64,000 nt of DNA, taken from Brachycybe producta. Taxonomy: Eukaryota; Arthropoda; Diplopoda; Playtdesmida; Andrognathidae. Shown piece after piece: positions 1 to 64,000 of the stretch. A program made the position numbers and the translations under genes. The first letter of the stretch is position 1. Each line of letters starts with the position of its first letter. The notes under the pieces were generated by a model. That model was not told the DNA's origin and ran no database searches. It saw only the letters and a program-made list of their open reading frames with translations. The stretch is from contig JAUPFP010000008.1 of assembly GCA_036925085.1 (NCBI GenBank), forward strand, positions 837,501 through 901,500, read 5' to 3'.

Positions 1-974
1 GACAATTACTTGCGGTTTTGCTATACATGTATAATACAGTATACTTTTTACATTTGTATATAATTAAATTTTCCTGCATATTTTGAGATTTATTTATATT
101 TCCATAAGATACATTTTTATTTGTATGCCTATAACAGTTTGGTGTTAATTATAATTATTACACCAATTAATGAATAAATCATTAATTCAAATTACATTTT
201 TTTTAACAAAAAATATTTTAATATTAAACTTTAATCTATTAAAAATATTACAAGAAGAGAAATAAATGTATTTAAAAAAATTTTGCAGTGAATTTTGCAG
301 TAAATTTGGCAGTTTTTCTGTTTAAAAATGGTGCCCAAACAGATAATTATGGCGGGAAAAACAATTAAAGGCATTAAAATATGATCCATTGTTATTTTTT
401 TTTTGGTAATAATTTTACATAGGCTTTGCGAATTGTGGCTACTAATAAAAGTTAGTTCTATTAGCCTAAATTGGCATGGTCGCAGTAAGTAATAAAAAAA
501 TTATGAGTCACATTAAATCGTCACTAGGCTGTAAGGATTCGTTCAAAGTGAGCCTGTGGATTGGCCAATTTAATAAAAGAGGCCATGTGATTAGTAGGCC
601 TTTTATGTCATACATCAGTCACATTATTTCAGAATAATAAAAAATGATAGGTCATATGTACAATTACATAGAAGAAGAAAGAAAAAAAACGAGAAAAAAC
701 TTTCTCTTTCAAAAGCGCTCTTTTATTCTTGCATCATTATATGGGACTGTGGTTCGCAACAGAATGCATAATATACTTGGAGAATATAAGCCTTTTCATA
801 TAAAAGATGTTTGAAATAATTAATTTAATGTCGGTTAGAAGATTTAGAGTCTTCATTTATTTTTAACCAACTGGATTACCTCTGAACTATTTATTATTTG
901 GCCTAAAGTGATCGAAATTGGAATTTGCATGTTATAAAATGTGTAATTTAGGTCTTTAATTCAACATTGCGCCT
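1..974. other. Upstream intergenic DNA / 5' flank of the adaptor gene
   Basis: AT-rich sequence with no ORF that has splice sites or recognisable protein similarity. It lies directly upstream of the first coding exon of the SAM/SH2 adaptor gene, so its 3' part probably holds that gene's promoter and 5' UTR. I see no convincing TATA box or repeat structure. Confidence 0.4.
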
Positions 975-3900
975 ATGGCTTTACCCGCGGTCAGTGTTGT
1001 CCGCAATTGGACAACTGTTGATGTCGAGGATTGGTTATATCAAGTATGTATGTTATATATTTATAATGAAATTAATTCTATGTTCAATCGAATGCGTCAA
1101 AAAGACAACATAATGTAACCCCATTATAAAACCTAAATTATAATTCTATAATATTATATTTTAATAATTTGAAAATCAACATTATGCATTCAAGACCTTA
1201 AACTAGGCTAACCCTACTCTAATAAAGAGGCCTAAATATGCACCAATTTTTTTTACTTGGCATTTTGTGTATGTCATTGTCAGACAAGGAAAAAGTCATC
1301 AAAATAAGAGAATAATCAAATATATCTTATAATATATAAATGAATATCTTTTATCTTCTTTTGGGACGAGACTTCGTAAAAGATAAACAAAAAAAAAGTT
1401 AGTCAATGAAATGAAATGAAGGTAAAATAAGTTGGTTTCACTTCATTTTAATAAAACATACAGTATATAAACAGGATATGATGGCGTTGCTTTTAATTTC
1501 AGTTGAAATTTCAATTCTGTTAGTTCTTTATTAATTACATACATGTACATAGAATCATACTGACAGAAATTGACTTAAAGACACACACATAAACAGACTT
1601 AAGTGAGCTTTAATTAAGAAAATGAAATAATTTCTAGGCACATGTTAATGGAACATAATAAGAGACCCAAAATGTGGTCATATAGTTTGGAAGGAATAGG
1701 GGGAAGAAAAAAACAATGTATTATTAATCACATGAACAAAATTCATGAAAATAGATTGGATAATTTCATTGATTGGCTCCCTGTTGATAAGTAGCCCCCA
1801 TATATAAATTTTCTAACACATCCTTAAACGAATTTAACAATTAGTTGCAAGCACTGATTCAAATGGACTACTTTATATGTTAAGGGGTTAAAAGGGCCCT
1901 CAGCATGTAGTCCTATTTATTATAAAATGTGAGCTCTTTTCTGTCAAGTGTCCAATCTACATAATTATAAATACCCCCCCCCCCCTCTCTTCCCTTATTT
2001 ATATTTCCTCCCACGCTTATAAGCCTTTTTTTAAAAAAAAAGATGGCACACAAAGTTTATCACTGTTTTCTGTGCAGCTGTTTTATTTTCTCCGTTCATT
2101 AATTAAGAATAACGAATATATATATATATATTTTTAATTACATTTCTGGTAGAAATTTCTAATATAAAAAGAGGATTTTAAATGTGAACAGTTTCAGTTT
2201 GTAGGGCATAAGTTTGGAATTCATTCACTTCCTCTTTCAAACAAATCAACAGAAACGAAATTCTAAGTAAATAATAAAAAAAGTCCATTCTTCTTCCGTT
2301 TATTTGTATGTTGTAAATGTGAAGGTTCTTTTTTTTTTGTATTTATTTTGTGTTTAATTCCAAATGCACATTTTTTTATTATCATTGAATAAAAAAAATT
2401 AAGCTGGTGTGAAACAAATAAACCAAGAGATTTTTTTAACGAAGATTTCCAAAATTTTTTAATTTTACTTTACAGGTTGTAAATGTAAATCTATGCGTTT
2501 GTATTAAAAAGGAAAAATTAAAAATACATTATGCCGATTGTGCTTTAAATGTGTTATTGTGTGATTTCAGTTTTAATACAAATGTATAGCATATTTTGAA
2601 AAATAAAAGTTATTTTTTATCAGAATTTTAAAAAGTGTGGGGTTTCTTTAATTTTTTAGGTGAATCTTGAACAATGTGTGGACGCATTTCGAAAGCGAAA
2701 AATAGACGGAACGACATTTCTGGTGAGTTACAAAAATAGAAGCGCTTCAGCAAGAGAATTTAAAATAATCTACATCTTATAAAAGCCATAATGCATAAAT
2801 TATTAAAATTAAAAAAAGAACTTGATTAAAATGAAAGAAAATATAGAATATATTCAGTAATGAATTAATTATTTCTAAAGTTAAAATTAAAATTCTTAAT
2901 TAAATTTTTTATGATGGATGCGTCTAATTATTTTTTTTAAAAGTTTGACTACTTTATAAAAAAAAAAATTAGAGGCATCCATCATAAGAATTTTTAGTTT
3001 TAATTAAGAATTTTAATTTTAATTTTAGAAATAATTTAATTCATTAGTGATTAACACTGATTATATATTTTCTTTCATTTTGATCGAGCCCATTTATTTT
3101 TAAACTCTGGATATTCTGTTTATAAGGAGCAGAATTTTTAAAAAAAATTAAACTGCTTTATAAACTAGAATGGTAGCTCAATTACAATATTTGCATGCTG
3201 AAATATTTTAAAATAAGGTTTTTATGTGAGTTTGAAAATAAACCCCATAAATTAAATATATTTATATTCTCTTTTTGATAGTCATGATTACGGTTTTTGA
3301 CTCCAATTATATATATATTTAGTACAGGCTTTAAAAATGACTCAAAAAGAGTCTAAAAGTTAGCGATTTGTTAAAAAAATCTTATCCTTCTCAAGTGTGA
3401 CTATTTTATGTATTTGTGACTAATTGAAGTCAAGAATTATAATCAGCATATGCATATGACTATCAAGGTATGATCCAAAACTGAAACTTTTTATTATTTA
3501 TCACTAAAAAGTTTATTTTGTGTTGTGCACTTCTGAAACACATAATAACCAGAGATTTAGAAAATCAGTTGTTTATAAAAAAATTATTAAATAAATTCTA
3601 TTAATAATATAATTTATTCTATTACATTTAAGGCACTGACTGATGAAAGTTTTCTTTCATGGGCAGGAGAACTCAAGATAAGTCAACGAAAGTAAGTAAA
3701 TAGATTTCAATTCTATAAAATCCTATCAGACTTTGACGTTTCGCCTCGGCCCAAATATCTTTCATCTTTTTGACTATTATTAAAATCACCAAAGAAAATT
3801 ATTTATAAATAAGAAATATTTTTCAAAAAAAGTTATGGAAATTTATTAACCCATCACTATTCTGATGCATCATAATAATTATAGTTTCAGTGTATTGGGA

Positions 3901-6900
3901 TGATGAGCAAAGGGCCAGCGCACTGGCGCCTAAAAGGACCGGCACAGGCGGCCTTTGCTGCCCGTTATACAGTATATAAAAAAAAGTGAAATAAATTCTA
4001 TGCGAACACATGTGGACTGTTTGCAATGTCATACTACACCCATGAGAACATGGTGAATTTGGTTGATCTTTTAGTAGTAGACAGTGGATGGGAATGAAAA
4101 CTAAATGAATTACATGTTTGAAGTGTTATAAAAAAAAATTAATCAAATTTTTAAACCAGTGTTTTTAATTTAGAAAAAAATATAATAAATTCAGTTAAGA
4201 ATTTTGTCTAGGACATTCATCTTTCTGCTCCGTTGAGGATCTTTCTCTCTTTTTCTATCTAGAAATTTAATTGAAACTTCCCAAATGATCCTGATCACAC
4301 ACCAAAAAAAACCAGAACAGGACGAGGCTTTGATCAAAAATTCACTGTCAGATATTTTTTTTTTCATCCTCTGAGATCGTCCTATTGGTTTTAAGTTAGT
4401 TAATTTGACGGGACATCAACCAAGCGGTCTGAATCGAACCCCATGAAAACAGTTTTTTGTTTGTGTGCTTTTTTTTTTAAATAAAACTACAACAGATACT
4501 GAAAAGTTTCATGAGGCATCACTTCCGCATTGATTTTTTGTACCTTTGTAGGTTACATTATTGATGCAATAAAACTAAAACAATGCATTGCAATGGTCAA
4601 AATATTTAGGAGTGAAAGCAATGTGACAGTGACATAAACAAGTTGGACATTGAGGATCTGATTTAGAGTTACAGATCCATAATTACTTTCCTTTAAAGAA
4701 GGATTTTTATTTCTTTATTGGAGCATGTTTATTTTTGTTTTCTCTTGTTTAACCCAGTTACAAATGTGTACTCATTCAAATATTATTCTGCTTCAGAGAT
4801 GGTCACAATTGGAATATTCTACCACACAGAACCTACTTCAAATTGTAACAAAAAAAAACCATAACATGATAGTAAATTATTACATGTCACAAATAAAAAC
4901 ACATACATAAACGTGGGATTATCACACCCACGCGCAGGGCGTAAAAATACGTGAACACATCAGTTCTCAATCAATACACAATTAAATATAACTATATTTT
5001 GTTAAGAGGAAAAAATTTAGAGGTCAATATTTAGGTAAACGAATATGAAGGTTTTGAACAAATCGGGTTTAGTAAATTGCCTGAATATTATTATTACAAA
5101 TGCCCGAAGAATGTGTGTGGATGGTTAGGAAGAAGAAGGATGTTTTGTGTAGGAGGGAGGCAACCAAGTGGAGGCAACACACTGGTTTTCCTGACACACC
5201 AAGAAATCATTCAAATAGGTGCAATGTCCAGGCAGTGTGTGTGTGTGTGAAGTACTAGTGGTGCCATGGCACCACCACTAAATGAATCCCATCAACGAGT
5301 TATATTCATGCATAAATATTTAGAGATGATTAAAACATAATATTTGTACAGAATTTTGTATAACAGTAATATGGCAACATCACTGTCTGTTTATAAACTA
5401 TTTATCAGGATGTTTTGCAATATTTGTCAGCATCCTTTTTCAAAGAATTGTGTTTCCTCGTCAAAATAGACCCTTTTTGTTGGTCTCTTCTGGGGTAAAC
5501 TTATAAAGATGTTGGCCATGTGACCCACACTCAAGGAAAAAAATAAGAGAATGAATGGCAAAACAATAAAAGCCACACACTCCCTCTGTAGGTAGAGAGT
5601 TTGAGGTGGGGTGAACAAATAATTTACATTGAGATACATTCATTAATGAACCAATTTCAGTTGTATAGAAATTCTTTTTTTTTTTTTAAAGAAAATACAA
5701 AAACTAAAATAGAACTCATTTTAAAGACAAAAACATTCTGAAAAAGTTTTTCAAAATACAAAGAAATACTTCTTTGATAAATTATATTACACCTACTGTT
5801 CTAAGAATTTCATTTGATGAATTGTAAAATTGAACTTTAAAAATTCTAAAAAGAAAAAAAAAATCTTTGTTTGCTAAAATTTAGATCTAAATATGATTAA
5901 TTTATCAGATGTTTTATTTTGGTAAAATAATAACAAAAAAAAATTGTTAGATAATGTTAATTTTGGATTTGCTTGAGAAGAGTTAAGTAATTTCAATATT
6001 GTAAATGATCAGTTCAACTATTTCAAATGTCAAGATTGTCTATCAAGCGAATAACTTTAAAGAGAAGACAAAAAAATAGGTTGTGGTTTGGATAAATTTC
6101 GAACAGAATAACACTCAAATGGAATGTAATGAATGGATCACTTGGTAACTGAAACATCCACACACAAAAAAACTGTATTTAAAAATAAAATTTATGAATA
6201 TATATAAAATGATATAGTCAAAAGATGATATTGATATGTATCATACGAATATGAAATTTTAAAATATTTAAATGTAAAAATATTTTAATGTATGAAAAGT
6301 TTGACAACTTTTCAACAACTGACTTACGAATAACTTAAATTTGCAGAGTAAACGGTGGCACATTAATTATTTCTGCTATTGAAATTGTTGTTAAAAGATT
6401 TTTTTTCGTCATAAAAAAGTAAGACAACGAGAAATTAAATTTGCCAAATTAAAATAGTTTTTTTTTCTCCTTTCACTGTATATTGAAATATGCGTACAAA
6501 AAAATGAGAGGCGTGAACTTATTTATTTCCTTCAGGCTGTCCTACCTTACAATTTAATGTTTTTTTTATTTTAGGAAAAAAATTTCTTGTGTTATATCTT
6601 ATTTTTTCACATGGACACGAATATGTCGTAGGCCTAAATACAAGGATATCACAAAAAAAAACACTAAAAAGACAGGTCTACATTTTGAGGGCAAGTGACC
6701 TAAATCGAAAATAAAGATAAGCATCTATAGCAGGAGTGGGTTTTTTTAAAAAAAAAACTTCAAGTCAATTCCAAAAAAAAAAAAAATCATAAAATTTCAT
6801 TTCTCCAAACTTGTCATCTTCTATGGGTTATTAACTTACTATTGGAAATTCTCAAATATGACATTAAGCGGGGTAGAGACTCTATAGAGACGGTGAATTC

Positions 6901-9900
6901 TGACTTGTCTATCCTTTGATTTCCTTTTGTCTTTTTTTTTGCCTTTCTTAACTACCTCTTAATAATTCATTTTCCCATCATTGCAAACCATTACGATTTG
7001 AACAAATGTGTATGTTTCCATGCTCAGGATTGACCAGCCAGAATTGACCATGTGTACTCAGCTTTAGAAACATTAAATTCTAGAAAGATTGATTTACTGG
7101 ACGTCAAAATTAAACCCATATTATGATATTTGTACAATTATAATGATATGTAGATAATCAAGACTGTCTACAATTTAAAATGGACCTGGAAAATCGAATA
7201 TTGCATGTAAATTGTCATTGTTCACACCTGATGAATCCTTTGAAGGAACAATGTACTTGCAATTGTAGACTTCAAAATTTGTACATTTGCTTTAATTTTA
7301 ATTATAATTATTATCTCTGGTTAGAAGTGCTAAAACTATTGTGCAATCTTAACAAGTAATCGGTTTTTGTGCCATGAAATTTCTAAAATAGTAAAATGCA
7401 ATGTAGACAGAAATGAAGACAGTGAGGGGTGTAGGTATAGGAGGGAGTATCTTTTAAAATTAAACATCACCCTGCAACAATATGTATTACATAATGCATT
7501 CCAGGTACTTGATGATGCAGATTCTCTTTAAAGTCTGAAGACATATACATTTCATCTTTTATGTACAAGTACAGTATATACAATGTACATTATATAAAAT
7601 TGTGCATATGGTAGATGGCAAAACACAATCCTATTAAGTGTATTATACTGCAATTGTTGTTTGCTTTCTATACACTGACACACAAAGATGAATCTCTTAA
7701 GAAAGAGAGGTGCTAGGGGTGGTAAGGGAAGGTGGTGGTGGTAGTGGTGTGGGTAAGGAGGAGGGGTGAGGTGAAATTTTGAACTGAAACCAGTTTTGGC
7801 GGTTTGCTTTTGTACATACTTAACAGCAACATGCAACAAGCAGGTGGTGGTGGTGGTGATGGTGATGACGTTTACCTGGCCAGGTAACAAATAAGAGAGT
7901 TTGGTTCCATTCTCCAGTGAGCTGAGTCAGTCTTCGTAAAATAAAAAAAAATTATATTCTCTTTTCTTCTTCTGTTCAACAGTTCAACTAAAAAGAGAGA
8001 GGCTTAGCCGCTTAGTTCAGTTTTGTCTTGAAAGTGGTCGGTTATTGGGTTAGGTTAGTCGGATTTTCTCGATGCTGCTAAAAATACAACATATGAAATG
8101 TCGGTAAAAAACGGTGTGTAAAACCAGCATAAGTAATTTTCGTTAACAACTCAGCTACATTGGAATATAAATATTTGATGTATTTTTATATCTATGGGTC
8201 AACAGCATTGAAGAAGAGCTTTTCTAGATCCGTATATTTTACATCATGAAAATATAGTTAAGTTTCTTTTTGCTTCAATCTTTTTTTTTATTATTTCTTC
8301 GAAACACTGTGGAAAGTTTACTTTTGAGATATAAATAAGAAGAAAACTGCGAAGGTGAACTTGTTTTCGCGTCAGTGTCTGTCTATCTGTGTTTGTGAAC
8401 AGTTTTTTTTTCTCTTCTGAAATTTCTTGTTCGTTTGTTTCAATCATACATACAAGAATCAAAATTAGGCTAGGCTAGAATTGCAAATCCAAAGTGAAAT
8501 ATTTTTGATCAGAAATGAAATTTACTTTAAAATGTTTAAAATTATAGAAGTATGATAGTTTTTATTTCATGGATATACTCTGTATATATCGACATTTAGT
8601 GAATATGGCAAAGGAAAAATCGTGTAGTTTGTGATTATCAACACAAACATAAAAGGAGAAGTGAAGAATATCTCTCTCTCTTTATATATATATAATAAGA
8701 AGTTTGCCATTTTTTGGCGCGTAAAAGTTCTCCCATTTCCAGTTGGAAAGGAAATGAAAACAAGAAGCAACAGGAATACAAGAGAAGCCAAAAAGGAATC
8801 ATCAAGAAAGAAACTCGTTCCAAGTTTCACCACTGCAAGAAAAAAAAAACGACATTCCGATTTATAGAAATCTTTTCAATTGAATAACAATAATAATATT
8901 AATAATAATACTGTCCAAAGAAAAACCTCAAAATCTGGCTCTTTTATGTTAACTTAAAGGAGAGTTTTCTTAAAACTTCTAAAAGAAGAAAGAGATCAAA
9001 TCAAGTACAAGTGGATACTCATTTCCATATAAATGACAAAAACGACTCAAACGCCCAACGACAATGCCTTTTAGAAATGAAAAGAACGAGAAAAAAAAAA
9101 GTAATTATTAAATGACGGCAACTGTTTCGATTTTTAATCTAGAACAAATTAAAATCTTTTAAGAGAGAATTTTTTTTTTTCAAAATAAAAAAAAATTACA
9201 AGCAGTTTTCATGTGAAACGGAAAACTTATTTAGAACAAAATTATTAAAGAGAAAAGAAAAGAGAAAGAAAGAACAGAGAGAAACAAGAACCGAAATCTA
9301 TTTCGAGATGAATCCATTTTCCATGTTTTAAACGAAGTGCTTGAAAATCCTGTCATCAAGAAACTTGAGGATTTTTTTTAAACAACAAAAACAAGGCCAC
9401 AAATGCTGAAAAGATGAAGTGAGTAAAAATCGTGTTTAGAAAATATTATGCAAATGAGCACTATCTAATAAAAAGTGTGCGTCAAACTAACTTCATTAGA
9501 AGAAGAGGTCATTTATGTTGCGTGTTTATACTTTACGGCAAAGAACTTCGTTAACAACAGCAAAAATTACCAACAACAACAATCAGCTGTGATCAAATAA
9601 ACAAACTTACGTTTTACAAACCCTCAAATCGAAACTCCTTGTTTAGTTTTTACTGGAAATACTTTGGCAGTGTCCACTCCAATCCAGTCTCCATTGGAAA
9701 TACTTGTACTTTTAAAACTCCTTCACGTGTCTTTGAAGTGTCCATTACCTTGGGACCAATTCTTTACCTGAAAATACTCAGTAGTGTTCATCTAGTGTCA
9801 TGAGGTCCTTGTTATTGATACCATGCCTTCAACAGATATCATCGGTAACGGTTTTTGTAAAGCTTTTACATCTTCCAAAGACATCTGTTCCGAGACAGTG

Positions 9901-12900
9901 AACACCGCCACCACGACTACGACCACGACCACTAGCCACCAACGTACCTCAAAGAAAATTTCACAACGTCATCGAATGGCCATTATGGATATCGGCCGAA
10001 ATGGTATTGAAATGGGCAGAATACTGAAAAGGTACAAACAGAAATTTCTTTTTTTTTTATGAAATTAAGATATCTCCTTCCAGTATGAAATGCTTTCCAG
10101 TAAAACTGACAGGTTGTAAATTTTCAAAATGAGATGGGTCAAGGTGAATTGGACTTTTAATTCAAATTCTAGTTTACCTTTTAATTAAAGTTAATATACA
10201 TATAATTTTTTTTTTTTTGTGTATGAAATACAACAACAGCAATTAACAAGAAATCCAAATTGATTTTCAAACGCCACACATTTGATATTTAATCATTTAG
10301 AAGAAATCCTTCAGAATTGCAAGGTTTTTAGATTAACAACAACAACAAAAATTAAATACATATCCGGAGGTTTTTTTTTTTTCTTCTTCTTCTCCACATG
10401 TCAAAATCATTAGAGCCAATTGACATTTTGTGCGTTTAGAACAAGGACACTTAATAATGTTTGTACTTTTTAATGTGTTAAAACATTATAAACAAAACAC
10501 ACGTCCGAAACCACCTTAATAATAATTATTAATTATCAAGTTATCTAGCTTTCCGAGTGACATTCACACAATTCAGTCACCTGAATCGGAATCAATTTTA
10601 AATATTAGCATTTTTTTTTTCTTCCTTCAAAGTGCTATTTTTTAATATAGAAATTAACCCAAATCATAAGTGTTGATCACTGATGATGACTTTGATGAGA
10701 AAAATCATAAAGTGTGCAGAAGAGCAATTCATTCCATTATTCACTGCCACAAAACAATATATTCTTTTCTGATCATCAGGTGTGGTGGTGGCATTTGGAG
10801 CACACCTTATCATCAATATAGAACCACTTTTTTTTAAAAAAAAATTAAATATTCACGAAACAATGGGTCGATTACATGTTTGTCCTCATTTTAATCTTGA
10901 ATATCCGTTCAACGAACGTGAAGAGAAAAAAAACAAGATGCAACTTTTGCAAAACTGATATTTTTTTCAAATATATTTCTTCTCCCTCTTATTTCTATGA
11001 TAATAATCGATTTAAACCAATTACCGCTTAAGGTTGTATTCTTAAGGTCATTATTAATAATTTTTAAGTCAAAGCTAATGCTAAACTCATCAACTTTTAC
11101 ATAAAACCAACAACATATCAAAAGTTCATGAATTTCATACTATTTTTGACTTACAAGTGTTATCATTGCTCCGCTTAATTGATTTGTAAGTTAAAGCTAG
11201 TGCTAAACTCATCAACTTTTACATCAACTACCGGTACCTATCAAAAAGTTCATGAATTTCGTACAATCTTTAAATTATCAAGCATTAAGAACACAACCCC
11301 TTAATGATTGGTATTGGTAAGTAAAAGTTAGTGCTAAACTCATCCACTTTTACATGAATTTCATCTTATCTTTGACTTTGATGTGTTAGCAATCATTAAG
11401 AATACAACTCTTAATTGATTTGTAAGTTAAAGCTAGTGCTAAACTCATCAATCTTGACATCAACTACCGGTACCGATCAAAAAGTTCAGCAAATGTTAGT
11501 GCTAAACTCGCCAACTTTTACATGAAACTTTCTATAAACGTTGATTATTTTAGCACTAGCTTTGATTTAGAAATTATTAAGATTATACGATTGTTAAGGT
11601 CTTCTAGACTTGTCTCGTTTTGTGTGTATTTCTGTATTTTCAACGTATTTTACAATGCCATTAACCGTTATGTTTGTTAGCAAAAAAAAAAAACATAATT
11701 TTACATTGATGATAAAACTCCCTAAAGTAAAATTGCATAGAAACTGGTTATTATTATCATTATTTTATAGTAGTGTGATAAAACTTTTATTAGTTTGTGT
11801 TCCATTTCGTCAGTCTGAGTAACCGCAAAGGAGTACTATTTTTACTTATTATATTTATAAAAGTACATAACTGTCGTTCTCTACTTGATTTTGTTCTTTT
11901 TAGATCATGTGCCACTTTTTTTTGCACACATTTCGACTTAACATAACCGAATTATAGCTTCTTAAATGTTTGAATATATTCAAACAATAATACAGTACAC
12001 CATGTATTACAGGTATGAACAGTCAATATATTATGGTAAATGAAAGTTAAAATATTCATTTAAAAGTGTTTTGTAAGTATAGTCTGTAAATTAGTCATAA
12101 TATTATGTGCTTCAGGTAGAGAATTTTCATTTTTACATAATATAAATTAGTTATTAAACTTTAGTTATTACTAGGGTTCGGATTTTGATACAATATCAAT
12201 CGGAATGTTTTTCAATTTGTGGCCCAAGTGCCAATCATGAAGGAATCAATCATCATCATTATTAGAGCAAACTGCAAATATGCTTTTTTCTTGTCTGGTT
12301 TACTATATCAGTTGTCAACTAGAGTTCTAGTCTCTAACCATTTTTTTTTAATTAGAAAGAACAAGTGTTTTTTTTTTATCTAAACGAGATTGTTACTTCA
12401 CAATTGGCACTTGGGCCACAGGTTGAGAAACATTCCGGTTGATATTGCATCAAAATCCGAGCCCTAGTTATTACTTTTATTTTATCAGACATTCAAAACT
12501 GGGTTCATTTAGTATTTTTATGGTATTTTACTTTTTATAAAACCCTTTTTTTCTCCTTTAGTGTTTTTTCAAAAGTTATTCCGTGTTTTTTTTTTTAATA
12601 AAACGACTTATAGCAGTTTATAATTGAATGAATGATAAGAAAAGTGCTAAATGGTGTACAAATTGTCATTCGAAGTTGTAAATTCTCTAAATGAATTATT
12701 CCACCTTACATTAGGTTGTTCCCTTTTTTCATTATTATTATTTTAACATTCAGACTTCATGTAAAAAAAATAAAGATTAGCAAAGCATAATTATTGTTTC
12801 TTCTTGCACTTTCCAAAGTTTCCATTGTTAAAATGTGCTAATTGTTGTGGCAGTAATAAGCTGAATAAGGTATTTTTCTATAAGTAGCTCTCTCTCTCCA

Positions 12901-14112
12901 TCTACCACAGTGAGAATAATAGTAAGTGTCAAGAGAATAAAATAAAAAAAGGTATCATCATTAAGGCAAGGCAAAAGCATATTTCACATAAAAAGCATAA
13001 TTTGATTTATGACCCCTATTTGCTATGTGTAAAGTATTCTACAGTATAGACTGATGAAAAATACATTGTTTGGGCCAGATATCCAAAGCATAAAAAGAAT
13101 AAAAATCATAATTTTTTAAAATAAGCATAAAAAGCATAATTGTAAGAGAAAAGCATAAAGTAGAGCATAATTTTAAATAAAAAGCTGAAAATTCAGCATA
13201 ATTTGTCAAGAATTAAGGTTTCCTTTATTTCAAAAATTGAAACTTGATTTTTTGCTTACCTAATTTATATTCCTATATCCTATGAGGCTATGACTTTTCT
13301 GTCACCTCTAGTTCTAAAAGGGGTTATGTCACATGACCTATATAGGGGCCATTATTCTGCACATGGTGTAATGTACTAATGTTAAGTTATAAAGAAATTC
13401 AGATCCTGTTGCCATTTTCATCAAGCTAGTTAAATTTTCAGACTCATTCTGATCATTTCAAAATTTGAAAAGAGAAAGTAAATGCAGCTTTGAGTGTTAC
13501 AGTTTCCAAAAAAACAGTTTTAAATCAGAAAATGGAAAACTTTGGTGTGGATATTGTTCACATTTGGTTGACTATGAAAAAAAATCTGTAGTAGCTTTAC
13601 ATGTAAAAAGTTTTAAGCATAGCAGAGCAAAATCCAATGAAAAAGGTTTAGAACAAGTAACTATTTTTCAGACTGAAGAGAGAAAATCAAATTCAGAAAA
13701 GTACTTGGATTAGCATAGCATGGCCAATGCATTTGTATCATGTGGCATTCCACTGCATGATTAAAATGATTAATAAAAGTGTTGACTAATTGTGTTAAAA
13801 GTTGTGTTTAGACTATTTTTTTTAGAAAAGCATAAAAAGCATAATTTTTAAAACCTAAAAGAATAATATCTGAATGAAAAAAGCATAATATGCCTTGCCT
13901 TAATCATCATCATCATCATCATCCATTGTTAAGAAAGTTAACTTCTGTCTTTAAAAAAAAGTAGATTCCATTGAAAAAAAAGCACCTGTCTTAGCTAAGT
14001 AACAAAATATTCAGATATGCCTAACAACATTTATGTGTGATTTCAAACTTTGAATGATGATATTACGAAAAATTTCTATCTAGAGAAAGGACATTTTATT
14101 GTTGAACATCAC

Positions 14113-14172
<60 letters not shown>

Positions 14173-14441
14173 CATCAACATTATTAATAGTATTATTATT
14201 ATTATTAGTAGTAGTAGTAGTAGTAGTAATAGTAGTACAAGTAGTAGATTATTATTAGTATTAGTATTATCATTATTATTATTATTATTATTAATATTAT
14301 TATTATTATTATCATTATTATTAATATTAGTAGTAGTAGTAGTAGTAGTAGTATTCTTCTTCTTCTTATTATTATTATTATCATCATCATTATTATTAGT
14401 ATTAGTATTATCATTATTATTATTATTATTATTATTATTAA

Positions 14442-14487
<46 letters not shown>

Positions 14488-14498
14488 ATTATTATTAA

Positions 14499-14575
<77 letters not shown>

Positions 14576-17500
14576 CTCATCAGAAAAAAAAAGTTTTTGT
14601 TTCTTTGTGCAATTTTCATTCTCTTTTTTTTTCCTTCTTGGTTGCAAAATCATCTTCCTTTCAGTTGTCTACGTAATGTAATGGGGGTACATTCATTGTA
14701 TGTCTGTATTTTACTTTGGCCCCATTTCAGGAGATTCAACTTATTTCTCTCTCTCTCTCTCTCCTTCTTTCATGTATTTTATCTATATAGAAAATACGTA
14801 TATGAATCAATTAAAAAAAATTCTAAATGATGATCACCACCAATTGCTCTCTCGCCAATATATATTTTTCCCTTTTTCTTGAAAATTCTCACCCTCAATT
14901 CCGACCCCTCCCCATACATTAATCATATTCATCTATCTCCCCCCCAATATTATTCCATCTATTAGAATTTGTTGTTGCAATAATTGCTTTAGTATTTTTT
15001 TTAAAATTTCGTTATGTTGCTCAATACGTTATATCATTGTAATTATGTTCATTATCATCAGATTCGTCACATTTGAAATTACGAATTTTAATACCATATA
15101 AAAATGCAGTCAAGTAGTAATTTTTTTTTCTATCTTACTTTTTACCTTACCAATTGCCTAATTAAAACCAACCAAGAAAAAAACAGTTTCTCAATTAAAC
15201 AAAATTCGAAAGGTGTTTTCTTTTATAAAAAAAAAAGAAACTGAATTTATGGTTATTATACTTTTATTTAAAATAATTAATTAGATGAAACGATTTTCAC
15301 TATCTATATAACAGTTAAATTCAGATTCTTATCATGTGGTTTTTTACTCCCTGTGCTTTTGTTGATTTAATTATTTGAAATCTTATTTATATACAAGGTG
15401 ATTTGAAAAGTATTTCACAATCTAGATACATTTTATTGAAAAGCTTTTTTTTTAAAAAAACTTTTTATGTGAATTGTCCTGTTTTACACTAAAATGACTT
15501 TCAAAGACTCGAATGACTAAAGTCACCTTGTGTATTATATAGCACAAAACAGTTATCAATGGAAATTATGTGGATAAATAGCGCCAAAAAAATGATTAAA
15601 TTTTAAATTAGGGGTTTTTTTTAGTTGAAATAAAAACAGAATATATATTTGAAGCGTGAAAAACGTCAAAATGATTTTTGATCAGAATGTCATTTGACAA
15701 CACATATGTTCAAAATAAATCTTTTTTATTTGCTCAAATGTGTTTGAAATCTCATATTTTGAAAGACTTAATTTAGAAATACATTTATTATAAGACTTGA
15801 AAGATTAGAAGAAGAAAAAAAAACATTGAAACTAACGTTTTAAGAAAAAGAAAAAAAATATCTATACATTTTGTAAACGGTTCTCATGACAAAGACCTCA
15901 AGAGAAAAATAATGAGAGAGAAAATTATGAGAGAAAAAATTTCCCTACTATTAAAAAAAATTCAACAACAATTAAATAAAAAATATATATATTTTCTCAC
16001 ATGTTTAAAATTCACGATATTGTTAATTGGGTTTTCTTCTCACTCATAATTTATCATAAAGTGGCATTTAATTTTTTTTTGTTTCTCGGTTAAAAATTAT
16101 AATTTCATACTTCTGAAAATTATGATTGTGGAACAAGATAACGTTTAATTTCATATAGTTTTTTCTTTCATTTATTTTCTTGCAATGCATAATGAATATC
16201 CCCCCCTGTGTTATTAAGTAAGGCATCATCATCATCATCATCATCATCATGAGAATCATTCATTCATTTTTATTTTTCCTCATCATGATATATATATTAC
16301 ATACAAGTTCATTGTATTCACTTATCTGTGATCACTTTAATGTTGATTTTTATCACACAATTGTCAGTGACACATCATACTCAACAACAACAACAATCCT
16401 TTTCCTTTTACATCTAAGAATAAATAGACAATTTAATACCTTATTGTAGGCTTTACTACAATATTATCAATTTATCATTTGAATCTGATTGTCAACAGAA
16501 GGTGGAACAACACACACACAGAAACAAGATTTACCATTACTGGTGGCAAGGTTACAACAATTGAATTTAAAAGGCCATTATCATGTTTGCCATAGAGTTC
16601 TCCGATTCGACATTTATTAAGTCTTCCCTACTGATTCAGGAAGGTGGTGTTGTCATTAGGGTCAACTTGGGTCAAGTGGGTGAACGAGAATTACTAATCA
16701 GTAGTAATCACAACAACAACAAAAAATGTCCATACACACTTATACAATGTACGAGTTTATTTAAATGTCAAAATTGAGTTTATAACCACCGGTCCCACCA
16801 TTGGAGAGAGGAAAAATTTTTTTATCAATTTCAAAAAGAAATGAATTTGTTTTTCAATTCGCCTTATTTCTATTTAAATATAATATTTTATTTTTAAAAT
16901 ATATATATTAAATATTTTACTGACAACACAGTAACTAGATGTATTTTTAAAAACGTCTGAAGTTTAAAAATAGATTTTTTTTAAATAATAAACAATAAAA
17001 GTAACTTATTGAAATATTAAATTAACTTTTAATATTAAAAAAAGTTACTTTTATTGTTTATTATTTTTGCAATACATCTCTATGACAAATTTTGGCATTG
17101 AATAATAGAATTTAGTCTCACTTAAGTCACTTTTAAAATAAATAAAGTTAACGATTTACATACATGTAAGTATTTATTTATTCGTGTTTTAAATCATATG
17201 ATTTAAATTAAGAATTAAATCAATGACTACATTATAATTTTACTATTAAAATTACCAAATAACGTTGCATAGATGGCTCAAGTCCCACCCCTTCAGTAAA
17301 CCCTCTAATTTTAAGACAACAACAGTTGAAATACAAACGTCAAGACATTTGACAGATGTCTACAATTTATATAATGAATATTAATTAGTCCTAATGACAT
17401 ATGTTTTTTTTACATTATAATGGCCCTAGGGGCCTGAAGTAGACCCAAATAACCTTTCTTTTTTTATTATTATCATCGTGGTCTCTACTCCATATTCCAT

Positions 17501-20500
17501 CTGCTTTTTATTTAGACATGCATATTTTTTTATTTAAAAAATAAGTTTACCAATGTGTGTGTGTGTGTATAATTAGTTCGTGATTTTCTGCTCAAGAATG
17601 TATCTTAAAAATTATTATTATTTATCATCTACATACACAAAAAAAAAACCATAAAGACACATTCATATGTATATTATAACGGCAGAAGGTGGTCAGTAGC
17701 ACATTTCCGGTTTATAAAAAAAGTTTATATGTAGAAAAAATACATATAATATGAGAGGGTTGGTCCGAAATTAATAATCTAAACTTATGTGGATGCAAGT
17801 TAATTCTTTCAGTGACCCTTTTTTTTTTTCCTTTAAAAAAAAGGTATCAAAAGTTTGTACAAATTTAAAATTTAGATGTTATTTTAAAGTTTCCTTGTGT
17901 TCTATAATGTATAAATCACGTTTTATGTATGAAAACTAAGCAATTGTTTCTCACTTTATTCCATCTTAAATATTAGAACACCCTACCTTTAGGCTTAATA
18001 ATAATAATAATAAAAACTCACCACAACCACCAAAAATTTTACGTTATGTTATGTATATGTTACTGTCAATCTGCGGGAATCAGGCAATCTGCAAAACAAC
18101 CAACCTGCTAGTGAATCTGTAAAATTCAATATATTTTAGGTGTTGAATTTTGCAGATTCACTAGCAGATTGGTTGTTTTGTAGCTTGCCTGGGCAATCTA
18201 CAGATTGACAGTAACATAAATTTATGAATACTTTAGTAATTTCTCTCTCTCTCTCACTATTTCTTTTAACCTGACTTTCAGGAACTGGTAACACAATCCA
18301 TTGATTTGAAAGCATTGTAATGTATCAAGTGCAATGCAGAACAAATGAAAATGATACACCACCACCCCGTGTTAATTCTTGTCTGTTTTTTAATAAAAAA
18401 AACTTAAGAAAGGAAACACCTGGATGAATGAACCAGTTTAGAATTTTTTTTCTTCTTCCTCTTAATTTCTTTATGTACATATAATAAAAGTTCAACGACA
18501 ACGAAACTCATATATCAACCGTTAAAACATGGACACATTTGTTTCCAATAATCGTTTATCACAGCTGATCAAGAAAGAAGAAAAAAAAAAATCTTAAACA
18601 ATGAAATTATTGAGTAAGGACCTTTCTTTTTTTATTATTTTCAAGTATAAACTTACTGTTCGAACTTCGAAGTCGGTACTTTTTTTCTTTTCTTTGTTCA
18701 GTGATTATTATGGCTTTTTTATTTTGCCTGAAGAAGATGTTGAAAATAAGGTGGAGTTGTTAGAAAAAGAAAAAGAAAGATTTCATCTTGTTTCAGTCAT
18801 TGATATTTATTGGTCATTGACAGATGAGGAGGTCAAGCACACATCTAAATATTATTATGCATCACTTAATATACTTATATACATGTATAATGTTAAAATA
18901 AGTGTGTATAAATGGCAAATCTACCAACATAACACAAGTTATTCACTTAAAAATGTATTTTTTTAATGACCCACACACCACACGTCAGTAAGAAAAATGT
19001 ATGTTTTTTTTTGTGTCTTTGTGGTCATCACATATATGTATATTGCATGTGGAGCATGACTAACATAAATATTTCATAATTATATAAGAGATTAATTTCA
19101 AAACGTACACAGTTTTAACATTATACACACATGAAGGTAAGACTACCTATTCCCCTTGTAGAAGTCGAGCTCAAGACAACCATGAAAGGTGGAGTTTAGT
19201 ATTCCATCAAAAAAAAATGTAATAAATTTTTCATTCAGTCATTCGGTCATCAATGCATCATAAGACGAGTATAAACAACAACAAATCAAAAAGATGCGAC
19301 CTTAATTAAATATAAGTTTATATGAAATAATCATACAACTACTGTATATAACAAAAATGTGTGTATATATATATATTTTTTTGTGTGTGTAACATCTTTT
19401 TTTTTGCGGGCCAATGGATGATTAAGAAAGAAAAAAAAGTTAAAACCTCCGAAAAAGTTTTTAAAAAAAAAAAGAGAGGAAATTTTAAAGAAAAAGTTCT
19501 AAAACTTCCTGAACTTGTCATGGCTTCTTTTTTCTTTATAAATAAAATTCTAAGGGTACTAACTTATTATGTAGTAATAGTAGTAGTAGTAGTAGGGGGG
19601 AAAAACCTATTTTCACACACAAAATAAAAGTCACGGTAGCAGAACGCTATTTTTCTTTCTTTTTTTTTATAAGAAAGTGCGAAATTCCTAAGTTAAAAGG
19701 AACAAATCGGACATTTCGTGCGTTTTATTCTCAATTTTAAAATAACACACAAAATGTCGGAATTGAACAAAACTTTCCAATAAAAAAACAACAATTTTAA
19801 GTGGCAATCATATGTGTTTGTTGTACTAAGGGAAAGCAGTGAGTGAGTTGAATGGTGTCTTCCTCCTCCTCCTCCTTCTCCCTTTCCCTTTAATCCTGTT
19901 GTTTTCCCCCCTTCCAAAAAAAAAAACCTTTTTTTCTTCTTCTGAAAATGACTTCCAAACTTCCAAGAGAAAAAAAGTATTCATTTGAAAACAGAATCAA
20001 ATAAATACAAAAAAGGATGTTATTCAGACAGGCAGTTAGAAATAGGTGAAAACTTCAGTTGGCTCCGCCCTTTTTATGACGCCTTTCAACTTCTAATTGG
20101 CTGGTTATGTAGTCTGACGTTGAAAAGGGCGGAGCATGTGACGTCAGACTACATAACCAGCCAATTAGAAGTTCCCAGTCGTCATAAAAATGGGCAGAGC
20201 CAACTGAAGTTTTCACCTATTTCTAACTACCTGTGATCATTTTTAAGTCAAGTTCACGGCATTGACACCTTGGTATTTGTAACTTTTGGTTATTTAAGGA
20301 GAAATATTCTTTTTAGAATTAAATGAAAGAAATAGAAAACCTCAAAACGTGGTATTTCTTTATCCATTGGAGCTTAATACAGAAATCGTCCACAAAAAAA
20401 AAGACCACAACTAATTTCTTGTAAACTAATTACTAGTATAGTTAGTCATCTGAAAATTTTTAATAAAAATGGAAGATGATTATGAATTTATATGAAAAGT

Positions 20501-23500
20501 TGAGAACATGTCATGGCCACTTGTAAACCTTTTCAATTGTTAAAGTTTCTCCCTGTAACGTTTCATTATGATTTCCTTCAATTGTTGTTTAAATTCTTGG
20601 CCTTTATAATTTAAAAACCACACATTTTTTTTTATAAGATTGTCAGTTTACTTGGTTATAACTTTTATAAGTTTATTTTTTTTTTCTTATGAGAAAGTTT
20701 TTTTTTTGTAAAATTAATTTTGTTATTTTCATATTTGAATTTATTTCAGACAAAGATTTTGTAGTTTAAAGACAAAAGCCAAGGGGAGTCCCACATAATG
20801 GACATTTAATTTTAACAACAACTGAAAGAAGAAGAAAAAAAAATCTATTAGTTTGTTCTTGTTGTAAATGATGCCAAAAAAGAAATGGCGGAAGTTCACT
20901 ATTTGCTAAGAAACGTTGGCTAAACAGCCAAATGTTTAGACTTACTTGTGTCCTACTATACACACAATATATTGAAGAAACCAAACAACTTCACCTCTAC
21001 ATTCCATTTGTTTGGATTTTTTTTTTAGAATTTAAGACTTATCTCCCACGGAGTTTAAAAGTATCATGATGATGATGGTGGTCCATTAAGTTTATTTTTA
21101 AAACTAGTGTTTTTTTTTTGGAAATTATAACAAGAAAATCTCATATTTATGACAACTTACTACAATAAGTTTAGAAGGAAACACAATGGGTACAGGATGT
21201 GCTATTCTATGTTGTATACCAAGGTTTGTTGTTGTGATTTTTCTGGTGGTTGGTGGTGGTTCATGAATAAATTTTGTTCAGGGAATGTTTCACAAAATGG
21301 ATGACAGTCCTATTTATTTAAGAAACAATATTAATGAAAAAAAAAACTGTGTAAAGTTTTTTTCAGAAACTTGGACTATTGTAGGTGTGATAGGCATTAG
21401 CACTGATTGCACTTCATAGAATACAATTAACGCCTTGTTTCTATTGTGGGGTGAAAATTTGAACTTTTGAGAATTTTTCAACTGGTGAAAAATTGAACAA
21501 ACGTGGCCCCCACCTATTCACTATAATTAGGCAAAGGCCACGTTTGTTAAATGTTTCACCAGTTGAAAAATTTTCAAAAAGTTCAAATTTTCACTCCAAT
21601 GGAAACAAGGCATAACAATCTGTCACAAACATTTGAAAATATCAATTTTCACCAAAAAAATTTTCTCCTAATGGAAATGTGTTGAATATAATAGGCAACT
21701 ATTCTAGTTTTTAACGAATTTTAAATGTTTTTCTGAAGTTGCTTCCTGGTGACCATAGTTACCAACAAAGTAAAATGTAGCCTAGATTTAGCATTACAAA
21801 TAACTACATGCTACTGCAAACATGTATCTCTAATCAACTAACGGAAACGGAAGTTAAGACTGATAAATAACAACCACGAGAGTTCATAACCAACCTTATC
21901 CCTTCCATAGGCTGAAATTCAGTGTTTTCTTAAGTGTTGTAAATGTACTCATACAAGAAATGATTTCAGGTGGAGTGCGGATTATTAACATTTTAGAAAA
22001 TTACTATGTATTTATTTTAATGTGTTAGATCGGTCCCATGGTCCTCCCCACTTTCAGTTCGTTTATCTGTTGACTAATTCTTATGTATGCCAGCTCGCTG
22101 AGCTCGCTTTAAACCAAAATAACAACAACAGGCATCTGTAGACAGCTTCAGTATTTCTTTAGATCCGCCCTTTTATGAGCGTCAGATCAAATATCAACCA
22201 ATTAGAAATAAAAAGGGCAGGGCATGTGACATCAGACCCAGTAACAAACCAATTAGAAATTGATGACGCTCCATAAAAGTGTGGAGCCAAAGAAATTCTG
22301 AAGCTGTCTACAGATGACTGTCTCCAACATTATTAGCTCGAAAATGGACAAGCAGTAAGAAAACGGTCAGAACTTCCATTGGCTCCGCCCTCATTATGAC
22401 GACCAGCAACTTTCTAATTGGCTGGTTATGTAGTCTGACGTTGAAAAGGGGCGGAGCATGTGACGTCAAACTTCATAACCAGCCAATTAAAAGTTGCCTG
22501 TCGTCATAACAAGGGCGGAGCCAACTGAAGTTCTGACCGATTTCTAACTGCCTGTGAAAATGGTTCTAGTTCAGATTCAGCAATGACTTTGAGAGTCAGC
22601 AATTAAAATGTAGGCAAAGTGGGTCCTATCAAAATTATATGTTAGTAAAGAATAATACAGGTGAGTTAGGTGGTTACACGAACATGGCGAACAACAAAAA
22701 TAGTTAAAGGTGATTCGGGAAAACATTGGCCTATTTACTGTTCTACTAATATCTAATGAAATATTTATTTTGAATAAACATATCTGAATGTTATTATTTG
22801 CAATTCAGATATATTTATAATAATAATAATTTAGGCTAGTATTTTAAATTAAAAGCTATATGAAGGGGGGAACTGATATGTCGTGTGTTTTTCTTGTTAC
22901 CTTGACCATGACAAAAGTTTTTTTTTTGGTTGAGAATAATAAAAAGCTGTAAAATTTCCATTCTTTTATTCACACCGTTTGTTTCACAGAAACACACGCA
23001 GAAAAAGAAAAAAAAAAACAGTTTGAATTAATGTTTTCAACCAAAACATTAGGTTCGTGGCCTCTCCATCATCACATTGTGCAAATATATACTGTAATAC
23101 TATATTTTAACAAACATAAAAAAATATAATAACCTGCAATTTCAAGAGTTGAGTTGAAATATAATTTTCAAAGTAAAAAAAACCCCTTACAGGTGGGCTA
23201 AAATTCAGAAATATGAACTCTTTAAATTATTCTTAAATGAAACATTATGCGTGTTAAAGTTAGACTTTTAGATTTGAATTAAAATGAAATTATAATTCAA
23301 GCTTTTTTATTTAATTAATTTTTTTAGAATTCAGAACGAAAAAAAAAATGTCTGTAAAATGAAAAAAATTATAAATGACAAAAATAAAATGAATTTATCA
23401 TTTTGAAACTTATAATTTTTTACACAAAAGATTTATTATCACAGGTTAATATCGTTGACAAAAAAAAAGAATGGACATTCTAGCCTTTTATTAATAATAC

Positions 23501-26500
23501 TAGTGGGGTAACCCGTCATAAATGACGGGAGCCAAATTCACAGGCAATTGTGCACAGCATTAGAATTTATTTTCCTCCGCCCTTTTATGACGTCAGACCA
23601 AGTAACAAACCCAATTAGAAACTGATGACGTTCATAAAAGGGCGGAGCAAAAGAAATTCTAATGCTGGGCACAATTGCCCGTGATAAACTGTAGTTTAAT
23701 TTTGCTACTATTATCCCCTCCCCTTTTTATATTTGAAAGAGAAAATGAGTTTTTCATTTTCTCTGGTGTGCGCATGCGCGTCGTTTGTTCCTTTTTTACT
23801 CCTTTCATTTCAATTTCAGTCACCCGACTCACCCCCTCCCCTTTTTTCTCCCTCCACGTTTCTCTCTCCCCCTCTACACTTTATAAACCTTTTCCCCTTT
23901 CCAATTTAATATTATGGGGTTCTTGGATGGGGAGTGTGCAACATATAGTTGACCTTGAGAAAAAAGCGGTTCATTTATTTAAATTTATATAAATTCCGAC
24001 TACACACACACACACAGACCTGGCTTAATATATATATATATATAATTGTGAAATGGCAACAAACGTTTTCAATGTCATCTTAAATATTATAATTTACAAA
24101 AAAAATATACATTTTAGTAGAAGAAATTTTCTAATCTTTCAAAGAAATAATGTTTTATTTATGAAGGAGAAAAACCCACTTATAAATTAAATGAAACTTT
24201 AGACCTGACTCTTGAGTTTCAGTTTTAAGTTTTTTCAAATATCTCTACAATAATTCAGAAGGGTGTTTTGTTTCTTTCTACAAAATCACACACCCTTCTC
24301 AATTAAGTGTCAAAAATTTGGAGTAAAAAAAAAAAGCAAACTTCAGTAGGCTTCCATTTATTAGGTGTTTTTTTCTCTCCTGCACTTATGGTCGAACCAA
24401 TATGGAGGGTCGTTCATGGCAAAATGTCCCAGATATATCTATACATTGGATACCAATAATTCCCATATTTATAATCAACGATTCAATACTGTATATGTTT
24501 TTTTCTTTCATAATTTCTCCGTCATTTTGGAGTTGACACGTCAGGCAGGACAGCCGGTCGTAAAACACATTTTGCCAAATCCCACTTGTATGTCGCATCT
24601 TTCATCATCATCATTTGACCGACCCCGCTCAGTACGGAACGTGGTCCAGGGAAAGAAGAAGAAGAATTGAAATATACTGTAGATATGCACAATTTAATTA
24701 TGAATAGTCATAATTAAATTTGTAAATATCCATAACTGAATTGTGAATATCGATAATTGAATTATGGATAGACAAAATTCGGCAATTTCGCCATGAACAG
24801 AATTGCATACATGTATATAGTAGTCACGAATGGTTCGCCCACAAGTGCAGAAAAGAAGAAGAAAAAAACACGCCTTATTATAAGCCTACTGCAGTTATAT
24901 CTTCCAATCGGATCAACCTTAAAAAGTTATAACATCCGTACAAATTTCTTTTAAAAAAATATCCTTCTATTGGATAAACTATATTGAGCACAAAGTTATA
25001 AAGAAAGACAATTGCATGGGACTTTTTTTTTTGTATGTTTCTTTTTAAAGTTTGACTGAATAAAGTTCAGTATCGGATATGACACTTTCTTTATTTGGAA
25101 AACATTTTTGTTTGATCTTGGAATAATAATAAGTTGGTGTTTCCAATGAAGGAAAGCGGAATGACATTTTGACTTTTAATGGATTTCTTGACCGAATATG
25201 TTTAGTCAAGTGTGATTTTGTTTGCATTGCGTGATTAATTATCAATTGGAGTGAAACGTTTCATTTTTCAATGGATCGTCGATTGCCAAATAACGTGGCC
25301 AATCTGTAATTTATATTATATACCTCATGTTGTTGCTTATTTGTGTGTGTATTGTTGTTGTGAACTGAATCAAATGAATGCTTCTTCTATCATGATATTT
25401 AACTCCATACAGTTACTTAATTTGTATGTTTTTATTATTTTTATAGACAAATCACAAGGTATTTAAATGAATGTCGAAATAGAGACTCCAGTAATCAAGG
25501 CATCACTTCAGCGTAAGTGACGAAAAAGGTCTTATTTATCAATTTTCTTTCAATTCAGTTCATTTCCGGATAATGTTTTTTTTTTTTAAAAAAAAGAAAG
25601 AAATAAAAGAGTGAGTTGGATCCTGAATCAGGGCCGTCTTTAAGTCTTTTGAGGCCCCTGGCACAAGATTTATTTGAGGCCCCCAACCATGCCTTACAAA
25701 TAAACTCATTTTTCCCCCCCCAAGGAACCAGTGTTCTATATATAAAAAGTATTGATGATTCCATGATTTCCATTGTATATATTGGAACAGGACTTATGAA
25801 GTAAATCACATAAGTGAATAGGCCTATTTTTTAAAATAGTAAAATGTTTTTGATGTCGGATAAATTGAAATTAAAGATTTAAAAATACAGAAAATAGTGA
25901 CAATTAACTGACTGAGGCCCTAGTTTAGACGGAGGCCCTGGGTCAGGGCCCAGTTGCCCCCCCCCATTAAGACGGCACTGTCCTGAATAGAAATCTAGTC
26001 CAGTTAATCTAATAGTAAATACTAAATACGATTTTCTGGAAGGATTTTCCATTAGTAAAGGTGAATACCCAAAACAAAAACCAGAGATGTTTTTAATCAA
26101 CAGCTGATTTTCGAACTTTTGATTATTCTGTGTTTCAGAAGTAACATTAATAAGAAACTGAAAGTGTGTTAAAAACTAGAACGGGTAGCCGAATCACTTA
26201 GTAGTATATCATATTGATATATATCTTTCAAAATAAACTATCGTTTACTTAAAGTTGGATCATTTTCAAATTGACATAAAAAGCTTAATGTAAAAAAAAC
26301 ATCAATAGTCTGAAATACCCTTTAAGTAACTTGAGTTACCCTTCTAGTTTCTAAAACATTTTCAAATCTCTTTTAATTTCGCTTCTGAATGACAAAATAA
26401 TCAAGATTTCAAGGGTCGTTTCTACAACTTTAAAATTAACTGAAGGGATTTTTAAATATTTTCTATCAATATGAATACAAAATCCGTCTATTGTTTTTTT

Positions 26501-29500
26501 TAAAAAAATGACAATTTCTAATTAAAAACAATGCTTCCATTGTTTTTGGACCCTATTTTTTTCGCTTTACAGTTTTAAAGTGGTTCACATATAAATTAGC
26601 TAACAAAGAAATTTACATAAACGAACGTAAACTTTTTTTCAAAAACAAAATTACAAACCAAAAAAAAAAGGATGTTTAAAAACTAGACTGTTAAGTGAAG
26701 TTGCTAAACTAATTTTCATGCTAATAATATTTTCTAAATTTTTTTGCTTAGAAAAAAGTTTACATTCACTTAATACCCTCTCCTCATACATCTCAAATTG
26801 ACAGTTGAGGGCATCTTAAGAAACCAGAAGTTGTTTTACACAATGTAACTGAATAATAATGAATTGGTAAATAATAATAATTAAACTTTCATAAAATCGT
26901 CCCTCCCGCCCGCCCGCCGTCGTTATGAAGAATCAACTTTATAGGATGTTATTATTAGGCCAATTACCTTGTACCCTACTGAATTAAAACGATATGACAC
27001 CTGTAATGTTCACCTGGTAGCAACATTTTTTTTACCTTAGTCGTGGGTCAGATGACCCCGTGAATTAAACAGGTGTTGTTGCATCGTAACCATTTTTCTT
27101 ATATCACATTGACTCAACCTCAGAAATTACCTTCCCCCCCCCCCCTTTCTAACATCAACCCTCCTATTTTATATTTTTAATGTGTAATTTTTTTTTTACA
27201 AAAAAGCCTATAGCTTGAAGCCAAACGTTCACCTTAAACACCCTGTAGTAACTTTTTTAAGCAAATGTTACTTCAAAGAACTTGCTAGCCTACTACCTTT
27301 CTTTATATAAGTTTCTAGTCTCGTACAAACATAAAATGTGTTTAGTAAATTTTCCTATTGAAATGTTTAGAAGTTCAGAACAATTGCTTAACACCAAAAA
27401 AGTATCTGGTAGGCCTACAGTGTAGACCTAATTGTAAACTTCCCATCGAAACTTTGCTGAAAAGTATAGTGTGGTTTTTTACGTGGTTCACATTAGAGAT
27501 CTGCGTTTTTAAAAAAACCCAGCCCACTAAGCCCATAAGGAATAGTAAATTCCAAGAGGTCACCCGAACCCATGAAGTCCAACAGGTCTATGAAGCCCAC
27601 AAAGCACAATTTGGCGTTTTTTTTTATAAATTTCCAACAAAAGCTCAGCGCAGCACATGGACATTAATATAGGTCTCTATAGATCACACCAGGTTGGTTT
27701 AAATACAGCAGAGCGTCGATAATCCGGACTAATTAGGGCACCGGATTATCGATTTGTCCGGATTTTCGAACGTATACAAAAAATCACCACTTCTGTATGA
27801 GGATAGAAAGGATAGTTAATAAAACTCATCGTTAGACTAGAAACATCATTTTCACTACATTTTAAACCAAAAACATACGCAAATATTTTATAAATAAAAT
27901 CAGAAATATGTATTAATTAAAAAAAAGTCCGTACTTTTTTTTTGTTGGCTTAATTTCTTCTGTGTCCGGATATCTAACGCTCTGTGTTTTTGACGTCCGG
28001 ATAATCGACGCTCTACTTATACTGTAATTTTACTTTAATTGTATGATTGAAAAAGTCAGACCTATAGTCATGGATTTATTGCAAATCAATATATTTTCTC
28101 TATTTATACCAAAAAGTCCTATCTTATTTTTTTTTAGTCATTTTGTGAAAATTTTTTTGTAAAAACCAAACTTTCGTTTGGTGAAAATAGGGTGATACCC
28201 TAATAGTTAGTGAACCAAATTCTAATTTCTTAACTACTTAACTAAAAAACCATACAATTTTTTTTTGTATAATTTCTGTAACGTTGTGAAATCACTTCAA
28301 AATTTTCTTTGTTTGTTTTATCTTTTTACTTATTTTGAAAATTAATATATATATTAAAAAAAAGAAATCATTTCACTAATTAATACAAAGAGGCCAAGGT
28401 CTGTCTCTTTATGTCTTGTAGTTTTTCTTTTAAATTCTGAAAGCACTTAAATATTCTGCCAGATCAGAAAGAGAATAACAACGTAAAAAAAAAAGATCCC
28501 ATCTTAGTCTGGCATCTTCTGACCTCCAATTTCACCCACACAACTTCCCAAACAAGAACAAAATATATTAAATCTCATCATTAAGATGTGATGTGTTGTG
28601 TGTGTCACAAAAAAAAAATACAGACATAAAATGTATTGAATTGAAATAAAATTGTTTTTTTTCTTCTTCTTCTGAAATTGTAAATTTTGATTGTAAATAC
28701 ATTTGTTTGTAATTTTGTTTTTTCAAATTGACACAGCTTGAAATTAAGAAAAAAGTCATCTACGGAACCACCTCCAGTGCCTCAACCAGATTACACAGGT
28801 GAGTAATTTAGTACGGTAAAACAACAACAAGTACGTGGCTGAATAAAGTCTCGTATATCCTGTACTTTTACCATGTATTTCGGTTTGTTCGAGCATTGTT
28901 CGTTTTCCGTATATTTTAATCAATGCGACAAAACGGGAGAGAGAAAAAATGAACCAAATTAAACACAAAAAAATAGTTAGCATGTCAAGGACTACATTGA
29001 CGTGACTAAATCCGGAATATTCTTTCATTAAAACAAAAAAAAACACACTTAATAACGCAACACCCGCCAACGAGCGAACAATTTCTAACGTATATATATA
29101 ATTAAATTAAATTATTATTCACAATTTTGCCTGTTGAACGAATTAGTATTTTCCTGTAATTAAACCTTCCTCACGTAAACCTTTATCTCCCCCCCCCCCT
29201 AAACTCACATGTCAAAAATATAACAAAATCTAATTCGGAATAAATTCATAATTTGATTTTGTTTGTGTACAGATAGCATGGTAGATGACGATTCATATGA
29301 TGAAGGATGGGACACGGAATTCGAAGAAAACTCGGTAAGTCACTGTCAATCACAGTAATCACAACGTTTAAAGGTAATTCGGGTTTAAATATCAATCATT
29401 TTTGTTGTTATTTTATCAGGACGACGAAGAGCCAACCCGATGTGAACCAAAATATCAACGTTCTTACGAGGACCTTGCATCGAACTCTCGAGGTGAGGTG

Positions 29501-32500
29501 ACACAATCACATCTTCGTAACCCAACCGAACTGATTCACATTTTTTTTGTCTCTCGATAAGGAAAAAAATGTCAACTTACAATATTCTAAATATGTTTTA
29601 TTATTTTGTATTTAAAATTAGACGAAGAAGGGAACAATACGCCTCCTTCAACACACAACGTAGGCAAACAGGTAAAAAAAAAATATATGCAAAAAAAAAA
29701 CCTCCTAACTATTTATAACAAGAAATTTAAAAAAAAAAACGCAATGAACAATGGGATTTTACTTCCTCTCTTTTTGTGAATTTCATGTCTATTTCAATTG
29801 AAGTAAAGTTTTTTTTTTTTTGATGAGAGGAAAAAGTACATTAAAAGTTAATTATCCCACATTTAAGACAATTATTGTCATGGCCACCCATGATAAAGAC
29901 GAAGATTCCTGCACGCCATTTTGTGTAATCCTTATTAAAATCAACAAAACTTAGCACTGTTTCAAACAAATGCAAATTGCTTTTCACGAGGCCAAGTTTT
30001 TGTTCTCATTTAAAAATTGCAAAACTTAGTACAGTAATTTTCACATTCATACAAATGTGCTTGTTGTAAATTACTTTTAACCTACAGCTTATTGAAAAAA
30101 TGCCTAATAATTCATATTTTGATTTAATGCTTTGCTGTCCTAATGCATCTCAATCATCATTTCGTTCCATTTTGCCAACCTTACCACAGATTGCCGAAAT
30201 CATTCGCAAGTTTAACTTGGAGCCACCGCCCATAACAAATACCAACAACTTTAAGGTGACCAACCACTACTACTACCTCAAACGTCCACCATTTATTTTT
30301 ATTTTTGAACACTTGTAATCTAATCACCAATCAAAACTCCCACAACATTCGCATAAAAAGGAACATAATTACAAACAGAGCACTTGTCTTAACTGACCAC
30401 ACCTATTATTTCATTTTTCCACTATATTTAGTTACTGGACAATAGGCCACAGAATGAATCACCTGATGGCCAAGGTAATTGTAGAATGAACCTCAACTCA
30501 TTTTTATTAAAGGACAAATAAAACATCTCTTTGTGTTTTCTGAATTTGTCTCGCACAGCCTGGCATACAGTTAACAACAACAAATCGGAAATTACCAAAA
30601 GAAAAGCTCTACCGAGGCCACCAGACAGACCAGTTGTTTTGTTTCGAAACGGACGAACAGCAAAGTATTAAGCACTTAAGATTATTATGTAAAATTGAAT
30701 TCAAGTTCTAACTGAAAACTCTTCATAATGAATTTCAGTACGGATGGAAGTCCGAGGCATTCTGTGGTACGTCCACAACAGCAACCTCCTCCACCGCCAA
30801 CGCCTACTTCGATTCAACCACTTCATACTTCGTCAGCTTGCTCAACGCCAACGTCTCATGTTGACATCCACCAGGTAAAATTACTTTATTATGTTAATTA
30901 TGAACCATCAAGTTTGTTAATGAAGTCTAAATTAATTATATATTTTTTTACAGGACCTAGACCAGTTGCTAGAAAATTCTGGCCTGTGTGATGCATACGA
31001 GGTTCCGACACCGTCTCAAAGCGATAATGGATCGATAGATCTTCAGGTGGCCACGTCATTAAACAGCCTCAGCATTTCAGGCGAAAGTTCCTCTATACAT
31101 GGTTAGTATAACGAGACAAAATCGTTTTTTTCTTCTTCTTCTTCAGAACCATAATCTTATAATAAATTTGCCATTATTGTAGGTAATCAAGATTTACTAA
31201 GTCAGATCCAGATGGAACTAGGCCAAGATGTAAGTATTGTTGTGTTATTATGTTGGCTCAAATTTATTTTAAAAATTTAACACATTCTGTATTTAAAAAG
31301 AATTACACTGAACAGAATAATTTTTCCATTCGGCAACTGGTCAGAGAATGAGTATTTTTCTTGATGTGTATGGGATAAAATGTGCTCATGGCTCATGAAA
31401 AACAGGAGCATTTGCTCCAACTTCTGACTACAGCTTCTCCAAATGAGCACATGACCACATTTAATTTTATGTTCTAAATTTTTTGAGATAAAGATTATGC
31501 TTATTTTAATTCAAATTGATCCATTTTGTCAATTTCAAATTTTGACATAGTGCTGTGGACTAGAGACCAATTTTTGTGTAGCAATTTAGAGCCCAACCCA
31601 GCCCAGCCCATGAGACTTTACACTGGGCCCAGCCCACAAAGTCCACCAGACTCATGTGCCTTTAACATAAAAATGTCGATCCAAGCCTACCATCCCATGG
31701 GTTTTGTGGAGGTCTCTAATTTCCATACTAAATGTTTCACAAGTTCAAATGCTTTCCAAGAAAGGAACCTGGTCCGTTAATGGCTTTCATATGTTTATTT
31801 TATTGATGGGTCAAGTGAGGAATTTGTTATACATTTTAATTTAACGTGTGAAATAATATGTGATTCAGTTCTATACATTTGTAAGGAATCCCATGAGAGA
31901 AATGATCAAACGCCTTTCCAAATCCGTGATGCCCATAAAGGCCACCAAACCCATGAGGCCCACAAAGCCCATAGGCTGAGCTAGGCCTTTGCAAAAGCCC
32001 ACCGGCCCATGAGCTTTATGTATGTCTCTACTTGTGGCCTTTCTATTATTGTTTTACTACAGTGAAAACACATTTAACAAAAAATGGATGGGACTGGAAT
32101 TTTTTGGCAATATAATATCGTAATATGAAAGACACTGAGTTTACATTATTCGAACGTTTTCGATTATTCAAGATATATTTTAATTCCTTTTTTTGAAAAA
32201 AAAATCTGCAATTTTTGATTGAATACTATTAAATTTTGTTAAGCTGTTAAGTTAAATTTGGAGAACTTGGGAAACACTGAGAAAACTGATTTAAGTATTT
32301 TTTCATGTATGAAAAGAGTTTTTATAGAGAAACTATCTAAAAGAAAATTTAGAAAACTAGGCCATAACTTTATTTTGTGTTGGAAAAATAATTTTAGGTA
32401 ATCTGTATTCTTGGGATCGAAAAGATTTTTCGTGTTGACACACGATATTTTCGAATTATCCTATCGTCTTAAATGATTCTAAATATACATAAATACCTAT

Positions 32501-34435
32501 CCTAAGTACTGGAAAAAAAACATATTTTGTGTTATCCGTTTTCATGTTAAACAATTTCCACTGTATTTAAATAGTAGACTGACTGATTTGCTTGAAAGGA
32601 GAAATTTATTGTTCTATAAACGCAGTAAACTATGCCCATACGTAATATATATATATATAAAAAACTGCATCAAAGCAAATTGAGATACAAATCGCCTCAA
32701 TGAAACAGTTCAGTGGTGGTCATATTATTGATGACATAATCACGAGGATTATGCATACTCACGTGTAAAGGAGGAGGAAGTGGCGACAGAAGAAAGAAAA
32801 AAACACCTCATATCAACTTCCTATACAAAAAAACCAGCTAATTCTTCACAACAGAGCAATATTTCATTTTTTTTTTTCTCTTTTATTTTCTAACAGCTGG
32901 TCATGGAAAAAGATTACGAATTGCCGGATGGTAAGAAAATATCCAAAGATCACCTAACAACACTTAATTAAATTAAGTGAGTTTAAAAAAAAAATCAAGA
33001 CGTTTAAAAACACTTCTTTCTACTTGTTCATAATGACAGAAAGTCAGTGGTCAGGTTCATCTGGAGTTTCATCATCGTCTGACCGTCCGGCATTACCCCC
33101 AAAGATGTGTTCTCCAGTTGTTGTACCGCCGCCACGGCCCGAAAAAACCCAACGACGTGCGCTGGCTAACGGCAAGGGTCCTCCTCCACCTCGTCCCGTT
33201 AATGATGACAACAAACCTCCCCTACCATATAGGAAAACCTCAGTTGCGTGATACCGGATTCTAAAATCTTGAATCTAGATACATTCCTGTGAATGAAACG
33301 TTAATGGGGTTTCTCTTCTGTGACATTCACGTTTTACAGGAAGACAATATCGGAAAGGTTCGAAATCGTCCCAGTTTGGATGGGTGTAAACAGGCCTTAA
33401 CTAGTCTAACTTCGATGTTATCTAACCTCGGTAACCGGTTATCAACTGACAAGAGATCAGACAGTATGACAGGTGTCGACAATGTTTCGACTTCTTCACC
33501 GGACAAAGGTTCTATTTGAAATTGTTACTGTAATGTGTGTATAAAAAAAAGTCTTATAACTAAAATACTTGTTTATTATTTTGATATTAGAAATCATGCC
33601 AACTTTGGCTGCAGCCACTGAAATGACAAAAAGCTACAGTTTAACATCACTTCGCTATGGAGTGACTGACAGTACGTAATCTGCTGAACCCTTTAGTTAA
33701 CTAGTCTGCACGTTAAACGTTTGTTAACTGGTGTTTTTTTTTGTCTATATGTGAACAGGTGCTAGCTGTAGACCCCTACCACCCGTCCCTAACCCAAATA
33801 AAAATCAGATGAGGAACAGCAGCCAAGAGGTGCCACTGCCAAATTCACCAAGCTTAGTCACAGTATGTCAAAATTGAAAAAAATATCTATAAATGGCTTA
33901 TTTTATAAATGAGGAAATCTTATCAATAGCATGGACTGGAATCCCAACCATGGTTTCATAAAGTGGAACGTGATGTGGCCGCAGCCACATTAAAGAAATT
34001 GGGACACGTAAGTTTCCCCCCATCATTTGTTGCATTATGTTGAACATTAAATAAAATATCATGATAATTATCAAACAGAGTGGTTCCTATTTGGTGAGGG
34101 AAAGTAGGAGAGCGGGCGAATCTAATCCCTTTGCATTGACTGTCTTCTACGACGACAAAGTGTCCCATTTGAATATCAGGCAACGAAGCGATGCAACGTA
34201 TGCGCTCGGTAAAGAAAAAGACAACGAAAAGGTATTTCACAAAACCCTATTCAAAACGAAATAGCTTTCATGATACAGTATGTTAATTATTGTTACATTC
34301 TCTTTATTTTTGAAGACATTTTCAACTGTTGAGGAACTGATTGTTTATCATCAAAAGGAGCCAATCTTACTGACTACAGCCAGAGGTCAACAAATTGGAA
34401 AAACCTGTCTAGTTATACATCCTGAAAAACACTGA
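975..34435 (+). CDS. LCP2: SLP-76/BLNK-family adaptor (SAM + proline-rich + SH2), 21 exons
   Basis: Scaffold adaptor that links tyrosine kinases to Vav, Nck, PLC-gamma and Grb2/GADS-type partners at the plasma membrane (family knowledge). Exons read: 975-1043, 2660-2722, 3633-3691, 28737-28798, 29273-29334, 29420-29492, 29622-29671, 30190-30255 (or from 30088), 30432-30474, 30559-30664, 30739-30874, 30954-31101, 31183-31229, 32897-32930, 33040-33242, 33340-33508, 33591-33671, 33759-33862, 33930-34007, 34079-34231, 34316-34435. The frame closes at 641 aa. Residues about 10-64 form a SAM domain (VEDWLYQ...LEQCVDAFRKRKIDG). An acidic tyrosine block follows (Y83, Y93, Y117, Y121), then YEVP at 278 and YELP at 335. 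Proline motifs include RPPDRP, RPALPPK, PPPRPEK (an RxxK GADS-type site) and PPPPRP. The SH2 domain is about 532-635, with WFHK and the FLVR-type motif YLVRES (Arg558). The donor after 33242 (tca|gttgcg) is the weakest junction. It looks like a pre-duplication member of the LCP2/BLNK/CLNK family, so the symbol is approximate. Confidence 0.88.
2820..3087. repeat. Long inverted repeat (MITE-like) in adaptor intron 2
   Basis: Two arms of about 115 nt are near-complementary. The left arm starts CTTGATTAAAATGAAAGAAA and the right arm ends TCTTTCATTTTGATCGAG, with ATGATGGATGC/GCATCCATCAT flanking a short AT-rich loop near 2950. No coding capacity. I could not assign a target-site duplication. Confidence 0.7.
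9823..10031 (+). CDS. Alternative first coding exon of the adaptor gene (BLNK-like N-terminus, no SAM)
   Basis: An ATG in good context (ata-cc-ATG-c) opens a 209-nt reading frame that ends at a GT donor (aaaag|gtacaa) in phase 2, the same phase as SAM exon 3 at 3691. Joined to the next confirmed exon at 28737 it stays in frame and would give a 647-aa isoform that replaces the SAM domain by 70 residues. These start MPSTDIIGNGF, contain a Thr run, and end in a basic amphipathic stretch MDIGRNGIEMGRILKR running into LKLRKK...PPPVPQPDY. That end resembles the N-terminus of vertebrate BLNK/SLP-65 (DI-x-x-N, isoleucine and lysine spacing, LK-x-K, PP-x-VP-x-x-DY), a region known to act as a leucine zipper in membrane association. 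No transcript evidence is available here. The exon could also be a chance ORF, but phase, ATG context and similarity agree. Confidence 0.65.
11068..11552. repeat. Degenerate tandem repeat, about 120-bp unit, in adaptor intron 3
   Basis: Five variable-spaced copies of a unit whose core reads AGTGCTAAACTCATCAACTT followed by TTACAT occur at about 11069, 11189, 11322, 11425 and 11495. Two copies share a downstream stretch ACTACCGGTACC(T/G)ATCAAAAAGTTCA. No ORF. Confidence 0.75.
12172..12466. mobile_element. hAT-type MITE, 295 bp, with 8-bp TSD GTTATTAC
   Basis: Terminal inverted repeats TAGGGTTCGGATTTTGAT.../...ATCAAAATCCGAGCCCTA enclose a near-palindromic, non-coding sequence; inner arms also pair (GGCCCAAGTGCCA/TTGGCACTTGGGCC). 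It is flanked on both sides by an exact 8-bp duplication, GTTATTAC (12164-12171 and 12467-12474). An 8-bp duplication and TAGGG ends are hallmarks of hAT transposition. Confidence 0.88.
12962..13902. mobile_element. hAT-like element, 941 bp, carrying a BED-finger ORF
   Basis: Ends are TAAGGCAAGGCA...TGCCTTGCCTTA, flanked by the 8-bp direct repeat ATCATCAT (12954-12961 and 13903-13910). The right flank is a short (ATC)n run, so the duplication is less decisive than usual. The subterminal regions hold many copies of AAGCATAA, as expected of subterminal transposase-binding repeats in hAT elements. The interior encodes a CGGBP1-like zinc finger (13465-13713). No DDE transposase domain is present, so it is non-autonomous. 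Confidence 0.78.
13465..13713 (+). pseudogene. CGGBP1/BED-type zinc-finger fragment inside the hAT-like element
   Basis: An open frame of about 80 codons contains GKLWCGYCSHLVDYEKKSVV followed by ALHVKSFKHSRAK: a C-x2-C...H-x5-H BED-type finger with the spacing and context (GKL-C-x2-C...K-S-x6-H-x-K-S-x2-H) of CGGBP1 and hAT-transposase N-termini. The frame opens after a TGA with no in-frame ATG (its first usable codon is TTG), so it is either a spliced internal exon or a decayed 5' end. It ends at a TAG after SEKYLD, without a catalytic region. Similarity is from memory of the family. Confidence 0.6.
14112..14573. repeat. Large (ATT)n/(AGT)n compound microsatellite
   Basis: About 460 bp of ATT trinucleotide repeats interrupted by AGT/GTA, ATC and CTT blocks. 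Long open frames of poly-Asn, poly-Ile or poly-Leu across it are by-products of the repeat and not genes. Confidence 0.97.
15394..15532. mobile_element. Tc1/mariner-type MITE, about 140 bp
   Basis: Ends CAAGGTGATTTGAAAAG... and ...GACTAAAGTCACCTTG form an imperfect inverted repeat next to TA dinucleotides on both sides. Non-coding. Confidence 0.6.
16985..17065. repeat. Short palindrome
   Basis: Arms of 24 nt (AATAATAAACAATAAAAGTA with ACTT, and its complement at 17042-17065) are perfectly complementary around an AT-rich loop. No coding content. Possibly a very short MITE. Confidence 0.6.
18058..18216. mobile_element. Palindromic MITE, 159 bp, TA-flanked
   Basis: Almost the whole element is an inverted repeat: TGTTACTGTCAATCTG.../...CAGATTGACAGTAACA, with inner arms GATTCACTAGCAG pairing across an AT loop. 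TA occurs at both edges (18056-18057 and 18217-18218), matching Tc1/mariner-type target duplication. Confidence 0.75.
20029..20233. mobile_element. GGGCGGAGC-core foldback MITE, copy 1
   Basis: The arms CAGGCAGTTAGAAATAGG...GGCTCCGCCC and GGGCAGAGCC...CCTATTTCTAACTACCTG pair over about 100 nt. The core contains AGGGCGGAGCATGTGACGTC and CCAATTAGAAGTT. No ORF of its own and no clear target-site duplication. Confidence 0.8.
21431..21611. mobile_element. Palindromic MITE, about 180 bp
   Basis: Arms CGCCTTGTTTCTATTG...GTGAAAATTTGAAC...TTTTTCAACTGGTGAAAA and their complement ending GGAAACAAGGC are nearly perfect, with a short loop near 21520. TAAC/ATAAC flank the ends. Confidence 0.75.
22129..22320. 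mobile_element. GGGCGGAGC-core foldback MITE, copy 3 type
   Basis: Ends CAGGCATCTGTAGACAGCTT.../...AGCTGTCTACAGATGACTG pair. The core shares CCGCCCTTTTATGA, CCAATTAGAAAT and GGGCAGGGCATGTGACATCA with the other family members, but the outer arm sequence differs from them. Confidence 0.78.
22349..22554. mobile_element. GGGCGGAGC-core foldback MITE, copy 2
   Basis: Close relative of the copy at 20029-20233: the cores GGCTCCGCCC...AATTGGCTGGTTATGTAGTCT and GGGGCGGAGCATGTGACGTC are shared, and the ends CAAGCAGTAAGAAAACGG / CCGATTTCTAACTGCCTG pair. It lies 28 bp after the preceding family member. Confidence 0.8.
23539..23683. mobile_element. GGGCGGAGC-core foldback MITE, copy 4 type
   Basis: Arms CACAGGCAATTGTGCACAGC...CCGCCCTTTTATGACGTCAG and ...CATAAAAGGGCGGAG...GGGCACAATTGCCCGTG pair. 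It is shorter (145 bp) than copies 1-3. Confidence 0.75.
24341..24896. mobile_element. TIR element, about 556 bp
   Basis: The left arm CTTCAGTAGGCTTCCATTTA...CCTGCACTTATGGTCGAACCA (24341-24404) and the right arm TGGTTCGCCCACAAGTGCAG...AAGCCTACTGCAG (24831-24893) form inverted repeats of about 60 nt. Between them lies non-coding DNA, including a degenerate tandem of (AATTGTGAATATCGATAATTG)-like units at about 24691-24775. No transposase. Confidence 0.65.
25629..25980. mobile_element. hAT-type non-autonomous element, 352 bp, with 8-bp TSD TCCTGAAT
   Basis: Ends CAGGGCCGTCTTTAAG...ATTAAGACGGCACTG, flanked by exact 8-bp duplications TCCTGAAT at 25621-25628 and 25981-25988. CAGGG ends and an 8-bp duplication are diagnostic of hAT elements. 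The interior holds GAGGCCC-rich stretches and no intact gene. Confidence 0.92.
26162..26364. repeat. TTAGAAACTAGAA-family inverted repeat, copy A
   Basis: Begins GTGTTAAAAACTAGAACGGG and ends CCCTTCTAGTTTCTAAAACA, with inner TATCTTTCAAAATAAACT. Other copies of this family lie at 36770, 38812, 40870 and 61340. Non-coding, palindromic, about 200 bp. Confidence 0.7.
27490..27672. repeat. CCCATGAGGCCCACAAAG-type dispersed repeat, copy 1
   Basis: The stretch repeats AAGCCCAT, ACCCATGAAGTCC and GAAGCCCACAAAG words next to GGTCTCTA and AGAGATCT. The same words recur at 31583-32030 and, inverted, at about 52985-53092, so this is a dispersed degenerate repeat family. Confidence 0.5.
27706..28017. mobile_element. 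pogo/Tigger-like MITE, about 310 bp
   Basis: Terminal repeats CAGCAGAGCGTCGATAATCC.../...GGATAATCGACGCTCTAC are flanked by TA. The CAGTAGAGC-GTCGATAATCCGGA type of end is characteristic of pogo-like Tc1/mariner elements. No transposase. A shorter relative lies at 60969-61122. Confidence 0.75.
30088..30255 (+). other. Adaptor exon 8 with two possible in-frame acceptors
   Basis: Two good acceptors lie upstream of the same donor (aag|gtgacc at 30255): cctacag at 30087 and ccttaccacag at 30189. Both are preceded by pyrimidine-rich DNA and both open in phase 0, so the 102-nt difference adds 34 residues (LIEKMPNNSYFDLM...) without a frame change. The short form gives a 641-aa protein, the long form 675 aa. 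The added segment contains one extra tyrosine (SYFDL). Confidence 0.55.
31583..32030. repeat. CCCATGAGGCCCACAAAG-type dispersed repeat, copy 2 (adaptor intron 13)
   Basis: Contains CCCAACCCAGCCCAGCCCAT, CCCAGCCCACAAAGTCCACC and AACCCATGAGGCCCACAAAG, with GTCTCTA words at both sides. Related to 27490-27672. Confidence 0.5.
32060..32565. mobile_element. Probable pogo-like TIR element in adaptor intron 13
   Basis: ACAGTGAAAACACATTTAAC at the left and GTTAAACAATTTCCACTGTA at the right form an imperfect terminal inverted repeat of the CAGTGGAAAC type, and inner words (CGAACGTTTTCGATTAT / ATTTTCGAATTATC) also pair. The interior is degenerate and non-coding. Confidence 0.5.
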
Positions 34436-35332
34436 CTTGATATTAGTAGAGTGTTTATATTTTTCAAGTTGTAACAACTGCAAAGGAAACCAGTGACTCG
34501 GTCAAATAATTTATATTTTGACTCGACAACAGTCTCTGCTCTCGAAGTCTCGACATTAAACCGAAGAGCTACTCCGATCGAGAGAGACAATTGTAGTGTA
34601 AATTTTACCGTCTCAAAGAAATGATTCTTATATTTTTGTAAATAATTTCTTATATTGTTCATTAGATGTAACAAAATTTATGTTTAAAAAAAATTTAAAA
34701 TAGCTCAATTATTATTTTGTGTTTTAAAACAAATGTGCCACCAAATAGATTTGAGACACAATTACTAAACTTCAGAAACGTTGCTTTAAAATAAAGCTAA
34801 GCTAAAAACATAACCTTAACAAAATTTTATATGGCAATAGCAAATCTATGGAGAAATTTTAAGTTTAGCTTTGTCTTAAGTTTTGCTTTGCCTTCAACAA
34901 TGTTTTAGAAAAAAACGACTGAACGAAAAGAATATTAAATACTACTAACAAGTGTTCAATATTCTGCACGACAGACAACAGAAGTTAAGAGTTAACCTCC
35001 TTGTTTTAATTCATAGATTTAGTTCTCTTGAGTAACCTCGGAGATTTTTTTAACCTAGAGATCAAACTGAGAGTATAATTTATAAATGAATTTACTTTTT
35101 TTTTAAGATTTCTTCAAATAAATTTAATATTAAAGAACTTTAAAAAGGAGACATTTTTTTTCATTTCGTTTTCTTTTAAGTACAAACCCGTCGCTCATTC
35201 GAACAATTAAGAAGATGACTGAGATACAACGAGAACAAATAATTTACAATCGATGTGCAGGTATCGCAGCGTTTTCTGCTTTCTGTACACACAACCTTTT
35301 ACAAAACGTTTAAAACAAACAAAAAAGAGTTG
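34436..35332. other. Intergenic gap between two convergent genes, with poly(A) signals
   Basis: No coding sequence. AATAAA at 34790-34795 and 35117-35122 could end the adaptor transcript. On the opposite strand ATTAAA (reading 35128 to 35123) could end the MFSD10 transcript, so the two 3' ends may overlap by a few hundred bases. The rest is AT-rich. Confidence 0.45.
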
Positions 35333-38300
35333 CTAAACGACAATATGCCTGAGTAGGACGAGGGGCAAAATGAGAAAGAGTCCTCCGAGAATGTATGAAT
35401 ACGTTGAACCCAAACTCCAGTATGCTATATATATACAGAAAACAAACCTCTTTTGAAAAATACACTTACAAAACAACTAATAAAGAAAATTAAAAAAAAA
35501 CTGAAACTTTAAAAGGTGCTGAACGCCTAAAACAAAGCAGAAAGTGGAACCAGACACCGTGTGAAAAGCATTAAAAAAAAGCTAAACTAACATTGAGAAA
35601 TACCACCACAAAGCAAAAAAAGAAGATCAACTTCCAAGAACAAAGCAACCATTTCAAGCTCAAATTTTTGCTAGTTAGTTACAAATTAAGCTAACGAGAA
35701 TAAGAAGTACGACAAACGAGGATATTAAACCATTCCACATAAACAAGTCAAACAAAAATCCCACATAATTGTTAGCAAAAATGTTAAAACCGATTCGAAT
35801 GCAAAGATTCAGCAAAACACATTGTGACAAGTGACGAATCAAACCAAAGAGATATAGTATTCGTATATATTTTCCTACCTGTTGATGCAATCATTGGTCC
35901 AAGAGCACGAGCTAGCGATCCGACAGACCTGAAGATACCCATCACTTTGCCTTTTTCAGTATGGGAACCTTAATCGAAAATGTTAAAAAAAAAAAGGTTC
36001 TTCGTTCGATATTGTTACTTTTTAACAAAAACTCTTAACGTAATTCAGAGGGAGGAAAAACCTACCGTAAGATGAAGCAATTGTTGTGAGACACGGGACA
36101 ACGAAAGCGGAAGCTGAATAAAAAAATTAAAATTACTCTCTCGTTACACCCTCGGATAACCGAGAAGTCGAGATTAGTCGAACTTACCGAATGCATACAT
36201 GGCCAATCCGATGTAAACAAAGACCTGATTTGGAGCCAGGCCAACGACAATGAAGGATGGAATGATGATAGCTAGACCCTTTTAAGCAGTAAAGAGAATA
36301 TGGTGTTATTAGGAGACCAATCGAGTTCAATGAATTTTTAAAAACATACTCTTAGAGCAGTTTCTTTTTCTTGTCCAGGTGGTATACGTCGCACGTATCC
36401 ACCCTGAACGCAGGCCATCACAATTCCGATGAAAAGAAACATTTTTCCTTGCTGTAAGCTAGCGACAAAAGACAAATACAAGCCGTTATCATCGTAAATT
36501 TCACGACAAGATTTAGAAAAAGAAAGAAAAAACATTTAAACTGTTTATACCTCGTGTATTCAAAACGAATGTGCGTCAAAAACGTCAATGTGTATTCGAG
36601 CCCAGAGTAGAAGAACAAATAAAGGAAGTAAATATGGCCGAGTTTGCGTAACGACACCAGTTCTACAGATGAAAAATAAACAGGGAATCAAGGTCGTATA
36701 AGACTTGTAACAATCTTATTCAAATCCTTTTTGTTGCTAACAGTTTTAACAACACTAAAGAGATATTGAAAGTGTTAGAAACTAGAACGGCAGCTAAATC
36801 ACTTACGAATAAAAGAATTTTCATGTTGCTATCTTTCAAAATAAACTTTTTAAAGATAAATATTAAAAAAAAATATCGTCCGCTTAAAAGTTAGATCATT
36901 TTCAAACTAATATAAAGAAACTTTTAGTGAAAGATATTAAACATGAAAATAGCTTTAAGTATTTTGAGCTATTCTTCTAGTTTCTAAAACACTTTCAAGG
37001 TTCTCATAGTTTTGCTCATGAAAGACAGAATAACTAAAGTTTGATGGAAGTTTACATTTTAAAAAAACCTTCATTTTTTTTTAATTTGAAACTAGAAGTG
37101 GAAACGAAAGCACATAGGCCATTTTCACATTTTCCTTCCAAAAAAAAAAGCGTTCTCATTGTTTCAGCACGACGAGTCCCCTTAAAATATCATAATGTTA
37201 TGAATTTCTTACTTTTAGAATCGACACTCTGAACAGCTTTGAAACCAAACAGCTCCGAAGGACAGATCAACTGATAAGCACGACTCAATCCGTTACCCAA
37301 AGACTTTGCCTAAAGAAGTAAATCGAACGAGACTGAGAAAAGAAATTAAGACGAAACCGTCAGTTTAGCAAATGTTACCCTTTTTGATTTGGGCAAAGTT
37401 TCTGGAAATTTGAGCCCAAGATAGATGACGTTGATGGTTGCGAGAATGACGGCGAGTAAAGCGGGAACAACGTAAAATTGTCCCGTTTGCGATCGTGCCC
37501 ATATCGAGAAAAGAGCTCCAGTAATGGGACCGACTATGAAACCGATCGAGAAGGCAATTCCCACCAAAGCCATCGACTTTCCTCTCGTCTGTGCGTTAGA
37601 AATGTCTGTCATGATGGCAGTACTGAGGCTCACGTTGCCATTACTTATGCCGCCGATGATACGAGCCAAAACGAAGATCGTGAAGTTAGAAGAAAGAGCC
37701 CAGAGCACATAAGCCAAGACTTCTCCAGACTACAAAAACAACGAGTTATACTTTCATATCTTACGTTTAAGCAACGAGGGAGTAATAAGTAGTTATAATA
37801 CCATGCATATCAAGAGTAACGGTCGTCTGCCATAAACATCGGAAAGCGCACCGATTGCGGGCGAAGCGAGGAACTGAAGTAACGAATATAAAGAACCGAT
37901 GAGCCCTCCAAAAAGAACGGTATTCAAACTATCGGGTGCGCCGACTAGATGCTGAAAATAGTTGACTTTCTCTTGAAGATACGTAAAGAGACCACCCTAC
38001 ATACATCGAAACAAAAAAAAAACACGAATTAAGAACAAGTGTTCGAGTTTGTAAAAGAAAAGTACGAGATACATTGTCGTTCTGCCTGTAGTAGTCCAAT
38101 AAGGAAGGAAGCAACGGAAGAATCATCGTAAACGCAAGCAAATCGATGAGAAGAGAGACGAAGATGACACCGCTCACTTTGTGACGTAACTTCTCGGCTT
38201 TTGAATCGACATTCGGTTCCGTTTTAACACTTAATTCGGAATCATGATTACTATGACCATTCTTTTGCTTAGATCTCGTTGTGACACCGTTCGTGTATAA

Positions 38301-38333
38301 AGGCGAAGACGACGATGATTGTTTCATGATCAT
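35333..38333 (-). CDS. MFSD10: MFSD10/TETRAN-like major facilitator transporter, 10 exons
   Basis: Multi-pass major-facilitator protein; the vertebrate orthologue is an organic-anion (tetracycline-transporter-like) carrier. Exons, in transcript order: 38333-38073, 37996-37802, 37729-37379, 37309-37228, 36662-36551, 36458-36350, 36278-36188, 36113-36066, 35968-35879, 35424-35333; the frame closes at 476 aa, close to the family's roughly 455. The first ATG is 38333; a second in-frame ATG follows two codons on. About 55 polar residues precede TM1 (LLIDLLAFTMILPLLP). The family motif GALSDVYGRRP lies in the TM2-TM3 loop, followed by GGISNGNVSLSTAIMTDI, FPETLP, YFLYLFFYSGLEYTLTFLTH and QQGKMFLFIGIVMA, all strongly MFSD10-like. 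It converges on the adaptor gene and has compact introns, one holding a MITE (36770-36998). Confidence 0.93.
36770..36998. repeat. TTAGAAACTAGAA-family inverted repeat, copy B (in MFSD10 intron 4)
   Basis: GTGTTAGAAACTAGAACGGC at the left and TATTCTTCTAGTTTCTAAAA at the right, with the shared inner words TATCTTTCAAAATAAACTTT and GATCATTTTCAAA. Confidence 0.75.
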
Positions 38334-38622
38334 CTCTCGGAAACTGTATGAGGATAAATGTAAAGACAAGTTTACTAACCAACAACTCCCAACAGTTGGC
38401 CACTGACAATTAATCTATCACTTCCTTAAACATTGGACAATCTTTTTTTTTCTCTCGTTTGTTTAAACATTCAACAAAATAAAACAGATTCCAATATTTG
38501 ATCAAGTTGTTGTGTTGATAATGAAGTAACAAGCTATTACATTACAGACAGAATGATAAATTAGTTATTCTATAGAAATTAAAAGACAATGTGTAAACAA
38601 AACAGAAACTAGTAGGCGATGA

Positions 38623-38720
38623 CATTTTAGGCAATGTACAAAATGTCTAAAACACCAAGAGCCATTCTAAAACGACGTTTATCTAAATTGACTTGTTGCT
38701 TTAGTACATTGCCTAAAAGT
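38623..38720. repeat. Short TIR element
   Basis: TTTTAGGCAATGTACAAAAT at the left pairs with AGTACATTGCCTAAAA at the right across about 65 nt. Non-coding. Confidence 0.6.
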
Positions 38721-38811
38721 TATTAACATGGTTTTAACGCTCTTCTCGAACTCTTGATTAAATTCTTCTTTAATTTTCAGATGCAGGTAATAAAGAGAAA
38801 CTTGAATGTGT

Positions 38812-39022
38812 GTTTTTAGAAACTAGAAGAGTAATTCAAAGTATCAAAAGTATTTTTAGATGTTGATATCTTTCAAAATAAGCTTTTTATATGAGTTTTG
38901 TAAAATGATCCAACTTGAAGCAGACGATAATATTTAAATTTATATATCTATATAAAAAGTTTATTTTGAAAGATATCAACATGAAAACACCCTTAAATGA
39001 TTGTGCTACCCTTCTAGTTTTT
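38812..39022. repeat. TTAGAAACTAGAA-family inverted repeat, copy C
   Basis: TTTTTAGAAACTAGAAGAGT at the left; TACCCTTCTAGTTTTT at the right. The inner arms GTTGATATCTTTCAAAATAA / TTATTTTGAAAGATATCAAC pair perfectly. Confidence 0.78.
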
Positions 39023-40066
39023 TTTTAAATTCAAGTTTCTTTTAAGTTTGCTCTTCTGAAAAGACAGCTCAGAATAATCACAGTTCGAACATCAGCTGTT
39101 CATAAACCATCTTATAATTTAAGTTAATTACAACCGAAACTTTAATTAGATGTACATTGCCCAGTGATAATGAAGAATAACTGATTTTTCACTTTGACTA
39201 ATAGATATAAGATGACATTATAGTGTGTGAGAGTGAGAGAGAGAGAGAGCCAAAAGAAAAATAAGTAATTGAATGAGATACGAACTTCGTAACTTACTTT
39301 GTACAGAAAACAAACCAAAGAACAATGCGTGTTTATATGAAATTATAAAAATTAACGATAAAATAAGAACAAGTTTAACTCTTTTTAGAAATTTCGTAAT
39401 GTGTTTACGGTTAATACACGTCAGCATAAGAAGAAGAAGACTAAAAACTTCAAACAGGATTTTAAAACTTTTAAAAAGAAAGGTCGACGTTACATCGAAT
39501 ATAAGAAAAGAGCTTTGTTTTTTCATGTAATTTTAAAAGCAATTTTTTTTTTGGTACTTTATTAAAGACTTGACTGAATGTGAGGCAGTTTCAGGTCAAT
39601 GCCTCTCCTCACGTAAAAAGAGAATAAAAAATACGGTATATATATTGTGGTTCAACTTGTAACCTAATTATACTTTAAAAAATGACCTACTTTTCTTTAA
39701 GAAAAAAAAAATAGTTCACCTAAAGTAAATCTGTTTCTTATATTTCTACGTGAAATAGTTTTTCTTACGGTGATTCACCTACAATTCACGGTCAAATACA
39801 CATAAAACTTACCTCTTTTATCGTCTAAAAACGTTACGTAATACTCGAACTATAATGTAATATGTAGGCCTACTGTTGACATGCTTGACAGTAAAAAAAA
39901 AGATATAAAAAAACACGTGGTAAATAACAATAAAGTGGGGGGGGGGAAATAACGAGCACGCGACAAACGTAAGACAATAATATTAATTTGATTTTATCGG
40001 ATCGGTAAGATCCGCGCAAGCGCCGTAAGAACTCATAAAGTATGGAACGATCGTATGTGGGCTGCC

Positions 40067-40213
40067 GTTGGCGATAGATGTGCTCAATTTAAACTTGCCA
40101 ATAGAAACACAGTATTAGAATAATAGATTCTTCAGGAGCGGGTTTTATTTGTTACAAAAATATCGTACTGCGTTTTTATTGGCAAGTTCAAATTGATCAC
40201 CGCTATCACCAAC
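40067..40213. repeat. Palindromic MITE-like element
   Basis: GTTGGCGATAGATGTGCTCA...ACTTGCCAATAGAAACACAGTA and TACTGCGTTTTTATTGGCAAGT...TGATCACCGCTATCACCAAC are complementary. About 147 bp, non-coding. Confidence 0.7.
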
Positions 40214-40869
40214 GACCGGTTTGAGTTAGTCGGTCGAACGACCAAATATGTGCTCAATTGTCAAGCTACACGCGCTTCATTTGAAAACGACGACATTTAG
40301 TAGAAACTAACCTCATATACAATAATCACACCTCATCACTGAAGATCACAAAATAATTTTGCGTTTTTCAATCAAAGAAGGCTTAAACATTTTAAATAAA
40401 TTATTTTTCCCCTTTATTTCTAGCCTCTAAACAGCCCCACTGATTGAAAAACCATAGAGTGCAGAGTCCGTGATAAACGACAACGCCCTATATTAGTCAT
40501 AATGTGACGTCTGTGAGTGCGTGGGTGTATTTGAGGATATTTCCAAACCGAACATTATTATATTTACCTCGTCGTACGAAGAAACTTGTGACGTCACACG
40601 GGTTGACTTAAAATTTAGAATTTTGTCATTATTTGAAATGGGATGATACGTTCGCAACAGTTTAAACAAAAAGGTCCATGCATTATTTTATTATTACCCC
40701 TCTTATTTAATTAGACAAAATAACACATGACTAAATTTTTCGTCAAACCCTTCTGACGTCATAAGTTTGAATGAATACGACTGATTGAGAAAAACCCGCC
40801 AATAATAAAATGATAAATTATGAAATAAATTTTTACTTACGCTGCAATTGCATAACCCGTTATGAAAAG

Positions 40870-41113
40870 TGTAAAAGGTTTTAAAATTTATTAGGAACTA
40901 GAATAATTTATAGAAAATTATGCTAAAATATTTTTAAGATATTTTTTTTGTTGAAAAAACTTTATTGCAGTTCAAAAATGGTTACATTTAAAGTTTAATT
41001 TGTATCAACATATAATAAAGAATAACTTTTAAATTGTCATAAAAAGTTTTTTTTTGTCACAAAAATGCTTTCAATATATTCACCTATTATTCTAGTTTCT
41101 AACAAACTTTATT
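40870..41113. repeat. TTAGAAACTAGAA-family inverted repeat, copy E
   Basis: ATTAGGAACTAGAATAATTT at the left and TATTATTCTAGTTTCTAACA at the right; the inner sequence is diverged but keeps the AACTTTTTA words of the family. It ends about 255 bp downstream of the PYROXD2 stop codon. Confidence 0.6.
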
Positions 41114-41367
41114 GTTTATTTCGTGTTTTTCGTTTTTTCTGAACAGTTTACTGTGATTGTGTAAATATTTTAATGAATTATTTTCACCAAATTTATTTGG
41201 TGAACCACATTAAAATAAATCTAAAATATGAAAGAAAAAACTGACAATGATAAATTTATATTTTGATATCCTTCATGAATAAAGAAAAACTCTTCTAGAC
41301 TCTCAAACAGTTAAAAATTAACATATTTTTTCCCAGTAATATGATTTAAAAGTAATAAAGTCACATT

Positions 41368-44175
41368 TTAGACCTTTATATGTAATTCTTGAAGTAACGA
41401 CAAAGCGGCGAGACGTCCTGAAGCTCCCATAACACCGCCACCTTTTATTAATAAAAACGCAAGAGCCAATTAAAATTCCCCTATTTAAAAAAAACACACT
41501 TAATAATCACCTGGATGAGCTCCACTTCCACAGAGACCCAAGCCTTTGACTGGTGTCTGAGGACTTGTACAGCTCAAGAGCGGTCTCGCGACGAACATTT
41601 GATCCAAAGAGAGGGCGCCGTGAAATATGTTCTTTGAGATTGATCACAAAAATGTAAACTTATCAGACCTCTATTTAAACGAAAGTAATGCTCTCAAAAC
41701 TTACGCCACCAGTCAATCCGAATATTTCTTCTAGATCAACTGGACTTAAAACTTCTCCGCCGACAATACTTGAGCGAAAACCAGGAGCATACTCTTCTAT
41801 ACTCTCAGTTACTACAAAATTGAAGAATTAAGAAATTTCATTCCTTTTTCGTTTTTTTTTTAAAAAAAAAAGCAGCATCCAACCAATGTCTAGATATTCC
41901 TTTTTCGTATCCTCATTCCACTTTTTGCCTTCCGTCAGATGATATGGTGTGTATTGAGTGAAAAGGAGACAAACGTGACAGCCTTTGGGAGCCAAAGTTG
42001 GATCAACACTCGACGGAATAACCATCTCTATCATCGGTCTTTTTGATAAATTGACATAGATAACATTAAAAATGAAACTTCCTATAAAACGACAATTATG
42101 AATACGACTCAACCCCTTAGACAGTGTTCACAATCGTACTTCTTAGGGAGTTTCCCTTGAAGTGCAGCAATGTAAGCATCTTCGATCAACTGTGTATTTT
42201 CGCAGTTCAAATGAATAGTTGTCTGATGGTGTGGCATTGGCTGTGATTTTCTCACATTAGGATCAGCCACAAAGTTTGGCAAAGAATTCAATGCCACTAA
42301 AAAGTAAAAATAAATATCAGCAAAAATAAAAAAGTTTTAAATTAATTCAAAATTACAATTAATCTTAGTTACGGGTGACGAGTAATCAATTCTTGAAACT
42401 TCACGAAGTTGCTCATCCGATAATAAACCCTTTTTGTAAAAGATTTAAAACAGAAAGTAATGATACAAAAGTAAAGGAAGTTGTAAATAATGTTACCTTT
42501 GGCAAAAGATCAATAAAAGTTATCTTTGGTGTTGCATTTGAGAAGACATGTTTCGATTTGATCACAGTTCCGTCTTCCAATGAAACACCCTCAACACTCC
42601 TCTCATCACTCACGAGAATTTGTTTGACAGTCTGTCACAGAAGACAGAAAACTCACTAATATAACGAACCACTAGGAAATCCATCTTCGTAAAAATCTAA
42701 CAATATACTTTAGCTGTAGCAATATGAACTCCGTGTGAAAGGGCGGCATTGGCAAGTGCCTGCGTAACAGCTCCCATACCACCTTCGGGATAACCCCAAG
42801 CTCCTTTAACTCCTTCCAGTTCTCCCATACAATGATGAAGAAGTACATACGCACTTCCTGGAGACCCAGGGCCGTGCATTGCTCCAATGACACCATCCAT
42901 AGCTAAAGTTGCTTTCAAAGCCTCGGACTCAAACCACCGATTCAAAAACTTTTATGAACATAAATTTTAAATGGAATAAAACGTGTTAATCACACTGCAA
43001 TTGATTAGAAAAACCTTGTTCACAGATGTAGTGGCAAACTCGTAAAAAGAAATCAAATCCTTGCCAAGAATTTTTCCTGATTTTTTTTTTAAGAAATCAT
43101 AATTGACAAAAATTATTTAGTTGTAGCCATAATATTAATTAAATTTGTTAACTACTTGTTTTCAAAAGAGAACGTAGTGTCAGAAATCCTTGATATTTTC
43201 CCATAAATGATTCTGAAACCATAGCAGAGTAATTCGGCGGTGGGTTATCGAGGAGTGGCTGAATCGCTGCAACAAAATGTTCCAACTGTTGCTCAAACAA
43301 GGGATACACCTTCAAAATATAAATGAAAACATGCAAGAGAAGATAACTAGAAAACGGAGAGAACTATAAGCTAACCTCTGCATCTTTTTGTGAAAATTGA
43401 GCTATTTCTTTTATCGTTCTTTCTCGTTCCATGAAGAAAGTGAGAGATTTCGGACCATTATTCGAATTTAATAACGGTGTATAAGAATAGGGATTTCTTA
43501 AATAAACTTTCAATCCATGTTTCTGAATTTTGAAGCAAAGTGTCAAATAAAAAAAAAACAATTTTATTTAAATAGCATTTAATTTTTGCCTATTATTATG
43601 CAATAAACGTTTACCTTTAATTCTAAATCTCGAAATATTTGCGGACGAAGTAAACTCAGTACGTAAGAGGCACGTGAAAACTTAAAACCTGAACAGTTTT
43701 TTTGTATAATTGAAGTTACCATTTCGTTTAACAAGAACAAAAACGTTATTTGTTAAAAACTACCGGGTATAATCTCTTCCGTGACAGCTGCTCCACCTAC
43801 AACATGCCGACGTTCCAAAATACAAACCTTAACCCCAGCTTTTCCCAAATAACCTGCCTCAAAAAGATCATCGGAAAAAAAAGTACCAAATGAAAACAGT
43901 CGAATGAAAACATAATATTCAACGAAACAGAAAATGCATACTGTGACCAATCCATTGTGTCCTGTAATAGAATTAAAGACAAGTTTAAAGAGCCTACTAT
44001 TTAATTCATAACAACTGGCTAAGCTAAAATATGACAAACCCGCTCCAATAACGATAGCATCGTAAGAAGATTTCAAGCCATTCGTATTTGTTTCCACTTT
44101 CGTAGAATACCTGCCGTTGATTTGTAACACTCGCAAATGTCGCCCAATATTCCTATGTGGAGTTATCTTCAACAT
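41368..44175 (-). CDS. PYROXD2: PYROXD2, FAD/NAD-dependent oxidoreductase (phytoene-desaturase-like), 15 exons
   Basis: Mitochondrial flavoprotein of the phytoene-desaturase/amine-oxidase-like group; its substrate is not established. Exons, in transcript order: 44175-44040, 43961-43942, 43857-43764, 43688-43615, 43522-43376, 43309-43156, 43076-43015, 42948-42709, 42631-42497, 42429-42357, 42296-42114, 42081-41884, 41811-41705, 41631-41511, 41441-41368; the frame closes at 605 aa (human about 581). The Arg-rich start [18 protein letters not shown] fits a mitochondrial presequence. The FAD Rossmann motif is [14 protein letters not shown], split by a 20-nt exon. Conserved blocks follow: [77 protein letters not shown], and C-terminal [21 protein letters not shown] roughly 16-residue stretch ([14 protein letters not shown]) at the start of exon 12 is extra relative to the human protein. 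The ATG lies only 270 bp after the NHP2 stop. Confidence 0.94.
43942..43961 (-). other. 20-nt micro-exon of PYROXD2 in the FAD-binding motif
   Basis: Between donor gcg-g|gtttgt (44040) and acceptor (43857), the only way to restore GAGHNGLV is a 20-nt exon (acag|ga-cac-aat-gga-ttg-gtc-aca|gtatgc). It encodes HNGLVT of the GxGxxG dinucleotide-binding loop and closes the phase exactly. Confidence 0.85.
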
Positions 44176-44445
44176 GACCAATTTTAAGCTAAACCTATCT
44201 TACATCTGACTTAATTCTTTTGCCCTTGATTCAATCAGAAAAAAGATTAAATGACAAACCAGAAAACGACCTTTTAACAACATAAATATGGCCAAAGTTC
44301 AAAGTTCAAACAAAAAACCGGCTAAAAATAGAGAGAAAAAAAAAGAACCACAAAGTTTCCATGTTTCCATTGTTATTATGTTGAAATACACAGTGAAAAG
44401 TACGATTAAAAGGAAGGCTGCAAAAAAGAGACATAGTGAAACCGA
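44176..44445. other. 270-bp gap between NHP2 and PYROXD2 (same strand)
   Basis: No ORF of interest. I see no AATAAA or ATTAAA on the minus strand. An acceptor-like ggtttag lies 13 nt before the PYROXD2 ATG. The gap is shorter than most introns here. Confidence 0.5.
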
Positions 44446-45137
44446 TCAACCGATGGGAGTTGGTAAACTGTCAATTTCTGCCTTGCATTCGTCATAAAGT
44501 TCCTTATAATCCTCCCTCTCGTGAATCATTACAACAATGTGACCTCTTTTTACTCCAATTGCCATTCCAATATCCTGGGGAAAAAAAATAAAGACCGATT
44601 CACAACTGCAAAACAGGAACTGTTTCAAATGGTTCACTGAAACGTACCAATTTCGACGGTATGTAGACATAAGGAATTCTCAATTCCTCACAGACGCCCG
44701 GCAAGTGACACAGTATATCGACGGGAGTGACGTCACCGGCCAAAACCACAATACTGTAAACGATTAAAACATCAAGTAAAAAAAATGAAGTTTGAATCCT
44801 TTCGAGTTGTTCATATTAATTAACCCTTTCTTTCCGTTTCGTATCTGCCTTTGAGTGTCTTTTAGACCCTTACTGAGTGACTCCTTCTTCTTAGAAGCTA
44901 CGAAAAACGACGGCAAAACATTGATAACGTTTAGGAGTTATTATGATAAATGATAATTATACAAATGAACGAACCTTTCTTGACGATTTTGCATAGTTTC
45001 TTGAGCAACTTTTTAGATGCCATCGGTTTTGCGATAACACTCACAAAACGCAACTTATCTTCGTAACTTAACTCTTCCTTAATGACCACTGAATCGTTTC
45101 CGCCATCGTCGTCTTTTTTTTCCTTCTTTACTTTCAT
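44446..45137 (-). CDS. NHP2: NHP2, H/ACA snoRNP core protein (L7Ae family), 4 exons
   Basis: NHP2 binds the kink-turn region of H/ACA RNAs in pseudouridylation snoRNPs and telomerase, in nucleolus and Cajal bodies. Exons: 45137-44975, 44897-44825, 44753-44648, 44574-44446; the frame closes at 156 aa (human 153). The charged N-terminus ([13 protein letters not shown], an EE stretch) leads into [20 protein letters not shown], then [20 protein letters not shown] with [13 protein letters not shown], and [20 protein letters not shown], the L7Ae/NHP2 RNA-binding fold and loop. The end [16 protein letters not shown] matches the family C-terminus (YDECLEEVQSLPLPL in human). I took the ATG at 45137; an upstream in-frame TTG exists but is not an expected eukaryotic start. 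Confidence 0.96.
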
Positions 45138-45267
45138 TGCCTGTTTCAAATCTTTTTAGACGAACGCGAATACCGTAAAAAAAAAACCGTACAAAATACG
45201 ACCAAAAAACAATAAAAACACGTGTTCAGTACTTACTAACTACCGCCTAATTTCTTGTATTTTTCAT

Positions 45268-45406
45268 AGGCAAGTAAGCGCAGTAAAATACAGTTGTTTG
45301 CTCCACCCTCTTATAAACGTCATACCAAATAACAAACCAATTAGAAGTTGCCGTTCCTCATAAAAGGGCGGAACAAACGACTTTATTTTACTGCGCTTAC
45401 TTGCCT
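45268..45406. mobile_element. GGGCGGAGC-core foldback MITE, copy 5 type
   Basis: AGGCAAGTAAGCGCAGTAAA / TTTACTGCGCTTACTTGCCT ends pair perfectly over 20 nt. The core GCTCCACCC...CCAATTAGAAGTT...AAGGGCGGAAC matches the family. It sits about 130 bp upstream of the NHP2 ATG. Confidence 0.8.
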
Positions 45407-45441
45407 GTGTATTTCCTGTATACATAGTGCTGCCATCTCGC

Positions 45442-45510
45442 GTGATTAACATTCATTTTTACAGTGACATGTTACAGTTACATGTCATTGTAAAAATGAA
45501 TGTTAATCAC
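45442..45510. repeat. Short hairpin repeat
   Basis: GTGATTAACATTCATTTTTA-CAGTGACATG and its complement at 45481-45510 differ by one base, with a 9-nt loop (TTACAGTTA). Could form a stem of 30 bp. Confidence 0.8.
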
Positions 45511-45878
45511 GGCGTTTTTATATCAATGAACGAGCCTTTTCCGACATTTTGTTTCAGGGAAACTTTTCATTCTATTTTACAAAGACAATCACCATTTTCT
45601 AACCGGAACTGTCTGCTACCTTTTTTGTAATAAAACCTTAATAATATGAATGCTGATGTGTTATTTGCTTATAATTATGATGGAGATAACAAAATATGTA
45701 AAAAATAAGTGATTTCTATACATTCCCCTTAATTTTTGAGTCACTGCCTTCATTAGGAATTTCATGTATTAAAACGCAATCGAGTGTAAGCACAAAAGGA
45801 GCGTTTTTCTGTGGAGCAGTAAGCATGAATGTGCGCAATATTATTGAACATAAATTATTGTGCGAAATGTCCCAAACG

Positions 45879-46142
45879 TACGGAGCCCTGTTGAGGACAT
45901 TGAAATAAATAAATTAGACTCGGACTCTTTCAAAATATCGACTTACTATCTCGAGATCTCGACTTACTATCTCGAGATCTCGACTTACTATCTCGAGATC
46001 TCGACTTGACAGTAAGTCGAGATCTCGAGATAGTATGTCGAGATCTCGACATAGTAAGTCGAGATCTCGAGATAGTAAGTCGAGATTTTGAAAAAGTCAG
46101 AGTCTAATTTATTTATTTCAATGTCCTCAACAGGGCTCCGTA
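45879..46142. mobile_element. 264-bp palindromic element with TSD CAAACG and an internal CTCGAGAT tandem array
   Basis: Ends TACGGAGCCCTGTTGAGGAC.../...GTCCTCAACAGGGCTCCGTA are perfect inverted repeats continuing through ATTGAAATAAATAAATTAGACTC. The centre is a tandem array of ATCTCGACTTACTATCTCGAG and its inversion. The flanks are duplicated (CAAACG at 45873-45878 and 46143-46148). The flanking repeat, when rejoined, matches an uninterrupted copy at about 58985-59040. Confidence 0.9.
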
Positions 46143-46372
46143 CAAACGGGTTTCCATAGAATCAAGTACATAAAACATCACTAAGGCCAAAACTCAAGAT
46201 AAAAACAAGGAATTCAACTATCCATTAAGATTCTGAAATAAAAATCGTTATTTTATTAACGGTGTAGTATTTTCTGAAAACTCCTTAAACAGGATTTTTA
46301 TATTAAAAACCAATCATATTTTTTATGTTCAATTGTTGAGTTATCTTCTTGAATTTGAGCCATAATTCTTTG

Positions 46373-46449
46373 ATCGATATTATCATTAATATCGATTATT
46401 ATATAATTATATATTATCATTAATATCGATACAGATTTTTCTTATCGAT
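46373..46449. promoter_or_regulatory. ATCGAT (DRE-like) cluster upstream of PUF60
   Basis: Four ATCGAT cores, one in the full TATCGATA form (46424-46431), occur in 77 bp starting about 210 bp before the PUF60 ATG. TATCGATA is the DNA replication-related element bound by DREF/BEAF-type factors in insects; use here is an inference. The RPP30 upstream region has a similar cluster. Confidence 0.5.
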
Positions 46450-46581
46450 TTTTTTTTATTACCGCCGCCGCCATTTCACAATTTTCTCTTTCTTCGTTTC
46501 CATTGGTTTTGATGTTGTTGTCTGAGTTTTTGTCATTTTTGTTCTCGACGAGTAGAAGTAGTATTGGATTGCGAAAGGAAC

Positions 46582-49500
46582 ATGGTTTCGGCAGGAGCTG
46601 TGGATTCCACACCCAATGGCGACATTGACAAAGTAGGTGAAAATAAATAATGAAAAAAACAAATTACAATTTAATCAACGATGAGAAAACAAAATGGCGC
46701 AAAACGACTTTTATAGATTCCATTGTTAACATAATCTTTTGTTCAATCATTTATTCGTGTTATTATTTTTCGTTGGACATATTTTTATGCAAAAAATGGT
46801 GCAAAACGCCAGATTTTTTTTGTTATTTATAGTCCTTTTTTCTCGATTTTATAATAAATAAAAGAGGACGCGTAGCGAGAATAGAAGTCGCTCCGCATTT
46901 AGGAATGGGTGGTAGAGGGTGGTTTATCAATTTATTTAAAAGAAAAAAATCCAACTAAGCGTCTCATTGGTCAATGCCTTTATGACGTCAATTGTAGCGA
47001 TGGCGACCATCTATGGAGGTTTCAATACAGGGTGATAAAAAAAAGGTTTTTATTCATCTGCTAGAATAAATGGTTAAATGGGGTTTTTAGATGTTTCTTC
47101 CTCTGTGAAGGTTGTGATTTGTCTTCTGTCTTGAACTGCGATATACACATAAATATCTATGTCTACAGGGTGGGCCCAAAAAGTGAGAACATCGCGTAAA
47201 AAGTAATATAATTACATCAAAATTTGTTTAACTGTATCCATAATGGCTTAAATTGTTTACTCATTTACTTACTTACCTATTTAGCCATATGATGTCTTTA
47301 TTTCGACAATTTCCGGGTGCCATCTTTGGTTTTAATATGCCAATTGTTTACATCAGCAGGTTAATTTTTTTCTTAGACCACAACACAAGGGACTAGCAAC
47401 TCACAAATTTAACTGTCTCCAACCTTTGGTGACGACCATCAACGCCACTGCTCTTAAGCGGCATAATTTTGAAGTACGTATGGAAGCAAGATGACGTCAT
47501 CGAGGAGTTTATTTTTCAAATGTATAGGGAAGATAGTCTCATAAATTATTACCGTTAAAATTTTAGATTGTGTTGTGGTCTAAAATCAAATTCAATTATT
47601 TTTCATAATTAGTGTATTTCAGTGAAATGGCGTAACTTGATGCCATTTGCAGTTCATTATGAACTCCATAGATGGCGCTGCGAAAAATATTTTGATTTCC
47701 CGCCGCTTTTTATTCACCATCCTGGCTGATGTTTTTTTTCCATTGACGCTATTGCAAGTTGCTAGTCCCTTGTGTTGTGGTCTAAGATTTTTTTTACCAA
47801 GAATGACAAAAATTACTGCGGAAGACCGTATTCTGATTAAACATTTGCGAATTGAAAAACAGTGGGGTGCTAGGAGAATGACCAATGAGTTTCCAAACAA
47901 AGTATGGAGCATAGCTAGTGTTAGTCGGGTTATCAATAAAATTGACAACGACGGTACAACAGAACGTAAACCCAGAAGTGGTAGACCAAAATCTGCCAGA
48001 ACACAACAGAATATTGAGTGGGTGAGTGGGCTGATCTGCAGTCAATCCTCACAAGTCACAAAAGTCCGCGGGAAATACAAACAAAATTACAGGAAACAAT
48101 ATAGTTAATTAAATTATATTTTTAAATAACTCGTATGCTACAAGATGTTCTCATTTTTTTTGGCCCACCCTGTATATATATCGTAGTTGTAAAATGACTC
48201 TTTCTAGTTTATAAAAACACATTAACTTTTTAGCTTAAAGAATTTTCTTTTAAGTATATAAATTATAAAGTTCTATTGAAAATAATCTAAAGTTCATTTG
48301 AAAATTACCTACAAAATGTGTTAAAAACTAAAAGGGTCGTCGATTAAATCTTAAATCATTACACTTCCAGGACTGGCAAATTCGGAAAATCCAGTGCTTG
48401 GATGTTATGGTGACATATGGCGGTTGGAGACAGCATTAACAATTCATTTTTCCCGGTTTTAATTGGTTTGATAATGGTCTGATGTCATATGCCCCGCCCT
48501 TTTATGAGGGGACTGCAATCTCTTAAATGGTTTGATGAAAAATCGTTAATGCTGTCTCCAACCGCCTGTATCACCGCACAGGCGGTTGGAGACGGCATTA
48601 ACGCCTTTTATGAGCATCAGACCAAATATCAACCAATTAGAAATTGAAAAGGACGGGGAATATGACATCAGACCAATTATAAATTGATGACGCTCATAAA
48701 AGGGGCGGGGCGAACAAATTTTTTTACTGCCTGTAGCAGTGACAGCAGCATCAGCAGTGCCAATATAGCGGGAAATAAGTTTATTAGTATTTAAGACACA
48801 TGGTTCATAGGCTAAACACTTAAGTTTACAATAAAGTCACCAGAAGGCGCTGTTGTAGTTTTCACCACCTATGTTGCAAGCACATCCGTCTCTCTATTCA
48901 ACACATAATGAGTTGCCAATCCCTGGATTGTAATTGGTCTAAGGTTAAATGTTTCAAAATAAACTTTTTATGGCCGATTTTCAAAGTGACATTTAAAAAA
49001 GCTTATTTTAAAATATATCAACATGAAAATCCTGATTATAAAACACTGAAAAATGACTTTAAAACCACCTTAAGCTATGTTTAGAATAATAGTTGGTAAT
49101 AGGAGGGGAAAGTGGGTCAAGAAGATAAAAAATGAAACCTGTTCTCTTCGCCGTTTGGTATTGTACAGGGTGTTTTTAAAATTGCAGTATTTCTGTAGGC
49201 CTACATTAAAATGACTGGGTTTCTTTATCGTTTTTTCAGAATGGTGACGAAGGTGACATCGGAGAACCAGAAGCAAAAAGGATAAAGACAGAACAAGAAA
49301 TAGTAAAAGAAGAATTAGTTACAAAAAAAGAAGAAGAACAAGAAGGTAAAATGGCCCTTTTTAACTTACTGTTATGTTGCTTGTATTGCTGATGTGGTCT
49401 CCCACCACCCCTTTATTATTATTATTAAATAAAGAGTAAAATAGAAAAGGAAAGTATTAATTGTTTAGTTTAGTTTTTGCTCTCATTTGTCTGAAAGAGT

Positions 49501-52500
49501 GTCGACTCTCTTGTAAGAATAATTTCCACAAATTGTGTGTGTGTGTCTTTTTCACTTGTCTCTTCTTTTATTTATCCTTAACCACCCTCCTCCTTTTCTT
49601 TCCTTCCTTCCGTCCTTAATTTCCATCATTCGAAAAAGAGAGAATCGTTACGTTTCTGATGAGAATAAAACTATTCGATTGATTCATAAAGAGACACCCT
49701 TTTTTTTCTTTTTTTTTTCTTTTTTTTGTGTCGAGTTTTACAGGTTGTGAGTTTCAATGAGAAGCAAAATCGGAACCTCTTCCTCCTCCTCTCAGATTAG
49801 GATCGCTCCGAGAAAAGAGAGAGACAGGGTGAACAATAAAAACGCTTCTTTCTTCTGTACAACTCCTTCTTCCTCTAGTCTTTTGATTGAACGGTCCGCG
49901 ACAACCGACCCGTACCTTGTCAATGCGTGTCGGTGTGTTTTCGTTTGTGCGACTGCGTGTCAGTGTGCAGATGTGGGGGAATGAATTGAAATTTTGCATT
50001 GATGCAAACTCAAACCAATTCTTTTATGTGTTTTTTTTTTTTGAGGGAGGGTTTGATTCTATTTGCTTCTGAAGTCGTGATTCCACACTTGGCTTTTACT
50101 AGTCACTGCAAAAAGTAATTCAAGGCAACCATAGCTTTAGAGTTATTAGTAAGCTCAGAACAAAACACCAAAAGGGTGTGAAGAATTGTCTGCTTTTTTG
50201 AAGCTAGAAGGAAGACATCTTTCTTAAAATGTCATCCATGTTTTATATGCTCATTCAGTTGTATTATAACAGAAGCACGAACATTGTAAGTACAGTTTGC
50301 GCCATCTATCGGAAACACTCGGTTTTCACAAGAAATGCTCCATAGGAAGAGCTCTTAATTGATTTACCTCTGTATATTTAATAGAAAACAACGTCATTGA
50401 AGCTCATACATGGTGCCTTAGGGCGGGTATACACTTGTTGCGTATCGTATCCGTATCATTCACTGATACGGATACGGTGTTCACACTATTCGATGTTTCT
50501 CGTATCATCGTATCAAAATGCGCGATATAAGATGGCAGACGTCCCCGTTTCATCTAGTTTCATTTCAACTGCCGAAATATTGTGCAACGGAGTGACCGAG
50601 CGCGCTGCCCGTCCCAACTTTCTCCACCGCGTATCGTATCATTTCTTTGATGCGTGACAGGGGGGGGGGGGGGAAACGACAAATGATCGATCGATCGGGT
50701 TCGTTACGTTTCTTTGTTATCATATTTTGATACGGAACGATGCTGTGCTAGCTGTATCCATTGATACGCATCAGGGGGGCTACGATACACAGAAATGCAA
50801 CAAGTGGGGATGCCCTGCCTAAGGCCGCTTTCTCACAAGAGGATACGTGTATGATAAATACTGAATTTACATGTACATCAATGGAAGCATTTCTGTATTG
50901 CCGTATGAACGACGCTTCTATTTGTCTACATGTAAATTCAGTATCTTATCATCATACACATAATGTATCTGTCATAATTAACTTATCCTCGTGTGAAAGC
51001 GGCCTAAACTAGAGAAGTTTGCTGTAATTTTGCAGCGACTAAGTAGCCTAGTGGAACCACGACTTAAAACTATTAAAGGAAGAATAGTCTTTTTTTTTTT
51101 TACAATAAATCAATAAAAGCAAAGGCTTTTTTTGACTGGAACTCCACACTTTAGACTTCGAAACACCACCACGGAAAAAAAAATATAAAGCAATTATCAC
51201 TTAAATACTTCAATATAGCGGACAATTCTAAACATCTTATTTGATTAAATGTAATTTCTGAGTGCAAAAGGGTTAAATCTTTTATGTTTATTTGGGTTAG
51301 TTAAGTGGCTGATTGTTTGATAATGTTCTGAGGAATAACTTGGACATAATATCGCCTGAGCGGATTTGGTGCCAATTATAATTCCACTAAATTTGGCACC
51401 GTTCTGAGGAGAGAACTTCTAAACAAGGGAAATTGGCGCCGACTTGAGAAGTTGTTGGCAGGATGATTTGGGAGGGGGGGGGGGGGGATAGGGAAGGGGG
51501 AAAGGAAGAAATTGAACTAATTGCATGCCTCTCTCTCTGTGTCTTGTGTTTCAGGAACCTTTGTATACACTTTCATTATGAGATATTTTTGTTTATAGCT
51601 TTTTTCAGATTTATAAATGTGACGGCCATTGACGTGTGCTCAGCTTCCGATGCCAACCTACCTCTCTTTTTGAAAATCACACACAAAACATCTGTATTTC
51701 TCTCTCCCCAAACCCCGTTTCCCATTGATTTTGAACGAAGCGCACATTGCAAACCAATCGATATCTTTGTGTCCTTTTTTTTTTTCTTCTCCTTTTATTG
51801 GCCCAATCCTCGCAACCCCCCCCCCCCCCCCCCAATAGTTATTTCTTGTTTTTATTTCTCTCCGGAAAATGCTGCAGGAGAGTCTTAAATAATATTGCGC
51901 GCTTTTGTTTGACTGCAGTCATTTTAATGTAGTTATTTCTCTTTTCTTTTTCTTTTTTTTTTACAAAAAAATGTCTTGTTTTGTATTTGGTCGGAAGTGC
52001 TGCTATCAGAAAAATTCGCTATTTGGAGCACATTGCTAAGGATTTTGATTTTCGGGTGGCCTTATTTTATGCAGTTAGCATTCAGCACCCCCAATAAAGG
52101 CAAATGTGTTCTATCCACGGAAGGCAACACAGCGCCAAACTTAAAGGCGGTTGTAGACATTGCGAGTTTGCCTCGCTAGGCAGTTTCGCGAATCAAAGCT
52201 CGCATGTTCTAGACTATTCCTCGCCCTGAGTCTCAGCCCCACTTGCCTCACTCTCCATCCGCGCACTAGTCGGTAAACACCCTGCATCAAAAACGTTTCG
52301 CAGTCGAAACTCGCGGCGTGTAGACCAAAAATGAACCAGGCCGAGGCAATCAGACTCATCGAAGTTTACAGTAATTACCGATTATTGTATAACCCTTCAA
52401 GACAACTGTCCGCTCACCCTTGATTCACGTAGATTTGCGAAAGACATTTTGGATCGCCTCGCGCCTGACTCGCGAGGGATATTCGCTATTGAGATTCGCG

Positions 52501-55500
52501 AGGAAAAAATCGCAATGTCTACAACTGCCTTAAGAGTGTTAAAGGGCCTGTAGACATTGCGAGTTTTTCCTCACGAATCTCAATAGCGAGTTAGGCGCGA
52601 GGCGATCCAAAATGTGTTTCGCAAATCTACGTGAATCAAGGGTGAGCGGACAGTTGTCTTGAAGGGTTATACATTAATCGGTAATTACTGTAAACTTCGA
52701 TGAGTCTGATTGCCTCGGCCTGGTTCATTTTTGGTCTACACGCCGCGAGTTTCGACTGCGAAACGTCTTCGATGCAGGGTGTTTACCGACTAGTGCGCGG
52801 ATGGGGAGTGAGGCAGCCAAGCGAGGCAAGTGGGGCTGAGACTCAGGGCGAGGAATAGTCTAGAACATGCGAGATTTGATTCGCGAAACTGCCTAGCGAG
52901 GCAAACTCGCAATGTCTACAGGCGCCTTTACATGAAGCACAAGGGTCGGAGCTGGCTGTTTTTTGTGTGTGTGTGTGTGAGAAATGCATATGGACCTCAT
53001 AGTCCTGGTGGGCTTCATTCATGCATCTTGTTGGCCTTGTGGGTTTGATCTGCTAGGCTAGCTATAATTTTGTGGGCTGGTATGGGTCTTAATGTATTTT
53101 TTTTTTTTACAGAATGTTAGGTTTCTTGTCCAAACAGTAGATTTTTCTGGTTGGTAGCATTTTCTGTCAAATATACACAAAGAGTAAAAATGGTAATTTT
53201 GTTGATTGTTTCGATTCCCAAGTATTAGAATCATTCTTTTAAGTTTCACAAGTTGCCGTTTTTACTCTCCTTAAAGTTTCAACCTAAACGTTTTTCAATG
53301 ATAAGCGATTTGAAACCATGACTGGAACAACGTTGTAACTGACAATTTTAAAATTTTTGAAAAATGCCAAATGAACCAGTTATTGTTCCACATAAGATTC
53401 TGTGAAATAATCCTACTTCACAGCTATTTTTTTGTGTGTTTCTAAGTGACACAGGGAAGATGACAACAAGTCACATATGACCATTTTCTACCGACAAATG
53501 AATTTTAGTTTGTTTTTGTCAATTACAACGTTGTGTTCCAACCATGGCTTCAATTATAGCAAGTGTTTTCCTTATTCATAATTAAGTTCTAATTTATTAT
53601 TACTAGAATTAGCTTAAAGGCAAGTAGCGAGAGAAAAAACAGAACGAAGAAAAACAAAAATATTACCGCATTTAATGTGTGTTTTCGCGGCTCACTACCA
53701 CTCGTGCATATTGAAATCCGTTCAGGTTGAAACTTGGTAAGACATCCGATGTCGTCGCGTTGGATGTTGTGTGTGCTTACGAATTTTCGTAAACATTTTT
53801 TCACAAACTCTGCACAACAACAACAACAACAAAAAAAGTAATGATTATGTCTGTTATCTTTTTTTTTTTTCTTCTCTTGTCACATGGGTCTTTCAAACTT
53901 GACTTGAAAAGTGAGAGAGAGAAAATTTGGAAAGAGAGAGAGACCGTCGGGCTCGGCTATCGATATAAATAGTGAAGAATTATCAGTTTGAATCGTGTGA
54001 AGCCAAAACAAAAAGTACCAAAAGAAAATCAGAAATATATTATTATTATTATTATTTATATATAAATTACGTATCTTAAAAAAACAAAACAAAATGATTT
54101 AATTTTGCCTTGTTCTTTTTTTTTTTCTCTTTTTTTCTGTGTATTTTATGCCTTGTAGTTTGTGTGAACGCAAAGCATTCTCGACAACTGTAAAGTGTCG
54201 GCCCTAAACAGGCATACGTGTGTACGTTACGACAGCACAACCCCCTTAATGCTAGGGCCAGAGCAAGAAACAATTGCTCTCTCATACATTACAATGACCG
54301 ACATGCCTGCTGCGGTAAACATCGTTTTTTCCAAAACAAATTCCAAAAATTATTCAAAAAACCCTCTTTTTTAAGTGCTTACTTTCGTAGCCTTCGCAGC
54401 CATTTTTTTTATAATTATTCTTACTATTGTATATTTGTTGCTGTTGTTTTTTTTACTTCATCGTTGTCATCTTGCCGACTTCACATCTCGAACTTTGTGG
54501 CCGAGAAGGGGACAGAATTTCGAATCCGTCTTATTCATGATGTCCTGTTTGTTAGTTTTTGAGGGTGTGGGAAGGGAAGGAAAATCCGCACTTTCTTTTA
54601 ACAAATCTGGTCTCTCAACGGTTGAATGTATTCGCATGAAGTTGATATCATCGATGGCAGAATCTTACCAGACGCTAGATTGGAAGCTTGGGCGTAAAAA
54701 AAAATTAACGGGGAGACCGTTTTATTGTTTCATGCGTAAAAATCACCTAGTTACTGCTCTGCATATGACCTACAACCAATGTGCACCTCAGAAAACCTTT
54801 AAAGTTTTCAACGGTGGCGATGAGCGCATTCGCTCACCTTAAGACCAATCGGATAGATAACGAACGGGGGGATCATTTAACCGATGAGCAAACCGTATAG
54901 TTAATAAGGAAAGTGCGGGGAATATGTGTCCCGCAAACTTCTTTTTTTTAATCTAATACATCCAAAAAGTGGGGAAAAGCGAGGGAGAGACGTACAAGAG
55001 AATGTGAATTACCTGTATTTTCTTTTGCTTCAGGTAACGGAAGTCGTAGTCCGTCGCCCATGTTCGAACTGGAGCAGACGGGTCCGGTCATTGCCGGTCC
55101 TGGTGCCAAGAAAGATGCCCTGCCGTTGATCGGCATTGGACTACCGAAACTGACTGTTGAGCAACAGGAAATGGTCACAAAGGCCAAGAAATATGCTATG
55201 GAACAGAGCATCAAGATCGTACTCATGAAACAGACGATTGCTCACCAACAACAGGTAAGTTGACTGAAATTGATGTTCCTTAAGGAAAACACACATTTTA
55301 GATTGGTGAAGTTGTTAAGATGTTTTTGAGCATCCTTTATTTTTTTCAAAATGCATGGAAATTGTCATGATTAATGACTTTTTTGTTTTCCGTTTTTCTT
55401 TTTCCTTTGTTTCTGTCGCGTTTTTCTTTCCTTTCCTCTTCTTTTTTTTTTTTCTTCTTCTTCTTCTTCTTCTTTCTATGTTCTTTCTCTCTGATCACAG

Positions 55501-57968
55501 CAACAGAAAACAATGCAACGTCACCAAGCTTTAGTACTTATGTGCAGGTTAGTGGTTTTTACCTCTGGTTACAGCGAGTCTTTTCTCGTTTTCTTTGATT
55601 TCCAGCAAATGCTGAATCTCAAGACCCAGTTACAACGTCAGCAGGCTTTGGCTGTCATGTGCAGGTCAGAGAATCACGCGACAACCTGTCAATTCATTGA
55701 GCGAGAGAGACACTCATTTGTATTATTGAGTCAAATGGGGTTCAGAATTTGCAGCCATTCACATCCGTCGCATCGGTGAGATATAACAAGAGTTCATCTT
55801 AAATGTTAAAAACTTGATTTTCAGAGTCTACGTTGGGAGTATAAGTTTCGAGTTAAAGGAGGACACGATACGTCAAGCATTTCTTCCTTTCGGACCTATC
55901 AAAAGTATCAATATGTCTTGGGATCCGGTGACACAGAAACACAAGGGGTTTGCATTCGTAGAATACGATATGCCCGAAGCGGCACAGTTGGCTCTGGAAC
56001 AGATGAATGGAGTCATGATCGGAGGACGAAACATCAAGGTGGTAACGACTGACAATTTATTCAGAAATTTTTTTTTGGAAGAAATTTTGAATCATTTCTT
56101 CTTCACTAAAATAAGTTTGTTTTTTCTTTCGATTTATCTGTTGTCTTAACAGGTTGGAAGACCAAGTAACATGCCTCAGGCACAACCGATCATCGAACAG
56201 ATCATGGAAGAAGCAAAGAGTTACAATCGTATCTATGTCGCTTCCGTTCATCAGGATCTTACCGAAGATGACATAAAGAGGTAATAAAGTAAAGCCAGTA
56301 CTTTTATGCGTTTATAAAAAAAATCAAAAATATGCAAATTGTTTTAAGAAATAAGTGAAATTATGCGACTTTATGCAAATTTCCAGAGAATGTGCCAGTC
56401 ACGCATTTTAATTCTGGATTAAACCTGATTATTATTTCGCTATGACACTCATACGGTATCTTAGTGTACACAAAAGGGTTTGGAACCCTCGTTATCCTTT
56501 TTGTGCATTTTATGCAAACTTTTACCCCGTAGTAATAAACTTCCAATCGATTTTCTAGCTAAATTTGCGTAAATTTGTTGAATTCTTGTATGTTTTCAGC
56601 GTGTTTGAGGCGTTTGGAAAGATTAAGATGTGTAAACTTTCACCGGGAAATATTCCTGGCAAACATAAGGGTTACGGTTTCATAGAGTACGAGACGAATC
56701 AGGCAGCACAGGAGGCGATCTCGTCTATGAACCTGTTCGATCTCGGTGGCCAGTATCTGCGTGTCGGCCGTGCGATTACTCCACCCAATGCGCTGATTGT
56801 ACCCAGTGGAACGAGTACAATGCCTACAGCGGCTGCTGTAGCTGCAGCCGCTGCGACGGCTAAAATTCAAGCCATGGATGCCGTAGCCACGAATGCTCTT
56901 GTAATACTTTTTTAACCGCATTTTTCTCAAAGCACAAGATCTTAAGATTAATGTTAAATGTAAAACATTTGTAGCAAGCTCTCAGTATGGCTGCCGGTAG
57001 TCTATCGACGACTCCAACCATAGTATCGCCAAGTGTTACATCTTCGGGCATTCCACCGCCAGGTCTTGCAATTCCAACCATTGCAACTCCCGGTCTCATC
57101 ACTCCGCAAGTGTTACCACAGGCAGTAATGGCCGCGAATGCACCTGGTGTTATTACCGGAGTTACACCTGTTAGAACAGCAGTTATTCCACCTCCGACTA
57201 TCGTCTCCACACTTCCGTTGGTGACAACTCCACCTACACCGGCAGTGGCCACGACTGCAACACTTGCAGGAGCGGTAGCAGCGGCGCAGGTACATGCGCA
57301 GGCGCATGCTGCGGCCGCTGCAGCAGCCGCGGGAATAGTAAATGCACAGGTTGCTCAGAATGCAGCGATGGTAGCTGCAAGAAATTGTGAAGAAAACTTA
57401 AAGAAGGGTGATGAAGAATTGGAACCACAGACGCTCCAACAACAGGAGAATATGTTGATTAAAGGAAACAATGCAAGGCATATGGTTATGCAAAAGTTAA
57501 TGCGTAAAACCGAGGTACGTTTCCTAGATACAACAATATCAGATGTACTGAGATACTAATCGGAATTTGTATTCTCGGTTTATTTTTGTTTGCAGTCTTG
57601 TGTCGTTGTCCTTCGTAACATGGTCGGGGTCGAAGATCTTGACGATGACCTGAAGTCTGAAGTTACGGATGAATGTGGCCGTTTCGGAATAGTCAGTAGG
57701 GTGATTATTTACCAAGAGAGTCAGTCAGAAGAAGAAGACGCGGAAGTCATCGTAAAGATCTTCGTAGAATTCAGTCAACCCCACGGTGAGTTTTGTCCTT
57801 TTTCATTCGTTGTACGCGTCATTTGTTCTTAATTCTGTTTTCAATTGTTTTTTTACAGAGGCAGAAGGTGCAAGAGACGCTCTGAACGGTCGCTACTTTG
57901 GAGGTCGATTGGTCAAATGCGAATTGTATGACCAAGCCATGTTCGACTCCGACGATCTCTCGGGTTGA
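46582..57968 (+). CDS. PUF60: PUF60, poly(U)-binding splicing factor (RRM1-RRM2-UHM), with alternative exon pair
   Basis: PUF60 binds pyrimidine tracts and helps U2AF and SF1 in 3' splice-site recognition; nuclear. Exons: 46582-46632, 49240-49345, 55034-55254, then either 55501-55547 or 55606-55664, 55825-56038, 56153-56280, 56600-56900, 56975-57514, 57596-57785, 57859-57968. The frame closes at 639 aa (downstream exon) or 635 aa (upstream exon). Features: acidic/lysine N-terminus (about 1-60), helix TPEQQ-like [20 protein letters not shown] with [12 protein letters not shown]1 from about 146 ([14 protein letters not shown]), RRM2 from about 243 ([14 protein letters not shown]), an Ala/Pro/Thr-rich linker (about 321-510) with [10 protein letters not shown], then [12 protein letters not shown] and the C-terminal UHM (about 541-635) with its R-x-F motif in GRYFGGR. 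Introns 1 (2.6 kb) and 2 (5.7 kb) are full of transposons. AATAAA is at 58427-58432. Confidence 0.96.
47372..47786. mobile_element. Nested 415-bp TIR element inside the mariner-like element
   Basis: CTTAGACCACAACACAAGGG-ACTAGCAACT at the left and its exact complement ending at 47786 give 30-bp perfect terminal repeats. A third partial copy of the terminal motif (GTGTTGTGGTCTAAAATC) lies mid-element at about 47571. No transposase. It lies between the mariner-like 5' end and its ORF, so it inserted later. Confidence 0.85.
47803..48108 (+). pseudogene. Truncated mariner-type transposase (helix-turn-helix domain only)
   Basis: ATG at 47803 opens [20 protein letters not shown], then [40 protein letters not shown] and SARTQQNIE: the N-terminal paired-type HTH region seen in a widespread family of invertebrate mariner-like transposases. 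After about 85 residues the frame runs into an unrelated short tail ([14 protein letters not shown]) and stops. The DDE catalytic domain is gone, consistent with an internal deletion that joined the HTH to the extreme 3' end. Confidence 0.8.
48418..48568. mobile_element. GGGCGGAGC-core foldback MITE, copy 6
   Basis: Ends GGCGGTTGGAGACAGCATTA / TAATGCTGTCTCCAACCGCC pair; the core has CCCCGCCCTTTTATGAGG and GGTCTGATGTCATATG. Confidence 0.75.
48579..48734. mobile_element. GGGCGGAGC-core foldback MITE, copy 7 (arm partly lost)
   Basis: Begins CAGGCGGTTGGAGACGGCAT, 10 bp after copy 6 and with the same terminal sequence. The core has CCAATTAGAAATTGAAAAGG and ATAAAAGGGGCGGGGCGAAC. The right end (TTTTTTACTGCCTG) does not pair with the left end, so it is either rearranged or recombined with copy 6. 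Confidence 0.65.
50416..50824. mobile_element. TIR element, about 410 bp, in PUF60 intron 2
   Basis: CCTTAGGGCGGGTATACACTTGTTGC at the left and GCAACAAGTGGGGATGCCCTGCCTAAGG at the right are imperfect inverted repeats. The interior repeats GTATCGTATCCGTATCA-type words. A poly-G run is at 50660-50672. Confidence 0.65.
50822..51004. mobile_element. Palindromic MITE, about 183 bp, abutting the previous element
   Basis: AGGCCGCTTTCTCACAAGAGGATA at the left pairs with TATCCTCGTGTGAAAGCGGCCT at the right; the inner arms ATACTGAATTTACATGTACA / TGTAAATTCAGTAT also pair. It starts where the preceding element ends. Confidence 0.75.
52145..52529 (+). mobile_element. 385-bp element with TTAA target duplication, unit 1
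   Basis: Terminal repeats AGGCGGTTGTAGACATTGCG / CGCAATGTCTACAACTGCC are flanked by TTAA at 52141-52144 and 52530-52533. TTAA duplications are typical of piggyBac and Kolobok elements; the RGG start favours Kolobok. GC-richer than the neighbourhood (many CGCGAG words). No transposase. Confidence 0.82.
52543..52926 (-). mobile_element. Same TTAA element, unit 2, inverted head-to-head with unit 1
   Basis: Begins AGGGCCTGTAGACATTGCGAG after TTAA (52539-52542) and ends CGCAATGTCTACAGGCGCC before TTTA. The reverse complement matches unit 1 nearly base for base through its length, apart from a 12-nt insertion-like difference (CTTGGCTGCCTC) near one end. The units are separated by 13 bp including the TTAA sites. 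Confidence 0.82.
55501..55547 (+). other. PUF60 alternative exon a (47 nt, mutually exclusive)
   Basis: Acceptor gatcacag, donor tgcag|gttagt. Encodes [15 protein letters not shown] plus the first two bases of an Arg codon that is completed by the RRM1 exon (R-VYVGS). The Q/R/H-QAL-x-x-MCR ending matches exon b and the family sequence RQRALAIMCR. Phase 0 in, phase 2 out. Confidence 0.8.
55606..55664 (+). other. PUF60 alternative exon b (59 nt, mutually exclusive)
   Basis: Acceptor gatttccag, donor tgcag|gtcaga. Encodes [19 protein letters not shown] plus two bases. Phase 0 in, phase 2 out, as exon a. If both exons were spliced together the frame would read AGC-AAA-TGC-TGA and stop, so only one can be used in a productive mRNA. 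Exon b is closer to the human sequence. Confidence 0.85.
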
Positions 57969-58925
57969 AGTTCGAATAACGAAGCGACCGTTGTAATCTT
58001 CAAAGTTTTATTGATGATGTGCAGACTGTTGTTGATCATTCATTATTATTTTTTTTAAATGTGTTGTTTCCCCAGCTGAAAAATTCATTTGTTTTGGAAA
58101 AAGCGACATACTTTCGAAATACTTTCACATTGAAAAACACGATTATACTTCAAATGTTTTCTTTTCTAGTTTAATTATAATTGAGGGGTATCTTCAATTA
58201 TAATTAAACTGTTAATAAGGAAAAATATTTAAAAAATCATTGTTCTTTTATGAAAGACAAAAATGTGTATAGATCAAATATTATGTTATATAAACTTACT
58301 GTTGGAAGTTCGTCTTCAAAGAGCCATGAGGACAAGTGGAATTCTTCAATTGAATTATTTCTTCTTTTTTTCAATTCATCCATAATTTGATGGACCATCA
58401 GATCTGTGACAATGAATTTTGAGTTCAATAAATGTTCGATTTCTTTTTTTTTAATGCCTTGTGTTTATCTTTTTTTTTTTGCTTAATCCTAAAACAATAG
58501 TGTTTGTAGCATTCTTTACTAATGAATTTTGTTCAAAATGTTCTTAAATAATGTAGTAAATATTCGTAACTAGTGAATATTTTTACTAAAGGGGAAATAA
58601 GTAGTAAATAACCACTAACACTTGTAATTTAGGATTTTCCAAAAAAAACCCTGTTTATGAAGGACTGCAATTTTTAATTGGCAAACAAAGTTTTTGTGTT
58701 GAATCCAAAGCCTGTCACAAATACTGTGACACAGTAGTCAATTTAGTCAAATAGCCAATGTTTATCATCTTATACACCATCTAGTGTGAGAAATCACAAG
58801 CTTACATTTTTGTTTACAACTTTTTCCATAAGTGTGGCCATGTCTTTTTTTGGCGCCATAAGTGGTGCCTTAACTGTGGCCATATATCTTTTTTTTAACT
58901 TTTATTTAATTTTGTGCATGTCCTT

Positions 58926-59038
58926 TACAGGGCTTCGTACACAATATTATTGAGGGTGTGTGCACAATATTATTGAGCCCATAACGCAATATTATTGAAC
59001 AGAAATTATTGTGCGAAATGTCCCAAACGGGCTTCCAT
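58926..59038. repeat. Dispersed AATATTATTGA repeat; holds the empty-site copy for the element at 45879
   Basis: Three ACAATATTATTGA-type words are followed by ACAGAAATTATTGTGCGAAA-TGTCCCAAACGGGCTTCC. The last part matches, nearly base for base, the two halves that flank the palindromic element at 45879-46142 when these are rejoined at one CAAACG. Confidence 0.8.
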
Positions 59039-59066
59039 AATAGTTTGAGTGCCACAAGATTACTTG

Positions 59067-59108
59067 TATCGATAATATGATATATCGATATATATAATTG
59101 TATCGATT
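59067..59108. promoter_or_regulatory. TATCGATA (DRE-like) cluster upstream of RPP30
   Basis: TATCGATA occurs at 59067-59074 and 59083-59090 and TATCGATT at 59101-59108, 80-120 bp before the RPP30 ATG. The same motif is clustered before PUF60. Functional role inferred only. Confidence 0.5.
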
Positions 59109-59186
59109 AAAACGTGATCGTTTGGTAGAATTTCGTTTTCGTTTACCACGTGTTCTTGTAAATTGAAATCATAATTCATAACAATA

Positions 59187-60909
59187 ATGAGCCGCGGTGG
59201 GTTTTATGATTTCAACATTTTGATTGATCGTAGCAAGAGAAATCACTTTGCAGATCTAACAACTGTACTACGGGCTGCTTATAAGCGTAAGTCTATGTGA
59301 AATACATACGTTTATTATTATCTAGTCTAAGCTGACATTTCTGTTTACGTTATTTGCATTTATGTATTTAGATGGATACAGAACTGTTGCCGTAAATACT
59401 AAGATAGACGGAGAAATTCTATCAACATCAAGTCGGAAAGGTGTTAGTAACAAAGAGGTTCGAGGAAAAAAGGAATTATTTAAATTAGTAACCGTTTAGC
59501 CTCTATGCAAGTGATCACATGCAGCTTTTTCGCTTTTTAGGCGTAACCTCCAAAGCTTTAGCTTAGAGGCTAGCGGTTCCTAATCAAAAGAATATTCTTA
59601 ATAAACGTAATTGATATCGTCTCCGTCTTATTTCAGGTTCCGAGTATATTGTCTATTCCATTGAAATACATACTCGAAGATTACAAAGGAGTAATTTCAT
59701 ATTTTCAGCTCTTTGCTCTCAAATAACAGAAATAATTTTGCTTGTTTTTGTTTTTTTCTTCTTATTTCAGACTCAGGATGAGAGAAAGTTTACAATTTTA
59801 CAAAGATTGACAGTTTCGATATCAGATGCGATACAGATTAACAAATTGGTACTCGAAAAGCGTAAAAAAATATTAAAATCACTCACTGTGTTTCTCTTCC
59901 ATACAGCAAAAGTTGTCCGCAGTAAAAGAATACGATATTGTAGCAGTTGAACCGCTAAATGAGAAGGCTTTTCAGGTAAAGATAGTGCAGTCTCTTATTG
60001 AAAACATTTAACAAAAAAAAAACGAAGATTATTTGCTAACTGATTACAGGCATGTATCAAAATATTAAACATGGACCTCATTTGTCTTCCGATGACTTCG
60101 AAGTTACCAATGTTCTTAAAGACTCAAACTGTTAACGTCGTTCGCAATGCAGGTATATTCTTCGAGATAACGTACGTTCCTGCGATGGTTACCAACAATT
60201 CAAGACAGATTACCATTTCCAATGCTCAGCATATTGTGTCGGCCTGCAAAGGACGAGTAACGTATCGTTTAATGAAAAAACCACTCTCGCGGTTTATCAA
60301 CTAATTTACCGATAAAAATTATTTTCTTGCAGAACATAATTGTTTCGAGCCAAGCAATGTCGGTCAGTTCTTTTGCCACCTTTCTTTTAAACTAAGGAAA
60401 TCAATAATATACTAATCGGTGATTATTTTACAGCCAGTGGATCTAAGAGGACCATACGATGTTATCAACTTGTATCCTATGACCACATAATTCTTTCATA
60501 ATATTATGTCTTTACAGTTATATATTACCTTACATTTAGAATCTACTCAGGTGTTATGTTTTTGGTGCTAAAGGACCATTAGCTGCACAGTTTCTAACTG
60601 CAAATGGTAGATGCGTCGTACTAAGAGCTGGTATAGATTATTTAGTAGATTCATTACTGTTAAACTTTTTTTGAAGAAAAAAATAAGTAAATTAATACAA
60701 AGTTTTTAATATTTAAAGAATGTCGCAAGTCGAACACGGGAGTAGCGACGGTTTTTCCTACGGCGTGGCTACCAGAAGAGGAGACGTGGAAAACACTAGA
60801 GTGCAAGAACAGCAAAACACTGTCAAATTCCGTTAAAAAGACTAAAAGGCCGCTCGAAGATAAAGCTGGAGCATCGGAAAAGAAAATTGGAAAGCATCTT
60901 AAGAAATAG
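59187..60909 (+). CDS. RPP30: RPP30, RNase P/MRP protein subunit p30, 10 exons
   Basis: RPP30 is the TIM-barrel-like protein subunit of nuclear RNase P (tRNA 5' processing) and RNase MRP. Exons: 59187-59286, 59372-59457, 59637-59690, 59771-59848, 59907-59975, 60050-60256, 60333-60362, 60434-60471, 60551-60630, 60719-60909; the frame closes at 310 aa (human 268). Family blocks: MSRGGFYDFNILID, HGYRTVAVN, FTILQRLTVSISD, EYDIVAVEPLNEKAFQACIK, MDLICLPM, YVPAM...NSRQITISNAQHIVSACKGRNIIVSS, PVDLRGPYDVINL and FLTANGRCVVLRA. The C-terminal tail is Lys-rich (TKRPLEDKAGASEKK) and longer than in human. Exon 9 uses the acceptor at 60550; an earlier tttag at 60540 would break the frame. AATAAA is at 61136-61141. 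Confidence 0.95.
59485..59585. repeat. Small inverted repeat in RPP30 intron 2
   Basis: TTAGTAACCGTTTAGCCTCTA at the left pairs with TAGAGGCTAGCGGTTCCTAA at the right. About 100 bp, no coding content. Confidence 0.65.
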
Positions 60910-60968
60910 TTGTTACAAACGAAATAACTTCGAAATATTTCTTTTATTTTGTATCGTTCATCCAATTA

Positions 60969-61122
60969 CAGTAGAACATAGATTATCGAAACTATGCATA
61001 GTTCCCGATAATCAAAACTTCATATAATCGAATTGCCATTAAAGAAAAGTCAGAAACAACCGATTGCAAAGAATTTTAAGAATAAGTAAAAAAAATTGGT
61101 TCCGATAATCGACGCTCTACTG
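60969..61122. mobile_element. pogo-like MITE, 154 bp
   Basis: CAGTAGAACATAGATTATCG at the left and CGATAATCGACGCTCTACTG at the right are imperfect terminal repeats, with TA at the left edge. The ends match the element at 27706-28017. Confidence 0.72.
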
Positions 61123-61339
61123 TGCTCATCTTCAAAATAAAAAAAAATACGTAATGTGAATAGTTTTGCATTTTTCTTTTTTGTGTATGAGTTGGAGAAT
61201 GGATATTTTGTTGAAAGTTGGTGATTGTCTGTACGAGAGGAAATCAGAAAAGTTTTTAAAAAAATCTCAGTTGGCTAAAAATTTGGGTTGTGTTGAGTAA
61301 TGTACCATTTTAGAAAGCAGTTTTAAATTGTAAAATGAA

Positions 61340-61550
61340 GAGAAATTTGAATTTAGAAGTATAGTTAAATCACTCAAGGGGTATTTTCATGTTGTTATCT
61401 TTCAAAATAAGCTTTTTATCTAAGTTTAAAAATAACCCAATTTTAATCAGACGATATTTTTTTAATTTTAGTCTATAAAAATTTGTTTTGAAAGATATTA
61501 ATATGAAAATATCTTTGAGTGATAGAGCTACCCCTTCTAGTTTCTGAAAC
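61340..61550. repeat. TTAGAAACTAGAA-family inverted repeat, copy D
   Basis: GAATTTAGAAGTATAGTTAA at the left; TACCCCTTCTAGTTTCTGAA at the right. The inner arms TCATGTTGTTATCTTTCAAA / TTTGAAAGATATTAATATGA pair. Confidence 0.72.
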
Positions 61551-63455
61551 AACTTCTTAATTTTGTTCTTGAAAGACAGAACACAATCAAGAGTTCAGAA
61601 ATTAGCTGTTCGTAAACCATTTGAATGTGGACTACGTTGAAAAATATAATTCTAAAAAGTATATTTGTTTTATACTTAGACCGCGAACGTTTTCATTGCT
61701 CCTCGGAACTAAAAAGAAAGCATAACTTGAAACAGAAATTATATCCGAATTCATTTCAGTATTTTACCTTTTTATATTTGCAAAAAAAAAATGTTCATCA
61801 GTGATAAGCCGTTTCCACGCAAATGCCTGACATTTGACTGACACATACATATGTCCGTCCCACCACCATTTTAGGAAATTGGAGAGAATCGATCCGACTG
61901 AAGCAACTTTGCAGCTTGAAAGTGATGTTCAACCGACACACATTTGACTCTTCACACTTGGCCGTAGTCGTTTTTTTATTATTTATACTACAATTAATAA
62001 CCAAGCATACAAATGAATAAAGGTAATCTTTTTAAAAATATATATCAATTTAAAAAATTGCCACCTGCAAAATGGATGGAAATAAATATTAAAAACACAC
62101 ATACACACACACAACCCTTAATTAAATTAAATAAATTTACCACATTGCAAACATGTTACAAAAAAAAAATCTCGTATTAATTACAAGAACAACAAAAAAA
62201 ATATTCGAAATAAGTGCTTTTTTGTATTTAAATTACTTTATAAAAACGTAGAAACTCTTGGTGTTAATATTATCCAACAAAAAAACTGGCTAAGATAAAT
62301 TCCACCAAATATAAAACTGTTTGGGTTTTAAAAAACCCAGATTTGAACCTTTCAATGGTCATATCATTGGGCAAAATCCAATTTTTCAGGCAAAAACCAG
62401 ACACTTTCTGAGAAAAAAAAGTGACAGTACTGTATATCAGCCAATTTATGAAAAGACTTGACAAAAACGAACAACAAAACAAATTTTGCCCAATGATCGA
62501 ACAAAAAAAGGTTCTTTCAAGAAAACTCACAAAAAAAGGTCCTGACTCTCTCCGTATACGAAAATCCCACAGTTTAACAATGTTCTACAATGACAACAAA
62601 ATTTGCAGTGCAGTTAAGTGTAAAAAATAGTATTAAAAAATAATTAGGTAACAAAAACAAAAAAGAACAAAAAATAAAAGCTCTGTAGAGTAAACAAAAA
62701 AGGAAGGTACAAAAAAAAGGGGCCAAATAATTTGAACCAAATTATGCATTTGACTAAGATACATTAATACTGACTGACAGGTTCCAAAACATTTTTTTAG
62801 GATGGTATACCCCATTTATGTAAGAAGCAGAAATTACACAAAAAAAAAGTATACGCAGCCTGTCCGATGTTGTTTCGTCTCTTAATCTTCGATCAAAGTC
62901 GATACAGCCTTGGTTATTTGGAGATTAAAATACATATATGTTTTGTTTCTTATTTCTTTTTTACTTTTAATGAGTAACAATCAAATTGATTGCACACACA
63001 TTCATATATGTTTCATAAAACATATTTTTTATATATTGCCCTGTTTATAAATCAAAAAATAAATATATAACAAAAAAATTTATTTTAAAAAAATAGAAAA
63101 CTTGGGTAAAAAAAAATAATTCGAAAAACATTCAATGCACACATAAACACACACAACTCTTTGAGTTCTTTCACAAAGTTATGTAGCTGTTTTTTATACT
63201 TTTACATTTATCACCCTAAAATTGACTTTTTAACAAAAAAAATTGTTCAATATATAGTAAAAAATAACTATTCCGATTGTACGTGAAACTGAGAGTGTAT
63301 TGTAATAAATATTAGTGGTTACTGTGTGTATTGTGTGATTTACGTTTTTTGTCTTCAATAAAAGAAAATTTAAAAAATATTATATATCTTTGAAAGTTTC
63401 GAGAAAAAAAACGACATTTTAAATAAAAATTGTTTGTTTCGAAAAGCAAAAATTT

Positions 63456-63496
<41 letters not shown>

Positions 63497-64000
63497 AAAC
63501 ACTACTCAAATTCGTACACTTAAAAGATATCATCAAGTAAAATTGCACAAACGCAGCTACAAACTTCATTAAGATCCGAGTAACGTATGAAATTTATAGA
63601 TTTATAAGAACCTCCTTTTTCTTCTATATATTAATAGGCAAGGATTTAGAAAAATGCCTTTTAAGTCGGTTCAATAAATCCATTGTTTCAAATCCTTTAA
63701 TTTGTAACATATATACAGACACACAGATAAACAAGTCTCTCAAAAAAAGAAGATAATTTGTGTTTGGTTTTTTTAAGAAAGAAAGAAAAAACCTTTTTTT
63801 TTTGTATTTAAAAAAAAAGGTTATTAAAAATCACAAGACACAAATGGTAGTTGTAGTAAGAGATTTAAAAAATGTTGCAGAGAAGAAGTGTGGTGATGGA
63901 AGGAAAATCGTATGTGTGATAAAATAGAAAATAGTAAAAAGAAACAATTGTATTCACAACTATAACTTATACATTCTTGTTAAAGTATATAGTGTGAACA

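Follow-up and report, generated by a model that had tools for sequence, protein, structure and literature searches.

Can a single invertebrate gene carry both the SAM-headed beginning of SLP-76 and the SAM-less beginning of BLNK? Both proteins are central scaffolds, serving the receptor signalling of T cells and of B cells, yet they start differently. The question is raised by a stretch of 64,000 nucleotides (the window) from the diplopod Brachycybe producta, in which an earlier note had described one adaptor gene with two alternative N-termini. The genetic code and gene order of the mitochondrial contig likewise suggest an arthropod; that contig had no match in Rfam. From the sequence we lean towards a similar view: one gene appears to have two starts, giving a SAM form and an internally started, SAM-less, BLNK-like form that share one body.

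The locus is an adaptor gene of the SLP-76/BLNK/CLNK family, apparently the sole one in the genome. It has the traits of that family: a C-terminal SH2 domain, acidic tyrosine motifs and a proline-rich middle. Its predicted coding parts are:

975 to 1043, + strand: SAM exon 1 with the ATG start (MALPAVSVVRNWTTVDVEDWLYQ); an in-frame stop lies upstream at 957
2660 to 2722, + strand: SAM exon 2
3633 to 3691, + strand: SAM exon 3, ending in phase 2, donor GTAAGT
9823 to 10031, + strand: putative first coding exon of the alternative form (69 codons and two further nt), ending in phase 2, the last ~30 codons BLNK-like
28737 to 28798, + strand: first shared exon (LKLRKKSSTEPPPVPQPDYT)
29273 to 33862, + strand: 14 shared exons of the acidic, tyrosine-bearing, proline-rich middle, boundaries set by eye
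29273-29334, 29420-29492, 29622-29671, 30190-30255, 30432-30474, + strand: middle exons 1 to 5
30559-30664, 30739-30874, 30954-31101, 31183-31229, + strand: middle exons 6 to 9
32897-32930, 33040-33242, 33340-33508, 33591-33671, 33759-33862, + strand: middle exons 10 to 14
33930-34007, 34079-34231, 34316-34435, + strand: three shared exons with the SH2 domain (PF00017, E 2.8e-11) and the stop

Exons, phases and the SAM and SH2 domains can be read directly from the DNA. The reading frame closes over the 21 exons of the SAM form (641 residues predicted) and also over exon 9823-10031 plus the 18 shared exons (647 residues). The least certain boundary is that of exon 33040-33242, which has a poor donor (-0.74). 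Together the SAM exons are 191 nt long, which leaves their end in phase 2 (..AA|). The alternative exon, which sits in the 25-kb intron 3, is 209 nt long from its own ATG, is preceded by an in-frame stop at 9793 and ends in ..AG|gtacaa, again in phase 2. Both fit the exon at 28737, as the earlier note had claimed. That exon completes the codon AA|C (N) in the SAM form and AG|C (S) in the alternative form (..GRILK-S-LKLRKK..); the note had the exon and its phase right, and the final R it gave is replaced by this S.

Pfam places a SAM_2 domain at residues 9-62 of the SAM form (E 8.8e-8, 32.6 bits, cut-off 20.5), and SAM_1 passes as well (28.9 against a cut-off of 23). The alternative form has four Pfam matches within its first 140 residues, all under the cut-off (best E 0.0064), and the helical moment of its N-terminus, calculated for an amphipathic helix, is no higher than in shuffles (P 0.22). 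The shared middle has the tyrosine motifs YEVP at 278 and YELP at 335 and several proline motifs; a YEPPP motif is absent among the 14 tyrosines listed for the protein. Among 73 PDB sequences the SH2 domain matches that of BLNK best (2eo6, E 3e-10), followed by NCK1 (1.8e-8) and PLCG1 (6.6e-8), and no LCP2 chain is among the best 60 of the 73. Against working references for the human SH2 domains the order is LCP2 (32% identity, score 160), BLNK (30%, 140) and CLNK (30%, 119).

Of the best candidates scored in genome searches, all 4 matches in one search and 19 of the 21 in another fell on this locus. The remaining two of the 21 were general SH2 exons (28-32% identity), and no second copy of the gene was returned among these candidates. 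We also rejected the idea that the alternative exon is a repeat or belongs to a second gene copy: it was found in one genomic place, by a DNA search that passes over simple repeats and very common words. About 36 kb downstream of the adaptor gene lies a CPEB2/3/4-type gene with a CPEB4-type RRM. In human, CPEB4 maps to 5q35.2 and BLNK to 10q24.1; the comparison of neighbours also used assumed positions for CPEB2, CPEB3, CLNK and LCP2. An apparently single copy near a CPEB2/3/4-type gene would fit a single ancestor of LCP2, BLNK and CLNK before their duplication.

How much does the second N-terminus resemble BLNK? The shared exon (LKLRKK..PPPVPQPDY) resembles KIKKLKVKAPPSVPRRDY of BLNK. We aligned the last 32 residues of the alternative exon with the human BLNK N-terminus (residues 1-38 of a working reference), anchored in the register of the shared exon. 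The exon scored higher than all 982 phase-2 pseudo-exons of the window. Its score was 27 (gap 11/1) or 41 (gap 6/1). When its own residues were shuffled 1000 times, 0.5% and none of the shuffles matched these scores, and shuffled BLNK references equalled them in 6 and 0 of 2000 cases. The end of the SAM exons shows no BLNK likeness in the same test, where shuffles match it in 48% and 62% of cases. Hence, the resemblance of the second N-terminus to BLNK is supported statistically. Unanchored alignments with standard gaps are weaker (P 0.02-0.075 over six variants). The comparison with BLNK N-termini that the earlier note had proposed, made here with human only, thus holds when anchored and is weak when not. 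As to the letters of this reference, all 13 residues named in excerpts of PMC7016142 and PMC9205732 agree, of which only P10 lies inside residues 1-38; four strings from its N-terminus had no match in the literature searched, and its residues 1-100 no PDB entry at E up to 1.

Intron 1 of human BLNK does not coincide with the junction here. According to an excerpt of PMC9205732, it follows c.47, in phase 2 at codon 16, which is about 22 residues to the N-terminal side of the junction in this gene. A strict literature query found no human BLNK exon boundary near c.113-117. The place of intron 1 in human speaks against simple exon-for-exon homology with BLNK. Of the earlier interpretation, a single gene with two phase-compatible N-termini, one of them a SAM domain by Pfam and the other BLNK-like, is supported.

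The same observations can be turned into an argument for convergence. The exon could be real and drop the SAM domain, with its BLNK likeness owed to convergence of basic N-termini and BLNK having lost its SAM domain independently. It is common for an alternative first exon to remove a domain, and given the distance between arthropods and vertebrates it would be surprising for a stretch of about 30 residues to be kept. The weak unanchored alignments and the different human intron point the same way. The anchored alignment, which neither the pseudo-exons nor the exon's own shuffles readily match, speaks against convergence, and we consider it rather unlikely.

It is also conceivable that 9823-10031 is a reading frame left open by chance within a long intron and that the gene makes the SAM form only. 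Intron 3 (3692-28736) has 14 reading frames from an ATG to a phase-2 donor that scores at least as high as this exon's, and just one of them, 9823-10031, is as long as 150 nt. When the intron was simulated 100 times with a second-order Markov model, frames of at least 209 nt numbered 0.19 per copy on average. The exon's reading frame alone is only mildly unusual because 17 of these 100 copies have at least one equally long candidate. The donor (AAG|GTACAA, 5.39) is mediocre: of the 20 donors in the gene just 3 fall below it, and among the 1314 GTs in intron 3 there are 84 with an equal or higher score. The composition at codon positions also suits another frame, with GC at 0.34/0.53/0.45 in the exon against 0.53/0.45/0.39 in the gene, and frame +1, which has two stops, outscores the ATG frame in codon score (0.228 against 0.097).

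Other measures argue against chance. With the SAM exons left out of training for both, the codon score of the exon equals theirs (0.123 against 0.106), and none of 1016 stop-free intron windows reaches it; counted regardless of stops, 130 of 16270 do. GC peaks at the exon: among 39 windows across 8000-12000, the one at 9800-9999 has the highest value (0.45). The exon stands out from chance because, at the fixed junction, it resembles the BLNK N-terminus more closely than any of the pseudo-exons does. A chance reading frame thus seems improbable to us, and exon 9823-10031 is likely to be a real alternative first exon, whose isoform would be SAM-less, BLNK-like and possibly lipid-binding.

If the exon starts a transcript of its own, two upstream features are candidates for its promoter and leader:

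8683 to 8689, + strand: TATA-like word, candidate core promoter, upstream of the A-rich segment
8747 to 9634, + strand: strongest A-over-T segment of intron 3, possibly 5' untranslated sequence of the alternative form

The segment is recovered at three of four penalties, matched by 3, 0 and 1 of 200 block shuffles; at the lowest penalty it becomes 8442-9634, matched by 14 of 200. Of 96 1-kb windows, the three with the highest AT skew begin at 8501, 8751 and 9001. The strongest A-over-T segment of the window is another (35301-38169), which lies over a minus-strand gene and weakens the case for a leader at 8747-9634. AT skew is only suggestive as a mark of sense exons. The TATA-like word is one of five at 7900-9800, and there are 26 ATGs at 7982-9822, 15 of them beyond 8747, which a long leader would need to tolerate. 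The exon might instead be internal or longer, transcribed from further upstream through an acceptor such as AG 7981-7982 (score 8.6; 18 of 1230 intron AGs score at least 8) and possibly making the same protein, an improbable course given that acceptors this good are to be expected at such a rate by chance and that no upstream partner exon was identified.

Known systems resemble one or the other form of the proposed two-start gene. SLP-76 (LCP2), amphioxus bbslp76 and sea-star BLNK-like XP_038070561 have, like the SAM form, a SAM domain, a tyrosine- and proline-rich middle and an SH2 domain, and unlike the gene here no alternative SAM-less start is described in the excerpted accounts (PMC5431462, PMC11593052). 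The amphioxus protein carries an extra WW domain, and the main text of that paper uses "isoform", "splic-" and "exon" 0 times; the excerpted sea-star account names two isoforms, which differ by a 38-residue segment. Sea-squirt slp76 is reportedly without SAM, like the alternative isoform, which the excerpt gives as the state of the protein and not as an alternative start (PMC5431462). Alternative first exons joined to one body, as we propose, are described for CD36 (excerpt of PMC1475603). Unlike such exons in general, the alternatives here resemble the N-termini of two vertebrate paralogues. BLNK/SLP-65 is like the alternative form: without SAM, its basic N-terminus runs into K.LK..PP.VP..DY, followed by acidic/tyrosine, proline-rich and SH2 parts. 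It is a separate vertebrate gene, whereas here both starts are predicted in one.

In the mechanism we propose, the first 25 kb of the gene would comprise two start regions. The distal start would give the 641-residue protein with a SAM domain, through which it could oligomerise or bind partners. An internal start in intron 3, upstream of 9823, would give the 647-residue protein, in which the basic BLNK-like N-terminus replaces SAM. Both would join exon 28737 in phase 2 and have the tyrosine-bearing, proline-rich and SH2 parts in common. Transcription and splicing of this kind, lipid binding and ancestry are what we infer. In the excerpted account of SLP65, the lipid-binding mutant lacks residues 1-45; without this N-terminal part no granules form, and the localisation of SLP65 tracks Ca2+ signalling (PMC7016142). 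The basic stretch might likewise anchor the internal form to membranes or vesicles, and promoter choice would then set the place where the same scaffold is assembled.

It is plausible that the vertebrate paralogues partitioned the two starts. More tentatively, an early bilaterian SLP gene could have had two promoters, one SAM-headed and one headed by a membrane-binding BLNK-type start, with LCP2 retaining the former and BLNK the latter after the vertebrate genome duplications. The two beginnings that now sit on separate vertebrate genes may thus at an earlier time have been alternatives within a single gene. If so, the isoforms from which the scaffolds of T cells and B cells descend would be older than lymphocytes. 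If both N-termini do come from one invertebrate gene, the vertebrate split would be a clear example of paralogues sharing out isoforms, and what each start does could be studied in an animal without lymphocytes.

The gene is built of 21 exons in the SAM form (the protein from the ATG exon at 975), with boundaries placed by eye:

975-34435, plus strand, complete adaptor gene

All of its 20 introns begin with GT and end with AG, and the frame closes to give 641 residues. The SAM exons are 975-1043, 2660-2722 and 3633-3691, the last of them ending in phase 2. Within intron 3, exon 9823-10031 begins with ATG, also ends in phase 2 and, with the same 18 downstream exons, gives a predicted alternative form of 647 residues. 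The observation of two phase-compatible N-terminal exons in one gene is confirmed. The earlier note was right that both starts end in phase 2 and fit the exon at 28737, but not that the alternative exon ends in R: the junction residue is S there and N in the SAM form.

The SAM start that it had also proposed is recovered by Pfam, which matches SAM_2 (residues 9-62, E 8.8e-8) and SAM_1 (E 1.5e-6) in the SAM form, together with SH2 (533-614, E 2.8e-11). For the alternative form, Pfam returns no match above the cut-off in the first 140 residues. Among the best 60 of 73 PDB matches, the closest structure is 2eo6, the SH2 of B-cell linker protein (E 3e-10); NCK1 and PLC-gamma-1 come next, and no LCP2 chain occurs. 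Against human SH2 domains, the SH2 scores 160 with LCP2 (32%), 140 with BLNK (30%) and 119 with CLNK (30%).

Is the second N-terminus BLNK-like, as the earlier note suggested? The shared exon reads LKLRKKSSTEPPPVPQPDY (BLNK counterpart KIKKLKVKAPPSVPRRDY), and it sets the register for comparing the final 32 residues encoded by the alternative exon with human BLNK 1-38. The anchored score is 27 with standard and 41 with soft gaps. Shuffles of the exon's own residues attain these in 0.5% and 0 of 1000 cases; the same test on the end of the SAM exon gives 48% and 62%. A shuffled BLNK reference attains them 6 and 0 times in 2000. The likeness also holds against pseudo-exons, that is, stop-free 32-codon stretches before phase-2 GTs on both strands of the window outside the exon's own neighbourhood: none of the 982 attains either score (maxima 20 and 29). 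Unanchored alignments have P values of 0.02-0.075 for standard gaps and 0.0005-0.005 for soft gaps, across six variants of each. The BLNK reference (456 residues) agrees with all 13 residues named in two papers, five tyrosines in PMC7016142 and eight variant sites in PMC9205732. Of these only P10 lies within 1-38; the other 12 vouch for length, not letters. Exact exon homology is counted against by human BLNK intron 1, which follows c.47 in codon 16, in phase 2 (PMC9205732), whereas our junction aligns near codon 38-39.

One could also argue that the exon is a chance open frame. Intron 3 holds 14 candidates running from an ATG to a phase-2 donor at least as good, and only 9823-10031 reaches at least 150 nt. 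Of 100 introns simulated with a second-order Markov model, 17 contain at least one candidate of at least 209 nt, and exon length by itself is weak evidence. The donor is mediocre (5.39; lower in 3 of the gene's own 20, at least equalled by 84 of the 1314 GTs of intron 3). Codon usage scores 0.123, on a par with the 0.106 of the SAM exons; the exon's score is attained by none of 1016 stop-free intron windows and by 130 of 16270 when stops are ignored. A point against the exon is that frame +1, which has two stops, outscores the ATG frame (0.228 vs 0.097) and is the one that codon-position GC fits. GC is 0.45 at 9800-9999, compared to 0.24-0.375 in those windows of 8000-12000 that lie clear of this stretch. 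The strongest A-over-T excess of intron 3 lies at 8747-9634 and is attained by 3, 0 and 1 of 200 block shuffles under three penalties; under a fourth it widens to 8442-9634 (14 of 200). It could mark a transcribed leader, but is only a hint, because in the window as a whole the strongest segment of this kind lies over a gene on the minus strand.

Searches of the 295-Mb assembly that contains the window (442 contigs) were evaluated for their best-scoring candidates. Among these, the adaptor locus accounts for 19 of the 21 matches found with the whole SAM form (the other two are general SH2 exons elsewhere, 28-32% identity) and for all four found with the alternative N-terminus and its continuation, and DNA 9500-10060 has a single place.

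Several repeats lie in the window. Intron 2 holds nested inverted repeats resembling short hairpin elements (2811-3098, arms up to 97% complementary), and intron 3 a TAT-type microsatellite of 154 copies with spurious frames of repeated residues (14113-14573). Direct repeats of 46-131 nt with inverted ends cluster at 11052-11580, roughly 1 kb past the alternative exon. An open frame at 47641-48108, which we take to resemble a mariner-type transposase N-terminus, gives only a sub-threshold HTH_32 match in Pfam.

On the mitochondrial contig, a COX1 frame of 511 residues is intact when translated with code 5, 9 or 13, but not with code 2; code 5 gives the residues usual in protostomes. The order is cox1-cox2-K-D-..-cox3-G-nad3-A-R-N-S1-E (tRNAs by ARAGORN, protein genes by eye), with no Leu tRNA found by ARAGORN between cox1 and cox2, an order we take to be the one found in arthropods that do not belong to the insect-crustacean group. 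COX1 copies in the large contigs C1 and C17 (loci L023 and L024-L027), one almost full length, are either nuclear insertions or assembly joins.

Downstream of the adaptor gene the window holds an MFSD10-like gene (E 1.7e-18), PUF60 and a presumably PYROXD2-like gene, for which NCBIfam and Pfam return merely weak related matches. The gene immediately upstream (4116-8764 of locus L030, minus strand) presumably resembles KANSL3. About 36 kb past the adaptor gene lies a CPEB2/3/4-type gene (6087-7618 of locus L032, minus strand); in one RRM stretch it agrees with CPEB4 at 60 of 61 positions, and far less well with CPEB1. In humans, CPEB2 and CLNK map to 4p15-16, CPEB3 to 10q23 and LCP2 to 5q35. 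CPEB4 is placed at 5q35.2 (PMC4504610) and BLNK at 10q24.1 (PMC9205732). The CPEB-SLP pairing may thus be repeated at all three human SLP loci; if the positions of CPEB2, CLNK, CPEB3 and LCP2 hold, this linkage was retained three times, and the gene would therefore be the counterpart of a single LCP2/BLNK/CLNK ancestor.

The amphioxus (PMC5431462) and sea-star (PMC11593052) relatives are SAM-headed like the SAM form, whereas the sea-squirt relative is said to be without SAM (PMC5431462). We found no account of both starts within one gene among the open-licence papers listed by the literature searches, and our claim to novelty on that basis is modest. The earlier interpretation is partly supported, and the two-start arrangement is a credible prediction from sequence.

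PMC7016142 reports that SLP65 does not form granules when residues 1-45, the lipid-binding part at its N-terminus, are missing, that localisation went along with Ca2+ signalling, and that this part is replaceable by an N-BAR domain. In the alternative form, the net charge over residues 40-76 is +10; compared with shuffles, this segment does not have a raised helical moment (P 0.22). One scaffold may have two modes of assembly: SAM-mediated in the SAM form, or membrane-bound in the alternative form.
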